DNA from: Phytopythium helicoides
Lineage: Eukaryota > Oomycota > Peronosporomycetes > Pythiales > Pythiaceae
Assembly: GCA_024867545.1 (NCBI GenBank)
Contig: JANFNE010000075.1
Span: forward strand, 62,001-126,000
Reading direction: 5' to 3'
DNA length: 64,000 nucleotides
The first letter of the stretch is position 1, and each line of letters starts with the position of its first letter. A model generated the notes under the pieces. The model worked only from the letters and a program-made list of their open reading frames with translations, was not told the DNA's origin and did no database searches. Made by a program: the position numbers and the translations under genes. This document shows, one piece after another, positions 1 through 64,000 of the stretch.

Positions 1-528
1 TGTGCTTCAGCTCGCGATGTCGATGTCAGCAACAAACCTTCCTCCTGCCATATCTGCAGCAGCTCCGGCACGAGCTCCGGCCATCGCTGCGGGAACTGCC
101 GCTTGGCCATATGCGCGATCAGCGCGGCCTCATTTTCTCGGATGAACACTCGTTCCTCAGAGTGTCAGACATGGCGCAGTCCTCGCGTGACTTGAACCGC
201 TCGCAGAACGCGAGGACGGCCGCTCTGTCCACCCGCCGAGGTCACGCGCCGCCTGCGAGTGGCTCACCTGCACGGCCAGCAGCACCTGCCGGTACTCGGC
301 TAGGTCCATTTGATGTGTTTTGTTTTTTCGACTTGTCCGGGAGTAACGGGCGAGTTAGAGGGCTGCAGAGGTGCTGAAATGGAGCTCAAGGCCTCCGCTT
401 GCGGCCCGCCTCCCGTACGAGCCAACGAGTTCGGAACATCGGAAAAATCGGGGTCGTTCTCGGTCGTCGTAGAGAGAAAAAAAACAAACGAGGTAGCTAC
501 TCGGTCGAGCGGCATTGTTTGAAGATAA
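1..528. other. Intergenic sequence, no recognisable gene
   Basis: Open frames here are short and mutually overlapping and show no domain I recognise. A short minus-strand frame starting near 310 has a few tens of protein-like residues and then runs into stops, so it could be a relic. Confidence 0.4.
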
Positions 529-2242
529 ATGGTGCGCAAGGTTTGGTTCCAGCTCGTGGACGCTGCAACTCGCGCCGCGTACGCGTAGCACCAATCATGT
601 TTAGTGCGGCTGCCTGAAGAAGCCGAGTATATTGCTGATTTCTGCAAGGCTGTTATCACCGAGGTTTCGCCCCCTCTTCCTAGAAACGTGGGTGTAGCCA
701 ATGATGATGAGAATGCCCAGTCTTTGATGTCATGGGCCTCAGTGATTGGTTTTGGCGCATCGGGGAAAGACGCTCTCATCGTGAAAGTGCCGCAGCAAGA
801 GCGTGGTGGTGAGCGAGATGTTTATCTTTTTCAAGATGGTATCAACCCTCAAGTACCTCATCTCGCGCGTGAGGAGCTGCTCCGTCCAGTCTACGCGGCG
901 ACTGACCACCGATTCATCCTTTTCATGTCGCCAGCAGCGTCGGGGAAGTCGTCGTTGTTGTCACTTTTTGCTCTCAACTATCCAGGCATGAATTGCATCT
1001 ACGCTTCTTTTCTTGATCCAGAGATATCGGCGCTTGACTAGCTGCGATCAGGCGGGATCGATCTCACCCGCAAAACATCAAACCTTAGCGAGAATCAACG
1101 TCATGTTGTTATGCTGGATGATGCTCAAGCGAAGTATCGTGAGACGGGGTTTTGGAGCACCTTGATCAAGGTTGGTCCTTTGTAGTTACCAGCCAATGTT
1201 GGCTTCATCACATGTGCGACCCATGCACTCGAAGGTGGAGCGGAGAGTCCAGTGGAGTTCCGATTGCTTGCGACGTTTAACCGAAGCGATGGAGGCACGC
1301 GAATTTTTGACATTGCCTTTACCAATGGGATTGCCCAACAAGATGAAGAAACAAAATTTCATGGAGTTGGTGGTTCGTGAGTGCAATGGACTTATCGATG
1401 CGTGACGCGTTTCAGTTGATGCTGTGGTGGCCTATTTTTTCAAGCGCCCAGCTGCATCAGACCAAATTGGTTGCATACAACCTATCCCAAGATTTCCTGC
1501 ATGAAATGGCACGATGTTTCGGTAGTAAACACATGAGACCGACAAGCTTGGAGCTCCAGTAGTTTTGATCGAATACCTTGCTGTTGCGCCGAATGACCTC
1601 TACTTGGAGTCGGGTCTCACAGAAGAAGAGAATCGTTACTATGTGATACTAAAGAACGCTGGTATTTGGGTGCAATTTTCATCTCCATTGGCAGAGAAGA
1701 ACTACTTCAATTGGCTTTTCCCGACTCGTGCATTTACCAACCCACCATCACTACATGAACTGATCAAGAGAGTGCTTAGCAACATGTCGGCACGTGTGTT
1801 ACAGCAGTCTGTGTTTGGCGGCGCAAACTTTCCCAAGGAAATCACTTTCCAGCATCAATTCATGAAAGGTCTCGCTTTGAACACCACTCCGACGTGCTCG
1901 ATTTGCCCAGAGTTGCCACGCGTGTTCCCTTCATCCCGTACAACTGGCCAGCCACAGAGGGTCAAAGGAGAAATCGACTTTTATCTCAATGGGGATCTGC
2001 GTTGGGGACTTGAGCTGCTCGTGAATGGAGACAAGATCGGTGAGCACATGAGTCTATGCGCACCAGGCGGAAAGTATGTTGCCTTTGCAATGAACGATTA
2101 TGCCGTCATCAACCTTCGAGGCAACGAGACTGAGGAACCCACTGGCGTCATTCTTATGGAGAATCTGGTGTCGGTGTTTTTTCAACACGGGAACTACCCA
2201 AGCTACAAGTGCGTTTTTGGAATGGATGAGGTCATCTACTAG
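529..2242 (+). pseudogene. Crinkler-like (CRN) protein with P-loop NTPase and nuclease-like C-terminal region, decayed
   Basis: The ATG at 529-531 opens a frame resembling the short N-terminal header of oomycete CRN proteins. It is interrupted by a TAG at 583-585, continues through a Walker A segment (SPAASGKSS, about 932-958) and stops again at 1039-1041. The same frame then carries a Walker B-like stretch (VVMLDD, about 1105-1122) and meets further stops near 1183 and 1379. The C-terminal third is open from 1565 to 2242 and has the GEIDFYL...ELLVNGDKIGEHM pattern of the restriction-endonuclease-like domain that follows the NTPase in this superfamily. The family is known as secreted or host-nucleus-targeted effectors and as transposon-derived proteins. 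At least four in-frame stops make a functional product unlikely. The inverted repeat of the neighbouring family begins about 230 bp downstream. Confidence 0.75.
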
Positions 2243-2469
2243 ATTCCGCTGAAAGGTTAGTTGAGGTTCAAAGGACTGAACGAGACGGTGACTCCACCAC
2301 GCTACCATCTATCGCCTGATCTCTTCTCTTATTGGTTTGGTATCCTTGAACACGATCACGATAGCAAATCCTTGTCCGTGGCGTCGTCCATTTACTTCTT
2401 TGAAGAGGCATCCAAGCTCATCTTCAGCGCGAGTGATATTTCTGTTTGAAACAAATGACCGCTGCTGTT

Positions 2470-2767
2470 GCCGTGACGAGGCAATCGATAGATAAATTAC
2501 GCTGACCTGGCTGGAGCGGGGACTTTCTAGTGGAAGCGAGACACCTTGCCGGCATCGCTCGCGTTGCGGAGAGCCTGGATGCGCTCCAAGTTGTCCTCTC
2601 GCTGCGACTGGAAGCGCAAGCTCTCGTTGAAAGCGAGAGCGCGCTGAGAGGAGGTCGAGGGTTTCTTTTTGCTGATGCTGCTCGGGATAGTTCTGGTGGT
2701 GGCGGTTGTAGCATGGCGCGCTGCTGGCTGCGAGTTGGTCTTCAGCTGCTGCTCTGCGCGAGCGCGG
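2470..2767 (-). repeat. Left arm of a long inverted repeat (pairs with 4037-4338)
   Basis: The reverse complement of this stretch matches 4037-4338 almost base for base, including the terminal codons and the start of the 3' flank of the repeat family. A visible difference is a run of five A in this arm (read on the minus strand) against six in the other. Similarity fades at both outer ends. Confidence 0.85.
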
Positions 2768-4036
2768 CGTTCTTTGGCGAGCATCCGTCCCACTTGGTAC
2801 TGCTGCGACTTGCCGAACTTCATATATCGCGAGTCGGCGGCGGGCGGTATCCAGGTTAGGCGACGGCGCTTAATTCTTGCTGCTGCTCGTGACTGTCGCG
2901 CGGTGATGGCCGGTGATGCTGTTACAGCGGTCGAATCGTCATCGCCATCATGAAATTCATGATTGGACGCGAGCTCAGCGCTCCACGTCGCTGTGAGCAT
3001 CCTTTGGAACTGGAAGAGTCCATCAGCGATGCCTTCGTAGCTCTTGACACTTTCCTCTCACGCCGGTTTTGTCTCGAACGTCACGGTGCCGCAGGCGTCG
3101 CCGGCGTCAATTTTGCCTCCAGAGTCGGCATGACACGGCGCGAGCCAGGATGGCATCGGAAGCGCCTTTCTCGAAGAGCTCAACGAGGGCTTGTACGGAG
3201 CGCTCTGCTTGTGTCACAAGGGTACGCTTGGCGATTAGCGTGGCGCTACAATACCCAGTCAGCCGACTCAGGTACACGGCGGCGATACGGCGCTAGTCCA
3301 CATATTGAAATGCCGTGATGGTTGTGCGCGGGGAGTTGTGGCTTTGGTCACCGCGTTGCTGGTCCGAGAAACGATCAAGATCGTGATGTGCTTGCTGGAC
3401 ATTTCTCTCAGGGTCGGTCGAATCACACCCACGACCGCTGCTGACATCGCCGTGAGTCTTGCTACTACTGTCGTTGTAGTGATCGTCTGACTCCAGTCCT
3501 GGCCAAGGATCTACTCTCGACGTTGTAATGAGAACGTCGCATGAGCTGAGAAGATCATGGCTGGATGCGTCGACCTCTGCTGTCGTAATGAGGACACAGA
3601 GAGCCAGCTGAGCGGTCGTCGCTTGGACGGCAGGAACCAGTACAAAAGCTGCAGCAGCGGTAGTGGTCGTGAGGATGGCAGCAGCACAACCCGTCGAAGC
3701 TTGGTTCGGGTGTCTGGTTGTTGGTCGCAGCAAGGGCATTGATATCCTTGTGAGTCATCATCGCCGTCTCTTCTTTATCATCCGCACCAGAAGCTGAACC
3801 ATCGTCAGTTGTCCCGATCGTAGTTTGGTGGTCCGTCTTGACCGCTCCAAGAGCGGGGACCGTCTCTGGTTGCTGGTACTCAGTGCTTGCTGTGCTGTCG
3901 ATGGTCTCAACCTCGCTCTCTGCATTGCACTCATTCTCGACTGCTTCTTCTTCTTGAGAGTCGGCACCTTCTACAGCTTCTCCAACATCTTTCTCGTCAT
4001 CGTAGTCAATGTCAATATCGACGAAGTAAAGAGATC
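2527..4036 (-). pseudogene. Degenerate member of the element-family protein (copy E), 5'-truncated
   Basis: The last 157 codons (2527-3000) are open and align with the C-terminus of the 5761-7815 protein: shared tracts include RYM(K/R), QYQ.GRM.AKERR, RAEQQLK and SQRE.NL.RIQ.LR. Further upstream on the minus strand, 3555-4030 is open and acidic or low-complexity, like the middle of the family protein. It is separated from 3293-3739 by a frame change, and the stretch 3000-3293 contains stops. The 5' end is cut off where the inverted copy begins at 4037. I read this as a decayed copy. Its original function is unknown. Confidence 0.6.
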
Positions 4037-4276
4037 CGCGCTCGCGCAGAGCAGCAGCTGAAGACCAACTCGCAGCCAGCAGCGCGCCATGCTACAACCG
4101 CCACCACCAGAACTATCCCGAGCAGCATCAGCAAAAAAGAAACCCTCGACCTCCTCTCAGCGCGCTCTCGCTTTCAACGAGAGCTTGCGCTTCCAGTCGC
4201 AGCGAGAGGACAACTTGGAGCGCATCCAGGCTCTCCGCAACGCGAGCGATGCCGGCAAGGTGTCTCGCTTCCACTA
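4037..4276 (+). pseudogene. Inverted 3'-end fragment of the element-family protein (copy F)
   Basis: This is a plus-strand duplicate of the 3' coding end of copy E, ending at the equivalent TAG (4274-4276). An extra A in the A-run at about 4133-4139 shifts the frame relative to copy E. Past the stop it retains about 45 bp of 3' flank (about 4365-4410) that also lies downstream of the stops at 7815 and 59008. It therefore derives from the element rather than from a host gene. Confidence 0.7.
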
Positions 4277-4338
4277 GAAAGTCCCCGCTCCAGCCAGGTC
4301 AGCGTAATTTATCTATCGATTGCCTCGTCACGACAACG
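4037..4338 (+). repeat. Right arm of the long inverted repeat (pairs with 2470-2767)
   Basis: This arm is complementary to 2470-2767 across a spacer of about 1.27 kb. A transcript crossing both arms could fold into a ~300 bp hairpin. Confidence 0.85.
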
Positions 4339-4344
4339 CATAGC

Positions 4345-5261
4345 GCGGCTCCGCACGCTCCCCGTCATCGACTGCGTACCCAGCCAGCCAATCGACGACC
4401 TTGTCGCAACGCACTCACTAGCTAGCGCTCCCTTAAAGCTCTCGATCGATAAACACATCCTTTAGCCGCTTTTCCTCCTCGTCTCCTGATGCCAATTCAC
4501 TCACCCCTACCGTCACAACACACGATAGCTCACGCGCTGCAGCACAGCTCTTGTCCACAGCTCTGGTCTCGGAAGGAACGCTCAGCTCACCTCGCTCGGG
4601 AAGCAACGCTCTCGGCTTGTCTCGACAGTCCAGCGTATCCGTCCGCTGCTCGGTGCTCGGAGACTTGGTTCTTCCAGATGATCCGGTGGTGGCGGCCGTG
4701 TAGCTCGGCAACTCTCCAACTCGCTGCGGGAAACGGCAAATGAATATGGGGGACGCTGTATCCGTCCGGTGCGCCAACAAAGCCGGCTGGGCAGCAGCGA
4801 GATCAACCGCAATAAAACCAATTGCACGCTTTGACAGAGACCGTCAACACAAGCGCGAACGCACTCTCACACAACTTGTTACTCGCTTGGTTGATTCCGA
4901 ACTGCGACGAGCGCGCCAAGTGCGAGTTTCCTTTCGCCTCTGCGGCGCCTTTTACCATCACTCCTTAGTTTCCTTTCGCTCATGAGCCAGCACACTGGTT
5001 GACCCACATCGCTGCTTGGGGCGGTCAGGGATGAAGCAAGCTCAACATTCTTGATCTCTAACCTTCCAGTCGACTACTATTACTACAACGCACTTTGAAT
5101 TAGCAATTGCTCGCATCGAATGCCCCCGTACGCCATGCGCTGCTCACGTGAACGTGGCGAGCCACACCACCCAGGCCGCGCACGAGACACTCGACACGAG
5201 ATGCACACTCACGGGATTCACACGTTGCACACGTTGGTAGACGTACAGAAGATTCGGGACG
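4345..5261. other. Intergenic, only element 3'-flank remnants recognised
   Basis: Apart from the short 3'-flank match to the element family near 4365-4410, I see no protein domain, RNA gene or repeat. Frames are short and occur on both strands. Confidence 0.4.
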
Positions 5262-5274
5262 CAGGAGGCACAGG

Positions 5275-5408
5275 GTGTCTGTCCGGGGTGGTCCACGTGA
5301 TTGGTTGACTTGTTTGTTGTATGACTGCAAGGTTGAAGCCATTGTTGAAGTGCGTGCACCTATACTTTCCGCGGTCGCGGTAGGGAGGCAACTTGGTGTG
5401 GTCTCGAG
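5275..5408 (+). repeat. Left terminal inverted repeat of element A
   Basis: It pairs imperfectly with 8731-8846. The outer block also occurs, on the minus strand, just upstream of copy C near 58500-58530, which supports it as a true element end. Confidence 0.6.
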
Positions 5409-5503
5409 TAGGTGTCGTTGTTACAAAGTGCAGCATTATGGATCCGCCACACCTCTCGAAAGTATCCCTCTGATACGTTCCAATCATGCCTCCCCCACTC
5501 GCG

Positions 5504-5554
5504 TCCCCTCCAAAAAAGTAACCCTCCAAAAAAGTACCCCTCCAAAAAAGTACC
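5504..5554 (+). repeat. Three tandem ~17-bp repeats
   Basis: The unit CCCCTCCAAAAAAGTA is repeated three times with small changes. It is absent from the equivalent positions of copies B and C, so it is an insertion or expansion specific to copy A. Confidence 0.85.
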
Positions 5555-5760
5555 CTCTTCCTCTCCAGGACACCTTCTCCGTCAATCAAGATCCATCATG
5601 GTCTCGCCGCCCTCCGCCGCTCGCCGTGATGGCTCGCGACCGCCGCCAGCCGCTGGTGTCGCCCAGTTCTCGAGAGCCACCGCCGCCTTCGAGACGCCCC
5701 GCCCGCGTCGTCCGTCGACGCCACCAGCTGACCAAGCAACCGCTACCCGCCGCCCGCGCC

Positions 5761-6635
5761 ATGACCGTCCGCGCCACTGCTTCGACCGCCTGCACCACTC
5801 CGACCACCGCATCGACCGCCTCGACCACTCCGACCACCGCCACGACCGACGCCCTCCAAGCCGCCAAGCGCCAGCTGGACGCGCTCCACGCCACGCGCCG
5901 CCACGAGCGCGCGCTTGAGACCCAGCGCGAGCTGGAGCGCAGGAGCGAGATGTCGGCCGTGCTGGCCGTCGCGCCGCGATTCCCGACGACCATGGCCGCC
6001 GTGCTCGCCTTGGACAAGAACAAGATGGACCTCACGACCCGCCACAACCTCGAGCGCGACATGGACTGGCAGCACGAGAGAGAGCGCCAGCGCGAGCTCA
6101 CTGCGGCGACGAAGCGATTCGAGTCGGCTCGGGAGGCTTACGAGCAGTGCGAGTTGTCGATGGAGGACAAGAGAGAGCAGCTGGACGACGCCACCGACAC
6201 GGAGAACAGTGGCAGTGAGCTCTGCTTTGACGGCGACTCGGAGAGCGAAAGTGAGGAAGGAAAGAGCGACCTCGACAGTGTCCCCGCTGCCGACAACATC
6301 GAGCCTGTCCTCGTGATCGAGGATGCTGGCATAGTTCAAGACACGATTGTCCAAGATGCGCCGTCGCTGTCGTCGTTGCCGACCGCCAGGCGCACGATCA
6401 CAACTTTCGCCAAGCGGTCCGTGCCGATCCTCGCCGAGCTGTTTGAGAGGGGAGCCGCTGACGCCATCCTGTCCCGCCGCCGTGGCAGGTTACTGCCTTT
6501 CGGCGCCAGTGCTCGTGCCGACACGTCCACGGACTGTGCTGATCGAGCTTCTCTTACGGAGGAGACCTCGGGTGCGAAGAACGCATCTGCTACTGAGGCC
6601 GCTTTATCTGAGGCAGAGCTTGGGGACGCCGAGAG

Positions 6636-6721
<86 letters not shown>

Positions 6722-7344
6722 ACACCTCTACTCTCGCATTCACGTCAGGCGGTAGTGTCCGTTCGACTTCTGTTGTTCCGACAAGTGAAGACGACAATGC
6801 GATCGATGACGCGGACGCAGAGGACCGCCACGTGCAATTGGTGGTGGTGGAGATCTTGGAGGCTGTGGTTGATGCTGTGGCCGTCGAGGTCGAGACTTCT
6901 GGTGATGGTGGGCTTATTGTGAGTTGTGTTGGTCCGGTCTCCGAAGGCAATGGTGAGAGCAACAACGTGGATGCTTGTGGGGAAGAAGAAGAGCAAGAAG
7001 AAGCAGAAGAAATTGAAGAAGAAGACACCCTCCGAGTGGAATTGGTGGTCGGTGAGATCCTGCAAGCTGCGATTGATGCTGTCGTTCTCAAGGCTACCAC
7101 TCCCAGAGCTGATTCTAATGTTTACCTCGTGTCCGATGAGGACATGGAAGGAGACTCGACCGTATCCGCGACCGCTGTGATGCCAGGCACGCCCTCGACC
7201 TCAGTCACATCGATGTCCGCTACCTCGACAATTGCCACGATGTTGAATCCGACGTTGGAGACCGTATCGCCGACCATGGGTGAGCCGATCATGTCCTCCA
7301 GCAGCACAACCAGCAGCACAACCAGCAGCAGCAACAGCAGGAAT

Positions 7345-7393
<49 letters not shown>

Positions 7394-7815
7394 CGAAGAT
7401 GCTCAAGCCAACTGCTGCATGCGAGCGCCGTCGCCCCGCCTGGACGCCACCCACCGCCGACGCTCGGTACATGAGATACGCCGAGACTGAGCAGTACCAA
7501 GCTGGGCGTATGGCCGCCAAGGAGCGCCGGGTTCGTGCGGAGCAGCAGCTCAAGGCGAAGTCTCAGGTGAAGACGCGCCGTCCTTCCACCGCCAGCGTCG
7601 TCCCAGTCGATCGCATCGGCAACAACAACGTCGGCAGCGGCAGCACCACAATCAACAACAACAACAACAACAACAAGCCACTGACGGTCGCCCCGCAGCG
7701 CGCTACTGCGTTTGAGCATAGCTCGCGCTTCAAGTCCCAGCGCGAGGCCAACCTGAAGCGCATCCAACGTCTCCGAGACGCGATTGAGTCCACCAAGACG
7801 TGTCGCTTCCGCTAG
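5761..7815 (+). CDS. Unrecognised low-complexity, coiled-coil protein of the repeat family (684 aa)
   Basis: I start at ATG 5761 because the equivalent ATG is conserved in copies B (56997) and C (58218). The same frame is open back to 5275, but its first ATG is at 5629. Regions in order: a Thr/Ala-rich start; a charged coiled coil (about residues 35-145, with RELERRSEM and HERERQREL); an acidic Ser/Glu region; a 27-residue poly-Ala tract (6637-6717); a second acidic region; a poly-Asn tract (7345-7392); and a basic C-terminal block with WTPPTADARYMRY, KERRVRAEQQLK and SQREANLKRIQ. That C-terminal block is the part conserved in copies D, E and F. I recognise no enzymatic domain. The composition suggests an intracellular, possibly nucleic-acid- or protein-binding product, but its role is unknown. 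It is the only copy here with an intact frame. Confidence 0.55.
6637..6717 (+). repeat. (GCT)27 trinucleotide repeat encoding poly-Ala
   Basis: Twenty-seven uninterrupted GCT codons inside the element ORF. This is a likely length-polymorphic site. Confidence 0.95.
7345..7392 (+). repeat. (AAC)16 trinucleotide repeat encoding poly-Asn
   Basis: Sixteen AAC codons in the element ORF. A shorter AAC run occurs at about 7650-7676, and a matching one in copy D at about 58845-58870. Confidence 0.95.
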
Positions 7816-8380
7816 GAACGGACGGATGTCTCCACACTACGAGCTGAGAACACTACTAGGCTTCTGCGGTGTCCACGCCTGCATCTGCCTCCGCCTCTGC
7901 CTCTGCCTCTGCCTCGACGCCTGCATCTGCGATCGCTGCTGTCACTGAGGTCGCCACCAAGATCATCGCAGACGCCTTCTACTCGACCCGAGTTGACCTT
8001 ATCCGATACTCTGCTCCCTGAATCGAATCGACAGACCCAGTTCCGAGTTCCAAATCAACCGACCAGACTGCGCTTCGACCAGCGCATCCACTTGGTGACT
8101 TCCTTCACGCGCCGATTGACCCCCGACCCCGGGTCGAGGACTTCGATCGAAGCTCCAAGGTCTAACGCCCAACGTCCAAGCTCATCTTCACGTATTTATT
8201 CTATGCATTGCCACATCAAGGCCCCCAGAGCACGGCTCCGACTGTTCGCCAGCATCATCGAGTGCGGACTCAGCCAACCAGCCTGCCACCCGATGGTACG
8301 AACCATGCTCGCCTGCACGTATTTATCCTATGCATTGCCGCATCAAGGCCCCGAACAGCTTGACAGACCCCACTCGTCAC

Positions 8381-8427
8381 CGACATCGACATCGACATCG
8401 ACAGCACCATCGACATCGACATCGACT
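8381..8427 (+). repeat. Hexanucleotide (CATCGA)n repeat in element 3' flank
   Basis: CATCGA repeats with one interruption. The matching flank of copy D (about 59553-59580) has fewer units, so the tract varies between copies. Confidence 0.85.
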
Positions 8428-8730
8428 GCGTACCCAGCCAGCCAGTCGACGACACTCGTATCCGTAGCGCTCTGAGTGCGTAGCGCTTGTAGTGTGTTCT
8501 GCATATCTTTGCATTTGCTTTATCGCACACACGCCTAAGCTCCCGATGAATATTCATTCCCGTTGCCGCTTTTGTTGTCGATGGCATCCTCGCAACTCGT
8601 GAACGCGGGGAGTCCATGTTCTCGGCCTGTCTATCATGGACTCCATGTGATCCCGGGCCAGGGCTTCCCACGCGATTCATGGGATGCACGGAACTCGGGT
8701 GACTGTAGACAGGAGCAGTCCACCTCCTTG

Positions 8731-8846
8731 TGTCTCGACCAGCTTGCCTCCTCACCGCGACCTCCGAAAGTGTATATTAACTTCAACAATGACTTCAACA
8801 ACTCGCAACAACTCCACCATTCATGTGGACCACCTCGTGCATCCCG
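8731..8846 (-). repeat. Right terminal inverted repeat of element A
   Basis: Read on the minus strand, it repeats the order of blocks seen at 5275-5408. Copy D lacks this end: its similarity stops near 59775. Confidence 0.6.
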
Positions 8847-8860
8847 TTTCTCGCTGACGT

Positions 8861-9637
8861 GGCGGACCATCTGAGTCCCCGCCACGACGCGACGAGATCC
8901 CATTACGCCCTTCGCGTCGGCCGACGCCCCGCATGTCGAGCCCGAGCGCTGCATGGGCGCCTGGATATTGAGCGGAGAGCACGGGACGGCCGCTAACGGC
9001 GCCTGACGCCACCTGGTGTCGCAGGCCTCGCATCGAGTCGGCGCTCGCAGCGGCCAGCAACACCCGGCGGCAGATCCGAAGTGCGAGGATATCACGTAAT
9101 TGCGCTCGACGCCCACTGTCGCGCGAGCGTGGGGTTGTGCCGCCCGCCGGCTCGCGAGCCACAAAAACGCGAAAGCGTTTTGGCGCTTGGCGCTGCGGGC
9201 AGTGCCACGTCGCACTCTTCTCCTGGCTCCGCTGCGTCATGCAGGTTCGCGCGCGCTCCAGCGGCTCTATACCACGCGGGCGGCGGCTCCGTCACCAGCG
9301 GCGCCGCGTCGAACGGACCCGTCGGCGCGCGTGTTCGGAGTGCTCGGGCCGCCCGCCATGCGCTGCGGTCTGGCTGCCAACAAGTCGGTTCGCGCCGCTG
9401 CCTCCCCATTGGCCGAAAACCCCGCGTCCCCATCTGCAAACCCGGAAGCGGGCTAGGTCTCCTCTCTATACGGCCCACAAGTCCCTATTGAACAGTTGAT
9501 GAAGGCAAGCCTCCCACAAAATCCCCTCCGAGTACGAGTCGCATATACCGACGCCGCGGCACGCTTTCGCGGCGCCGCGGCAGCGGTGGAAGGGCGGAAA
9601 GACCCCCGAGAAAGGACGACATTCCCCAGTTGGCAAG
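8861..9637. other. Intergenic and promoter region of the FYVE gene
   Basis: GC-rich sequence with many overlapping frames on both strands and no recognisable domain. I see no good initiator motif close to ATG 9638. Confidence 0.4.
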
Positions 9638-11617
9638 ATGGAGGCGCCGCCGCACGCGCCGCAGCGCTCCAACTCGGTGGTGAGCGGCCCCGCGCCCAGT
9701 TGGCCGCCCGATGTGGACCTGGACGCGCTGTACGCGGCCGAGCGCGCCGACGTGGACGAAGCCGCGCGCCAGGCCGCCGACATGAGCGTGTGGACGCTCG
9801 AGACCAAGCGCGAGCACGCGCTCGTGTACCTGCACTCCAAGAACAGCGAGCGCCTCTCGCTCTCGGTGCGCGCCGTGGCCAGGGTCTCGGGCTCGGTCGC
9901 CAGCGTCACCGACTGCCTGCGCTCGCCCGACAGCACCACCTTCCGGCGCTTCCAGAAGATGCTGCACCTCAAGAACTACCTCGACAGCGAGGTGCTCTAC
10001 GCGCACCAACGCCAGGGACCCGCGGGCGAGCACGAGTCCATGACGCTCAAGTGGGCGGCCTACACGTCGCCCAAGACGCTCGGCCGATCCAAGGAGTTCT
10101 GCTACAGGGAGTTCTGCACGCTCATCCCCAACCACCCCACTCTCGGCACCATCGGCGTATGCAAGTTCGAGTCCTACGACGGATCCGCGGCCAGGTACGG
10201 CATTCGCGCCAAGCCAGACATGTACAGCCTTACGGTCTTCGAGCGAAGCTCCTTCGTCGTGCAGCAGACGCCAGAGGAGGGCATGGTATCCGTCACGCTC
10301 ACCTTTGCCATGCGCAAGGCCCGCGGTGGAGAGAGCATCTCGCCAGGCGTCAAGATGCTCGCCATGCGCCTCGCGTCCGACCTGTCGTCGCTGCAGAAAG
10401 CCGTGCAGCACGTTCTGTTCCAGCCCAGTGTGCTCGCGCAAAAGAAGGAGTGGGTGGATGATGGCGCAAGATCCAACTGCTCGCTGTGCGTGCAGTCGTT
10501 TAGCATGCTGAGGCGCCGCCATCACTGTCGCGTGTGTGGTGAAGTCGTGTGCTCTTCATGTACCGTTTTCAAGACGGTCCCCAATGAACAAGACCCCGGC
10601 AAGGTCCGCGTGTGCAAGGCGTGCTTGGCCAAGTCGTCAACGGGAGAGACCCGCGCACCCATCAACAACAGCAGCATTTGCAGTACCAGTTCAATCACTT
10701 CCGACGAATCGCGGAGTCCTCCCACCGACGGGAATGGAGACCTCGTATCTACATCCTTATCGGAGACGCCTACCGGGCCGTCATCATTCCGCCAATCGCC
10801 CCCGACGATGGGATTGTCAGGGTTTCACAAGGGTTCGGCGCTTTCTCTGCATGACTTTGAGATGACCAACCCCATTCCGTCGCCCGGTCCGCCCCAGATT
10901 CAGTCGCCCCAAATGCAGTCGCCGCAGATCTATTCCCCGCAAGAGAATCCAGCGCCGCTCCTGAGAAAACAGTCAACAATAGAGAGCGAGATTTCATCGT
11001 CGCGCTCAACGACGATGAGCAATGGCAGCACGAGCAGCAGTCGCAAGAAGAGCTCGTCGTCTTCATCGAACAAACGGATCCATTACTTCAACGAAGATTT
11101 CGAGGAGATATGTATGCTCGCAATGGAGACGCTCGGGTGCCCGATGGCAGGCATCCGGACGGAGGACTTCGAGCTCGTTCGATACTTCGATGAAAAGCCG
11201 TTGCCAGGCTTACCCCGATCGCTACCGACGTTCCGACGACTAGCTAGTCGCGGCAAGCCGTGTATCGTTTTAGACGTGTCGTCGGACAAGCGAATTTCAG
11301 GCGACAAACGGTTCACAGCGAAGCTGCAGTTCTTCGTAGGAATTCCACTCATTATGCACGGCGAGGTGATCGGCGACCTGTGCGTTGCAGACCGCTATGC
11401 TCGCGAAGGCATCGAACAGCAGCAGGTGGACGTGCTGAACGTATTAGGCGAGACCGTGACGCAGTACATGCAGTTACAGGAGTACATGGAGGATCTGGCC
11501 GAGTTCAAGGCCGCACGCGGAATTCCGGCGTCGCAGCCTCCCCCTCCATCCCACGTGGAGGAGATCTTCGATGACGACGAATTCGTCTCGAACGTCGTCA
11601 AGGAGACCGCATTTTAG
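9638..11617 (+). CDS. START-like / FYVE zinc finger / GAF domain protein (659 aa)
   Basis: Single-exon gene. Residues about 1-270 form a START-like N-terminal region typical of oomycete FYVE proteins. Residues about 278-335 are a FYVE finger with paired cysteines (CSLC, CRVC, CSSC, CKAC) and the RRRHHCRVCG signature that binds phosphatidylinositol 3-phosphate on endosomes. A Ser/Pro/Gln-rich linker follows. Residues about 480-615 resemble a GAF domain (FFVGIPLIMHGEVIGDLCVADR). This architecture is expanded in oomycetes. A role in endosomal membrane targeting with small-ligand sensing is inferred from the domains. ATG 9638 is in good context (CAAGATGG) and the gene is intact. Confidence 0.88.
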   Translation: MEAPPHAPQRSNSVVSGPAPSWPPDVDLDALYAAERADVDEAARQAADMSVWTLETKREHALVYLHSKNSERLSLSVRAVARVSGSVASVTDCLRSPDSTTFRRFQKMLHLKNYLDSEVLYAHQRQGPAGEHESMTLKWAAYTSPKTLGRSKEFCYREFCTLIPNHPTLGTIGVCKFESYDGSAARYGIRAKPDMYSLTVFERSSFVVQQTPEEGMVSVTLTFAMRKARGGESISPGVKMLAMRLASDLSSLQKAVQHVLFQPSVLAQKKEWVDDGARSNCSLCVQSFSMLRRRHHCRVCGEVVCSSCTVFKTVPNEQDPGKVRVCKACLAKSSTGETRAPINNSSICSTSSITSDESRSPPTDGNGDLVSTSLSETPTGPSSFRQSPPTMGLSGFHKGSALSLHDFEMTNPIPSPGPPQIQSPQMQSPQIYSPQENPAPLLRKQSTIESEISSSRSTTMSNGSTSSSRKKSSSSSSNKRIHYFNEDFEEICMLAMETLGCPMAGIRTEDFELVRYFDEKPLPGLPRSLPTFRRLASRGKPCIVLDVSSDKRISGDKRFTAKLQFFVGIPLIMHGEVIGDLCVADRYAREGIEQQQVDVLNVLGETVTQYMQLQEYMEDLAEFKAARGIPASQPPPPSHVEEIFDDDEFVSNVVKETAF

Positions 11618-11797
11618 TCTAGTTCGAGCTTCAACACGTTTGTGCCGCCATACAGTTAGTAAGTCGTTTTTACGACCGCGGCCATCGTGATGCTGACTCC
11701 CCGTCAGGGCTTTGTGCATGCAAGTCGTTCATTCATTTCGTCGTCCGTTATTGCAGCCTCTAAGTATAGTGCTCGAGCTGTGCTGAGGCTTTGGCCA

Positions 11798-11813
11798 GTT
11801 CATTCCCCACTTG
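11798..11813 (+). promoter_or_regulatory. Oomycete initiator (Inr)-like element of the kinesin gene
   Basis: GTTCATTCCCCACTTG fits the oomycete Inr consensus GCTCATTYBNCAWTTT at most positions and lies 25 bp upstream of ATG 11839. This predicts a very short 5' leader. A CCTTGCAG just before the ATG could instead be a leader-intron acceptor. Confidence 0.5.
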
Positions 11814-11838
11814 TCATCGTAACGTTTTCCTTGCAGGC

Positions 11839-14800
11839 ATGAGCGTCAGCATCAAGGTGTCGGTGCGCTGTAGGCCGTTCACGTGTGACGACAAGCTGGG
11901 AGTAGTGCTGACGCAAAACAGCGAGGAAGAAGGCGAGGTGCAGCTCATCAACTCGACGTACTCGACAACACGGTTTGCATTCAGCTACGCCTGGTGGAGC
12001 GCGTATGGGTACAAGCGACATGTCCAAGGTGATCCTGTTGAGGCCGACCAAATGACCCTCGTGGACCAGCAGATGGCGTACGACTCAGTAGGGCTCAAGA
12101 TCAAGGAAGACTTGCTCGGAGGCAATGCTGTCGTGCTCTTTGCTTATGGGTTGTCAGGATCAGGCAAAACGTTCACGGTTTTTGGCGTGAGTTTGGCCCT
12201 GAGTGAGTCTATTTGATCTATCTAGCAACTCATCAGTCTGTTATCATACTTGCTAGCCTGATGCTGTCGACATCCCTGAGGCATGGTTCAAGCATGAAGA
12301 ACCACATCCGTTGGTACGTCTTTGACAATATTTGGTATGACCCCTGGTCTCTAATGGCGCTGAATTTTGATTCCAGTGGGGAGTGTTCCCTCGACTCGCA
12401 TATGAATTGTTCAAGGAAAAGCAGGACGGTTGGAAGATCTCCATGAAGTACTTCCAAAATGTGGTGGACACGGTACGCGATTTGATGTCGCCGATGGCAC
12501 AAGAGCAGCAGTACAAGTCAGGTATGCGCAAAGACGCAGATGGCTTTACGGACATCGAGTGGTGCCAGTCTGTTGTTCTCAAAGATTGGAACGATCTCCG
12601 GCGCACTTTCATGGCTGCCAACGCCCGAAAGGCAATTGCGCCGACGCAGTTTAATCACCAATCCACTCGAGGCCACTGCATCATGACGCTCGAGGTCGAG
12701 AAACCGGACCCAGAGCGCGAGGGTATGAAACAGCGCGGTCGCGTGTACGTGTGTGACCTTGCTGGTACTGAGCCCGCTGGTGATATTGTCTATGCCGACT
12801 ACAAGAAACTCGTGTTTGACAACGGAGAGATTGAGTACAAGTATTTGGGTCCTCACCCAGACCCATCCAAGTCAAAAGAGCTGCAAGACCAGGGCAAAAA
12901 AATCAACTTATCCTTAACCGAGATGGCGCAGTTCTTCATGAAGATGGCGGAAGCTGTCAAGGCAAATAAACTCAAGCCAGGTACTTCCATTCCCGGCTGC
13001 AACTCATACTTCCTGTGCAAGTATTTGAAGGACACGATGCTGCAGGCAAGGACGTATCTCTTCTGTGCTATCCGGCCAGAGGTTAAATTTCACGGATATA
13101 CTTTCTCTACGCTTGGCTTTGCGAAGAATGCGTCAGTCATCAAGTTGCAGCCCAAGAAGGCGTCAGCAGCAGCAAGTCCTGCTGAGCGTAAGCTCATGGC
13201 TGAGCTCGAGCAGATGAAGATGCTTGTGAACCAACTCAAGCTCGAGAATGAGCGTATCGCCAAGATGAAGGCTGAGAATGGTGGCAGCAACCAAACGTCG
13301 GAGGGAGCAGACTCGGCTGAATCCGCTGAAGTTGACGAGCTTACCCGGATGCTCAATATGAAGCAGCAAGAGCTGGAGCGAGTACTCTTGAACGGAGGAG
13401 GATCCGGATCTGGTGGTGTAGGTGAAACCAACAGCAAAAACCAGCAAGATGAGCTCATGCAGCGCCAGCGCGAGGAGTACGGGAAGCGTGGAATCCACCT
13501 TGCACACTTTGAGAGTGAAACAACACATCCATACCTCATCAACTTGGACGTGGACGCATATCGCTCTAAACGCTTTATGTTCCTGCTGCACAACGAGCGA
13601 ACAACGATTGGTGCAACTAAAGGTGACATCAAGCCGATGTCACTGAGTATTGTCGACGATCACTGCACGTTTGAAAATCCTGGAGGCGCTGGTACCATCT
13701 ATCTGTGTGCTGGAGCGGGAGACGTCATGGTAAATGGCCAAAAGCTCGACAAGAGCGCTCGAGTGCAGCTATCGCCATTTGACCGAGTCGTGATTGGAAA
13801 TGAGCTCATGTTGTTCATGCATCCGGGCCAAGAGCCGCCCAACCAGGAACCTCCGACTGCCGATGATGCTGTTCGCGAATATCAAAGTGGACTGCAGAGT
13901 GTCGACAACGCCGCGATGGCTGAGCTTCAAGCACAAATGAAGAAATTCGAAGAGGAAAAGGCAAATTGGGAAAGGCAAAAGCTTGCAGCGAGCACATCAG
14001 GTGACGCGCTTGCATCTAGTGAAAGTGAAGGCGATCTCGAGCGTCGACGGGCAGCAGAGAAGGAAGAGCGAGAATTGCTTGCGCGTCAAGTAAATGATCA
14101 GGAGTTACGCGAGGTACTACCCAAAATCGCTGAGCTTCAGCAGATCGTCAAGCTCCTAAATCGAGATGTACTAAGCTTTGAAACAGCGCTACAAAGCGGT
14201 TCTGGTGGCTCTGGTGGAGAAGATGGCAAGAGTGGAAATGGAGGTATCCCGAAAGTCAAGGTCAAGGTTCACAATCGTGCAACCGACGAGACTATTTTTT
14301 TGGACGTTTTCGAGTTTGTGAAGGCCCACGCGCTGTTGAAGGATGAAGTGGCATTCCTGCGTAACGCAATTGCAAACAACCGCGAGTACTCTGCACCAGA
14401 GGGCCATGATCCTATCACTTTGCTGTTTGATAACTCATTCCACGTCGGCAGTGCCACAACATTCCCCGAATATCTCCTCTACAACCTTGAGACAGACCCA
14501 GACGAGTCCCAGCTGAGTGTCAAGCTCGCTGTTCCACCGTTCAACACCATTGGAAAACTGCAGGTTCTTTGGATTCCGCTTTCGTCTCCGGATCCAGACA
14601 AGCACAATGAAGATGACGTATTAGATGTCGAGTCGCCTAGTGACCTGCTTGGCAAGTCATGGACCTACAAGATCAAGATTATTGGTGCTACTGGCCTACC
14701 GCTCATCACAAACCTCGCATATTGCCAATATGAGTTCCTAGGCGAGCTATTCACAACCGAGAGTGTGGAGCAGAACACACGGAGCCCCGTATTCAACTTT

Positions 14801-15531
14801 GAATGCATTCACCATGTCGATTGCGTCACGCAGCAGTTCATAGACTATCTTCAAAATGCGCGACTTGAGTTTCAGATATTCGTCAATCCATTCGTCATGG
14901 ATCCACCAAAAGACCGCATATCGACCAGCAACCCAAACATCGCCGCTCAACTAGGTGATCCAAGCGCAGGTGCGTGCTGTTTGATTTTCGTCGTTTGTTC
15001 TCAGCTCTAAACCTCATGATTATTGTGTTGGTGCTGTGTATTCTAGTCAAGTTGTCGTACACAGGCAAGCTGCTCCCAGCCATCATCTTGAAGAATCACC
15101 ACAAACTCCAGTCGACTGACTGTGTACCGTGCATTTACAGAATTGGAAGAGAAGTGTGACCAGCTAGAGCGCGCGCTAAGCGACACAATCGCCGAGCTCG
15201 AGTTTCTCAAGCAGCAGTATCGAAGCGCCATCGGATGGTATGGTTTCGTGGAGCATCGCAACTGATCTGTATTTCTCGATTTGACACATGAATTGTCCGC
15301 AGTGACCCACCAAATCGCTCCGGTTTCACAATCGAAATACCTACGCCTGCACTTAATGCAGCTGAATGCACTCCACGAAAGCATTTAGAGGCTGCGATTG
15401 CAGCCGACTCGAAGATCAACCCCGTCGACAAGAACAGCCCGCAATCGGCCCCAAACGGAAGTGCCCAAACTGATTCAGAGAAATTGACAGATTTGGTGAA
15501 GACTGTAGCTGCTTCTGAAAAACAACACTAG
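11839..15531 (+). CDS. Divergent kinesin-like protein with FHA and C2-like domains (1107 aa, 5 exons)
   Basis: Exons: 11839-12186, 12257-12313, 12377-14969, 15141-15237 and 15303-15531. All introns are GT-AG and the joined frame is open (1108 codons with stop). The motor domain starts at once (VSVRCRPF) and has a P-loop, GLSGSGKT. The switch motifs are unusual: NHQSTRGH replaces the usual NxxSSRSH, and DLAGTEP replaces DLAGSE. Coiled coil follows. An FHA domain lies at about residues 536-620. A C2-like region (GATGLPLITN...FLGELFTTESV, TRSPVFNFE) precedes the C-terminal coiled coil. The motor-FHA-C2 order recalls kinesin-3 cargo motors. Microtubule motor activity is likely but may be altered by the divergent switches. 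The downstream phosphatase gene starts 174 bp after the stop. Confidence 0.85.
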
Positions 15532-15705
15532 CGAGCTGTAACAATCCAACAGCGTGATAAATCCATAGTGCATGTATATTTGTCATCACATGATACTAAA
15601 TTTAGGGACCAAGAAGGGAGTTTTCAGTTCGCAGTGCCGCCATCATCAAGAAGTTCAGCCGACACAAGTCGAGCTGTGGTGCATCTTGATCAAAGAAGCA
15701 GCAGC

Positions 15706-18135
15706 ATGCAAACCGACGATGCCATCGTCAATGCGGTGCACGTTGAGGTAGGACTGTTGATTAGTCATTGGTTACGCAAAGTGCCCATCCATCTTCCACT
15801 GAGCAGGTTGAAGGCGAGCAACTCTCTGATGAGACGAAAGAACGTCAGGTCAAGCCTCGAGAAGAGGAGGCTCCGCAGCCTCGAGTGAGCGTCACATCGA
15901 GAAGAACTAGTTCTGCTGTTCGCCCCAGTCTTAAAATCCTTGTCGCTTCATGGAACGTTGGCAATGCAATGCCTCCCAAGAACCCAGCACTAATTTCCCG
16001 TTGGATCCCAGAAGGTGGGGGCAATATGGATGTGATTGCAATTGGACTCCAGGAGAGTTCATATCGTGAGAAGACCGGCAGTGTGAGTGACTGCTCGCCC
16101 GAAAGGAAGAATACTGCGAGTTCAGCCAAAAGCGAAGGAAGCGAGAGTGAGAATATTGACGGTAGCGATGAAGAATTCGAAGAAGTTGAAGAGGTAGACT
16201 TAGAAAACCCCCATGCAACATCGTCAGTTAGTGGGAATTCTACAACGGCAAAGAAGGTTCAATCGCTGCACAACGATCAAGCCTTACCGACAGACCCGGA
16301 TACATCGTCAACTATAGAAGAGAACCCACTTGAGAGCAAGACTGCGAGCGAAATGGAAGTAATCGTCAAGCGCTCGCGGGCTAAGAAGTCGATGCGGAAA
16401 GTCTCGAGCATGGTCAAACAGCTAAGTACAAACCTTCGGGACACAGTTGGTGAGGTGCTGGAGTATCCGTTCATCCGACAATTAATGATGCACGTGGGCG
16501 AAAACTATGAGCTAGTCGGCAAGGTCGAGCTGATGGAGATGCGGCTCTTTGTGATCGTACACATTCGCAACTCGGTTAGCGACGTCGACAAGCTTGCGAT
16601 TCCGACTGGACTTGGAAGTGTGATCGGAAACAAGGTGCTGTGTGAATATGCTGGCATATCTGATGACAGCGGAGAACTAATTCTCCGAGTGTGTATTTGC
16701 AGGGAGGGCTGCTACTGAAATGCGTCGTCGAGAATACGTCATTGTGTTTTGCAAGCTGTCACTTAGCAGCCCATCAAGACCAAAAGTTTCTCGACAAGCG
16801 TAACAATGATGTACGTGCATTGCAATCCTAATTGCTGTTTGTTCGACCTTGACCATTTGAGCTTTGTGGGCAGTGCGCGACAATTCTTGGGACAAATTTT
16901 GGCCGCAAGAACGTGTCGTTTGATTTCCAGTTTGATCACTGCTTTTGGTTTGGCGACCTTAACTACCGTATCGACATGAACTACTCGACCGTCCGGGACC
17001 GCAGCCACGAACAACACTTTGCGGAGGTGCAAACTTTGGTACGCGCTCGGAAGTGGACTATTCTCAACCGGAACGACCAGCTGAAGCACCAAATCGAGCT
17101 GAAGAAAGCATTGGCATGTTGGGAGCTTCCTCCAGCGCAATTTGCACCCACGTTCAAGCGCGTCCGCTACGTCGAGAATGAATACAATGTAAGTCCCCAA
17201 TTTGAATCTGCATTTTCATATGTGATGCTGAAATTTAACGTGGGATTGTAGTCGCAGCGCGTTCCGTCATACTGTGACCGTGTGTTGCATAAATCGTTGC
17301 CGGGACTCCGTTCAAATCTCAAACTCAATAGTTTCTCGTCTGTGGAAGCGATTGGAACCAGTGATCACAAGCCAGTGGCTGCCGAATTCACTTTGATACC
17401 GACGCCACCTATCCGTGTCGATCAATGTCTAGCCAATGCTACCGCGACATCAATCGAGCTGACTGAGCTGGTGGCGAAAGATCTACTTGGCATGGACTTG
17501 ACTGGGCTCAGTGATCCTTACGTAAGTTGACACCTGTTGTGCATGCTGAAGTTCAGAGTCAAGTGACGTTTTCTGGATACGTCTGCCTGTGCAGATTAAG
17601 TTCTACTCGGTTCCGGACAACGCGCTACAATGTGAGGCAACTGGAAGTCACCCGTCGACTGCGAAGATTCCAAACACACTCTCGCCAGCGTACGTACTCA
17701 TCTATGGGGATGTTCTCGCTTCTGCCTAACAATTCGCTACACAGCTGGAGAGATGATCAGATTCCGAAACTTCACGTGCTGTGTGATATTGAGAAAGATG
17801 TCAAGCATGTCCACATCATATTACTTCTAATGGACTACGACGCTACCTCTAAAGACGACGTGCTAGGTGAGTTTTTATAGCTTCGTTCAATTGTTAGAGA
17901 GGACCTCGTTGCTCATCCGTTTTGTGCAGGTGTGGCTATTCTGTCGCTCGACAAGTTTTGCCTCGCTAAGCCCCGATTCCTCCCTTTTGATGCTCCGGTC
18001 ACTCGCCACGGAAAGGCTGCCGGAAGCATAAGTGGCAAGATGCGCGTCACGATGCCACACCAGCTCGAACAGGCGATCGATACCGGTGTGGAGCAAAAGA
18101 TCACAATCGCTAGGTGCCACTGCAGCATCAGCTAA
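15706..18135 (+). CDS. Inositol polyphosphate 5-phosphatase with C-terminal C2 domain (661 aa, 8 exons)
   Basis: Exons: 15706-15747, 15807-16634, 16703-16810, 16874-17188, 17252-17521, 17595-17689, 17745-17866 and 17930-18135. All junctions are GT-AG and the joined frame is open. Catalytic motifs of the 5-phosphatase family appear in order: SWNVGN, AIGLQESSY, SCHLAAHQ, FWFGDLNYRID, RVPSYCDRV and GTSDHKPV. These bind Mg2+ and hydrolyse the 5-phosphate of inositol phosphates or phosphoinositides. A long Ser/Glu-rich insert sits between GLQESSY and the rest of the catalytic core (about residues 105-190). The C-terminus (DLLGMDLTGLSDPY, IKFYSV, HIILLLMDYDATSKDDVLG) is a C2 domain, suggesting Ca2+- or lipid-dependent membrane recruitment. 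The first exon encodes only 14 residues, so the start is less certain than the core. Confidence 0.88.
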
Positions 18136-18234
18136 CTTGCTCATGAACGCTTTTTTGTCTCGGTATGAATACAACACGCCTGGATAGATCAGCGTGATAG
18201 CTGTGTGTATTCTCTATGTGTGGCTCAACTCCCC

Positions 18235-19095
18235 TTAGTAGACGTCCTTGAGCAGCTCGTACTCTTCGAAGAGCTGCTCGAGGTAGATGCGGGACTGACC
18301 GAGGATAAAGACTGCACCCACAAGGCGGCCTCCACGCGGCACGATTCCCTTGTAGAACTGTCCGATTCCGCCGCGCGCGTAGATCTGTTTGGCGACATGC
18401 AGCGTGCTGGTGCGCTGTCCGGGCGGCAGCGTCATGGCCTCTCCCTGCATGACGGTCTTGATGGTGTCGATGGGCTGCGTGCCGAAGACCGTGAGGAGTC
18501 CTGCGAGGATACTGCCGACCGCGGACGCCGAGGCCTTTTGCGAGGTCGTGGCCGAGTCGGCGTGGCCGAACACCTGCGGGCTGAGCGCGTGCATCTTGCT
18601 GGTGAGCACGGGGCCGACGGCCAGGTAGCCCGCGCACCACATGCCCTCGCGCACGGACGTGACGGAGAAGCCGCGGAAGAGCCTGGGCACGCCGTCGTGG
18701 CGCACGACGTCGCGCACGGTGCGCACGAAGCTCTTGCCGCTGTTCTGCTGCAGCGTCATGACGAGCTCCGCCGGCGCGCTGAGCACAGCCGAGACGACGC
18801 CCGAGAGCGTGCCGCTGAGGATTTTGGTCTGGTCGGACGGCGCGTCCTCGTGGCTGAGTGCGCGCAGCAGCCGGCCGTTGACGGCGAACTGCACGGCGCT
18901 GATGGGCGCGATGGAGGCGAGCGAGACGCCCACGCCGCGGTAGAGCGCGGGCAGCGCCCAGGGGATGGGCCGGCCCTGCTGCACGGCGTTCTTCATGGCG
19001 ATGGTCGGCTGCTGCATCAGCACCTCGATCATGCCGGCCAGCGAGCCCACGGCCGCGTTCTGGAGCCCGCTGAGGCGCTGCGAGCGCTCCGTCAT
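18235..19095 (-). CDS. Mitochondrial carrier family (SLC25) protein (286 aa)
   Basis: Intronless. Three tandem carrier repeats of about 95 residues are visible, each with a version of the PX[DE]XX[KR] signature: QPTIAMK, APAELVM (degenerate) and QPIDTIK. The length is typical of inner-membrane solute carriers with six transmembrane helices. The substrate cannot be deduced. The first two signatures lack the usual acidic or basic residue at one position, which argues against a simple symmetric exchanger, but this is inference. It is convergent with the phosphatase gene (99 bp between stops). The ATG at 19093-19095 follows an Inr-like element by about 17 bp. Confidence 0.88.
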   Translation of the reverse strand: MTERSQRLSGLQNAAVGSLAGMIEVLMQQPTIAMKNAVQQGRPIPWALPALYRGVGVSLASIAPISAVQFAVNGRLLRALSHEDAPSDQTKILSGTLSGVVSAVLSAPAELVMTLQQNSGKSFVRTVRDVVRHDGVPRLFRGFSVTSVREGMWCAGYLAVGPVLTSKMHALSPQVFGHADSATTSQKASASAVGSILAGLLTVFGTQPIDTIKTVMQGEAMTLPPGQRTSTLHVAKQIYARGGIGQFYKGIVPRGGRLVGAVFILGQSRIYLEQLFEEYELLKDVY

Positions 19096-19111
19096 GGCTG
19101 CCGGCGGCGCG

Positions 19112-19127
19112 AAAGCTGGGAATGAGC
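19112..19127 (-). promoter_or_regulatory. Oomycete Inr-like element of the carrier gene
   Basis: On the minus strand it reads GCTCATTCCCAGCTTT, a close match to GCTCATTYBNCAWTTT. It supports the start at 19095 and a very short leader. Confidence 0.6.
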
Positions 19128-19406
19128 GGCTGACGCACCCGTCCGTTTCGACTAGGCTTTTTTGGTTATAAGAGTGTGAAAAGCCTAGTTTCGCGTTGTA
19201 CCTTGTCTTTTATTCCTATAATTGGAAGTGTTGCATAGGTATGAGGGCACTGTTGCCTTTTAACACCAGAATGTGGCAGAATCGTGGTGCAAACATGGAG
19301 CGGTGTATTCTAGCGTCGGCCGTGTGCGCGTAGGGAGGGTCTGGGGCCTCCTACCCGCACAGAGCTCGCAGCATCCGCTTACGATTGTCGCTGCCTCTAA
19401 AACAAA

Positions 19407-21184
19407 TCACGCGCGCACGCTGATGGCGTCGTCGCGAAGCTGCTGCTTGACCTCCTGGATAGTCACTTCCTTGCGATGGAAAATGCCGGCGGCCAGGCCG
19501 GCGTCGCAGTTCGTCTTGCGGAACACCTCGGTGAAGTGGTTCGGGGCGCCAGCACCGCTGGACGCGATCACAGGAATGCCCACCGAGTCCTTGACGAGCT
19601 TGACGAGATCCGTGTCGAAACCCGCCTTCTGGCCGTCCATGTCGACGCAATTCAGCAGCAGCTCGCCGGCGCCGAGCGCCTCCACAGCCTGGGCCACCTT
19701 GACAACGTCAATGTCGCGAGCCTCACGGCCGCCACGCACGGTCGCCTGGTACCAGCAGTACTCCTCGCCGTTCGGGCCAGGCTTCGACAGCTTCACGACC
19801 GAGTGGCCGCGCGCGTTCTCGTCGTAGAACGAGGCGACGTACACGCGCTTGGGGTCGAGCGACACCACCACTGCCTGCACACCGTACACGGCCGAGATGG
19901 TCTCGATAGAACTCGTGCCGTCGCCCTTCTTGCCACTGGCGTAGTACTTCTCGGCCGCATACACGGCATCACTGCCAATCGAGACCTTGTCGGCACCCGC
20001 GCGGAAGTATCGCGATGCCACGTCTAGCGCCGAAAATGTGCGCTTCTGGTCGTCGACGTACTCGCGAATGCCACCGCCCACCGTCAATGGCACAAACACC
20101 TTCTCCGAACTCGCCTCAAGCACATGGAGCATCGGATTGTCGCTGATCGGCTGCTCGCGGAAGCTGCAAATGTTGAGGAACGTAACCTCGTCGGCTCCCT
20201 GTCCAGAGGTCATGGGCGGTGAGTGGCTTTCTTCATCTCTACAACGTGATGATAGTTCGGCGTACCTCCTGGTAGTAGCGCGTGCACAGGTCCACGGGCT
20301 TGCCCATGTTGCGCACGTTGCCCTCGGAAGACGACTCGCGCACGTCGTACTGGTCGCCCTTGGTCACCACGAGATCGCCCTGGTCGTTCGAGCGCACATC
20401 CAGGCACCTAGCAGGTTGTTTTCAAAGATTAGCGCAGATAGGCAAGTGCTTGCAGCGGAAATACGAGCACTCACGCAATGACGCGCTTGGAGAGCGTGGT
20501 GCGCGGGGCGGAGGCGGCGTCGGCGATTGGCTCGTCGTGGTCCGTCATCCCCTCGAGGCTCTCGAGGAAGCCCTTGAGAATGGCGATGCCGACAGCGCCA
20601 CTCTTCTCAGGGTGGAACTGGGTGGCCATGACGTTGCCCTTCTGCACGGAGCTGACGAACTCAATCTCGTCGCCGTAGTTGGTGGTAGTGAGCACCCAGG
20701 AGGCGTTCTTGTCGGTCTTGTCGGCGCGGAACGAGTGCACAAAGTAGACCTTGGCCTCGTTGGCGGGCACTGGCAGCTGCGCCAGCAGCGCCGACTTCTT
20801 CCAGACGCGCAGGCCGTTCCATCCGATGTGCGGCACCGTCACGCGGTCGGACGGGAAGCGCGAGATCCTGCTCTTGATGACGCCTAGCCCGGGCAGCTCT
20901 GGGCACTCGTCACTGCCCTCGAACAGCGTCTGCATGCCGAGGCAGATGCCGAGGAACTTGCGGTCGGCCTGCAGGTACTCGCGCAGCGGCTGCACGTATC
21001 CGCTGGCGTTGAGGAACTCCATGGCCTGGCGGAAGTTGCCCACGCCCGGGAACACGAGCGCCGCGGCGCTGCGGATGTCCTCGGCGCTGGTCACGTCCTT
21101 GCACGAGTGGCCGGCCGCGCGGATCGCGTTCTTGAGGCTGCGCACGTTGCCGGCGCCGTAGTCGAGCACCGTCACCTCCACCAT
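19407..21184 (-). CDS. HIS7: Imidazole glycerol phosphate synthase, HisH-HisF fusion (547 aa, 3 exons)
   Basis: Exons on the minus strand: 21184-20475, 20407-20266 and 20198-19407. All junctions are GT-AG and the frame is open. The N-terminal half is the glutaminase: [14 protein letters not shown], the oxyanion segment FPGVGNF, the nucleophile motif GICLGMQ, and QFHPEKS carrying the catalytic His and Glu. The C-terminal half is the (beta/alpha)8 cyclase: KRVIACLDV across the first intron, [28 protein letters not shown] and [12 protein letters not shown]. It converts PRFAR and glutamine to IGP and AICAR in histidine biosynthesis. I start at MVEVTV, the usual family start. An upstream in-frame ATG at 21316 would add an Arg-rich then Gln/Pro-rich stretch (QQPTQQPTQQP) that could be an organellar presequence. 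The fusion form is known in fungi, plants and oomycetes. Confidence 0.93.
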
Positions 21185-21556
21185 CGTCGGCTGCTGCGCT
21201 GGCTGCTGCGTCGGCTGCTGCGTCGGCTGCTGCTGTGGCTGCGGGGCGTCGCGCTCGGGGGCTGCGGGGCGAGGACGCGAGTGGCGACGTCGAAGCGGCG
21301 GAACGCGAATGCGCATTGACCCGCTGGCGCCACATGCGCGGCGGCGCGCGTTGATTGGCTGGAAATCGGGTGTTTGAGGGGCGTCATTGGACGAAAGGTG
21401 AGGTCCGGCGGCCGCGCGAAAAAGCGAGCATGGTTCCGCTGGTCCGGAAGCCATGACACGCTGCGCTTGGTGACGCAATGCTGCGGACTCGTCGAGACGC
21501 GGCCTACATGTTCGCCAACTACTCGCAATAAACTACTACACGGACGGCCTGGCTGC

Positions 21557-22923
21557 CTACAGCGGCAGGTAGAAGAGCGGATGGAGCGCTGCCACGCCGC
21601 CCTTGGCCTTGCAGCGCTGCAGCACCTGCTGCTCAATGGCCTCGGCCTGCGCGATCTTCTTGCCGGCGTCGCCCTCGCGCTTCTCCCAGTCGCTCAGCAG
21701 CTGGCCGTAGGCGCGCAGCACACGCGCGTACTCGAGCTGGTCGGTCACGGACAGGTGCGTCTCCTTCTCGAACGACTCGACAACGGTCGTGAACAATCCC
21801 TCGCTCGACACTGCCTGACCTACGGCGTGGCAGCCGACTGCGATCTTGCTCAGCACGCGAGAGAGGCCCAGCGCGTTGCTGCTCGTCTCCTGCTTCTGCG
21901 TAGTCAGCGCCTTGCCCAGGAACTCCATTGCCTCCTCGGGCTTTTTCTGGGCGAGCAGCACTTCACCCTAGGTTGGTCTGGATCCACGCCTCGAACGGCG
22001 AATCCACGCCCGTAGTCATCTCCTCCTTGGCCTCGTCGCCTCCGGTCCGGCTAACGTACGCGAGCGCGTCTTTCCACAAGTTCTCTGCCTGCTTGAGGCA
22101 CAGCTGTTGGTGGTCCGTGAGCCCTACCTTGGCGTTCAAGCTGCCGTTCGTCGCATCCGTGGCGAGTGCGCCACTCGCAACCACGCACAACGATGCGTAT
22201 TGTGCCGTCAGATACGGGATCTCGCGCGCAATCAGCGACTCCTTGACATCGCCGACCCCGACATCCTCCTTCTTGCTGCGCAGTGTTCTCAACCGCGTCC
22301 GTGAACAGCGGGTCGTCCACGGCGGCGGCCAGCTCGGCAGTTCCTCCACTCAGGCTCTTGCTGATGAGTTCGTAGATGGTCCACTTGAGCGGTAGTGTAT
22401 CATCCTTGGGGAAGCGCTTGGTGAGCTTGTCCTTCTGGCACCACTTGTTTGCGTCGCTCGGGCGGTTCTCGCGCAGAAAGAGCCGCAGCACGCGCTCGTG
22501 CTCGGCCGTGGGCCAGTTCATGATCTCTCCGCGCTCGAGCATGACGCGGTTGGCGGCGTCGTAGTCCCCACCCATGAAGTACGTGAGCGCCAGGTGGCGC
22601 AGCGCGGCGAGCAGGTAGACGCTCTCTGACCCCATGGCCGAGCGGCAGATGTCGGCCGTGCGCTCGAGTGCCGGCAGCGCCAGCGCCGCGCGCTTGCTGT
22701 TAGGCAGCAGCTGCGCGTCGTTCGCGCCGTGCAGCAGCGCCGCCGCCTGCTGGAACTCGGGCAGCATCGTCAGCAGCTCCTGCTCGGCGCGCGTCTCCTC
22801 GGGCGTCAGCTGCAGGTAGCCGATGCCGATCTTTGGGTCGCCGAAGTTGTGGCGCGGGGGGCTGGCGGCCGTCGACAGCGAGCGCCGCAGCGCGCGCGGC
22901 AGCGACAGCGACAGGCGCGGCAT
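21557..22923 (-). CDS. Predicted mitochondrial TPR-like protein, frame broken twice
   Basis: The N-terminus is Arg/Ser-rich (MPRLSLSLPRALRRSLST) and looks like a mitochondrial presequence. The protein continues through helical, TPR-like sequence (LLAALRHLALTYFMGGDYDAA; later KKPEEAMEFLGKAL and LEYARVLRAYGQLL). Coding potential passes through three frames. The first runs to about 22290, the second about 22290-21965, and the third ends at the stop at 21557-21559. Each switch needs a single-base change; the second lies in a GGG run at about 21968-21970. No GT-AG intron fits at either switch. The break could be sequencing or assembly error, or a recent pseudogene. I do not recognise the exact family. 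Confidence 0.6.
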
Positions 22924-24643
22924 GGCGAGGGCGAGAGCGAGCAGCGAGCAGCTAGCAGCAGCAAGCGGCAGGTGGCAAGCGGCAGGTGGCGCCGTTGGGC
23001 AGCGACGCTAATGGGGGATGGCGGTGGTGGGTGGCGCCTTGATGGCTTGATGCTTGGCGCAAGCAGGATAACCTGTCGAGATGCATACTGAGAGCGACTT
23101 GTCAGAACGGATATGCATACTGAAGCCTAGTTGCGATTATTGGCCAGTGGGGTTGTGAGGTGTAGATTTTAGCCAATCCTACCGTCCGCAGATTATTTGC
23201 TTTTGACCAAACAGATCATTGGGTTTTGGAGGCCAGCAAGAAATTGTCACATCCAGCACCGAACGAATGGCACCGACCGGCTGAGTGGATAGGACGCTTG
23301 AGCGAGACACGCCTTCATTGAGCGATGGGCAGGCACAAGCACACCGCAGCGGGTGGACGGATGTCAGAAAACAGCTTGCACTGAGGGAGAGTTATGTCGT
23401 GTGAAGTGAAGCCAATCCGTGCTCTAGGGTGTAGAAGTGAAAGTGAGATTATCTAGCACAGGGGCGTGGGCGCGCCTCGCCCTACGTCCCTGACTGCTTA
23501 TCCTGGAGCGAAACCCCCGATCCTCCTAAGTCTGGCGGGGAAACTCCCCGCCGTGATTATTCTGCGAGAACGGCTCGCGAGCTGCGACCGTTTCCGACAA
23601 CGAAGGCCCCCCGCGTACAAGAGATCTGTGCAGACGCACCAGTTCAGGCTGAATTTTGTCCATTTCTTGACGAGTGGGGCATGGCGGCCACGCTCGAGAA
23701 GTTCTATCCCGGCCTGTCAGGAAAGCAGCTCAACACGAAACGCACCTGTTGTGCGAAGAAATTGGTAAATGTAGGACTGAGATTTAGACCTTAGCTTGCG
23801 AGCGAAATGGTCACCACGTCCGTTACCTATGCTACCCACGTACCTCGGACGGTCGCCGACTTCTCCCACCAGTCGTCGCCCTCTCAGACATGCCTCTTCG
23901 CCCAACAGCACCAGTATTTACGTATGCCGCAAAGACAAGTTACATTGCTCGAGAGATGCAAGTCACCGGTGAGAGCCCAGCAGCGTCGCATGAGGCACCA
24001 TGGATCAGCAACGACGCAGCCTTTACCTTCAAGAGGTCCGGTAGTTCAGAAATATAATTACCTAGGACGGAGTGTAACGCGACCCTACCCGGATAGCATT
24101 ACTGTGGATGCACGAGAGTATCATTGGGTTCGAGGAAGCGATGGAGCCTCTGCTAGCATGTTTGGATGGGGCTCTAAGTAATAAGCGGAAGACCAAACAA
24201 ACTACTACATCAACACCTATAGCGCTCACTCAGTAGGAGCATCAGGCATTTGACAAGAAGAAAGACAAACTAAAAAGAGCTATGTCAACAACGCTCCACC
24301 ATGCCAGTCAATCTTGTACAATGTGTTTGTTTACGGAAGCCTCGTCCAAGAGCTGGAGCAGGACAATAACCCAAGTGGAAGAATGGAAAACTAACTGTGA
24401 TATCGCGAAGCAGTCGCACCAGCTACCGACTTGCATGAGTGTAGTGTTTATTGATGCACAATGCATATGGAATATCGTCGAAAAAGAAGAACTTCCCATC
24501 ATTACAGCATGTGATGAGATCTCCTGCTTACTGTTGCGGCCACACGGATTCAAGATGTTTTATACCATATTCATGTGTTTGTGCCTGATGGCGAGATAAA
24601 GAAGCACGTAAAAGGGAAATCGCTGTGTTGAGCAATGGACCTG
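22924..24643. other. Long intergenic region with a possible transposon relic
   Basis: No intact gene. A plus-strand stretch at about 23650-23770 is protein-like (DEWGMAATLEKFYPGLSG) and resembles the N-terminal helix-turn-helix part of oomycete transposases, but stops follow soon. The stretch 24240-24600 also has short protein-like segments with stops. Both calls are weak. Confidence 0.3.
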
Positions 24644-24715
24644 ACCGCAAGACCGGGTTCGAACCAGTGACCCTTCGAGCTGCAATCGAACGCTCTACCA
24701 CTGAGCTACTCGCGC
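24644..24715 (-). tRNA. tRNA-Cys(GCA), copy 1, altered outer copy
   Basis: The anticodon arm, D arm and T arm equal the other copies. The 3' acceptor strand reads CTTGCGG instead of CTCGCGC, giving a G1-G72 mismatch and one G-U pair. The T6 run is missing; the nearest oligo-T on this strand is a T4 at about 24610-24613. Sequence beyond its 3' end is unrelated to the array. Confidence 0.75.
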
Positions 24716-25356
24716 CTCGAAACAACCACTACCACACACAATTTTCAACATACTCGCATACAACACCACAAACAGATACACACACTTCCCAACAACAACA
24801 ACAACACACACACACACACAAAACAACACATTCAATTACACACACGCGACGCATCAACACACGAAATCACACACTTCCATTCTTACCAGCAACCACAAAA
24901 CACACCACCGACATCACCACAAACGACCAACGACCAACGATGGACCATGCTGACAAACGACAAACCTTCAACAAAAACGCACCAGGGACACCAGGGACAC
25001 GAAATATACACCACACAATACACAGCAGCGAAAAACACGCACACAAGAAAAGTACTCCCAAAACAAACGCGTGTGTGAAAGAAAAAGTACCGCACACGGA
25101 ACAAGAAGAAGAATATGAATAAGAAACAAGAAGCAAGAAACAAGAAACAATAAACAAGAATATGAACAAGGAACAAGAATAAGAATAAGAACAAGAATAT
25201 GAACAAGAATATGAACAAGAAACAAGAAACAAGAAACAAGAAGAGAGGGGTAGAGATCAGACAAGTGGGTCCCGCACCGTGCAAACGGGTCGTAGGAAGA
25301 AGGAAGAGCGAGGGAATGGGAAGGGTGCAAAACAAAACAAAAAAAGGATGCAAAAA

Positions 25357-25428
25357 AGCGCGAGACCGGGTTCGAACCAGTGACCCTTCGAGCTGCAATC
25401 GAACGCTCTACCACTGAGCTACTCGCGC
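25357..25428 (-). tRNA. tRNA-Cys(GCA), copy 2
   Basis: Reference copy. Acceptor stem GCGCGAG/CTCGCGC, D arm GCTC-AGTGGTA-GAGC, anticodon arm TTCGA-TTGCAGC-TCGAA (anticodon GCA), T arm ACTGG-TTCGAAC-CCGGT. The discriminator is T73, the known tRNA-Cys identity base. Internal A box and B box are intact. T6, including base 73, follows as the Pol III terminator. No CCA is encoded and there is no intron. It lies 713 bp from copy 1. Confidence 0.97.
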
Positions 25429-26067
25429 CTCGAAACAACCACTACCACACACAATTTTCAACATACTCGCATACAACACCACAAACAGATACACACACTT
25501 CCCAACAACAACAACAACACACACACACACAAAACAACACATTCAATTACACACACGCGACGCATCAACACACGAAATCACACACTTCCATTCTTACCAG
25601 CAACCACAAAACACACCACCGACATCACCACAAACGACCAACGACCAACGATGGACCATGCTGACAAACGACAAACCTTCAACAAAAACGCACCAGGGAC
25701 ACCAGGGACACGAAATATACACCACACAATACACAGCAGCGAAAAACACGCACACAAGAAAAGTACTCCCAAAACAAACGCGTGTGTGAAAGAAAAAGTA
25801 CCGCACACGGAACAAGAAGAAGAATATGAATAAGAAACAAGAAGCAAGAAACAAGAAACAATAAACAAGAATATGAACAAGGAACAAGAATAAGAATAAG
25901 AACAAGAATATGAACAAGAATATGAACAAGAAACAAGAAACAAGAAACAAGAAGAGAGGGGTAGAGATCAGACAAGTGGGTCCCGCACCGTGCAAACGGG
26001 TCGTAGGAAGAAGGAAGAGCGAGGGAATGGGAAGGGTGCAAAACAAAACAAAAAAAGGATGCAAAAA

Positions 26068-26139
26068 AGCGCGAGACCGGGTTCGAACCAGTGACCCTTC
26101 GAGCTGCAATCGAACGCTCTACCACTGAGCTACTCGCGC
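26068..26139 (-). tRNA. tRNA-Cys(GCA), copy 3
   Basis: Identical to copy 2; 711 bp from it. Confidence 0.97.
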
Positions 26140-26780
26140 CTCGAAACAACCACTACCACACACAATTTTCAACATACTCGCATACAACACCACAAACAGA
26201 TACACACACTTCCCAACAACAACAACAACACACACACACACACAAAACAACACATTCAATTACACACACGCGACGCATCAACACACGAAATCACACACTT
26301 CCATTCTTACCAGCAACCACAAAACACACCACCGACATCACCACAAACGACCAACGACCAACGATGGACCATGCTGACAAACGACAAACCTTCAACAAAA
26401 ACGCACCAGGGACACCAGGGACACGAAATATACACCACACAATACACAGCAGCGAAAAACACGCACACAAGAAAAGTACTCCCAAAACAAACGCGTGTGT
26501 GAAAGAAAAAGTACCGCACACGGAACAAGAAGAAGAATATGAATAAGAAACAAGAAGCAAGAAACAAGAAACAATAAACAAGAATATGAACAAGGAACAA
26601 GAATAAGAATAAGAACAAGAATATGAACAAGAATATGAACAAGAAACAAGAAACAAGAAACAAGAAGAGAGGGGTAGAGATCAGACAAGTGGGTCCCGCA
26701 CCGTGCAAACGGGTCGTAGGAAGAAGGAAGAGCGAGGGAATGGGAAGGGTGCAAAACAAAACAAAAAAAGGATGCAAAAA

Positions 26781-26852
26781 AGCGCGAGACCGGGTTCGAA
26801 CCAGTGACCCTTCGAGCTGCAATCGAACGCTCTACCACTGAGCTACTCGCGC
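26781..26852 (-). tRNA. tRNA-Cys(GCA), copy 4
   Basis: Identical to copy 2; 713 bp from copy 3. Confidence 0.97.
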
Positions 26853-27493
26853 CTCGAAACAACCACTACCACACACAATTTTCAACATACTCGCATACAA
26901 CACCACAAACAGATACACACACTTCCCAACAACAACAACAACACACACACACACACAAAACAACACATTCAATTACACACACGCGACGCATCAACACACG
27001 AAATCACACACTTCCATTCTTACCAGCAACCACAAAACACACCACCGACATCACCACAAACGACCAACGACCAACGATGGACCATGCTGACAAACGACAA
27101 ACCTTCAACAAAAACGCACCAGGGACACCAGGGACACGAAATATACACCACACAATACACAGCAGCGAAAAACACGCACACAAGAAAAGTACTCCCAAAA
27201 CAAACGCGTGTGTGAAAGAAAAAGTACCGCACACGGAACAAGAAGAAGAATATGAATAAGAAACAAGAAGCAAGAAACAAGAAACAATAAACAAGAATAT
27301 GAACAAGGAACAAGAATAAGAATAAGAACAAGAATATGAACAAGAATATGAACAAGAAACAAGAAACAAGAAACAAGAAGAGAGGGGTAGAGATCAGACA
27401 AGTGGGTCCCGCACCGTGCAAACGGGTCGTAGGAAGAAGGAAGAGCGAGGGAATGGGAAGGGTGCAAAACAAAACAAAAAAAGGATGCAAAAA

Positions 27494-27565
27494 AGCGCGA
27501 GACCGGGTTCGAACCAGTGACCCTTCGAGCTGCAATCGAACGCTCTACCACTGAGCTACTCGCGC
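27494..27565 (-). tRNA. tRNA-Cys(GCA), copy 5
   Basis: Identical to copy 2; 713 bp from copy 4. Confidence 0.97.
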
Positions 27566-28204
27566 CTCGAAACAACCACTACCACACACAATTTTCAACA
27601 TACTCGCATACAACACCACAAACAGATACACACACTTCCCAACAACAACAACAACACACACACACACAAAACAACACATTCAATTACACACACGCGACGC
27701 ATCAACACACGAAATCACACACTTCCATTCTTACCAGCAACCACAAAACACACCACCGACATCACCACAAACGACCAACGACCAACGATGGACCATGCTG
27801 ACAAACGACAAACCTTCAACAAAAACGCACCAGGGACACCAGGGACACGAAATATACACCACACAATACACAGCAGCGAAAAACACGCACACAAGAAAAG
27901 TACTCCCAAAACAAACGCGTGTGTGAAAGAAAAAGTACCGCACACGGAACAAGAAGAAGAATATGAATAAGAAACAAGAAGCAAGAAACAAGAAACAATA
28001 AACAAGAATATGAACAAGGAACAAGAATAAGAATAAGAACAAGAATATGAACAAGAATATGAACAAGAAACAAGAAACAAGAAACAAGAAGAGAGGGGTA
28101 GAGATCAGACAAGTGGGTCCCGCACCGTGCAAACGGGTCGTAGGAAGAAGGAAGAGCGAGGGAATGGGAAGGGTGCAAAACAAAACAAAAAAAGGATGCA
28201 AAAA

Positions 28205-28276
28205 AGCGCGAGACCGGGTTCGAACCAGTGACCCTTCGAGCTGCAATCGAACGCTCTACCACTGAGCTACTCGCGC
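28205..28276 (-). tRNA. tRNA-Cys(GCA), copy 6
   Basis: Identical to copy 2; 711 bp from copy 5. Confidence 0.97.
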
Positions 28277-28915
28277 CTCGAAACAACCACTACCACACAC
28301 AATTTTCAACATACTCGCATACAACACCACAAACAGATACACACACTTCCCAACAACAACAACAACACACACACACACAAAACAACACATTCAATTACAC
28401 ACACGCGACGCATCAACACACGAAATCACACACTTCCATTCTTACCAGCAACCACAAAACACACCACCGACATCACCACAAACGACCAACGACCAACGAT
28501 GGACCATGCTGACAAACGACAAACCTTCAACAAAAACGCACCAGGGACACCAGGGACACGAAATATACACCACACAATACACAGCAGCGAAAAACACGCA
28601 CACAAGAAAAGTACTCCCAAAACAAACGCGTGTGTGAAAGAAAAAGTACCGCACACGGAACAAGAAGAAGAATATGAATAAGAAACAAGAAGCAAGAAAC
28701 AAGAAACAATAAACAAGAATATGAACAAGGAACAAGAATAAGAATAAGAACAAGAATATGAACAAGAATATGAACAAGAAAGAAGAAACAAGAAACAAGA
28801 AGAGAGGGGTAGAGATCAGACAAGTGGGTCCCGCACCGTGCAAACGGGTCGTAGGAAGAAGGAAGAGCGAGGGAATGGGAAGGGTGCAAAACAAAACAAA
28901 AAAAGGATGCAAAAA

Positions 28916-28987
28916 AGCGCGAGACCGGGTTCGAACCAGTGACCCTTCGAGCTGCAATCGAACGCTCTACCACTGAGCTACTCGCGC
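28916..28987 (-). tRNA. tRNA-Cys(GCA), copy 7
   Basis: Identical to copy 2; 711 bp from copy 6. The purine tract on its left is the first with the GAAAGAAG variant. Confidence 0.97.
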
Positions 28988-29628
28988 CTCGAAACAACCA
29001 CTACCACACACAATTTTCAACATACTCGCATACAACACCACAAACAGATACACACACTTCCCAACAACAACAACAACACACACACACACACAAAACAACA
29101 CATTCAATTACACACACGCGACGCATCAACACACGAAATCACACACTTCCATTCTTACCAGCAACCACAAAACACACCACCGACATCACCACAAACGACC
29201 AACGACCAACGATGGACCATGCTGACAAACGACAAACCTTCAACAAAAACGCACCAGGGACACCAGGGACACGAAATATACACCACACAATACACAGCAG
29301 CGAAAAACACGCACACAAGAAAAGTACTCCCAAAACAAACGCGTGTGTGAAAGAAAAAGTACCGCACACGGAACAAGAAGAAGAATATGAATAAGAAACA
29401 AGAAGCAAGAAACAAGAAACAATAAACAAGAATATGAACAAGGAACAAGAATAAGAATAAGAACAAGAATATGAACAAGAATATGAACAAGAAAGAAGAA
29501 ACAAGAAACAAGAAGAGAGGGGTAGAGATCAGACAAGTGGGTCCCGCACCGTGCAAACGGGTCGTAGGAAGAAGGAAGAGCGAGGGAATGGGAAGGGTGC
29601 AAAACAAAACAAAAAAAGGATGCAAAAA

Positions 29629-29700
29629 AGCGCGAGACCGGGTTCGAACCAGTGACCCTTCGAGCTGCAATCGAACGCTCTACCACTGAGCTACTCGCGC
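29629..29700 (-). tRNA. tRNA-Cys(GCA), copy 8
   Basis: Identical to copy 2; 713 bp from copy 7. The spacer on its right is the first with the CACACCTCC variant (earlier units have CACACTTCC). Confidence 0.97.
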
Positions 29701-30347
29701 CTCGAAACAACCACTACCACACACAATTTTCAACATACTCGCATACAACACCACAAACAGATACACACACTTCCCAACAACAACAACAACACACACACAC
29801 ACACACACACAAAACAACACATTCAATTACACACACGCGACGCATCAACACACGAAATCACACACCTCCATTCTTACCAGCAACCACAAAACACACCACC
29901 GACATCACCACAAACGACCAACGACCAACGATGGACCATGCTGACAAACGACAAACCTTCAACAAAAACGCACCAGGGACACCAGGGACACGAAATATAC
30001 ACCACACAATACACAGCAGCGAAAAACACGCACACAAGAAAAGTACTCCCAAAACAAACGCGTGTGTGAAAGAAAAAGTACCGCACACGGAACAAGAAGA
30101 AGAATATGAATAAGAAACAAGAAGCAAGAAACAAGAAACAATAAACAAGAATATGAACAAGGAACAAGAATAAGAATAAGAACAAGAATATGAACAAGAA
30201 TATGAACAAGAAACAAGAAACAAGAAACAAGAAGAGAGGGGTAGAGATCAGACAAGTGGGTCCCGCACCGTGCAAACGGGTCGTAGGAAGAAGGAAGAGC
30301 GAGGGAATGGGAAGGGTGCAAAACAAAACAAAAAAAGGATGCAAAAA

Positions 30348-30419
30348 AGCGCGAGACCGGGTTCGAACCAGTGACCCTTCGAGCTGCAATCGAACGCTCT
30401 ACCACTGAGCTACTCGCGC
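30348..30419 (-). tRNA. tRNA-Cys(GCA), copy 9
   Basis: Identical to copy 2; 719 bp from copy 8 because of an expanded CA run. Confidence 0.97.
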
Positions 30420-31058
30420 CTCGAAACAACCACTACCACACACAATTTTCAACATACTCGCATACAACACCACAAACAGATACACACACTTCCCAACAAC
30501 AACAACAACACACACACACACAAAACAACACATTCAATTACACACACGCGACGCATCAACACACGAAATCACACACCTCCATTCTTACCAGCAACCACAA
30601 AACACACCACCGACATCACCACAAACGACCAACGACCAACGATGGACCATGCTGACAAACGACAAACCTTCAACAAAAACGCACCAGGGACACCAGGGAC
30701 ACGAAATATACACCACACAATACACAGCAGCGAAAAACACGCACACAAGAAAAGTACTCCCAAAACAAACGCGTGTGTGAAAGAAAAAGTACCGCACACG
30801 GAACAAGAAGAAGAATATGAATAAGAAACAAGAAGCAAGAAACAAGAAACAATAAACAAGAATATGAACAAGGAACAAGAATAAGAATAAGAACAAGAAT
30901 ATGAACAAGAATATGAACAAGAAAGAAGAAACAAGAAACAAGAAGAGAGGGGTAGAGATCAGACAAGTGGGTCCCGCACCGTGCAAACGGGTCGTAGGAA
31001 GAAGGAAGAGCGAGGGAATGGGAAGGGTGCAAAACAAAACAAAAAAAGGATGCAAAAA

Positions 31059-31130
31059 AGCGCGAGACCGGGTTCGAACCAGTGACCCTTCGAGCTGCAA
31101 TCGAACGCTCTACCACTGAGCTACTCGCGC
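31059..31130 (-). tRNA. tRNA-Cys(GCA), copy 10
   Basis: Identical to copy 2; 711 bp from copy 9. Confidence 0.97.
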
Positions 31131-31777
31131 CTCGAAACAACCACTACCACACACAATTTTCAACATACTCGCATACAACACCACAAACAGATACACACAC
31201 TTCCCAACAACAACAACAACACACACACACACACACACACAAAACAACACATTCAATTACACACACGCGACGCATCAACACACGAAATCACACACCTCCA
31301 TTCTTACCAGCAACCACAAAACACACCACCGACATCACCACAAACGACCAACGACCAACGATGGACCATGCTGACAAACGACAAACCTTCAACAAAAACG
31401 CACCAGGGACACCAGGGACACGAAATATACACCACACAATACACAGCAGCGAAAAACACGCACACAAGAAAAGTACTCCCAAAACAAACGCGTGTGTGAA
31501 AGAAAAAGTACCGCACACGGAACAAGAAGAAGAATATGAATAAGAAACAAGAAGCAAGAAGCAAGAAACAATAAACAAGAATATGAACAAGGAACAAGAA
31601 TAAGAATAAGAACAAGAATATGAACAAGAATATGAACAAGAAAGAAGAAACAAGAAACAAGAAGAGAGGGGTAGAGATCAGACAAGTGGGTCCCGCACCG
31701 TGCAAACGGGTCGTAGGAAGAAGGAAGAGCGAGGGAATGGGAAGGGTGCAAAACAAAACAAAAAAAGGATGCAAAAA

Positions 31778-31849
31778 AGCGCGAGACCGGGTTCGAACCA
31801 GTGACCCTTCGAGCTGCAATCGAACGCTCTACCACTGAGCTACTCGCGC
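31778..31849 (-). tRNA. tRNA-Cys(GCA), copy 11
   Basis: Identical to copy 2; 719 bp from copy 10, the second unit with the expanded CA run. Confidence 0.97.
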
Positions 31850-32490
31850 CTCGAAACAACCACTACCACACACAATTTTCAACATACTCGCATACAACAC
31901 CACAAACAGATACACACACTTCCCAACAACAACAACAACACACACACACACACAAAACAACACATTCAATTACACACACGCGACGCATCAACACACGAAA
32001 TCACACACCTCCATTCTTACCAGCAACCACAAAACACACCACCGACATCACCACAAACGACCAACGACCAACGATGGACCATGCTGACAAACGACAAACC
32101 TTCAACAAAAACGCACCAGGGACACCAGGGACACGAAATATACACCACACAATACACAGCAGCGAAAAACACGCACACAAGAAAAGTACTCCCAAAACAA
32201 ACGCGTGTGTGAAAGAAAAAGTACCGCACACGGAACAAGAAGAAGAATATGAATAAGAAACAAGAAGCAAGAAACAAGAAACAATAAACAAGAATATGAA
32301 CAAGGAACAAGAATAAGAATAAGAACAAGAATATGAACAAGAATATGAACAAGAAACAAGAAACAAGAAACAAGAAGAGAGGGGTAGAGATCAGACAAGT
32401 GGGTCCCGCACCGTGCAAACGGGTCGTAGGAAGAAGGAAGAGCGAGGGAATGGGAAGGGTGCAAAACAAAACAAAAAAAGGATGCAAAAA

Positions 32491-32562
32491 AGCGCGAGAC
32501 CGGGTTCGAACCAGTGACCCTTCGAGCTGCAATCGAACGCTCTACCACTGAGCTACTCGCGC
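32491..32562 (-). tRNA. tRNA-Cys(GCA), copy 12
   Basis: Identical to copy 2; 713 bp from copy 11. Confidence 0.97.
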
Positions 32563-33203
32563 CTCGAAACAACCACTACCACACACAATTTTCAACATAC
32601 TCGCATACAACACCACAAACAGATACACACACTTCCCAACAACAACAACAACACACACACACACACAAAACAACACATTCAATTACACACACGCGACGCA
32701 TCAACACACGAAATCACACACCTCCATTCTTACCAGCAACCACAAAACACACCACCGACATCACCACAAACGACCAACGACCAACGATGGACCATGCTGA
32801 CAAACGACAAACCTTCAACAAAAACGCACCAGGGACACCAGGGACACGAAATATACACCACACAATACACAGCAGCGAAAAACACGCACACAAGAAAAGT
32901 ACTCCCAAAACAAACGCGTGTGTGAAAGAAAAAGTACCGCACACGGAACAAGAAGAAGAATATGAATAAGAAACAAGAAGCAAGAAGCAAGAAACAATAA
33001 ACAAGAATATGAACAAGGAACAAGAATAAGAATAAGAACAAGAATATGAACAAGAATATGAACAAGAAACAAGAAAGAAGAAACAAGAAGAGAGGGGTAG
33101 AGATCAGACAAGTGGGTCCCGCACCGTGCAAACGGGTCGTAGGAAGAAGGAAGAGCGAGGGAATGGGAAGGGTGCAAAACAAAACAAAAAAAGGATGCAA
33201 AAA

Positions 33204-33275
33204 AGCGCGAGACCGGGTTCGAACCAGTGACCCTTCGAGCTGCAATCGAACGCTCTACCACTGAGCTACTCGCGC
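33204..33275 (-). tRNA. tRNA-Cys(GCA), copy 13
   Basis: Identical to copy 2; 713 bp from copy 12. Confidence 0.97.
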
Positions 33276-33916
33276 CTCGAAACAACCACTACCACACACA
33301 ATTTTCAACATACTCGCATACAACACCACAAACAGATACACACACTTCCCAACAACAACAACAACACACACACACACACAAAACAACACATTCAATTACA
33401 CACACGCGACGCATCAACACACGAAATCACACACCTCCATTCTTACCAGCAACCACAAAACACACCACCGACATCACCACAAACGACCAACGACCAACGA
33501 TGGACCATGCTGACAAACGACAAACCTTCAACAAAAACGCACCAGGGACACCAGGGACACGAAATATACACCACACAATACACAGCAGCGAAAAACACGC
33601 ACACAAGAAAAGTACTCCCAAAACAAACGCGTGTGTGAAAGAAAAAGTACCGCACACGGAACAAGAAGAAGAATATGAATAAGAAACAAGAAGCAAGAAG
33701 CAAGAAACAATAAACAAGAATATGAACAAGGAACAAGAATAAGAATAAGAACAAGAATATGAACAAGAATATGAACAAGAAACAAGAAAGAAGAAACAAG
33801 AAGAGAGGGGTAGAGATCAGACAAGTGGGTCCCGCACCGTGCAAACGGGTCGTAGGAAGAAGGAAGAGCGAGGGAATGGGAAGGGTGCAAAACAAAACAA
33901 AAAAAGGATGCAAAAA

Positions 33917-33988
33917 AGCGCGAGACCGGGTTCGAACCAGTGACCCTTCGAGCTGCAATCGAACGCTCTACCACTGAGCTACTCGCGC
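33917..33988 (-). tRNA. tRNA-Cys(GCA), copy 14
   Basis: Identical to copy 2; 713 bp from copy 13. Confidence 0.97.
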
Positions 33989-34629
33989 CTCGAAACAACC
34001 ACTACCACACACAATTTTCAACATACTCGCATACAACACCACAAACAGATACACACACTTCCCAACAACAACAACAACACACACACACACACAAAACAAC
34101 ACATTCAATTACACACACGCGACGCATCAACACACGAAATCACACACCTCCATTCTTACCAGCAACCACAAAACACACCACCGACATCACCACAAACGAC
34201 CAACGACCAACGATGGACCATGCTGACAAACGACAAACCTTCAACAAAAACGCACCAGGGACACCAGGGACACGAAATATACACCACACAATACACAGCA
34301 GCGAAAAACACGCACACAAGAAAAGTACTCCCAAAACAAACGCGTGTGTGAAAGAAAAAGTACCGCACACGGAACAAGAAGAAGAATATGAATAAGAAAC
34401 AAGAAGCAAGAAACAAGAAACAATAAACAAGAATATGAACAAGGAACAAGAATAAGAATAAGAACAAGAATATGAACAAGAATATGAACAAGAAACAAGA
34501 AAGAAGAAACAAGAAGAGAGGGGTAGAGATCAGACAAGTGGGTCCCGCACCGTGCAAACGGGTCGTAGGAAGAAGGAAGAGCGAGGGAATGGGAAGGGTG
34601 CAAAACAAAACAAAAAAAGGATGCAAAAA

Positions 34630-34701
34630 AGCGCGAGACCGGGTTCGAACCAGTGACCCTTCGAGCTGCAATCGAACGCTCTACCACTGAGCTACTCGCG
34701 C
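34630..34701 (-). tRNA. tRNA-Cys(GCA), copy 15
   Basis: Identical to copy 2; 713 bp from copy 14. The spacer on its right has CACAACACAAC in place of CACAAAACAAC. Confidence 0.97.
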
Positions 34702-35342
34702 CTCGAAACAACCACTACCACACACAATTTTCAACATACTCGCATACAACACCACAAACAGATACACACACTTCCCAACAACAACAACAACACACACACA
34801 CACACAACACAACACATTCAATTACACACACGCGACGCATCAACACACGAAATCACACACCTCCATTCTTACCAGCAACCACAAAACACACCACCGACAT
34901 CACCACAAACGACCAACGACCAACGATGGACCATGCTGACAAACGACAAACCTTCAACAAAAACGCACCAGGGACACCAGGGACACGAAATATACACCAC
35001 ACAATACACAGCAGCGAAAAACACGCACACAAGAAAAGTACTCCCAAAACAAACGCGTGTGTGAAAGAAAAAGTACCGCACACGGAACAAGAAGAAGAAT
35101 ATGAATAAGAAACAAGAAGCAAGAAACAAGAAACAATAAACAAGAATATGAACAAGGAACAAGAATAAGAATAAGAACAAGAATATGAACAAGAATATGA
35201 ACAAGAAACAAGAAACAAGAAACAAGAAGAGAGGGGTAGAGATCAGACAAGTGGGTCCCGCACCGTGCAAACGGGTCGTAGGAAGAAGGAAGAGCGAGGG
35301 AATGGGAAGGGTGCAAAACAAAACAAAAAAAGGATGCAAAAA

Positions 35343-35414
35343 AGCGCGAGACCGGGTTCGAACCAGTGACCCTTCGAGCTGCAATCGAACGCTCTACCAC
35401 TGAGCTACTCGCGC
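35343..35414 (-). tRNA. tRNA-Cys(GCA), copy 16
   Basis: Identical to copy 2; 713 bp from copy 15. Confidence 0.97.
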
Positions 35415-36055
35415 CTCGAAACAACCACTACCACACACAATTTTCAACATACTCGCATACAACACCACAAACAGATACACACACTTCCCAACAACAACAA
35501 CAACACACACACACACACAAAACAACACATTCAATTACACACACGCGACGCATCAACACACGAAATCACACACCTCCATTCTTACCAGCAACCACAAAAC
35601 ACACCACCGACATCACCACAAACGACCAACGACCAACGATGGACCATGCTGACAAACGACAAACCTTCAACAAAAACGCACCAGGGACACCAGGGACACG
35701 AAATATACACCACACAATACACAGCAGCGAAAAACACGCACACAAGAAAAGTACTCCCAAAACAAACGCGTGTGTGAAAGAAAAAGTACCGCACACGGAA
35801 CAAGAAGAAGAATATGAATAAGAAACAAGAAGCAAGAAACAAGAAACAATAAACAAGAATATGAACAAGGAACAAGAATAAGAATAAGAACAAGAATATG
35901 AACAAGAATATGAACAAGAAAGAAGAAAGAAGAAACAAGAAGAGAGGGGTAGAGATCAGACAAGTGGGTCCCGCACCGTGCAAACGGGTCGTAGGAAGAA
36001 GGAAGAGCGAGGGAATGGGAAGGGTGCAAAACAAAACAAAAAAAGGATGCAAAAA

Positions 36056-36127
36056 AGCGCGAGACCGGGTTCGAACCAGTGACCCTTCGAGCTGCAATCG
36101 AACGCTCTACCACTGAGCTACTCGCGC
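36056..36127 (-). tRNA. tRNA-Cys(GCA), copy 17
   Basis: Identical to copy 2; 713 bp from copy 16. Confidence 0.97.
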
Positions 36128-36766
36128 CTCGAAACAACCACTACCACACACAATTTTCAACATACTCGCATACAACACCACAAACAGATACACACACTTC
36201 CCAACAACAACAACAACACACACACACACAAAACAACACATTCAATTACACACACGCGACGCATCAACACACGAAATCACACACCTCCATTCTTACCAGC
36301 AACCACAAAACACACCACCGACATCACCACAAACGACCAACGACCAACGATGGACCATGCTGACAAACGACAAACCTTCAACAAAAACGCACCAGGGACA
36401 CCAGGGACACGAAATATACACCACACAATACACAGCAGCGAAAAACACGCACACAAGAAAAGTACTCCCAAAACAAACGCGTGTGTGAAAGAAAAAGTAC
36501 CGCACACGGAACAAGAAGAAGAATATGAATAAGAAACAAGAAGCAAGAAGCAAGAAACAATAAACAAGAATATGAACAAGGAACAAGAATAAGAATAAGA
36601 ACAAGAATATGAACAAGAATATGAACAAGAAACAAGAAAGAAGAAACAAGAAGAGAGGGGTAGAGATCAGACAAGTGGGTCCCGCACCGTGCAAACGGGT
36701 CGTAGGAAGAAGGAAGAGCGAGGGAATGGGAAGGGTGCAAAACAAAACAAAAAAAGGATGCAAAAA

Positions 36767-36838
36767 AGCGCGAGACCGGGTTCGAACCAGTGACCCTTCG
36801 AGCTGCAATCGAACGCTCTACCACTGAGCTACTCGCGC
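36767..36838 (-). tRNA. tRNA-Cys(GCA), copy 18
   Basis: Identical to copy 2; 711 bp from copy 17. Confidence 0.97.
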
Positions 36839-37479
36839 CTCGAAACAACCACTACCACACACAATTTTCAACATACTCGCATACAACACCACAAACAGAT
36901 ACACACACTTCCCAACAACAACAACAACACACACACACACACAAAACAACACATTCAATTACACACACGCGACGCATCAACACACGAAATCACACACCTC
37001 CATTCTTACCAGCAACCACAAAACACACCACCGACATCACCACAAACGACCAACGACCAACGATGGACCATGCTGACAAACGACAAACCTTCAACAAAAA
37101 CGCACCAGGGACACCAGGGACACGAAATATACACCACACAATACACAGCAGCGAAAAACACGCACACAAGAAAAGTACTCCCAAAACAAACGCGTGTGTG
37201 AAAGAAAAAGTACCGCACACGGAACAAGAAGAAGAATATGAATAAGAAACAAGAAGCAAGAAACAAGAAACAATAAACAAGAATATGAACAAGGAACAAG
37301 AATAAGAATAAGAACAAGAATATGAACAAGAATATGAACAAGAAAGAAGAAAGAAGAAACAAGAAGAGAGGGGTAGAGATCAGACAAGTGGGTCCCGCAC
37401 CGTGCAAACGGGTCGTAGGAAGAAGGAAGAGCGAGGGAATGGGAAGGGTGCAAAACAAAACAAAAAAAGGATGCAAAAA

Positions 37480-37551
37480 AGCGCGAGACCGGGTTCGAAC
37501 CAGTGACCCTTCGAGCTGCAATCGAACGCTCTACCACTGAGCTACTCGCGC
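37480..37551 (-). tRNA. tRNA-Cys(GCA), copy 19
   Basis: Identical to copy 2; 713 bp from copy 18. Confidence 0.97.
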
Positions 37552-38190
37552 CTCGAAACAACCACTACCACACACAATTTTCAACATACTCGCATACAAC
37601 ACCACAAACAGATACACACACTTCCCAACAACAACAACAACACACACACACACAAAACAACACATTCAATTACACACACGCGACGCATCAACACACGAAA
37701 TCACACACCTCCATTCTTACCAGCAACCACAAAACACACCACCGACATCACCACAAACGACCAACGACCAACGATGGACCATGCTGACAAACGACAAACC
37801 TTCAACAAAAACGCACCAGGGACACCAGGGACACGAAATATACACCACACAATACACAGCAGCGAAAAACACGCACACAAGAAAAGTACTCCCAAAACAA
37901 ACGCGTGTGTGAAAGAAAAAGTACCGCACACGGAACAAGAAGAAGAATATGAATAAGAAACAAGAAGCAAGAAGCAAGAAACAATAAACAAGAATATGAA
38001 CAAGGAACAAGAATAAGAATAAGAACAAGAATATGAACAAGAATATGAACAAGAAAGAAGAAAGAAGAAACAAGAAGAGAGGGGTAGAGATCAGACAAGT
38101 GGGTCCCGCACCGTGCAAACGGGTCGTAGGAAGAAGGAAGAGCGAGGGAATGGGAAGGGTGCAAAACAAAACAAAAAAAGGATGCAAAAA

Positions 38191-38262
38191 AGCGCGAGAC
38201 CGGGTTCGAACCAGTGACCCTTCGAGCTGCAATCGAACGCTCTACCACTGAGCTACTCGCGC
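38191..38262 (-). tRNA. tRNA-Cys(GCA), copy 20
   Basis: Identical to copy 2; 711 bp from copy 19. The spacer on its right reverts to the CACACTTCC variant of the left end of the array. Confidence 0.97.
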
Positions 38263-38901
38263 CTCGAAACAACCACTACCACACACAATTTTCAACATAC
38301 TCGCATACAACACCACAAACAGATACACACACTTCCCAACAACAACAACAACACACACACACACAAAACAACACATTCAATTACACACACGCGACGCATC
38401 AACACACGAAATCACACACTTCCATTCTTACCAGCAACCACAAAACACACCACCGACATCACCACAAACGACCAACGACCAACGATGGACCATGCTGACA
38501 AACGACAAACCTTCAACAAAAACGCACCAGGGACACCAGGGACACGAAATATACACCACACAATACACAGCAGCGAAAAACACGCACACAAGAAAAGTAC
38601 TCCCAAAACAAACGCGTGTGTGAAAGAAAAAGTACCGCACACGGAACAAGAAGAAGAATATGAATAAGAAACAAGAAGCAAGAAGCAAGAAACAATAAAC
38701 AAGAATATGAACAAGGAACAAGAATAAGAATAAGAACAAGAATATGAACAAGAATATGAACAAGAAAGAAGAAAGAAGAAACAAGAAGAGAGGGGTAGAG
38801 ATCAGACAAGTGGGTCCCGCACCGTGCAAACGGGTCGTAGGAAGAAGGAAGAGCGAGGGAATGGGAAGGGTGCAAAACAAAACAAAAAAAGGATGCAAAA
38901 A

Positions 38902-38973
38902 AGCGCGAGACCGGGTTCGAACCAGTGACCCTTCGAGCTGCAATCGAACGCTCTACCACTGAGCTACTCGCGC
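38902..38973 (-). tRNA. tRNA-Cys(GCA), copy 21
   Basis: Identical to copy 2; 711 bp from copy 20. Confidence 0.97.
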
Positions 38974-39614
38974 CTCGAAACAACCACTACCACACACAAT
39001 TTTCAACATACTCGCATACAACACCACAAACAGATACACACACTTCCCAACAACAACAACAACACACACACACACACAAAACAACACATTCAATTACACA
39101 CACGCGACGCATCAACACACGAAATCACACACCTCCATTCTTACCAGCAACCACAAAACACACCACCGACATCACCACAAACGACCAACGACCAACGATG
39201 GACCATGCTGACAAACGACAAACCTTCAACAAAAACGCACCAGGGACACCAGGGACACGAAATATACACCACACAATACACAGCAGCGAAAAACACGCAC
39301 ACAAGAAAAGTACTCCCAAAACAAACGCGTGTGTGAAAGAAAAAGTACCGCACACGGAACAAGAAGAAGAATATGAATAAGAAACAAGAAGCAAGAAACA
39401 AGAAACAATAAACAAGAATATGAACAAGGAACAAGAATAAGAATAAGAACAAGAATATGAACAAGAATATGAACAAGAAAGAAGAAAGAAGAAACAAGAA
39501 GAGAGGGGTAGAGATCAGACAAGTGGGTCCCGCACCGTGCAAACGGGTCGTAGGAAGAAGGAAGAGCGAGGGAATGGGAAGGGTGCAAAACAAAACAAAA
39601 AAAGGATGCAAAAA

Positions 39615-39686
39615 AGCGCGAGACCGGGTTCGAACCAGTGACCCTTCGAGCTGCAATCGAACGCTCTACCACTGAGCTACTCGCGC
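39615..39686 (-). tRNA. tRNA-Cys(GCA), copy 22
   Basis: Identical to copy 2; 713 bp from copy 21. Confidence 0.97.
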
Positions 39687-40325
39687 CTCGAAACAACCAC
39701 TACCACACACAATTTTCAACATACTCGCATACAACACCACAAACAGATACACACACTTCCCAACAACAACAACAACACACACACACACAAAACAACACAT
39801 TCAATTACACACACGCGACGCATCAACACACGAAATCACACACCTCCATTCTTACCAGCAACCACAAAACACACCACCGACATCACCACAAACGACCAAC
39901 GACCAACGATGGACCATGCTGACAAACGACAAACCTTCAACAAAAACGCACCAGGGACACCAGGGACACGAAATATACACCACACAATACACAGCAGCGA
40001 AAAACACGCACACAAGAAAAGTACTCCCAAAACAAACGCGTGTGTGAAAGAAAAAGTACCGCACACGGAACAAGAAGAAGAATATGAATAAGAAACAAGA
40101 AGCAAGAAGCAAGAAACAATAAACAAGAATATGAACAAGGAACAAGAATAAGAATAAGAACAAGAATATGAACAAGAATATGAACAAGAAAGAAGAAAGA
40201 AGAAACAAGAAGAGAGGGGTAGAGATCAGACAAGTGGGTCCCGCACCGTGCAAACGGGTCGTAGGAAGAAGGAAGAGCGAGGGAATGGGAAGGGTGCAAA
40301 ACAAAACAAAAAAAGGATGCAAAAA

Positions 40326-40397
40326 AGCGCGAGACCGGGTTCGAACCAGTGACCCTTCGAGCTGCAATCGAACGCTCTACCACTGAGCTACTCGCGC
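40326..40397 (-). tRNA. tRNA-Cys(GCA), copy 23
   Basis: Identical to copy 2; 711 bp from copy 22. Confidence 0.97.
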
Positions 40398-40992
40398 CTC
40401 GAAACAACCACTACCACACACAATTTTCAACATACTCGCATACAACACCACAAACAGATACACACACTTCCCAACAACAACAACAACACACACACACACA
40501 CAAAACAACACATTCAATTACACACACGCGACGCATCAACACACGAAATCACACACCTCCATTCTTACCAGCAACCACAAAACACACCACCGACATCACC
40601 ACAAACGACCAACGACCAACGATGGACCATGCTGACAAACGACAAACCTTCAACAAAAACGCACCAGGGACACCAGGGACACGAAATATACACCACACAA
40701 TACACAGCAGCGAAAACACGCACACAAGAAAAGTACTCCCAAAACAAACGCGTGTGTGAAAGAAAAAGTACCGCACACGGAACAAGAAGAAGAATATGAA
40801 TAAGAAACAAGAAGCAAGAAACAAGAAACAATAAACAAGAATATGAACAAGGAACAAGAATAAGAATAAGAACAAGAATATGAACAAGAATATGAACAAG
40901 AAAGAAGAAAGAAGAAACAAGAAGAGAGGGGTAGAGATCAGACAAGTGGGTCCCGCACCGTGCAAACGGGTCGTAGGAAGAAGGAAGAGCGA

Positions 40993-41485
40993 GGCATAGC
41001 AAGGGTGGCAAAAAACGGATGCAAAAAGCGCGAGACCGGGTTCGAACCAGTGACCCTTCGAGCTGCAATCGAACGCTCTACCACTGAGCTACTCGCGCCT
41101 CGAAACAACCACAACCACACACAATTTTCAACATACTCGCATACAACACCACAACACACATTCACACACTTCCCACCAACAACAACACACACAGAAACGA
41201 CACAAACACACACGAAACTACATACATTTACACACATACACATCAACACGCAAACTCACACACACTTCCATCTTTCCCATCAACCACAAATCACACCACC
41301 GACATCACCACAAACAACGAACGACGGCCCGTACCGACAACCGACAATCCTTCAACAAAAACGCACCAGGGAGACGAAATATACACAACACAATCGACAG
41401 CGGCGAAAAACACGCACACAAGAAAAGTACTCCCGAAAAAACGCGTGTATGAAAGAAAAAGTACAACACACGGAACAAGAACAAG
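40993..41485 (-). repeat. Class-B segment embedded in the class-A array (around copy 24)
   Basis: Sequence switches from class A to class B after GAAGAGCGAG near 40992 and back near 41485. Within it the spacer differs at many sites and indels from neighbouring units, while the tRNA is unchanged. Confidence 0.85.
41027..41098 (-). tRNA. tRNA-Cys(GCA), copy 24, in class-B sequence
   Basis: tRNA identical to copy 2, but both flanks are class B and the terminator is T5. It is 701 bp from copy 23. Confidence 0.97.
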
Positions 41486-41730
41486 AATATGAATAAGAAA
41501 CAAGAAGCAAGAAACAAGAAACAATAAACAAGAATATGAACAAGGAACAAGAATAAGAATAAGAACAAGAATATGAACAAGAATATGAACAAGAAACAAG
41601 AAAGAAGAAACAAGAAGAGAGGGGTAGAGATCAGACAAGTGGGTCCCGCACCGTGCAAACGGGTCGTAGGAAGAAGGAAGAGCGAGGGAATGGGAAGGGT
41701 GCAAAACAAAACAAAAAAAGGATGCAAAAA

Positions 41731-41802
41731 AGCGCGAGACCGGGTTCGAACCAGTGACCCTTCGAGCTGCAATCGAACGCTCTACCACTGAGCTACTCGC
41801 GC
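41731..41802 (-). tRNA. tRNA-Cys(GCA), copy 25
   Basis: Identical to copy 2; 704 bp from copy 24. Its left flank has returned to class A. Confidence 0.97.
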
Positions 41803-42443
41803 CTCGAAACAACCACTACCACACACAATTTTCAACATACTCGCATACAACACCACAAACAGATACACACACTTCCCAACAACAACAACAACACACACAC
41901 ACACACAAAACAACACATTCAATTACACACACGCGACGCATCAACACACGAAATCACACACCTCCATTCTTACCAGCAACCACAAAACACACCACCGACA
42001 TCACCACAAACGACCAACGACCAACGATGGACCATGCTGACAAACGACAAACCTTCAACAAAAACGCACCAGGGACACCAGGGACACGAAATATACACCA
42101 CACAATACACAGCAGCGAAAAACACGCACACAAGAAAAGTACTCCCAAAACAAACGCGTGTGTGAAAGAAAAAGTACCGCACACGGAACAAGAAGAAGAA
42201 TATGAATAAGAAACAAGAAGCAAGAAACAAGAAACAATAAACAAGAATATGAACAAGGAACAAGAATAAGAATAAGAACAAGAATATGAACAAGAATATG
42301 AACAAGAAAGAAGAAAGAAGAAACAAGAAGAGAGGGGTAGAGATCAGACAAGTGGGTCCCGCACCGTGCAAACGGGTCGTAGGAAGAAGGAAGAGCGAGG
42401 GAATGGGAAGGGTGCAAAACAAAACAAAAAAAGGATGCAAAAA

Positions 42444-42515
42444 AGCGCGAGACCGGGTTCGAACCAGTGACCCTTCGAGCTGCAATCGAACGCTCTACCA
42501 CTGAGCTACTCGCGC
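42444..42515 (-). tRNA. tRNA-Cys(GCA), copy 26
   Basis: Identical to copy 2; 713 bp from copy 25. Confidence 0.97.
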
Positions 42516-43156
42516 CTCGAAACAACCACTACCACACACAATTTTCAACATACTCGCATACAACACCACAAACAGATACACACACTTCCCAACAACAACA
42601 ACAACACACACACACACACAAAACAACACATTCAATTACACACACGCGACGCATCAACACACGAAATCACACACCTCCATTCTTACCAGCAACCACAAAA
42701 CACACCACCGACATCACCACAAACGACCAACGACCAACGATGGACCATGCTGACAAACGACAAACCTTCAACAAAAACGCACCAGGGACACCAGGGACAC
42801 GAAATATACACCACACAATACACAGCAGCGAAAAACACGCACACAAGAAAAGTACTCCCAAAACAAACGCGTGTGTGAAAGAAAAAGTACCGCACACGGA
42901 ACAAGAAGAAGAATATGAATAAGAAACAAGAAGCAAGAAACAAGAAACAATAAACAAGAATATGAACAAGGAACAAGAATAAGAATAAGAACAAGAATAT
43001 GAACAAGAATATGAACAAGAAAGAAGAAAGAAGAAACAAGAAGAGAGGGGTAGAGATCAGACAAGTGGGTCCCGCACCGTGCAAACGGGTCGTAGGAAGA
43101 AGGAAGAGCGAGGGAATGGGAAGGGTGCAAAACAAAACAAAAAAAGGATGCAAAAA

Positions 43157-43228
43157 AGCGCGAGACCGGGTTCGAACCAGTGACCCTTCGAGCTGCAATC
43201 GAACGCTCTACCACTGAGCTACTCGCGC
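43157..43228 (-). tRNA. tRNA-Cys(GCA), copy 27
   Basis: Identical to copy 2; 713 bp from copy 26. Confidence 0.97.
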
Positions 43229-43867
43229 CTCGAAACAACCACTACCACACACAATTTTCAACATACTCGCATACAACACCACAAACAGATACACACACTT
43301 CCCAACAACAACAACAACACACACACACACAAAACAACACATTCAATTACACACACGCGACGCATCAACACACGAAATCACACACCTCCATTCTTACCAG
43401 CAACCACAAAACACACCACCGACATCACCACAAACGACCAACGACCAACGATGGACCATGCTGACAAACGACAAACCTTCAACAAAAACGCACCAGGGAC
43501 ACCAGGGACACGAAATATACACCACACAATACACAGCAGCGAAAAACACGCACACAAGAAAAGTACTCCCAAAACAAACGCGTGTGTGAAAGAAAAAGTA
43601 CCGCACACGGAACAAGAAGAAGAATATGAATAAGAAACAAGAAGCAAGAAACAAGAAACAATAAACAAGAATATGAACAAGGAACAAGAATAAGAATAAG
43701 AACAAGAATATGAACAAGAATATGAACAAGAAAGAAGAAAGAAGAAACAAGAAGAGAGGGGTAGAGATCAGACAAGTGGGTCCCGCACCGTGCAAACGGG
43801 TCGTAGGAAGAAGGAAGAGCGAGGGAATGGGAAGGGTGCAAAACAAAACAAAAAAAGGATGCAAAAA

Positions 43868-43939
43868 AGCGCGAGACCGGGTTCGAACCAGTGACCCTTC
43901 GAGCTGCAATCGAACGCTCTACCACTGAGCTACTCGCGC
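43868..43939 (-). tRNA. tRNA-Cys(GCA), copy 28
   Basis: Identical to copy 2; 711 bp from copy 27. Confidence 0.97.
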
Positions 43940-44561
43940 CTCGAAACAACCACTACCACACACAATTTTCAACATACTCGCATACAACACCACAAACAGA
44001 TACACACACTTCCCAACAACAACAACAACACACACACACACACAAAACAACACATTCAATTACACACACGCGACGCATCAACACACGAAATCACACACCT
44101 CCATTCTTACCAGCAACCACAAAACACACCACCGACATCACCACAAACGACCAACGACCAACGATGGACCATGCTGACAAACGACAAACCTTCAACAAAA
44201 ACGCACCAGGGACACCAGGGACACGAAATATACACCACACAATACACAGCAGCGAAAAACACGCACACAAGAAAAGTACTCCCAAAACAAACGCGTGTGT
44301 GAAAGAAAAAGTACCGCACACGGAACAAGAAGAAGAATATGAATAAGAAACAAGAAGCAAGAAGCAAGAAACAATAAACAAGAATATGAACAAGGAACAA
44401 GAATAAGAATAAGAACAAGAATATGAACAAGAATATGAACAAGAAACAAGAAAGAAGAAACAAGAAGAGAGGGGTAGAGATAATCAAGTGGACTCCGCAA
44501 CGTGCAAACAGCTAGTAGGAAGAGCGAGGCATAGCAAGGGTGGCAGAAAAGGGATGCAAAA

Positions 44562-44633
44562 AGCGCGAGACCGGGTTCGAACCAGTGACCCTTCGAGCTG
44601 CAATCGAACGCTCTACCACTGAGCTACTCGCGC
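44562..44633 (-). tRNA. tRNA-Cys(GCA), copy 29, in class-B sequence
   Basis: tRNA identical to copy 2 with class-B flanks and a T5 terminator; 694 bp from copy 28. Confidence 0.97.
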
Positions 44634-45189
44634 CTCGAAACAACCACAACCACACACAATTTTCAACATACTCGCATACAACACCACAACACACATTCAC
44701 ACACTTCCCACCAACAACAACACACACAGAAACGACACAAACACACACGAAACTACATACATTTACACACATACACATCAACACGCAAACTCACACACAC
44801 TTCCATCTTTCCCATCAACCACAAATCACACCACCGACATCACCACAAACAACGAACGACGGCCCGTACCGACAACCGACAATCCTTCAACAAAAACGCA
44901 CCAGGGAGACGAAATATACACAACACAATCGACAGCGGCGAAAAACACGCACACAAGAAAAGTACTCCCGAAAAAACGCGTGTATGAAAGAAAAAGTACA
45001 ACACACGGAACAAGAACAAGAACAAAAACAAGAATAAGAACAAAAACAAAAACAAGAATAAGAACAAAAACAAAAACAAGAATAAGAATAAGAACAGAGG
45101 GGTAGAGATAATCAAGTGGACTCCGCAACGTGCAAACAGCTAGTAGGAAGAGCGAGGCATAGCAAGGGTGGCAGAAAAGGGATGCAAAA

Positions 45190-45261
45190 AGCGCGAGACC
45201 GGGTTCGAACCAGTGACCCTTCGAGCTGCAATCGAACGCTCTACCACTGAGCTACTCGCGC
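45190..45261 (-). tRNA. tRNA-Cys(GCA), copy 30, in class-B sequence
   Basis: tRNA identical to copy 2. The interval from copy 29 (628 bp) is the only complete class-B unit and the shortest in the array. Confidence 0.97.
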
Positions 45262-45899
45262 CTCGAAACAACCACAACCACACACAATTTTCAACATACT
45301 CGCATACAACACCACAACACACATTCACACACTTCCCACCAACAACAACACACACAGAAACGACACAAACACACACAACACATTCAATTACACACACGCG
45401 ACGCATCAACACACGAAATCACACACCTCCATTCTTACCAGCAACCACAAAACACACCACCGACATCACCACAAACGACCAACGACCAACGATGGACCAT
45501 GCTGACAAACGACAAACCTTCAACAAAAACGCACCAGGGACACGAAATATACACCACACAATACACAGCAGCGAAAAACACGCACACAAGAAAAGTACTC
45601 CCAAAACAAACGCGTGTGTGAAAGAAAAAGTACCGCACACGGAACAAGAAGAAGAATATGAATAAGAAACTAGAAGCAAGAAGCAAGAAACAATAAACAA
45701 GAATATGAACAAGGAACAAGAATAAGAATAAGAACAAGAATATGAACAAGAATATGAACAAGAAACAAGAAAGAAGAAACAAGAAGAGAGGGGTAGAGAT
45801 CAGACAAGTGGGTCCCGCACCGTGCAAACGGGTCGTAGGAAGAAGGAAGAGCGAGGGAATGGGAAGGGTGCAAAACAAAACAAAAAAAGGATGCAAAAA

Positions 45900-45971
45900 A
45901 GCGCGAGACCGGGTTCGAACCAGTGACCCTTCGAGCTGCAATCGAACGCTCTACCACTGAGCTACTCGCGC
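45900..45971 (-). tRNA. tRNA-Cys(GCA), copy 31
   Basis: Identical to copy 2; 710 bp from copy 30. The intervening spacer switches from class B to class A near 45378. Confidence 0.97.
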
Positions 45972-46612
45972 CTCGAAACAACCACTACCACACACAATTT
46001 TCAACATACTCGCATACAACACCACAAACAGATACACACACTTCCCAACAACAACAACAACACACACACACACACAAAACAACACATTCAATTACACACA
46101 CGCGACGCATCAACACACGAAATCACACACCTCCATTCTTACCAGCAACCACAAAACACACCACCGACATCACCACAAACGACCAACGACCAACGATGGA
46201 CCATGCTGACAAACGACAAACCTTCAACAAAAACGCACCAGGGACACCAGGGACACGAAATATACACCACACAATACACAGCAGCGAAAAACACGCACAC
46301 AAGAAAAGTACTCCCAAAACAAACGCGTGTGTGAAAGAAAAAGTACCGCACACGGAACAAGAAGAAGAATATGAATAAGAAACAAGAAGCAAGAAACAAG
46401 AAACAATAAACAAGAATATGAACAAGGAACAAGAATAAGAATAAGAACAAGAATATGAACAAGAATATGAACAAGAAACAAGAAAGAAGAAACAAGAAGA
46501 GAGGGGTAGAGATCAGACAAGTGGGTCCCGCACCGTGCAAACGGGTCGTAGGAAGAAGGAAGAGCGAGGGAATGGGAAGGGTGCAAAACAAAACAAAAAA
46601 AGGATGCAAAAA

Positions 46613-46684
46613 AGCGCGAGACCGGGTTCGAACCAGTGACCCTTCGAGCTGCAATCGAACGCTCTACCACTGAGCTACTCGCGC
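46613..46684 (-). tRNA. tRNA-Cys(GCA), copy 32
   Basis: Identical to copy 2; 713 bp from copy 31. Confidence 0.97.
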
Positions 46685-47323
46685 CTCGAAACAACCACTA
46701 CCACACACAATTTTCAACATACTCGCATACAACACCACAAACAGATACACACACTTCCCAACAACAACAACAACAACACACACACACACAAAACAACACA
46801 TTCAATTACACACACACGCATCAACACACGAAATCACACACCTCCATTCTTACCAGCAACCACAAAACACACCACCGACATCACCACAAACGACCAACGA
46901 CCAACGATGGACCATGCTGACAAACGACAAACCTTCAACAAAAACGCACCAGGGACACCAGGGACACGAAATATACACCACACAATACACAGCAGCGAAA
47001 AACACGCACACAAGAAAAGTACTCCCAAAACAAACGCGTGTGTGAAAGAAAAAGTACCGCACACGGAACAAGAAGAAGAATATGAATAAGAAACAAGAAG
47101 CAAGAAGCAAGAAACAATAAACAAGAATATGAACAAGGAACAAGAATAAGAATAAGAACAAGAATATGAACAAGAATATGAACAAGAAACAAGAAAGAAG
47201 AAACAAGAAGAGAGGGGTAGAGATCAGACAAGTGGGTCCCGCACCGTGCAAACGGGTCGTAGGAAGAAGGAAGAGCGAGGGAATGGGAAGGGTGCAAAAC
47301 AAAACAAAAAAAGGATGCAAAAA

Positions 47324-47395
47324 AGCGCGAGACCGGGTTCGAACCAGTGACCCTTCGAGCTGCAATCGAACGCTCTACCACTGAGCTACTCGCGC
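47324..47395 (-). tRNA. tRNA-Cys(GCA), copy 33
   Basis: Identical to copy 2; 711 bp from copy 32. The spacer between them has an extra AAC and lacks CG in the ACACACGCGACGC segment. Confidence 0.97.
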
Positions 47396-48034
47396 CTCGA
47401 AACAACCACTACCACACACAATTTTCAACATACTCGCATACAACACCACAAACAGATACACACACTTCCCAACAACAACAACAACACACACACACACACA
47501 AAACAACACATTCAATTACACACACGCGACGCATCAACACACGAAATCACACACCTCCATTCTTACCAGCAACCACAAAACACACCACCGACATCACCAC
47601 AAACGACCAACGACCAACGATGGACCATGCTGACAAACGACAAACCTTCAACAAAAACGCACCAGGGACACCAGGGACACGAAATATACACCCCACAATA
47701 GACAGCAGCGAAAACACGCACACAAGAAAAGTACTCCCAAAACAAACGCGTGTGTGAAAGAAAAAGTACCGCACACGGAAAAGAAGAAGAATATGAATAA
47801 GAAACAAGAAGCAAGAAACAAGAAACAATAAACAAGAATATGAACAAGGAACAAGAATAAGAATAAGAACAAGAATATGAACAAGAATATGAACAAGAAA
47901 GAAGAAAGAAGAAACAAGAAGAGAGGGGTAGAGATCAGACAAGTGGGTCCCGCACCGTGCAAACGGGTCGTAGGAAGAAGGAAGAGCGAGGGAATGGGAA
48001 GGGTGCAAAACAAAACAAAAAAAGGATGCAAAAA

Positions 48035-48106
48035 AGCGCGAGACCGGGTTCGAACCAGTGACCCTTCGAGCTGCAATCGAACGCTCTACCACTGAGCTAC
48101 TCGCGC
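48035..48106 (-). tRNA. tRNA-Cys(GCA), copy 34
   Basis: Identical to copy 2; 711 bp from copy 33. The spacer between them has several private changes (CACCCCACAATAGAC). Confidence 0.97.
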
Positions 48107-48736
48107 CTCGAAACAACCACTACCACACACAATTTTCAACATACTCGCATACAACACCACAAACAGATACACACACTTCCCAACAACAACAACAACACAC
48201 ACACACACAAAACAACACATTCAATTACACACACGCGACGCATCAACACACGAAATCACACACCTCCATTCTTACCAGCAACCACAAAACACACCACCGA
48301 CATCACCACAAACGACCAACGACCAACGATGGACCATGCTGACAAACGACAAACCTTCAACAAAAACGCACCAGGGACACGAAATATACACCACACAATA
48401 CACAGCAGCGAAAAACACGCACACAAGAAAAGTACTCCCAAAACAAACGCGTGTGTGAAAGAAAAAGTACCGCACACGGAACAAGAAGAAGAATATGAAT
48501 AAGAAACAAGAAGCAAGAAGCAAGAAACAATAAACAAGAATATGAACAAGGAACAAGAATAAGAATAAGAACAAGAATATGAACAAGAATATGAACAAGA
48601 AACAAGAAAGAAGAAACAAGAAGAGAGGGGTAGAGATCAGACAAGTGGGTCCCGCACCGTGCAAACGGGTCGTAGGAAGAAGGAAGAGCGAGGGAATGGG
48701 AAGGGTGCAAAACAAAACAAAAAAAGGATGCAAAAA

Positions 48737-48808
48737 AGCGCGAGACCGGGTTCGAACCAGTGACCCTTCGAGCTGCAATCGAACGCTCTACCACTGAGCT
48801 ACTCGCGC
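48737..48808 (-). tRNA. tRNA-Cys(GCA), copy 35
   Basis: Identical to copy 2; 702 bp from copy 34 because one CACCAGGGA copy is missing. Confidence 0.97.
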
Positions 48809-49449
48809 CTCGAAACAACCACTACCACACACAATTTTCAACATACTCGCATACAACACCACAAACAGATACACACACTTCCCAACAACAACAACAACAC
48901 ACACACACACACAAAACAACACATTCAATTACACACACGCGACGCATCAACACACGAAATCACACACTTCCATTCTTACCAGCAACCACAAAACACACCA
49001 CCGACATCACCACAAACGACCAACGACCAACGATGGACCATGCTGACAAACGACAAACCTTCAACAAAAACGCACCAGGGACACCAGGGACACGAAATAT
49101 ACACCACACAATACACAGCAGCGAAAAACACGCACACAAGAAAAGTACTCCCAAAACAAACGCGTGTGTGAAAGAAAAAGTACCGCACACGGAACAAGAA
49201 GAAGAATATGAATAAGAAACAAGAAGCAAGAAGCAAGAAACAATAAACAAGAATATGAACAAGGAACAAGAATAAGAATAAGAACAAGAATATGAACAAG
49301 AATATGAACAAGAAACAAGAAAGAAGAAACAAGAAGAGAGGGGTAGAGATCAGACAAGTGGGTCCCGCACCGTGCAAACGGGTCGTAGGAAGAAGGAAGA
49401 GCGAGGGAATGGGAAGGGTGCAAAACAAAACAAAAAAAGGATGCAAAAA

Positions 49450-49521
49450 AGCGCGAGACCGGGTTCGAACCAGTGACCCTTCGAGCTGCAATCGAACGCT
49501 CTACCACTGAGCTACTCGCGC
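49450..49521 (-). tRNA. tRNA-Cys(GCA), copy 36
   Basis: Identical to copy 2; 713 bp from copy 35. The intervening spacer has the CACACTTCC variant. Confidence 0.97.
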
Positions 49522-50151
49522 CTCGAAACAACCACTACCACACACAATTTTCAACATACTCGCATACAACACCACAAACAGATACACACACTTCCCAACA
49601 ACAACAACAACAACACACACACACACAAAACAACACATTCAATTACACACACACGCATCAACACACGAAATCACACACCTCCATTCTTACCAGCAACCAC
49701 AAAACACACCACCGACATCACCACAAACGACCAACGACCAACGATGGACCATGCTGACAAACGACAAACCTTCAACAAAAACGCACCAGGGACACGAAAT
49801 ATACACCACACAATACACAGCAGCGAAAAACACGCACACAAGAAAAGTACTCCCAAAACAAACGCGTGTGTGAAAGAAAAAGTACCGCACACGGAACAAG
49901 AAGAAGAATATGAATAAGAAACAAGAAGCAAGAAACAAGAAACAATAAACAAGAATATGAACAAGGAACAAGAATAAGAATAAGAACAAGAATATGAACA
50001 AGAATATGAACAAGAAAGAAGAAAGAAGAAACAAGAAGAGAGGGGTAGAGATCAGACAAGTGGGTCCCGCACCGTGCAAACGGGTCGTAGGAAGAAGGAA
50101 GAGCGAGGGAATGGGAAGGGTGCAAAACAAAACAAAAAAAGGATGCAAAAA

Positions 50152-50223
50152 AGCGCGAGACCGGGTTCGAACCAGTGACCCTTCGAGCTGCAATCGAACG
50201 CTCTACCACTGAGCTACTCGCGC
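50152..50223 (-). tRNA. tRNA-Cys(GCA), copy 37
   Basis: Identical to copy 2; 702 bp from copy 36, again with one CACCAGGGA copy missing. Confidence 0.97.
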
Positions 50224-50861
50224 CTCGAAACAACCACTACCACACACAATTTTCAACATACTCGCATACAACACCACAAACAGATACACACACTTCCCAA
50301 CAACAACAACACACACACACACACAAAACAACACATTCAATTACACACACGCGACGCATCAACACACGAAATCACACACCTCCATTCTTACCAGCAACCA
50401 CAAAACACACCACCGACATCACCACAAACGACCAACGACCAACGATGGACCATGCTGACAAACGACAAACCTTCAACAAAAACGCACCAGGGACACCAGG
50501 GACACGAAATATACACCACACAATACACAGCAGCGAAAAACACGCACACAAGAAAAGTACTCCCAAAACAAACGCGTGTGTGAAAGAAAAAGTACCGCAC
50601 ACGGAACAAGAAGAAGAATATGAATAAGAAACAAGAAGCAAGAAACAAGAAACAATAAACAAGAATATGAACAAGGAACAAGAATAAGAATAAGAACAAG
50701 AATATGAACAAGAATATGAACAAGAAAGAAGAAAGAAGAAACAAGAAGAGAGGGGTAGAGATCAGACAAGTGGGTCCCGCACCGTGCAAACGGGTCGTAG
50801 GAAGAAGGAAGAGCGAGGGAATGGGAAGGGTGCAAAACAAAACAAAAAAAGGATGCAAAAA

Positions 50862-50933
50862 AGCGCGAGACCGGGTTCGAACCAGTGACCCTTCGAGCTG
50901 CAATCGAACGCTCTACCACTGAGCTACTCGCGC
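50862..50933 (-). tRNA. tRNA-Cys(GCA), copy 38, last copy
   Basis: Identical to copy 2; 710 bp from copy 37. The spacer on its right is cut off at 51259, so this is the right-most tRNA of the array. Confidence 0.97.
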
Positions 50934-51259
50934 CTCGAAACAACCACTACCACACACAATTTTCAACATACTCGCATACAACACCACAAACAGATACACA
51001 CACTTCCCAACAACAACAACAACACACACACACACAACACAACACATTCAATTACACACACACGCATCAACACACGAAATCACACACTTCCATTCTTACC
51101 AGCAACCACAAAACACACCACCGACATCACCACAAACGACCAACGACCAACGATGGACCATGCTGACAAACGACAAACCTTCAACAAAAACGCACCAGGG
51201 ACACCAGGGACACGAAATATACACCACACAATACACAGCAGCGAAAAACACGCACACAA

Positions 51260-51769
51260 ATCGTCCATTTTCCGGGAGGTTGCGACCCGGAGCTATTGTA
51301 ACATGAATACGCCACCCAGGTGACGACACAAACTTTCGTGAAGGGTGTGTGCTTGCTTTAGATACACCATTCGAGTGTATTGTAAAGCCCAGTCGCACCA
51401 AGTTCAGCTCGCAAAACGGTTTGCAAGGGCGATGCGTCACTCTTTCAGAATAGTACCATTGAGTAGCTGACTTGGTCACGTATATTTCTATGGCGGAATC
51501 TCGACGATCCACTTCGACTTCGCTTCTCGACGGTCGCCATGAGTCGAGGCGCCGGCCGCTCCGCGCGGCTGCAGCACGTACGTGGGCGGCGCAGGGCTCT
51601 CTCTCTCGTTGCTGCGCGTTGACAGGGACCCTACGCCGTCGTTTTGACCCCTGCAGGCGATTGCGCTCACGCCCGACGGCTACTTCCACCTGCGGACCGT
51701 ACTGTGCGACCCTGCAGTTCTTGGGGTTTCTCGTCGGATCGACTCATTCAAGGTTGACAATGCAGCATT
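51260..51769. other. Array/unique junction and presumed 5' part of the MFS gene
   Basis: Unique sequence begins at 51260. A candidate first coding exon (ATG 51539; then GT-AG to 51657) gives a protein-like GYFHLRTVLC segment, as expected at the start of this transporter family. I could not join it in frame to the next exon with a standard intron. Confidence 0.35.
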
Positions 51770-53492
51770 TTGGGCCTGGGGAACGCTGCAGACGCAATTG
51801 AGATCCTGTCGATCGGGTACATTCTGGCGGTCTATGAGGACAAGGAAGGCGAGCTCTCCCGTGGACAACAAAGTGCGCTCATAATTCCATGCATGCTAAA
51901 CTGGCTAGGAAGAAAGCCTCACTCATTTGGTTGGTGTGATTTGGTAGGCGCTCTAGCGGCCGCCATCTTTGCCGGCATGTTCGTTGGAGGAATCGTCTTT
52001 GGCCCACTGAGCGACCAGGTTGGGCGACGCACCAGTCTGCTGTACTCGCTGTCACTCAACGCAGTCTTTGCACTCCTCTCGTCGCTCTCACCGGGGATCT
52101 ATACACTCATCCTGTGCCGCAGCTTGGCTGGTGTCGGTGAGTCTTCCCCAACGATTTTGGTGAATGGGTTCATTAGTTGACTCTGCACACTCAATGCGTT
52201 TGGCAGGGATCGGCGGAACCGTGCCAGCCATGTTCACGCTGTGCTCCGAGCACGTCCCTGCTCACCGCCGAGGATTTTATGTCACTCTGGTAGCTTCATA
52301 CTGGATGGTGGTGCGTTCATCTCGTGTCGAAAATTCAAGTGTCCCCAGAACTCGTCTGACACCTTCTGGAAAATTGCTTCAACAGGGCTCGGTCTTCACT
52401 GCAGGATTAGCTTGGTTTATGCTGGGAGATCCTGCCACTCGATACTCATGGAGAGCGTTTGCAGCTGTTGCATCGACACCGGCATTCATCTGCTGGTGGC
52501 TGACGTATCACTACGTCCCCGAGAGTGCGCAATATCTTGCTCGCCAGCGTCTGTTCTCGGATGCTGAGCAAGTTGTCAACCAAATTCGTATCGTGAACGG
52601 TGGAACTCAAGACAATGGGGCGCAAGAAGCCACAGAAGGAACCAGACTTCTTTCTCCTTATCGCTCCCCTGCTGCGTCTAAATCAGCTGGGGGAAGCGCT
52701 TCCGTGGAGCTGAAGATGGAAGACCTGTTGTTCCCTGAGCCGACTATCCCCTCCGTCACCGAGGCTTTCGCGCTGTTATTTGACCCTGTTCTACGAGTCA
52801 CAACTGTCGCGTTGTTCTTGTCGTGGGCCTGTCTGAGTTTTGGATCCTATGGAATCGCAACGTGGATCACCGTCTTATTCAAGCGCATTAATCTGTCGGA
52901 CCCATTCGCGAATGCCTTCATCTATGCCGCGGCAAACTTACCAGGAAACATCTTGAGGTGAGATTTTGCTGCCACACACAGCTTCTTTGTACTTTTTTTT
53001 TTTTGCTAATGCTCGATGCCTCAATCTAGTGCGCTTGTCATGGATCGCCTTGGTGGAAAGCGGCTTCTTGCGATATCACTCCTGTTTGCTGGAGCCTGTG
53101 CTGCTGGATTTGCTTACGTGAACAATTCTTCCGCTGAAGTATCGAAGGGAACCGCGTTTGCCATCGTGGCTCTGGCTGGAGGCTTCAATGCGTTCACTAC
53201 AGCTGCCTGGAATGCCATCGATCTGATGTCGACGGAGTCATTTCCGACTGATGTGCGCACAACCGGAATGGGGATTCTTGCATCGGGCGGACGATCGGCA
53301 TCCGTTATCGCTCAATTTGTGAATGGATACCTCGTGGGACCACCTCCACACGTTACCGCGTTGCTGGTCATTACTGCCAGCATGATGCTGATTGGGAGCG
53401 TCAGTGCCACTTTGGTTCGAGATTACAGCAACAAAGAACTCCCCGAGTCGGTTGAAGAGATGCGACGTGAGGTAGAAGAACGCGCGGTCTGA
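51770..53492 (+). CDS. MFS transporter, SV2/SVOP-like (5' end unresolved)
   Basis: Exons: (unknown start)-51872, 51948-52136, 52207-52310, 52386-52957 and 53030-53492, all GT-AG with matching phases. The translation begins inside transmembrane helix 1 (GLGNAADAIEILSIGYI). It has the MFS loop 2-3 motif GPLSDQVGRRTSL, then about ten further hydrophobic helices, including IGGTVPAMFTLCSEHVP and YWMVGSVFTAGLAWFM across an intron. A charged loop at about 52590-52735 separates the two halves, and the second half has MDRLGGKRLLAIS. Family members move organic solutes or ions across membranes; the substrate is unknown. The first exon should lie within 51540-51769, within a few hundred bp of the end of the tRNA array. 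It is convergent with the next gene (63 bp between stops). Confidence 0.8.
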
Positions 53493-53555
53493 CAGGAGAA
53501 GAACATGAACCAGCAGTAGCTAGAGCTAGATTTGCAGTGGTGGAATAAATCTTTT

Positions 53556-55048
53556 TCACGGATTAAAGTTGGATAGATCCAGCTCCCAGTCCGGGGAGCA
53601 TGGTGAATTTGATGTCGATGCTTCTGGTGGAATAGATAAAGCTGACTGTTGCTGATCGAGTTCATGATTGCGATTGCTCGGTTGACTTGGTTGTACAGCA
53701 GGAATTGTTGCCTCTTGCAATGCCTGAAATAAAAATACCAAGTTAGAAATCCCATCAACCACGTACGACCAGTAACGTGAAACAAGCAGCTTTTCACCTC
53801 GTGAAGGGCTAGTGTAGAGCTGCTCACAGAACTCGAGAGATTTGAGCTGCGCCTTGACATCGAGTCTTCGGATTGATCGCGGCTTGACAATAAAGATGAG
53901 CGCGAGCTCCATGACACCAATGACAATCCGGATACACGACGAGCAGCCGTTTTGTCATGGACATTTGTTAGGTCTTCGATTGATCGAGCTCTTTGGCTAT
54001 GATCAATGGAAAATGAATGAGGGCTGTGCAAGTGCTGCTCACCGATCGTCGGGGCGGCAAATGAACGGACTGCTTCTATCTGGTTCGACGTTGAACTTCC
54101 CATCATGAGTGTTTCGGTCCATTGATCTACCTTCGGAACTGGTATGGTTTGCTCCTGCTGGTCACGGGTCTCGACTTTCCTGATGGCTGTGTCATCTGTA
54201 CTGAGTCGGAAATGACGCGCGACGCCCACAGAACTGTCGTCATTCAAAGCGGATTTGGGGCGCACAGACGAGGCAGTCGAAAGGTCAAACCTGGACACGG
54301 AGAGTGCGGAGAGCGACTGGGAAGAATATTTTGGCTGCGTAACACGCTCTGGCCACACTTCCGGTGACTTTGATATACCAAATTGGCATTTGGATTCTCG
54401 AAAGCTCTTAGCCTTTTGGCTCAAGGCATCTTGAAAGTGCGTGAGTGGGACTAAGATATCTGCCGGTAGCGGGTGCGCTTTTTCGTTCTCGATTGTTGCC
54501 CACTTCAAGCGGTTGCGCTCAGTTTTCTTGCGGTTGCGCCTTCTCGACACTCGCTCTATGGTGGTTGAAGGCCGATAGCGATCAATAGCCGCATTCAAGG
54601 CAACTGTCATCTCTTCAAGCGAGATGCGGTCACCTCCTGCATCTCCTGAATCTGAAAATGGGCTGTCATCATCCAGCTGCTTTTGGTCCAAATCAACAAA
54701 CAAGGCTTCCAAGTCTTTAAGTGCTCGCTGAGCTATTACAGAGGTCGAGCGATCGTCTTCCTGGTTCTTTGGGGAGTTGTCGTCGATGTCCAACTCACTT
54801 CCGTCGTTGCTACGTCGATCGCTATGGCTGTCGTTACTGTGTGAATCACTCTTTGCCCAACTGCTTGAGAACCCACTTGCACGAAATGAGGTCTTGGGCT
54901 TGCGCCTCCAACCCCTTTGGTCTCCAATCGTCATTTTATGCTGGCGCAAGACGTATGCACCGGTGGAAAGGTCGGCGACGAATGAGTCGGAACTATTTGC
55001 GAGCACTACTACAACGCATACGAATTCGTGAATCACTCTCGGTTGCAT
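53556..55048 (-). CDS. Ser-rich, largely disordered protein of unknown function (472 aa, 2 exons)
   Basis: Exons: 55048-53798 and 53723-53556 on the minus strand. The GT-AG intron (53724-53797) joins ALHE to ALQEATIPA and restores a frame ending DLSNFNP. The N-terminus has a short hydrophobic stretch (FVCVVVVLAN) and SDSFVADLSTGAYVLRQHK, which may be the end of a domain whose earlier exons lie upstream of 55048. The rest is acidic, basic and Ser-rich low complexity with no domain I recognise. A second in-frame ATG at 54934 (MTIGDQ) is an alternative start. Confidence 0.6.
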
Positions 55049-55200
55049 AAATTACGACTTTTGGTGGACAAATCGAGAGCCAAAGCGAGTGCCTCTACAA
55101 CTCCCAGTAGCATGATGCAGAGGCGCGGGCTCGCTCCGCTTAATCCGGTACACTAGCTCTCACCTTCGGGAAAGCCACCAACATCAACCATCTTGTCACG

Positions 55201-56295
55201 TCACGACATGAGTCTTCCGGCCAACACGTTGACGAGATTCTTGTCTTCATGCTCAGGAACAAATATTTCACTCGGGTGCTCTCCTTGCCACCGCGGAATC
55301 TCGTAGTTCTGGTCCCCCATGAGATACTTCATGGTCTTGGCCATGACGACATCGCACTTTTCATACAGCCGCACGCCAGTCATGGCAGCACGCCGGTCGA
55401 GTTTCTGTGTCGTCGGCTGGAGGTTGACAATGATGAGGGATTCGCCGTACTCGCCTGCCATCTCCGAGAAGGGCTCGACCCGCAGCGACGTTCCAAGTAC
55501 AAGCGCCACGTCGGCTGCCTCGCACTCGTCGATGGCGAGGTCGATATCTCCAAGGGGCTCGTCAAAGCCGACGACATTGCGCTTGAGCCGGCCGTTTCCG
55601 TGGCGCGTGCGCGCGCGGAGACGCTGCTCGATCGATCGCTTGGTGCTGACACAGGCCGAGTCGTTGCAGAGTCCCGTCCAAGGGAAGTCGCTCGTATAGA
55701 TCTTTTCGCAGGTCTCGCACTTGGCGTGCGTGGCATTGCCGTGCACCTCGGTGAGCTTCTCGGGCGGGATGCCGCTCTTGAGGTGCAGGTTGTCGACGTT
55801 CTGCGAGACGACGTGCTTGAGGAGCCCGAGGCGGTGGAGCTCGAAGAGCGCCATGTGCGTGGGCGAGGGCTCGAGCGAGTGGAAATCGGGGATATCCGCC
55901 GCACCCATGGGCTCGTCCTGCGGCTCGCGCTTCTGCCGCTTGCTGGCCTTGTCCTTCTTGGTGCGGATGCCGTTCTCGCCGCGGTAGTCGGGGATGCCCA
56001 CCGACGTGCTCACGCCCGCGCCCGTGAACGCCACGAGGTGCCTCGCGCCCGCCAGCAGCTGCGCCAGGCGCTGGCACTGCCGCTCCAGCTCGTCCTCCTG
56101 CTGGTTGCCGGCCGCCTCCTCCGCCTGGTTGTCCGCTTCCTCGTCCTGGTTGTCCTCCGAGCTGTCGGTCTCCCGGCTGCTGTCGCTGCTGCTGCTGCTG
56201 AAGCTGCTGCTGGAGCTGGCGAAGGGAGCGAACTCATCCATGGAGCAGTCGGCGGGGGCGCTGGGCGCGCGGCAGCGCTTGAGCGCCGCGGCCAT
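55201..56295 (-). CDS. Sirtuin, NAD-dependent protein deacylase, SIRT6/7-like (364 aa)
   Basis: Intronless. After a Ser/Glu/Gln-rich N-terminus (residues about 20-72) the sirtuin core begins near residue 80. Seen in order: the NAD-binding GAGVSTSVGIPDYRG, the QNVDNLH motif, the catalytic His in EVHGNATH, zinc-ligand pairs CETC and (with an extra residue) CNDSAC, then GTSLRVEP and NLQPT. The GTSLRVEP and NLQPT pair is typical of class IV (SIRT6/SIRT7) enzymes. These remove acetyl or longer acyl groups from histone and other lysines using NAD+, usually in the nucleus. All key residues are present. A basic KDKASKRQKR segment (about residues 115-125) could be a nuclear localisation signal. Confidence 0.92.
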   Translation of the reverse strand: MAAALKRCRAPSAPADCSMDEFAPFASSSSSFSSSSSDSSRETDSSEDNQDEEADNQAEEAAGNQQEDELERQCQRLAQLLAGARHLVAFTGAGVSTSVGIPDYRGENGIRTKKDKASKRQKREPQDEPMGAADIPDFHSLEPSPTHMALFELHRLGLLKHVVSQNVDNLHLKSGIPPEKLTEVHGNATHAKCETCEKIYTSDFPWTGLCNDSACVSTKRSIEQRLRARTRHGNGRLKRNVVGFDEPLGDIDLAIDECEAADVALVLGTSLRVEPFSEMAGEYGESLIIVNLQPTTQKLDRRAAMTGVRLYEKCDVVMAKTMKYLMGDQNYEIPRWQGEHPSEIFVPEHEDKNLVNVLAGRLMS

Positions 56296-56699
56296 CGAGC
56301 GAGCAGGCGGGCAGCGTCAACGCCGCGATTTGTATGGCGCTCAGTATGGCTGGGGGCGATGGGGCTTGGCAAACGAAAGCGACGCGTGGAGTGGCGCACA
56401 TTAATGTAATGTGGTAGACCCCAAGTGGTGACAACGTGCTGCCGCCTCGAGCCTCGCAAGGAGCTGAGGATCTTTGCAGGTTTCGGCGCACTCGCGCGAG
56501 CCACTCATTTGTGTGATAACACCTCGGCCGTTCCATACAACAATCATGACTGGCAGGAAAAGCTGCACTTGGTCCCAAGCCTTGAAGTCGACTCTGTGTA
56601 GACGAACACAGTACTACCATGTCGATGAACCCCTCGCCACTCGCTTCAGCGCCGATTCAATGGGATAGGACCCACCTGACGTGGTTGGCTGGGCTATTG

Positions 56700-57494
56700 A
56701 CTTGTTTGTTGTATAATTGCAAGGTTGAAGCCATTGTTGAAGTGCATGCACCTATACTTTCCGCGGTCGCGGTGCCCTCCTCTTTCTTGCCTTTCCTCTC
56801 AGGGACACCTTCTCCGTCAATCAAGATCCATCATGGTCTCGCCGCCCTCCGCCGCTCGCCGTGATGGCTCGCGACCTCCGCCAGCCGCTGGTGTCGCCCA
56901 GTTCTCGAGAGCCACCGCCGCCTTTGAGACGCCCCGCCCGCGTCGTCCGTCGACGCCACCAGCTGACCAAGCGACCTCTACCCGCCTCCCTCCGCCATGA
57001 CCGCCCGCGCCATGACCGTCCGCGCCACTGCTTCGACCGCCTGCACCACTCCGACCACCGCATCGACCGCCCCGACCACCTCGACCACTTGGACCACCGC
57101 CACGACCGACGCCCTCCAAGACGCCAAGCGCCAGCTGGACGCGCTCCACGCCACGCACCGCCACGAGCGCGCGCTTGAGACCCAGCGCGAGCTGGAGCGC
57201 AGGAGCGAGATGTCGGCCGTGCTGGCCGGCACGCCGCGATTCCCGACGACCATGGCCGCTGTGCTCGCCTTGGACAAGAGCAAGACGGACCTCACGACCC
57301 GCCACGACCTCGAGCGCGACATGGACTGGCAGCACGAGAGAGAGCGCCAGCGCGAGCTCACTGAGGCGACGAAGCGATTCGAGTCGGCTCGGGAGGCTTA
57401 CGAGCGGTGCGAGCTGTTGATGGAGGACAAGAGAGAGAAGCTGGACGATGCCACCGACACGGAGAACAGTGGCAGTGAGCTCTGCTTCGACGGC
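56700..57494 (+). repeat. Left arm of B/C inverted repeat (pairs with 57695-58500)
   Basis: About 800 bp, complementary to 57695-58500 with scattered differences and a variable (TCTTCGACC)n-like region. The spacer is about 200 bp and belongs to copy C only. Confidence 0.85.
56997..57494 (+). pseudogene. 5' fragment of element-family ORF (copy B)
   Basis: Starts MTARAMTVRAT and aligns with the coiled-coil N-terminus of the 5761 ORF through LCFDGE, then crosses into inverted copy C. An upstream ORF (ATG 56833, starting MVSPPSAARRDG) ends in a TGA that overlaps this ATG as ATGA at 56997-57000. Confidence 0.7.
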
Positions 57495-57496
57495 GA

Positions 57497-58218
57497 GCCA
57501 GGATGGCGTCAGTGGCTCCCCTCTCAAATAACTCGGCGAGGATCGGCACGGACCGCTTCGCGAAAGTTGTGATCGTGCGCCTGGCGGTCGGCAACGGCGA
57601 CGCGTCTTGGACAACGAGCAGTCGGTCGTTGCTGTCGGCGGCGGGGACGCTCTCGAGGTCGCTCCCTCCTCCCTCGCTGTCGCTCCTCAAGTCGCCGTCG
57701 AAGCAGAGCTCACTGCCACTGCGCTCCGTGTCGGTGGCATCGTCCAGCTTCTCTCTCTTGTCCTCCATCAACAGCTCGTACCGCTCGTAAGCCTCCCGAG
57801 CCGACTCGAATCGCTTCGTCGCCGAAGTGAGCTCACGCTGGCGCTCTCTCTCGTGCTGCCAGTCCATGTCGCGCTCGAGGTCGTGGCGGGTCGTGAGGTC
57901 CATCTTGTTTTTGTCCAAGGCGAGCACGGCAGCCATGGTCGTCGGGAATCGCGGCGCGCCGGCCAGCACGGCCGACATCTCGCTCCTGCGCTCCAGCTCG
58001 CGCTGGGTCTCAAGCGCGCGCTCGTGGCGGTGTGTGGCGTCCATCGCGTCCAGCTGACGCTTGGCGGCTTGGAGGGCGTCGGTCGAAGCAGTCGAAGTGG
58101 TCGAAGCGGTCGAAGCGGTCGAAGCGGTCGGAGTGGTCAAAACGGTCGAAGAGGTCGAAGAGGTCGAAGAGGTCGAAGAGGTCGAAGAGGTCGAAGAGGT
58201 CATGGCGCGGGCGGTCAT
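57497..58218 (-). pseudogene. 5' fragment of element-family ORF (copy C)
   Basis: Starts MTARAMTSSTSS and aligns with the family N-terminus through LAELFERGATDAIL, then runs into sequence of copy B. As in copy B, the upstream MVSPPSAARRDG frame ends with a stop overlapping this ATG (58215-58218). Confidence 0.7.
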
Positions 58219-58500
58219 GGCGGAGGGAGGCGGGTAGCGGTCGCTTGGTCAGCTGGTGGCGTCGACGGACGACGCGGGCGGGGCGTCTCGAAGGCGGCGG
58301 TGGCTCTCGAGAACTGGGCGACACCAGCGGCTGGCGGAGGTCGCGAGCCATCACGGCGAGCGGCGGAGGGCGGCGAGACCATGATGGATCTTGATTGACG
58401 GAGAAGGTGTCCCTGAGAGGAAAGGCAAGACAGAGGAGGGCACCGCGACCGCGGAAAGTATAGGTGCATGCACTTCAGCAATGGCTTCAGCATCGCAACT
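57695..58500 (-). repeat. Right arm of B/C inverted repeat (pairs with 56700-57494)
   Basis: Complementary to the B arm. Together they would form a hairpin of roughly 800 bp stem in a read-through transcript. Confidence 0.85.
58082..58203 (-). repeat. 9-bp tandem repeat, GTCGAAG(A/C)G units
   Basis: About thirteen degenerate 9-bp units, encoding Thr-Ser-Ser or Thr-Ala-Ser repeats in copy C. Copy B has a shorter, diverged version. Confidence 0.9.
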
Positions 58501-58704
58501 GTCATGTGGACCACCCCGTACATACATCTCGCGCCTCCCGTGCCCGTGCGTGGCCGCCTCGGAATCCCGTGGAGTCCGTGATGAACGGGCTGGGCAAGTG
58601 GACTTCGCGAGGTGCGAGGATGCCATCGACAACAAAAGGGGAAAAGGGAATATTCATCGGGAGCTTAGGCGTGCGTGCGAAATGCAAAGATATGCAGTAT
58701 AGCC

Positions 58705-59008
58705 GCCAAGGAGCGCCGGGCTTGTGCGGAGTAGCAGCTCAAGGCGAAGTCTCCATCCCGCCACCGCCAGCGTCGTGCCAGTCGATCGCATCGGCAGCAG
58801 CAACGTCAGCAGAAGCGGCACCATCACAACCAACAACAGCTGCAACAACAACAACAACAACAACAACAAGCCACCGACGGTCGCCCTACAGAGCGCTACT
58901 GCCTTTGAACATAGCTCGCGCTTCAAGTCCCAGCGCGAGGCCAACCTGAAGCGCATCCAAGGTCTCCGAGACGCGAGTGAGTCCACCAAGACGTCTCGCT
59001 TCCGCTAG
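58705..59008 (+). pseudogene. 3' fragment of element-family ORF (copy D)
   Basis: Aligns with the C-terminus of the 5761 ORF (AKERR to the TAG at 59006-59008). A CAG-to-TAG change in RAEQQLK creates a stop near 58732, and the AAC tract has a different length. Confidence 0.7.
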
Positions 59009-59775
59009 GAAAGGACGGATGCCTCCACTCTACGAGCTGAGAAAGCTACTAGTCTTCTGCGGTGTCTACGCCTGCGTCTGCCTCTGCCTCTGCGTCTGCC
59101 TCTGCGTCTACGCCTGCATCCGCGATTGCTGCTGTCACCGAGCTCACCACCAAGATCATCGCAGACGCCTTCTACTCGACCCGAGTCGACCTTACTCTGC
59201 TCCCTGAATCGAATCGACAGACCCAGTTCCAAATCAACCGACCAGACTGCGCTTCGATCAGCGCATCCACTTGGCGGATTCCTTCACACGCCGATTGACC
59301 CGGGTCGAGGACTTCGATCGAAGCTCCAAGGTCTAACGCCCAACGTCCAAGCTCATCTTCACGTATTTATTCTATGCATTGCCACATCAAGGCCCCACAG
59401 AGCACGGCTCCGACCGTTCCCCAACGTCATCGAGTGCGGACTCAGCCAACCAGCCTGCCACCCGATGGTACGATCCATGCTCGTCTGCACGTATTTATCC
59501 CATGCATTGCCGCAACAAGGCCCCAAACAGCTTGACAAACCCCACTCGTCACCGACATCGACAGCACCATCGACATCGACTGCGTACCCAGCCAGCCAGT
59601 CGATGACACTCGTATCCGTAGTGCTCTGAGTTCGTAGCGCTTGTTGTGTGTTCTACATATCTTTGCATAAGCTTATCGCACGCACGCCTAAGCTCCCGAT
59701 GAATATCCATTCCCTTTGCCGCTTTTGTTGTCGACGGCATCCTCGCAACTCGTGAACGCGGGAAGTCCATGTGCT

Positions 59776-60172
59776 CAGCTGTTTCCTCGACGTACCATCA
59801 TAGCTGGCGGCGGATTATGGGATGGCAGCTCGCCGCTCGGCGTATCGTAATCGCGGCCTCCAGATGATGGGACCGCTGTCACTGACCGCCAGTTGCCAGC
59901 GCCTCGCATCACAGCCGCGTGCTTGGACGAGCCGCAGTATACACCGCCGCGAGTCAGCTGCCACGCACTTGCCGGTGATGCGGCGCGCGTCAGGCTCGGT
60001 GCATCTCGGCTCGATGCTTGGACGAGCAAAAGTATACTCCTATCCGGATACATCCTCTGTATATCCTTCAAACCGGCAGTACCTCTCCACAGTATACTAC
60101 CGTATAACCCCCCCAAAATCCGGATACCATGACGCCGATCTTCAAGCAGCTCACCAGCAGGCCGCCCGATGG
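59776..60172. other. Intergenic, promoter region of the GABA transaminase gene
   Basis: Unique sequence between the end of copy D and the Inr-like motif. No domain or RNA gene seen. Confidence 0.5.
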
Positions 60173-60188
60173 GCTCATTCGCGAATCC
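60173..60188 (+). promoter_or_regulatory. Oomycete Inr-like element of the GABA transaminase gene
   Basis: GCTCATTCGCGAATCC matches GCTCATTYBNCAWTTT at 13 of 16 positions. Transcription from here would exclude the upstream ATG at 60129, which supports the start at 60246. Confidence 0.5.
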
Positions 60189-60245
60189 GCACCGGCGGAA
60201 CCAGCCCCCGCGCCTCCGCCGCCGCCCCGCAAGCCTCCGACCGCC

Positions 60246-61757
60246 ATGGCGCTCCGCGTCGCTCGCTGTGTGCGCCGCCAGCCGCTGCGCTGCGGCCTCC
60301 GACGCCTCGCGACCGCCGCGAGCGTGCCGGAGACGCACTCGCCCGCCTTCCCCGACGAGTACGCGGCCGCGCAAGTGGTGACGAGCGAGGTGCCCGGCCC
60401 CGAGTCCAAGAAGCTGCTGGTCAAGCTCAGCGCCGTGCAGAACACGGGCGCCGTGGGCTTCTTTGCCGACTACGAGCGCAGCCGCGGCAACTACCTCGTC
60501 GACGTGGACGGCAACCGCTTCCTCGACATCTACGGCCAGATCGCGTCGCTGCCCATCGGCTACAACCACCCCGCCATCCTCGACGCCATGAGCGACAAGA
60601 AGAACCTCCCGCTGCTCGCGCAACGCCCGTGCCTGGGCGTCTTCCCGCCCGGAGACTGGGTCGACCGCATCGCCAACACGCTGCAGAAGGTCGCACCCGA
60701 GGGACTCACCGACGTCAACACGCTCATGTGCGGATCGTGCTCCAACGAGAACGCCTTCAAGGCCGTGTTCATCTGGTACCAGACCAAGCAGCGCGGCGGT
60801 CTGCCGCCTTCGGACCTCGACCTCGAGACCTCCATGCTGCACCAGGAGCCTGGCACGCCCGACCTCGGCATCCTCTCCTTCAACGGCGGCTTCCATGGCC
60901 GACTCATGGGCTGTCTGTCCACGACACACTCCAAGGCTATCCACAAGGTCGACATCCCTGCCTTCGACTGGCCCACGGCGCCGTTCCCCAAGCTCAAGTA
61001 CCCGCTTGAGCAGCACGAAGCCGAGAATGCTGCCGAGGAGGCGCGCTGCCTCGCCGAGGTCGAAAAGCTGCTGCAGAATTCGGGCAAGAACAGCACATCG
61101 ACGATTGCTGGTATGATTGTTGAGCCTATCCAGGCTGAGGGCGGTGACAACCACGCGAGCCCGGCCTTCTTCCGGTCCCTGCGTGACCTCGCGAGCAAGT
61201 ACGGCGTGGCGTTCATTGTGGACGAGGTACAGACTGGCGGAGGCAGCACGGGCAAGTTCTGGGCCCACGAGCACTGGGGCCTCGAGAACCCACCTGACGT
61301 GGTGACGTTCAGCAAGAAGATGCAGACTGGTGGGTACTTTGCCAAGGATGAGTTCCGCCTCAAGGAAGGTTTCCGCATCTTCAATACGTGGATGGGCGAC
61401 CCGACCAAGATGATCGCGCTCGAGGCTGTGCTTGACGTCGTCGAGAAGGACCAACTGCTTGAGAACGTGGTTGTTACGGGCGACTACCTCAAGAGCGGTC
61501 TCTCGCAGCTCGCGACTGACTTCCCGGCGCTCATTTCCAACGTTCGCGGCCAGGGCACGTACCTCGCGCTCGACCTGCCGACTCCTGCCCTGCGTGACGC
61601 GTTTGTCGGCGAGCTCAAGAAGCTTGGCGTTGCCTCGGGTGGCTGCGGCTCTCAGTCGGTCCGCTTCCGCCCTGCTCTCGTGTTCCAGCCCAAGCACGCA
61701 AAGGAGTGCCTCGACAAGATGCAGATCGCGTGCGAGCACCTTGCGAGCCAGGCGTAG
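60246..61757 (+). CDS. 4-aminobutyrate aminotransferase, mitochondrial (503 aa)
   Basis: Intronless. The N-terminus MALRVARCVRRQPLRCGLRR is a typical mitochondrial presequence. The PLP-dependent class III aminotransferase core follows: DVDGNRFLDIYGQI, the cofactor phosphate-binding region MCGSCSNENAFK, SFNGGFHGR, EPIQAEGGD, the PLP-pyridine Asp in FIVDEVQTGGG, and the PLP Lys in TFSKKMQTGGY. The Cys-containing MCGSCSNE and the overall length fit eukaryotic mitochondrial GABA transaminase (GABA plus 2-oxoglutarate to succinate semialdehyde plus glutamate; GABA shunt). The frame is open upstream to ATG 60129, but the Inr-like element at 60173 and the presequence favour 60246. The product could act on related omega-amino acids. 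Confidence 0.92.
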   Translation: MALRVARCVRRQPLRCGLRRLATAASVPETHSPAFPDEYAAAQVVTSEVPGPESKKLLVKLSAVQNTGAVGFFADYERSRGNYLVDVDGNRFLDIYGQIASLPIGYNHPAILDAMSDKKNLPLLAQRPCLGVFPPGDWVDRIANTLQKVAPEGLTDVNTLMCGSCSNENAFKAVFIWYQTKQRGGLPPSDLDLETSMLHQEPGTPDLGILSFNGGFHGRLMGCLSTTHSKAIHKVDIPAFDWPTAPFPKLKYPLEQHEAENAAEEARCLAEVEKLLQNSGKNSTSTIAGMIVEPIQAEGGDNHASPAFFRSLRDLASKYGVAFIVDEVQTGGGSTGKFWAHEHWGLENPPDVVTFSKKMQTGGYFAKDEFRLKEGFRIFNTWMGDPTKMIALEAVLDVVEKDQLLENVVVTGDYLKSGLSQLATDFPALISNVRGQGTYLALDLPTPALRDAFVGELKKLGVASGGCGSQSVRFRPALVFQPKHAKECLDKMQIACEHLASQA

Positions 61758-61861
61758 GCGTGCTGTGCATGTAGTGATGTCGTGTTTAGATAGTAGATGC
61801 AACGGCAAATGCAGCAGTGCACACATTTCAGACAACCATGCTTTTGTTTCTTCCTATCGAA

Positions 61862-64000
61862 CTATCGAGCGGTGACACTACCATCTTGGTGCATTGAAGC
61901 TGTTCTCAATCGCGGAGGAGATCGCGATCGAGACCGCAACCTCGTTGAGACGGTGGTGGGTCGAGGTGAATGCTGATTCGTGTTTGCTTTGTCGCCGTCG
62001 TTGTGCCAATCGTACGGCCAGGACTCACGGATACGCCGCAACTCGTCTTCAATTGGCGTCTTGCGAGCCTGCAGCTTCTTCTGACTGGTCACGTGGCGCG
62101 TCCGCGTGATAGATGTGACGCTCATTCGTCCAATACCGGCGGGAGTTGTCTGTGGAAACGAGGAGAAACAGTGAGTCCTAAGTACCAAATCATACTGTTG
62201 CGCCTTTCGCCCTCACCTTTGGTCGTTGTGGAGGCTGAACGCCTGCTTTCTCAGCCTCGGTCCACTGTTTGCTGACGAGTTTGACTCCAAGTCTTGTTGG
62301 CCGGCCAGGCGGCTCACTCAACGGTGACCTTGGACTACCAATTGCAGTTTCACCACCATCTTCAGCAAGGCTGGGTAGCATACTCGATTGGCGTCCACCA
62401 ATCCCTTTATGCATGCTGGGACTTTGCACTAGCAGTCTAGATCTCCGCCGCGTCGATCCAGTCTTTCCACTGGTATGTAAGGCACTAGTTTGTGCAGCTA
62501 AGACTTCTGGGGTAATTGTGATACGATGGCGAGTCGTTCGCCGCGTTTGTGTTTCTAATTCCTTCTTCTTTTGCTTCTCATCGAGCATGTAGTATGTTGG
62601 CAGCTCCATGCACAGTTGGTCGCCTGCTATATGGGTCTGGCGTCCGCAGATCATGCACGTGTTGCCACTGAGTCGCATAAGTTTACGTGTGATAGGAACA
62701 CGCAAGTCAGGGTAGCTCAGAGCTTGATCAATGCGTGTTTCTCTCCATGCGTCTCGCGCATCCGCGACAATTCTCAGGCGGTTTAGTGCCTTGAGAGCGT
62801 GCTTCTTGACATCCTTACCCCCGAAATGCACCATAAAAAGCTTTCGCTACGCCAAGACTAGGTTAAAAACTCCACTCAGTACCTCTACCCCAAGTCCCAA
62901 CAACTCACAGTCAATACGAGGCAATCGACATCCGTTGTCGCCCGAATATCCACCGGACACAGTGTGACTTTGCGTTCGGATGCAATGTACTCGCCAGCAA
63001 CATCAAATTTGCCCAGGAATGTGAGCTCAACTGTGATATTGTGTTGCACTCCGCGAGCCTCGCCCATGCTGCAGTAAATTTGCAATCAAACTCCCCCTGG
63101 GACTGAAAAGAAATAGCTGTCAGCTTCACCAACTTACCTAATCTCGGTCCCCTCGTTGACTGTGAGCCGCACGCATTCTTGCGCTTCTCCTCGCAGAAAG
63201 ATGAAGAGCGAGTCGGCATCTTCTCCTTTGTGGGTGATGTAGTGCTGCAAAGATCGAGAAAAATCAGTTGATTTGAAAATGGAACTGAATAGAAGCTTCA
63301 GACGAACCCCAGCAGGAATTGTTTGCAACTTCATAGAGTTCACCAGGTGCATGACTTCTGCACGTACAAGATAGAGATTAAAGCGCGACTAAAATTCACA
63401 ACCGCAACGCAGCACGCACGCATCTTGGTCCAGTCGCGGAATAGCAGCATATGCTGTAGGAAGGCGATGTTGTCGGTGATAGTGCCCTCAATGGTCTGAC
63501 TTCGAGTCATGCGCAAGTATGACGCAGCTGTGAGCACGATAAAATTTGCTGTGTGCACTTCTGGGTCGACCATGACGGTCGCGCTGCGTTTCGAGTCGGG
63601 CTCAATCAGACACAGTTCGCCGAAGGTTGCACCAGGGGTGAGGGTTGCTACTTTTGCGCCAACATTGACGCGTGAGCTCTCAGACTGCAGTGCAATCGTG
63701 TTAAAGAAGGCTCCGGGCAACAACCAGCGAATAGGGACTTACGAGGCGGCGCGAGCTTGATGAATGCATCGTCGCCCGCATAAGCCGCATGTACTTCTGC
63801 TGCTCCTCGGGGTTGCGAACGTAGACAGACACGATGCCGCTGATGAGAATCTAGCCACTCATTGGATGTTAGCCATTATTCATGAATGGGATGCAGAAAA
63901 TCCAAGACACCCACAAAACACGTGTTGCCCTTCTCGCCTTGATTGACTACAATCTCGCCGCCACGGAGGAGTCGGAATTCCATTTCCTTACACAACTTCT
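61862..64000 (-). CDS. Protein with two cyclic-nucleotide-binding domains, 5' end beyond window
   Basis: Exons on the minus strand: (beyond 64000)-63915, 63850-63743, 63684-63420, 63357-63308, 63244-63138, 63068-62909, 62846-62217 and 62149-61862. All are GT-AG with consistent phases, giving about 565 codons here. The first cNMP-binding domain is split over three exons (GGEIVVNQGEKGNTCF, ILISGIVSVYV, then the phosphate-binding cassette FGELCLIEPDSKRSATV). The second begins MKLQTIPAG and joins HYITHKGEDADSLFIFLRG. The cassette has FGEL and R-S-A-T, as in cAMP- or cGMP-binding proteins. The C-terminal third (62217 onward) is basic and Ser/Thr/Pro-rich with a CMIC pair and no domain I recognise. 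No kinase or channel domain lies inside the window, so the effector function may be in missing upstream exons. It is convergent with the aminotransferase gene. Confidence 0.82.

Follow-up and report, generated by a model that had tools for sequence, protein, structure and literature searches.

Organization of the tRNA-Cys(GCA) array

ARAGORN and Rfam each identified 38 tRNA-Cys(GCA) genes in the 64-kb window, the whole stretch of Phytopythium helicoides DNA analysed here. All of them lie head to tail on the minus strand between positions 24644 and 50933, with a unit period that averages 708.6 bp and ranges from 628 to 719 bp. Unit homology reaches past the last gene as far as 51259, and the whole array (24644..51259, minus strand) accordingly comprises these units together with the final gene's 5' flank, a truncated segment (50934..51259, minus strand) that closes the array and is recognized by its homology to the other units. 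A previous sequence-only reading had proposed this copy number, this arrangement on a single strand, units of ~0.71 kb and the same end point, all of which were recovered in our analysis. The occurrence of 38 tRNA-Cys genes in register would lie far beyond chance expectation.

The 72-nt tRNA is letter-identical in 37 of the 38 copies, as had been claimed, each of these scoring 66.7 bits with Rfam. In a typical gene with this common sequence (26068..26139, minus strand), we take TAGCTCAGTGG (26122..26132, minus strand) to be the A box and GGTTCGAACCC (26079..26089, minus strand) to be the B box, both located by reading the sequence. The remaining copy, at the edge of the array (24644..24715, minus strand), reaches 56.5 bits; two positions of its 3' acceptor strand are changed, no T run stands directly 3' of the gene, and unit homology stops inside its 3' end. 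The run beginning at the first base 3' of the gene is T5 in 34/38 genes and T4 in 3/38, being absent in 1/38, so that the T5-T6 terminators previously attributed to the array are found in most copies but not throughout. Judged by these features, the proposal of intact-looking Pol III genes in tandem is supported, and each ~709-bp unit would represent a separate RNA polymerase III gene whose A and B boxes are internal and whose terminator is a T run.

The typical spacer (25429..26067, minus strand) contains a 3' trailer bearing T5 and T7 runs (gene at 26068), a GAACAA-type tract, and a G+T-rich 5' flank (gene at 25357). On their sense strand the Cys spacers have an A fraction of 0.095 and a T fraction of 0.486, and the median number of T4 or longer runs per spacer is 11 on this strand versus 1 on the opposite one. 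Because the window composition gives a GC content of ~43-45% through the array, the spacers are strand-skewed and not simply AT-rich. The comparison previously drawn with Entamoeba is apt, since its tandem tRNA arrays also show short tandem repeats in their spacers, here the GAACAA-type tracts between the Cys genes, and strand-biased spacer composition, pyrimidines averaging 70.8% of one strand in E. histolytica (PMC2652664). Nonetheless, Entamoeba units hold at most five tRNA genes and A+T makes up 80% of E. histolytica spacers (PMC2652664), whereas the Cys unit has one tRNA gene and the moderate GC content given above. The host is, moreover, an oomycete, the best named matches of the one protein searched being Phytophthora fragariae (76%) and Nothophytophthora (75%), with two matches lying closer (92 and 86%); the Cys array is, then, Entamoeba-like without being a member of that group.

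The DNA flanking the array is gene-rich on both sides, which bears on the suggestion that the locus is structural, namely a TFIIIC-bound chromatin boundary, a centromere-proximal element or a fragile site. Structural roles have been published for tRNA repeats elsewhere, as at human 1q23.3, where a tandem tRNA repeat of 9-43 units per allele resembles the Cys array but is built of 7.3-kb, GC-rich, CTCF-binding units (PMC4041453), and nuclear organisation has been raised as a possible role by the authors who described the arrays of P. infestans (PMC9584435). A centromere is nevertheless rejected because the flanks are gene-rich, and the arraying of several isoacceptors on several contigs, described below, points to a general arrangement, so that we regard a structural function as improbable.

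Unit variation and probable exchange

Units show a mean pairwise identity of 0.985, and of the 36 full units that begin at an identical copy, 27 are distinct in sequence. Variable assemblies are a known feature of oomycete tRNA arrays (PMC9584435), and it might be supposed that one or a few real units were multiplied during assembly. Such stutter is, however, unlikely because the units differ; their variants, in addition, fall in shared blocks, and the array adjoins unique DNA at both ends within one contig. An artefact of this kind has, in our view, scarcely any probability.

The units are mosaic. A divergent haplotype is common to units 24 and 29, and parts of it recur in units 23, 28 and 30, which places the variants in two groups, units 23 and 24 (40326..41730, minus strand) and units 28 to 30 (43868..45899, minus strand), unit 29 being the shortest of the array at 628 bp. 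These groups sit inside the array and not at its edge, while changes in the gene body (two) are confined to the edge copy. Nearly identical repeats, whose few variants tend to be grouped and to lie close to an edge, are likewise reported for P. infestans single-gene arrays on one chromosome (PMC9584435). Units 21 and 26 are identical and stand at an offset of five, as do the haplotype-sharing units 24 and 29; a five-unit duplication would nonetheless be unclean, units 23 and 28 differing at 28 alignment columns and units 24 and 29 at 112. Unequal crossing-over and/or gene conversion would hold the units near-uniform. A fall of similarity with distance, considered as a mark of local exchange, was dropped as its trend was not clear (mean identities of 0.987 at distance 1, 0.984 at 3 and 0.996 at 30, the last from 7 pairs).

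Regarding the gene itself, spacers are 7-15% diverged in units whose tRNA body stays invariant. Unit 29 departs from the consensus at 80 of 545 spacer sites and at 0 of 72 tRNA sites, a contrast with a chance of ~1e-5 if sites are taken as independent and changing at the spacer rate. The contrast is not significant in units 23, 28 and 30 taken alone (P0 of 0.5, 0.12 and 0.32), and units 24 and 29 do not provide independent evidence, because one haplotype is common to both. Selection probably preserves the tRNA body, yet its invariance could instead stem from gene-centred conversion, considering that in units 24, 29 and 30 the 60 nt upstream of the tRNA have just one change apiece.

tRNA arrays in the genome and in related systems

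A DNA search of the 49-Mb assembly returned 38 tRNA-Cys matches, all of them in the Cys array (38/38 first-look candidates scored), which makes it a single locus at a sensitivity at which a strongly diverged copy would be overlooked. Arrays of Thr-TGT, Lys-TTT, Lys-CTT, Ser-CGA and Met-CAT also occur in this genome, together with a mixed array of Ser-GCT, U6, Trp-CCA and Thr-CGT; besides Cys, at least six array kinds were seen at seven places, in an assembly for which the Rfam search scored 63 of 3472 candidates. At least 40 copies each were scored for Thr-TGT, Ser-CGA, Met-CAT and Trp-CCA, and at least 12 for Lys-TTT (40 of 148 candidates), all counts being lower bounds, since the searches scored 40 of 244, 78, 148, 61 and 46 candidates. 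Other isoacceptors being arrayed alike, at similar or larger scored copy number apart from the lower Lys-TTT count, a cysteine-specific role is rejected: the dosage reservoir or source of tRNA fragments that had been proposed loses its basis, the one point that favours it being the high copy number (38), and deserves very little credence. As a separate observation, the mixed array contains U6 snRNA genes, which the passages on the corresponding P. infestans array do not mention (PMC9584435).

In P. infestans, all 271 tRNA-Cys-GCA genes form one tandem array on Chr6 with a 513-nt unit, and ~64% of tRNA genes are in single-gene arrays; for representative families of that species, Illumina read depth agrees with the tRNA copy numbers (PMC9584435). 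The supposed novelty of a single-isoacceptor array in oomycetes fails because of this description, an earlier report in the group being what the sequence-only reading had itself named as decisive against it. The array of Phytopythium helicoides is of the same type, with 38/38 genes of one isoacceptor on one strand, at a single locus, and other isoacceptors arrayed too, and it differs in its fewer copies (38 versus 271), its longer unit (~709 bp versus 513 nt) and its 49-Mb genome. Genes for tRNA-Cys-GCA also stand in repeating units, of 0.4 kb, in Arabidopsis thaliana, but the cluster there consists of four genes (PMC10701932).

Altogether, we favour, with a probability of roughly 0.87, the view that this Phytophthora-related oomycete has its tRNA-Cys(GCA) family at this one locus, stored as an ordinary multigene Pol III array that lies in gene-rich DNA, is kept uniform by unequal exchange or conversion and reflects a genome-wide tRNA-array habit, not a cysteine-specific one. 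A neutral macrosatellite, grown by unequal exchange without benefit and with most copies redundant or silent, overlaps this explanation and differs from it only in the number of copies that matter; we give it somewhat less than even odds. It agrees with the modest correlation of tRNA gene number with codon use in P. infestans (R = 0.41), where the families expanded most are those reading rare codons (PMC9584435), with the opinion of the Entamoeba authors that gene number has no link to codon use and that many copies may be inactive (PMC2652664), and with copy numbers that vary among isoacceptors in Phytopythium helicoides (for instance, the Lys-TTT minimum of 12). It accords less well with a tRNA body that is invariant beside diverged spacers and with a T4 or T5 run kept directly 3' of 37 of the 38 genes.

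Returning to the multigene array, tRNA gene storage of this form was known earlier from P. infestans, where the Cys array is larger, and Phytopythium helicoides adds a further oomycete case. As this one occurs in 49 Mb, versus 219 Mb of P. infestans pseudochromosomes, the habit is not confined to a large genome. The set of Ser-GCT, Trp-CCA and Thr-CGT is found as a mixed array in both species (PMC9584435), which suggests that this mixed array is old.

Flank composition of arrayed tRNA genes

At 10/10 arrayed tRNA loci examined, the 5' flank is strongly G+T-rich in an orientation that follows the gene, a feature shown neither by U6 nor by the one tRNA-Sec above the cut-off; no second tRNA lies in the 2 kb of sequence covered at that tRNA-Sec. 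Arrayed tRNA genes may hence share a transcription-oriented flank signature, either a selected promoter and terminator environment suited to Pol III genes whose boxes are internal, or a scar of strand-asymmetric mutation that intense Pol III transcription would have left and concerted evolution would have amplified. We advance this tentatively, as an idea with the odds somewhat against it, whose interest is that oriented flank composition offers a testable handle on why arrays carry their sequence. G+T-rich flanks, like U6 within an array, were not found in the passages of the P. infestans account that concern these genes (PMC9584435), nor did oomycete work linking tRNA genes to strand asymmetry or transcription-associated mutagenesis appear among the matches listed (12 of 81 and 12 of 37).

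In Cys, Thr-TGT, Lys-TTT and Ser-CGA spacers, the C-poor, G+T-rich upstream DNA of the sense strand spans ~200-400 bp, while the DNA downstream of arrayed tRNA genes is usually C+T-rich. Exceptions are the downstream C+T of Thr-TGT, which is not high (0.53), the GC skew that remains positive downstream of Lys-CTT, the A-rich central part of both the Lys-TTT and the Met spacers, and the stretch 80-240 nt upstream of Met, which is A+G-rich and not G+T-rich. Within one repeat unit, the signature tracks a gene on the opposite strand, and the U6 gene of that unit is without it.

The tRNA-Cys(GCA) array

ARAGORN placed 38 tRNA-Cys(GCA) genes, all on the minus strand, at 24643-50934, and the same 38 were recovered by Rfam at 24644-50933, with scores of 66.7 bits in 37 of the 38 copies and 56.5 bits for the edge copy (24644-24715). 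The array proposed by the sequence-only reading therefore stands, and the identity of its 72-nt tRNA in 37 of the 38 copies was confirmed by sequence comparison, while its terminator and spacer-composition details required small corrections: rather than T5-T6 terminators throughout, the T run beginning at the first base 3' of the gene is T5 in 34 copies and T4 in three, and none directly follows the edge copy. Position 73 is T, and TAGCTCAGTGG and GGTTCGAACCC within the gene fit the A and B boxes, respectively. Units are spaced by 708.6 bp on average (range 628-719), 27 distinct sequences being present among the 36 full units, those starting at identical tRNA copies; on one side unit homology breaks off within the 3' end of the first copy, and on the other it extends to 51259, in the 5' flank of the final copy. 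Searching the assembly with the 72-nt tRNA-Cys DNA returned 38 matches, all in the array (38 of 38 candidates scored); at the sensitivity of this search, tRNA-Cys(GCA) genes form a single locus in this assembly.

Other arrays and known systems

Tandem tRNA genes in P. helicoides are not special to cysteine, since arrays of other isoacceptors occur in the same assembly. Contig C57 carries at least 40 identical Thr-TGT genes (best 40 of 46 candidates scored), and C3 at least 40 Ser-CGA genes (best 40 of 244). The best 40 of 78 Met-CAT candidates were divided between C6 (25) and C66 (15), and the best 40 of 148 candidates for the Lys-TTT query between C14 (12, Lys-TTT) and C21 (28), all four copies checked on the latter being Lys-CTT. 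Among 25 contig starts taken without prior knowledge of tRNA genes (eight of 10 kb and 17 of 1.5 kb), two, those of C3 and C6, contained such arrays. The arrays on C3, C6, C21 and C66 all begin near the contig start, at most ~1 kb in, and tRNA arrays may therefore break the assembly. A single tRNA-Sec scored over the cut-off (best 53 of 4778 candidates), on C15, with no second tRNA in the surrounding 2 kb.

A mixed array on C4 combines Ser-GCT and Thr-CGT with Trp-CCA on the opposite strand, the last in at least 40 copies (best 40 of 61 candidates scored). Rfam detected five U6 snRNA genes in a 10-kb stretch of this array (L008), and all 48 U6 matches scored (best 48 of 1790 candidates) fell within C4:740793-853415. 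The mixed array is less uniform, since some tRNA copies in L008 scored 39.0-50.4 bits versus 60.6-64.2 for others. Genes for 5S rRNA form tandem groups away from the tRNA arrays, the best 47 of 2394 candidates scored being distributed over C56 (26), C99 (12), C98 (8) and C79 (1). On C56, C98 and C99 their repeat is 525 or 533 bp, several groups are separated by roughly 9-13 kb, and they are perhaps linked to large rDNA units. The small contigs C89, C91 and C92 hold several kinds of tRNA gene with the same matches in both orientations, and are perhaps mitochondrial with an inverted repeat.

The sequence-only reading could name no described single-isoacceptor macro-array of this kind in oomycetes. 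Such an array has been described, however: work on Phytophthora infestans reports 7,519 tRNA genes, with all 271 tRNA-Cys-GCA genes in one Chr6 array of 513-nt units, and also records a Thr-CGT/Trp-CCA/Ser-GCT array (PMC9584435). Since the arrangement is the same, down to the isoacceptor, the P. helicoides array is a further case of one already described. Among the papers listed in the literature searched, titles and abstract openings revealed no further oomycete tRNA-array work. Entamoeba arrays have a similar layout, and the strand-biased, pyrimidine-rich spacers of some species are a partial precedent for the flanks described below (PMC2652664).

Divergence between units

Mean pairwise identity among 37 aligned units was 0.985, with no clear trend of declining similarity with distance across the array. 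Parts of a divergent haplotype are common to units 23-24 and 28-30. When units five apart are compared, 21 matches 26 exactly and 22 departs from 27 at a single column, yet 28 columns separate unit 23 from unit 28 and 112 separate unit 24 from unit 29, so that the pattern no more than suggests a simple five-unit duplication.

Unit 29 departs from the consensus at 80 of 545 spacer sites and at none of 72 tRNA sites, the probability of an invariant tRNA being ~1e-5 if sites are independent. Under the same assumption this probability was 0.005 for unit 24 (44 of 621 spacer sites changed) and 0.5, 0.12 and 0.32 for units 23, 28 and 30, these five units having been chosen for their divergence and sharing sequence, so that the tests are not independent. 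The 60 nt 5' of the tRNA carry zero or one change in each of the five, and thus selection on tRNA and promoter, or conversion tracts spanning both, would fit this pattern. For the P. infestans arrays, unequal crossing-over was inferred by the authors (PMC9584435).

Oriented composition of the flanks

On the tRNA sense strand, the 120 nt 5' of the gene (the sole length tried) showed a G+T share of 0.76-0.91 at 10 of 10 arrayed loci, one copy being taken from each and Met counted at both its places. No more than 0.0002 of 20,000 background windows, overlapping and drawn from 141 kb, reached such values. Trp-CCA, which is encoded on the other strand of the mixed unit, shows the signature when read in its own sense orientation. 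The signature was absent from the two comparison loci, few as controls: U6 in the mixed unit (0.60, reached by 0.068 of the background) and tRNA-Sec (0.58, reached by 0.10). Downstream, C+T was 0.64-0.82 at nine of the 10 loci, Thr-TGT giving 0.53 (reached by 0.36 of the background).

When representative spacers were binned, the upstream effect spanned at least 200 bp for Cys, Thr-TGT, Lys-TTT and Ser-CGA but not for Met, whose farther upstream bins are A+G-rich. Runs of four or more T have a median of 11 per Cys spacer on the sense strand versus one on the other, and might terminate transcripts that would otherwise run on into the next gene. Thr-TGT (8 versus 0), Ser-CGA (5 versus 1) and Lys-CTT (8 versus 1) likewise show a clear contrast, which is weak for Lys-TTT (11 versus 7) and Met (6 versus 4). 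This oriented G+T-rich 5' flank of arrayed tRNA genes may be new, and could be either selected or mutational.

Genomic setting

The assembly comprises 49.06 Mb in 100 contigs, the window being positions 62001-126000 of C74 (262,200 bp), and the 10 kb flanking it on each side (L009 and L010) contain no tRNA gene. Ten ORFs around the Cys array were scanned with Pfam, giving FYVE, kinesin, mitochondrial carrier, histidine biosynthesis and glutamine amidotransferase matches on the left and SIR2 and class-III aminotransferase matches on the right, together with matches under the Pfam cut-off to TPR (left) and a transporter (right); one of the ten had no Pfam match. A GABA transaminase gene lies at 60129-61757, 9 kb from the array. 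Its two closest matches in a protein search reached 92 and 86%, followed among named ones by Phytophthora fragariae (76%), Nothophytophthora (75%), P. nicotianae (74%), Pythium oligandrum (72%) and Globisporangium splendens (71%), matches which, as judged from this one protein, indicate that the host is an oomycete near Phytophthora. Related low-complexity ORFs on both sides of the array (5275-7815, 56997-57572 and 57358-58218) have a HERALETQRELERRSEMSAVLA run in common and perhaps represent a repeated gene family or element.
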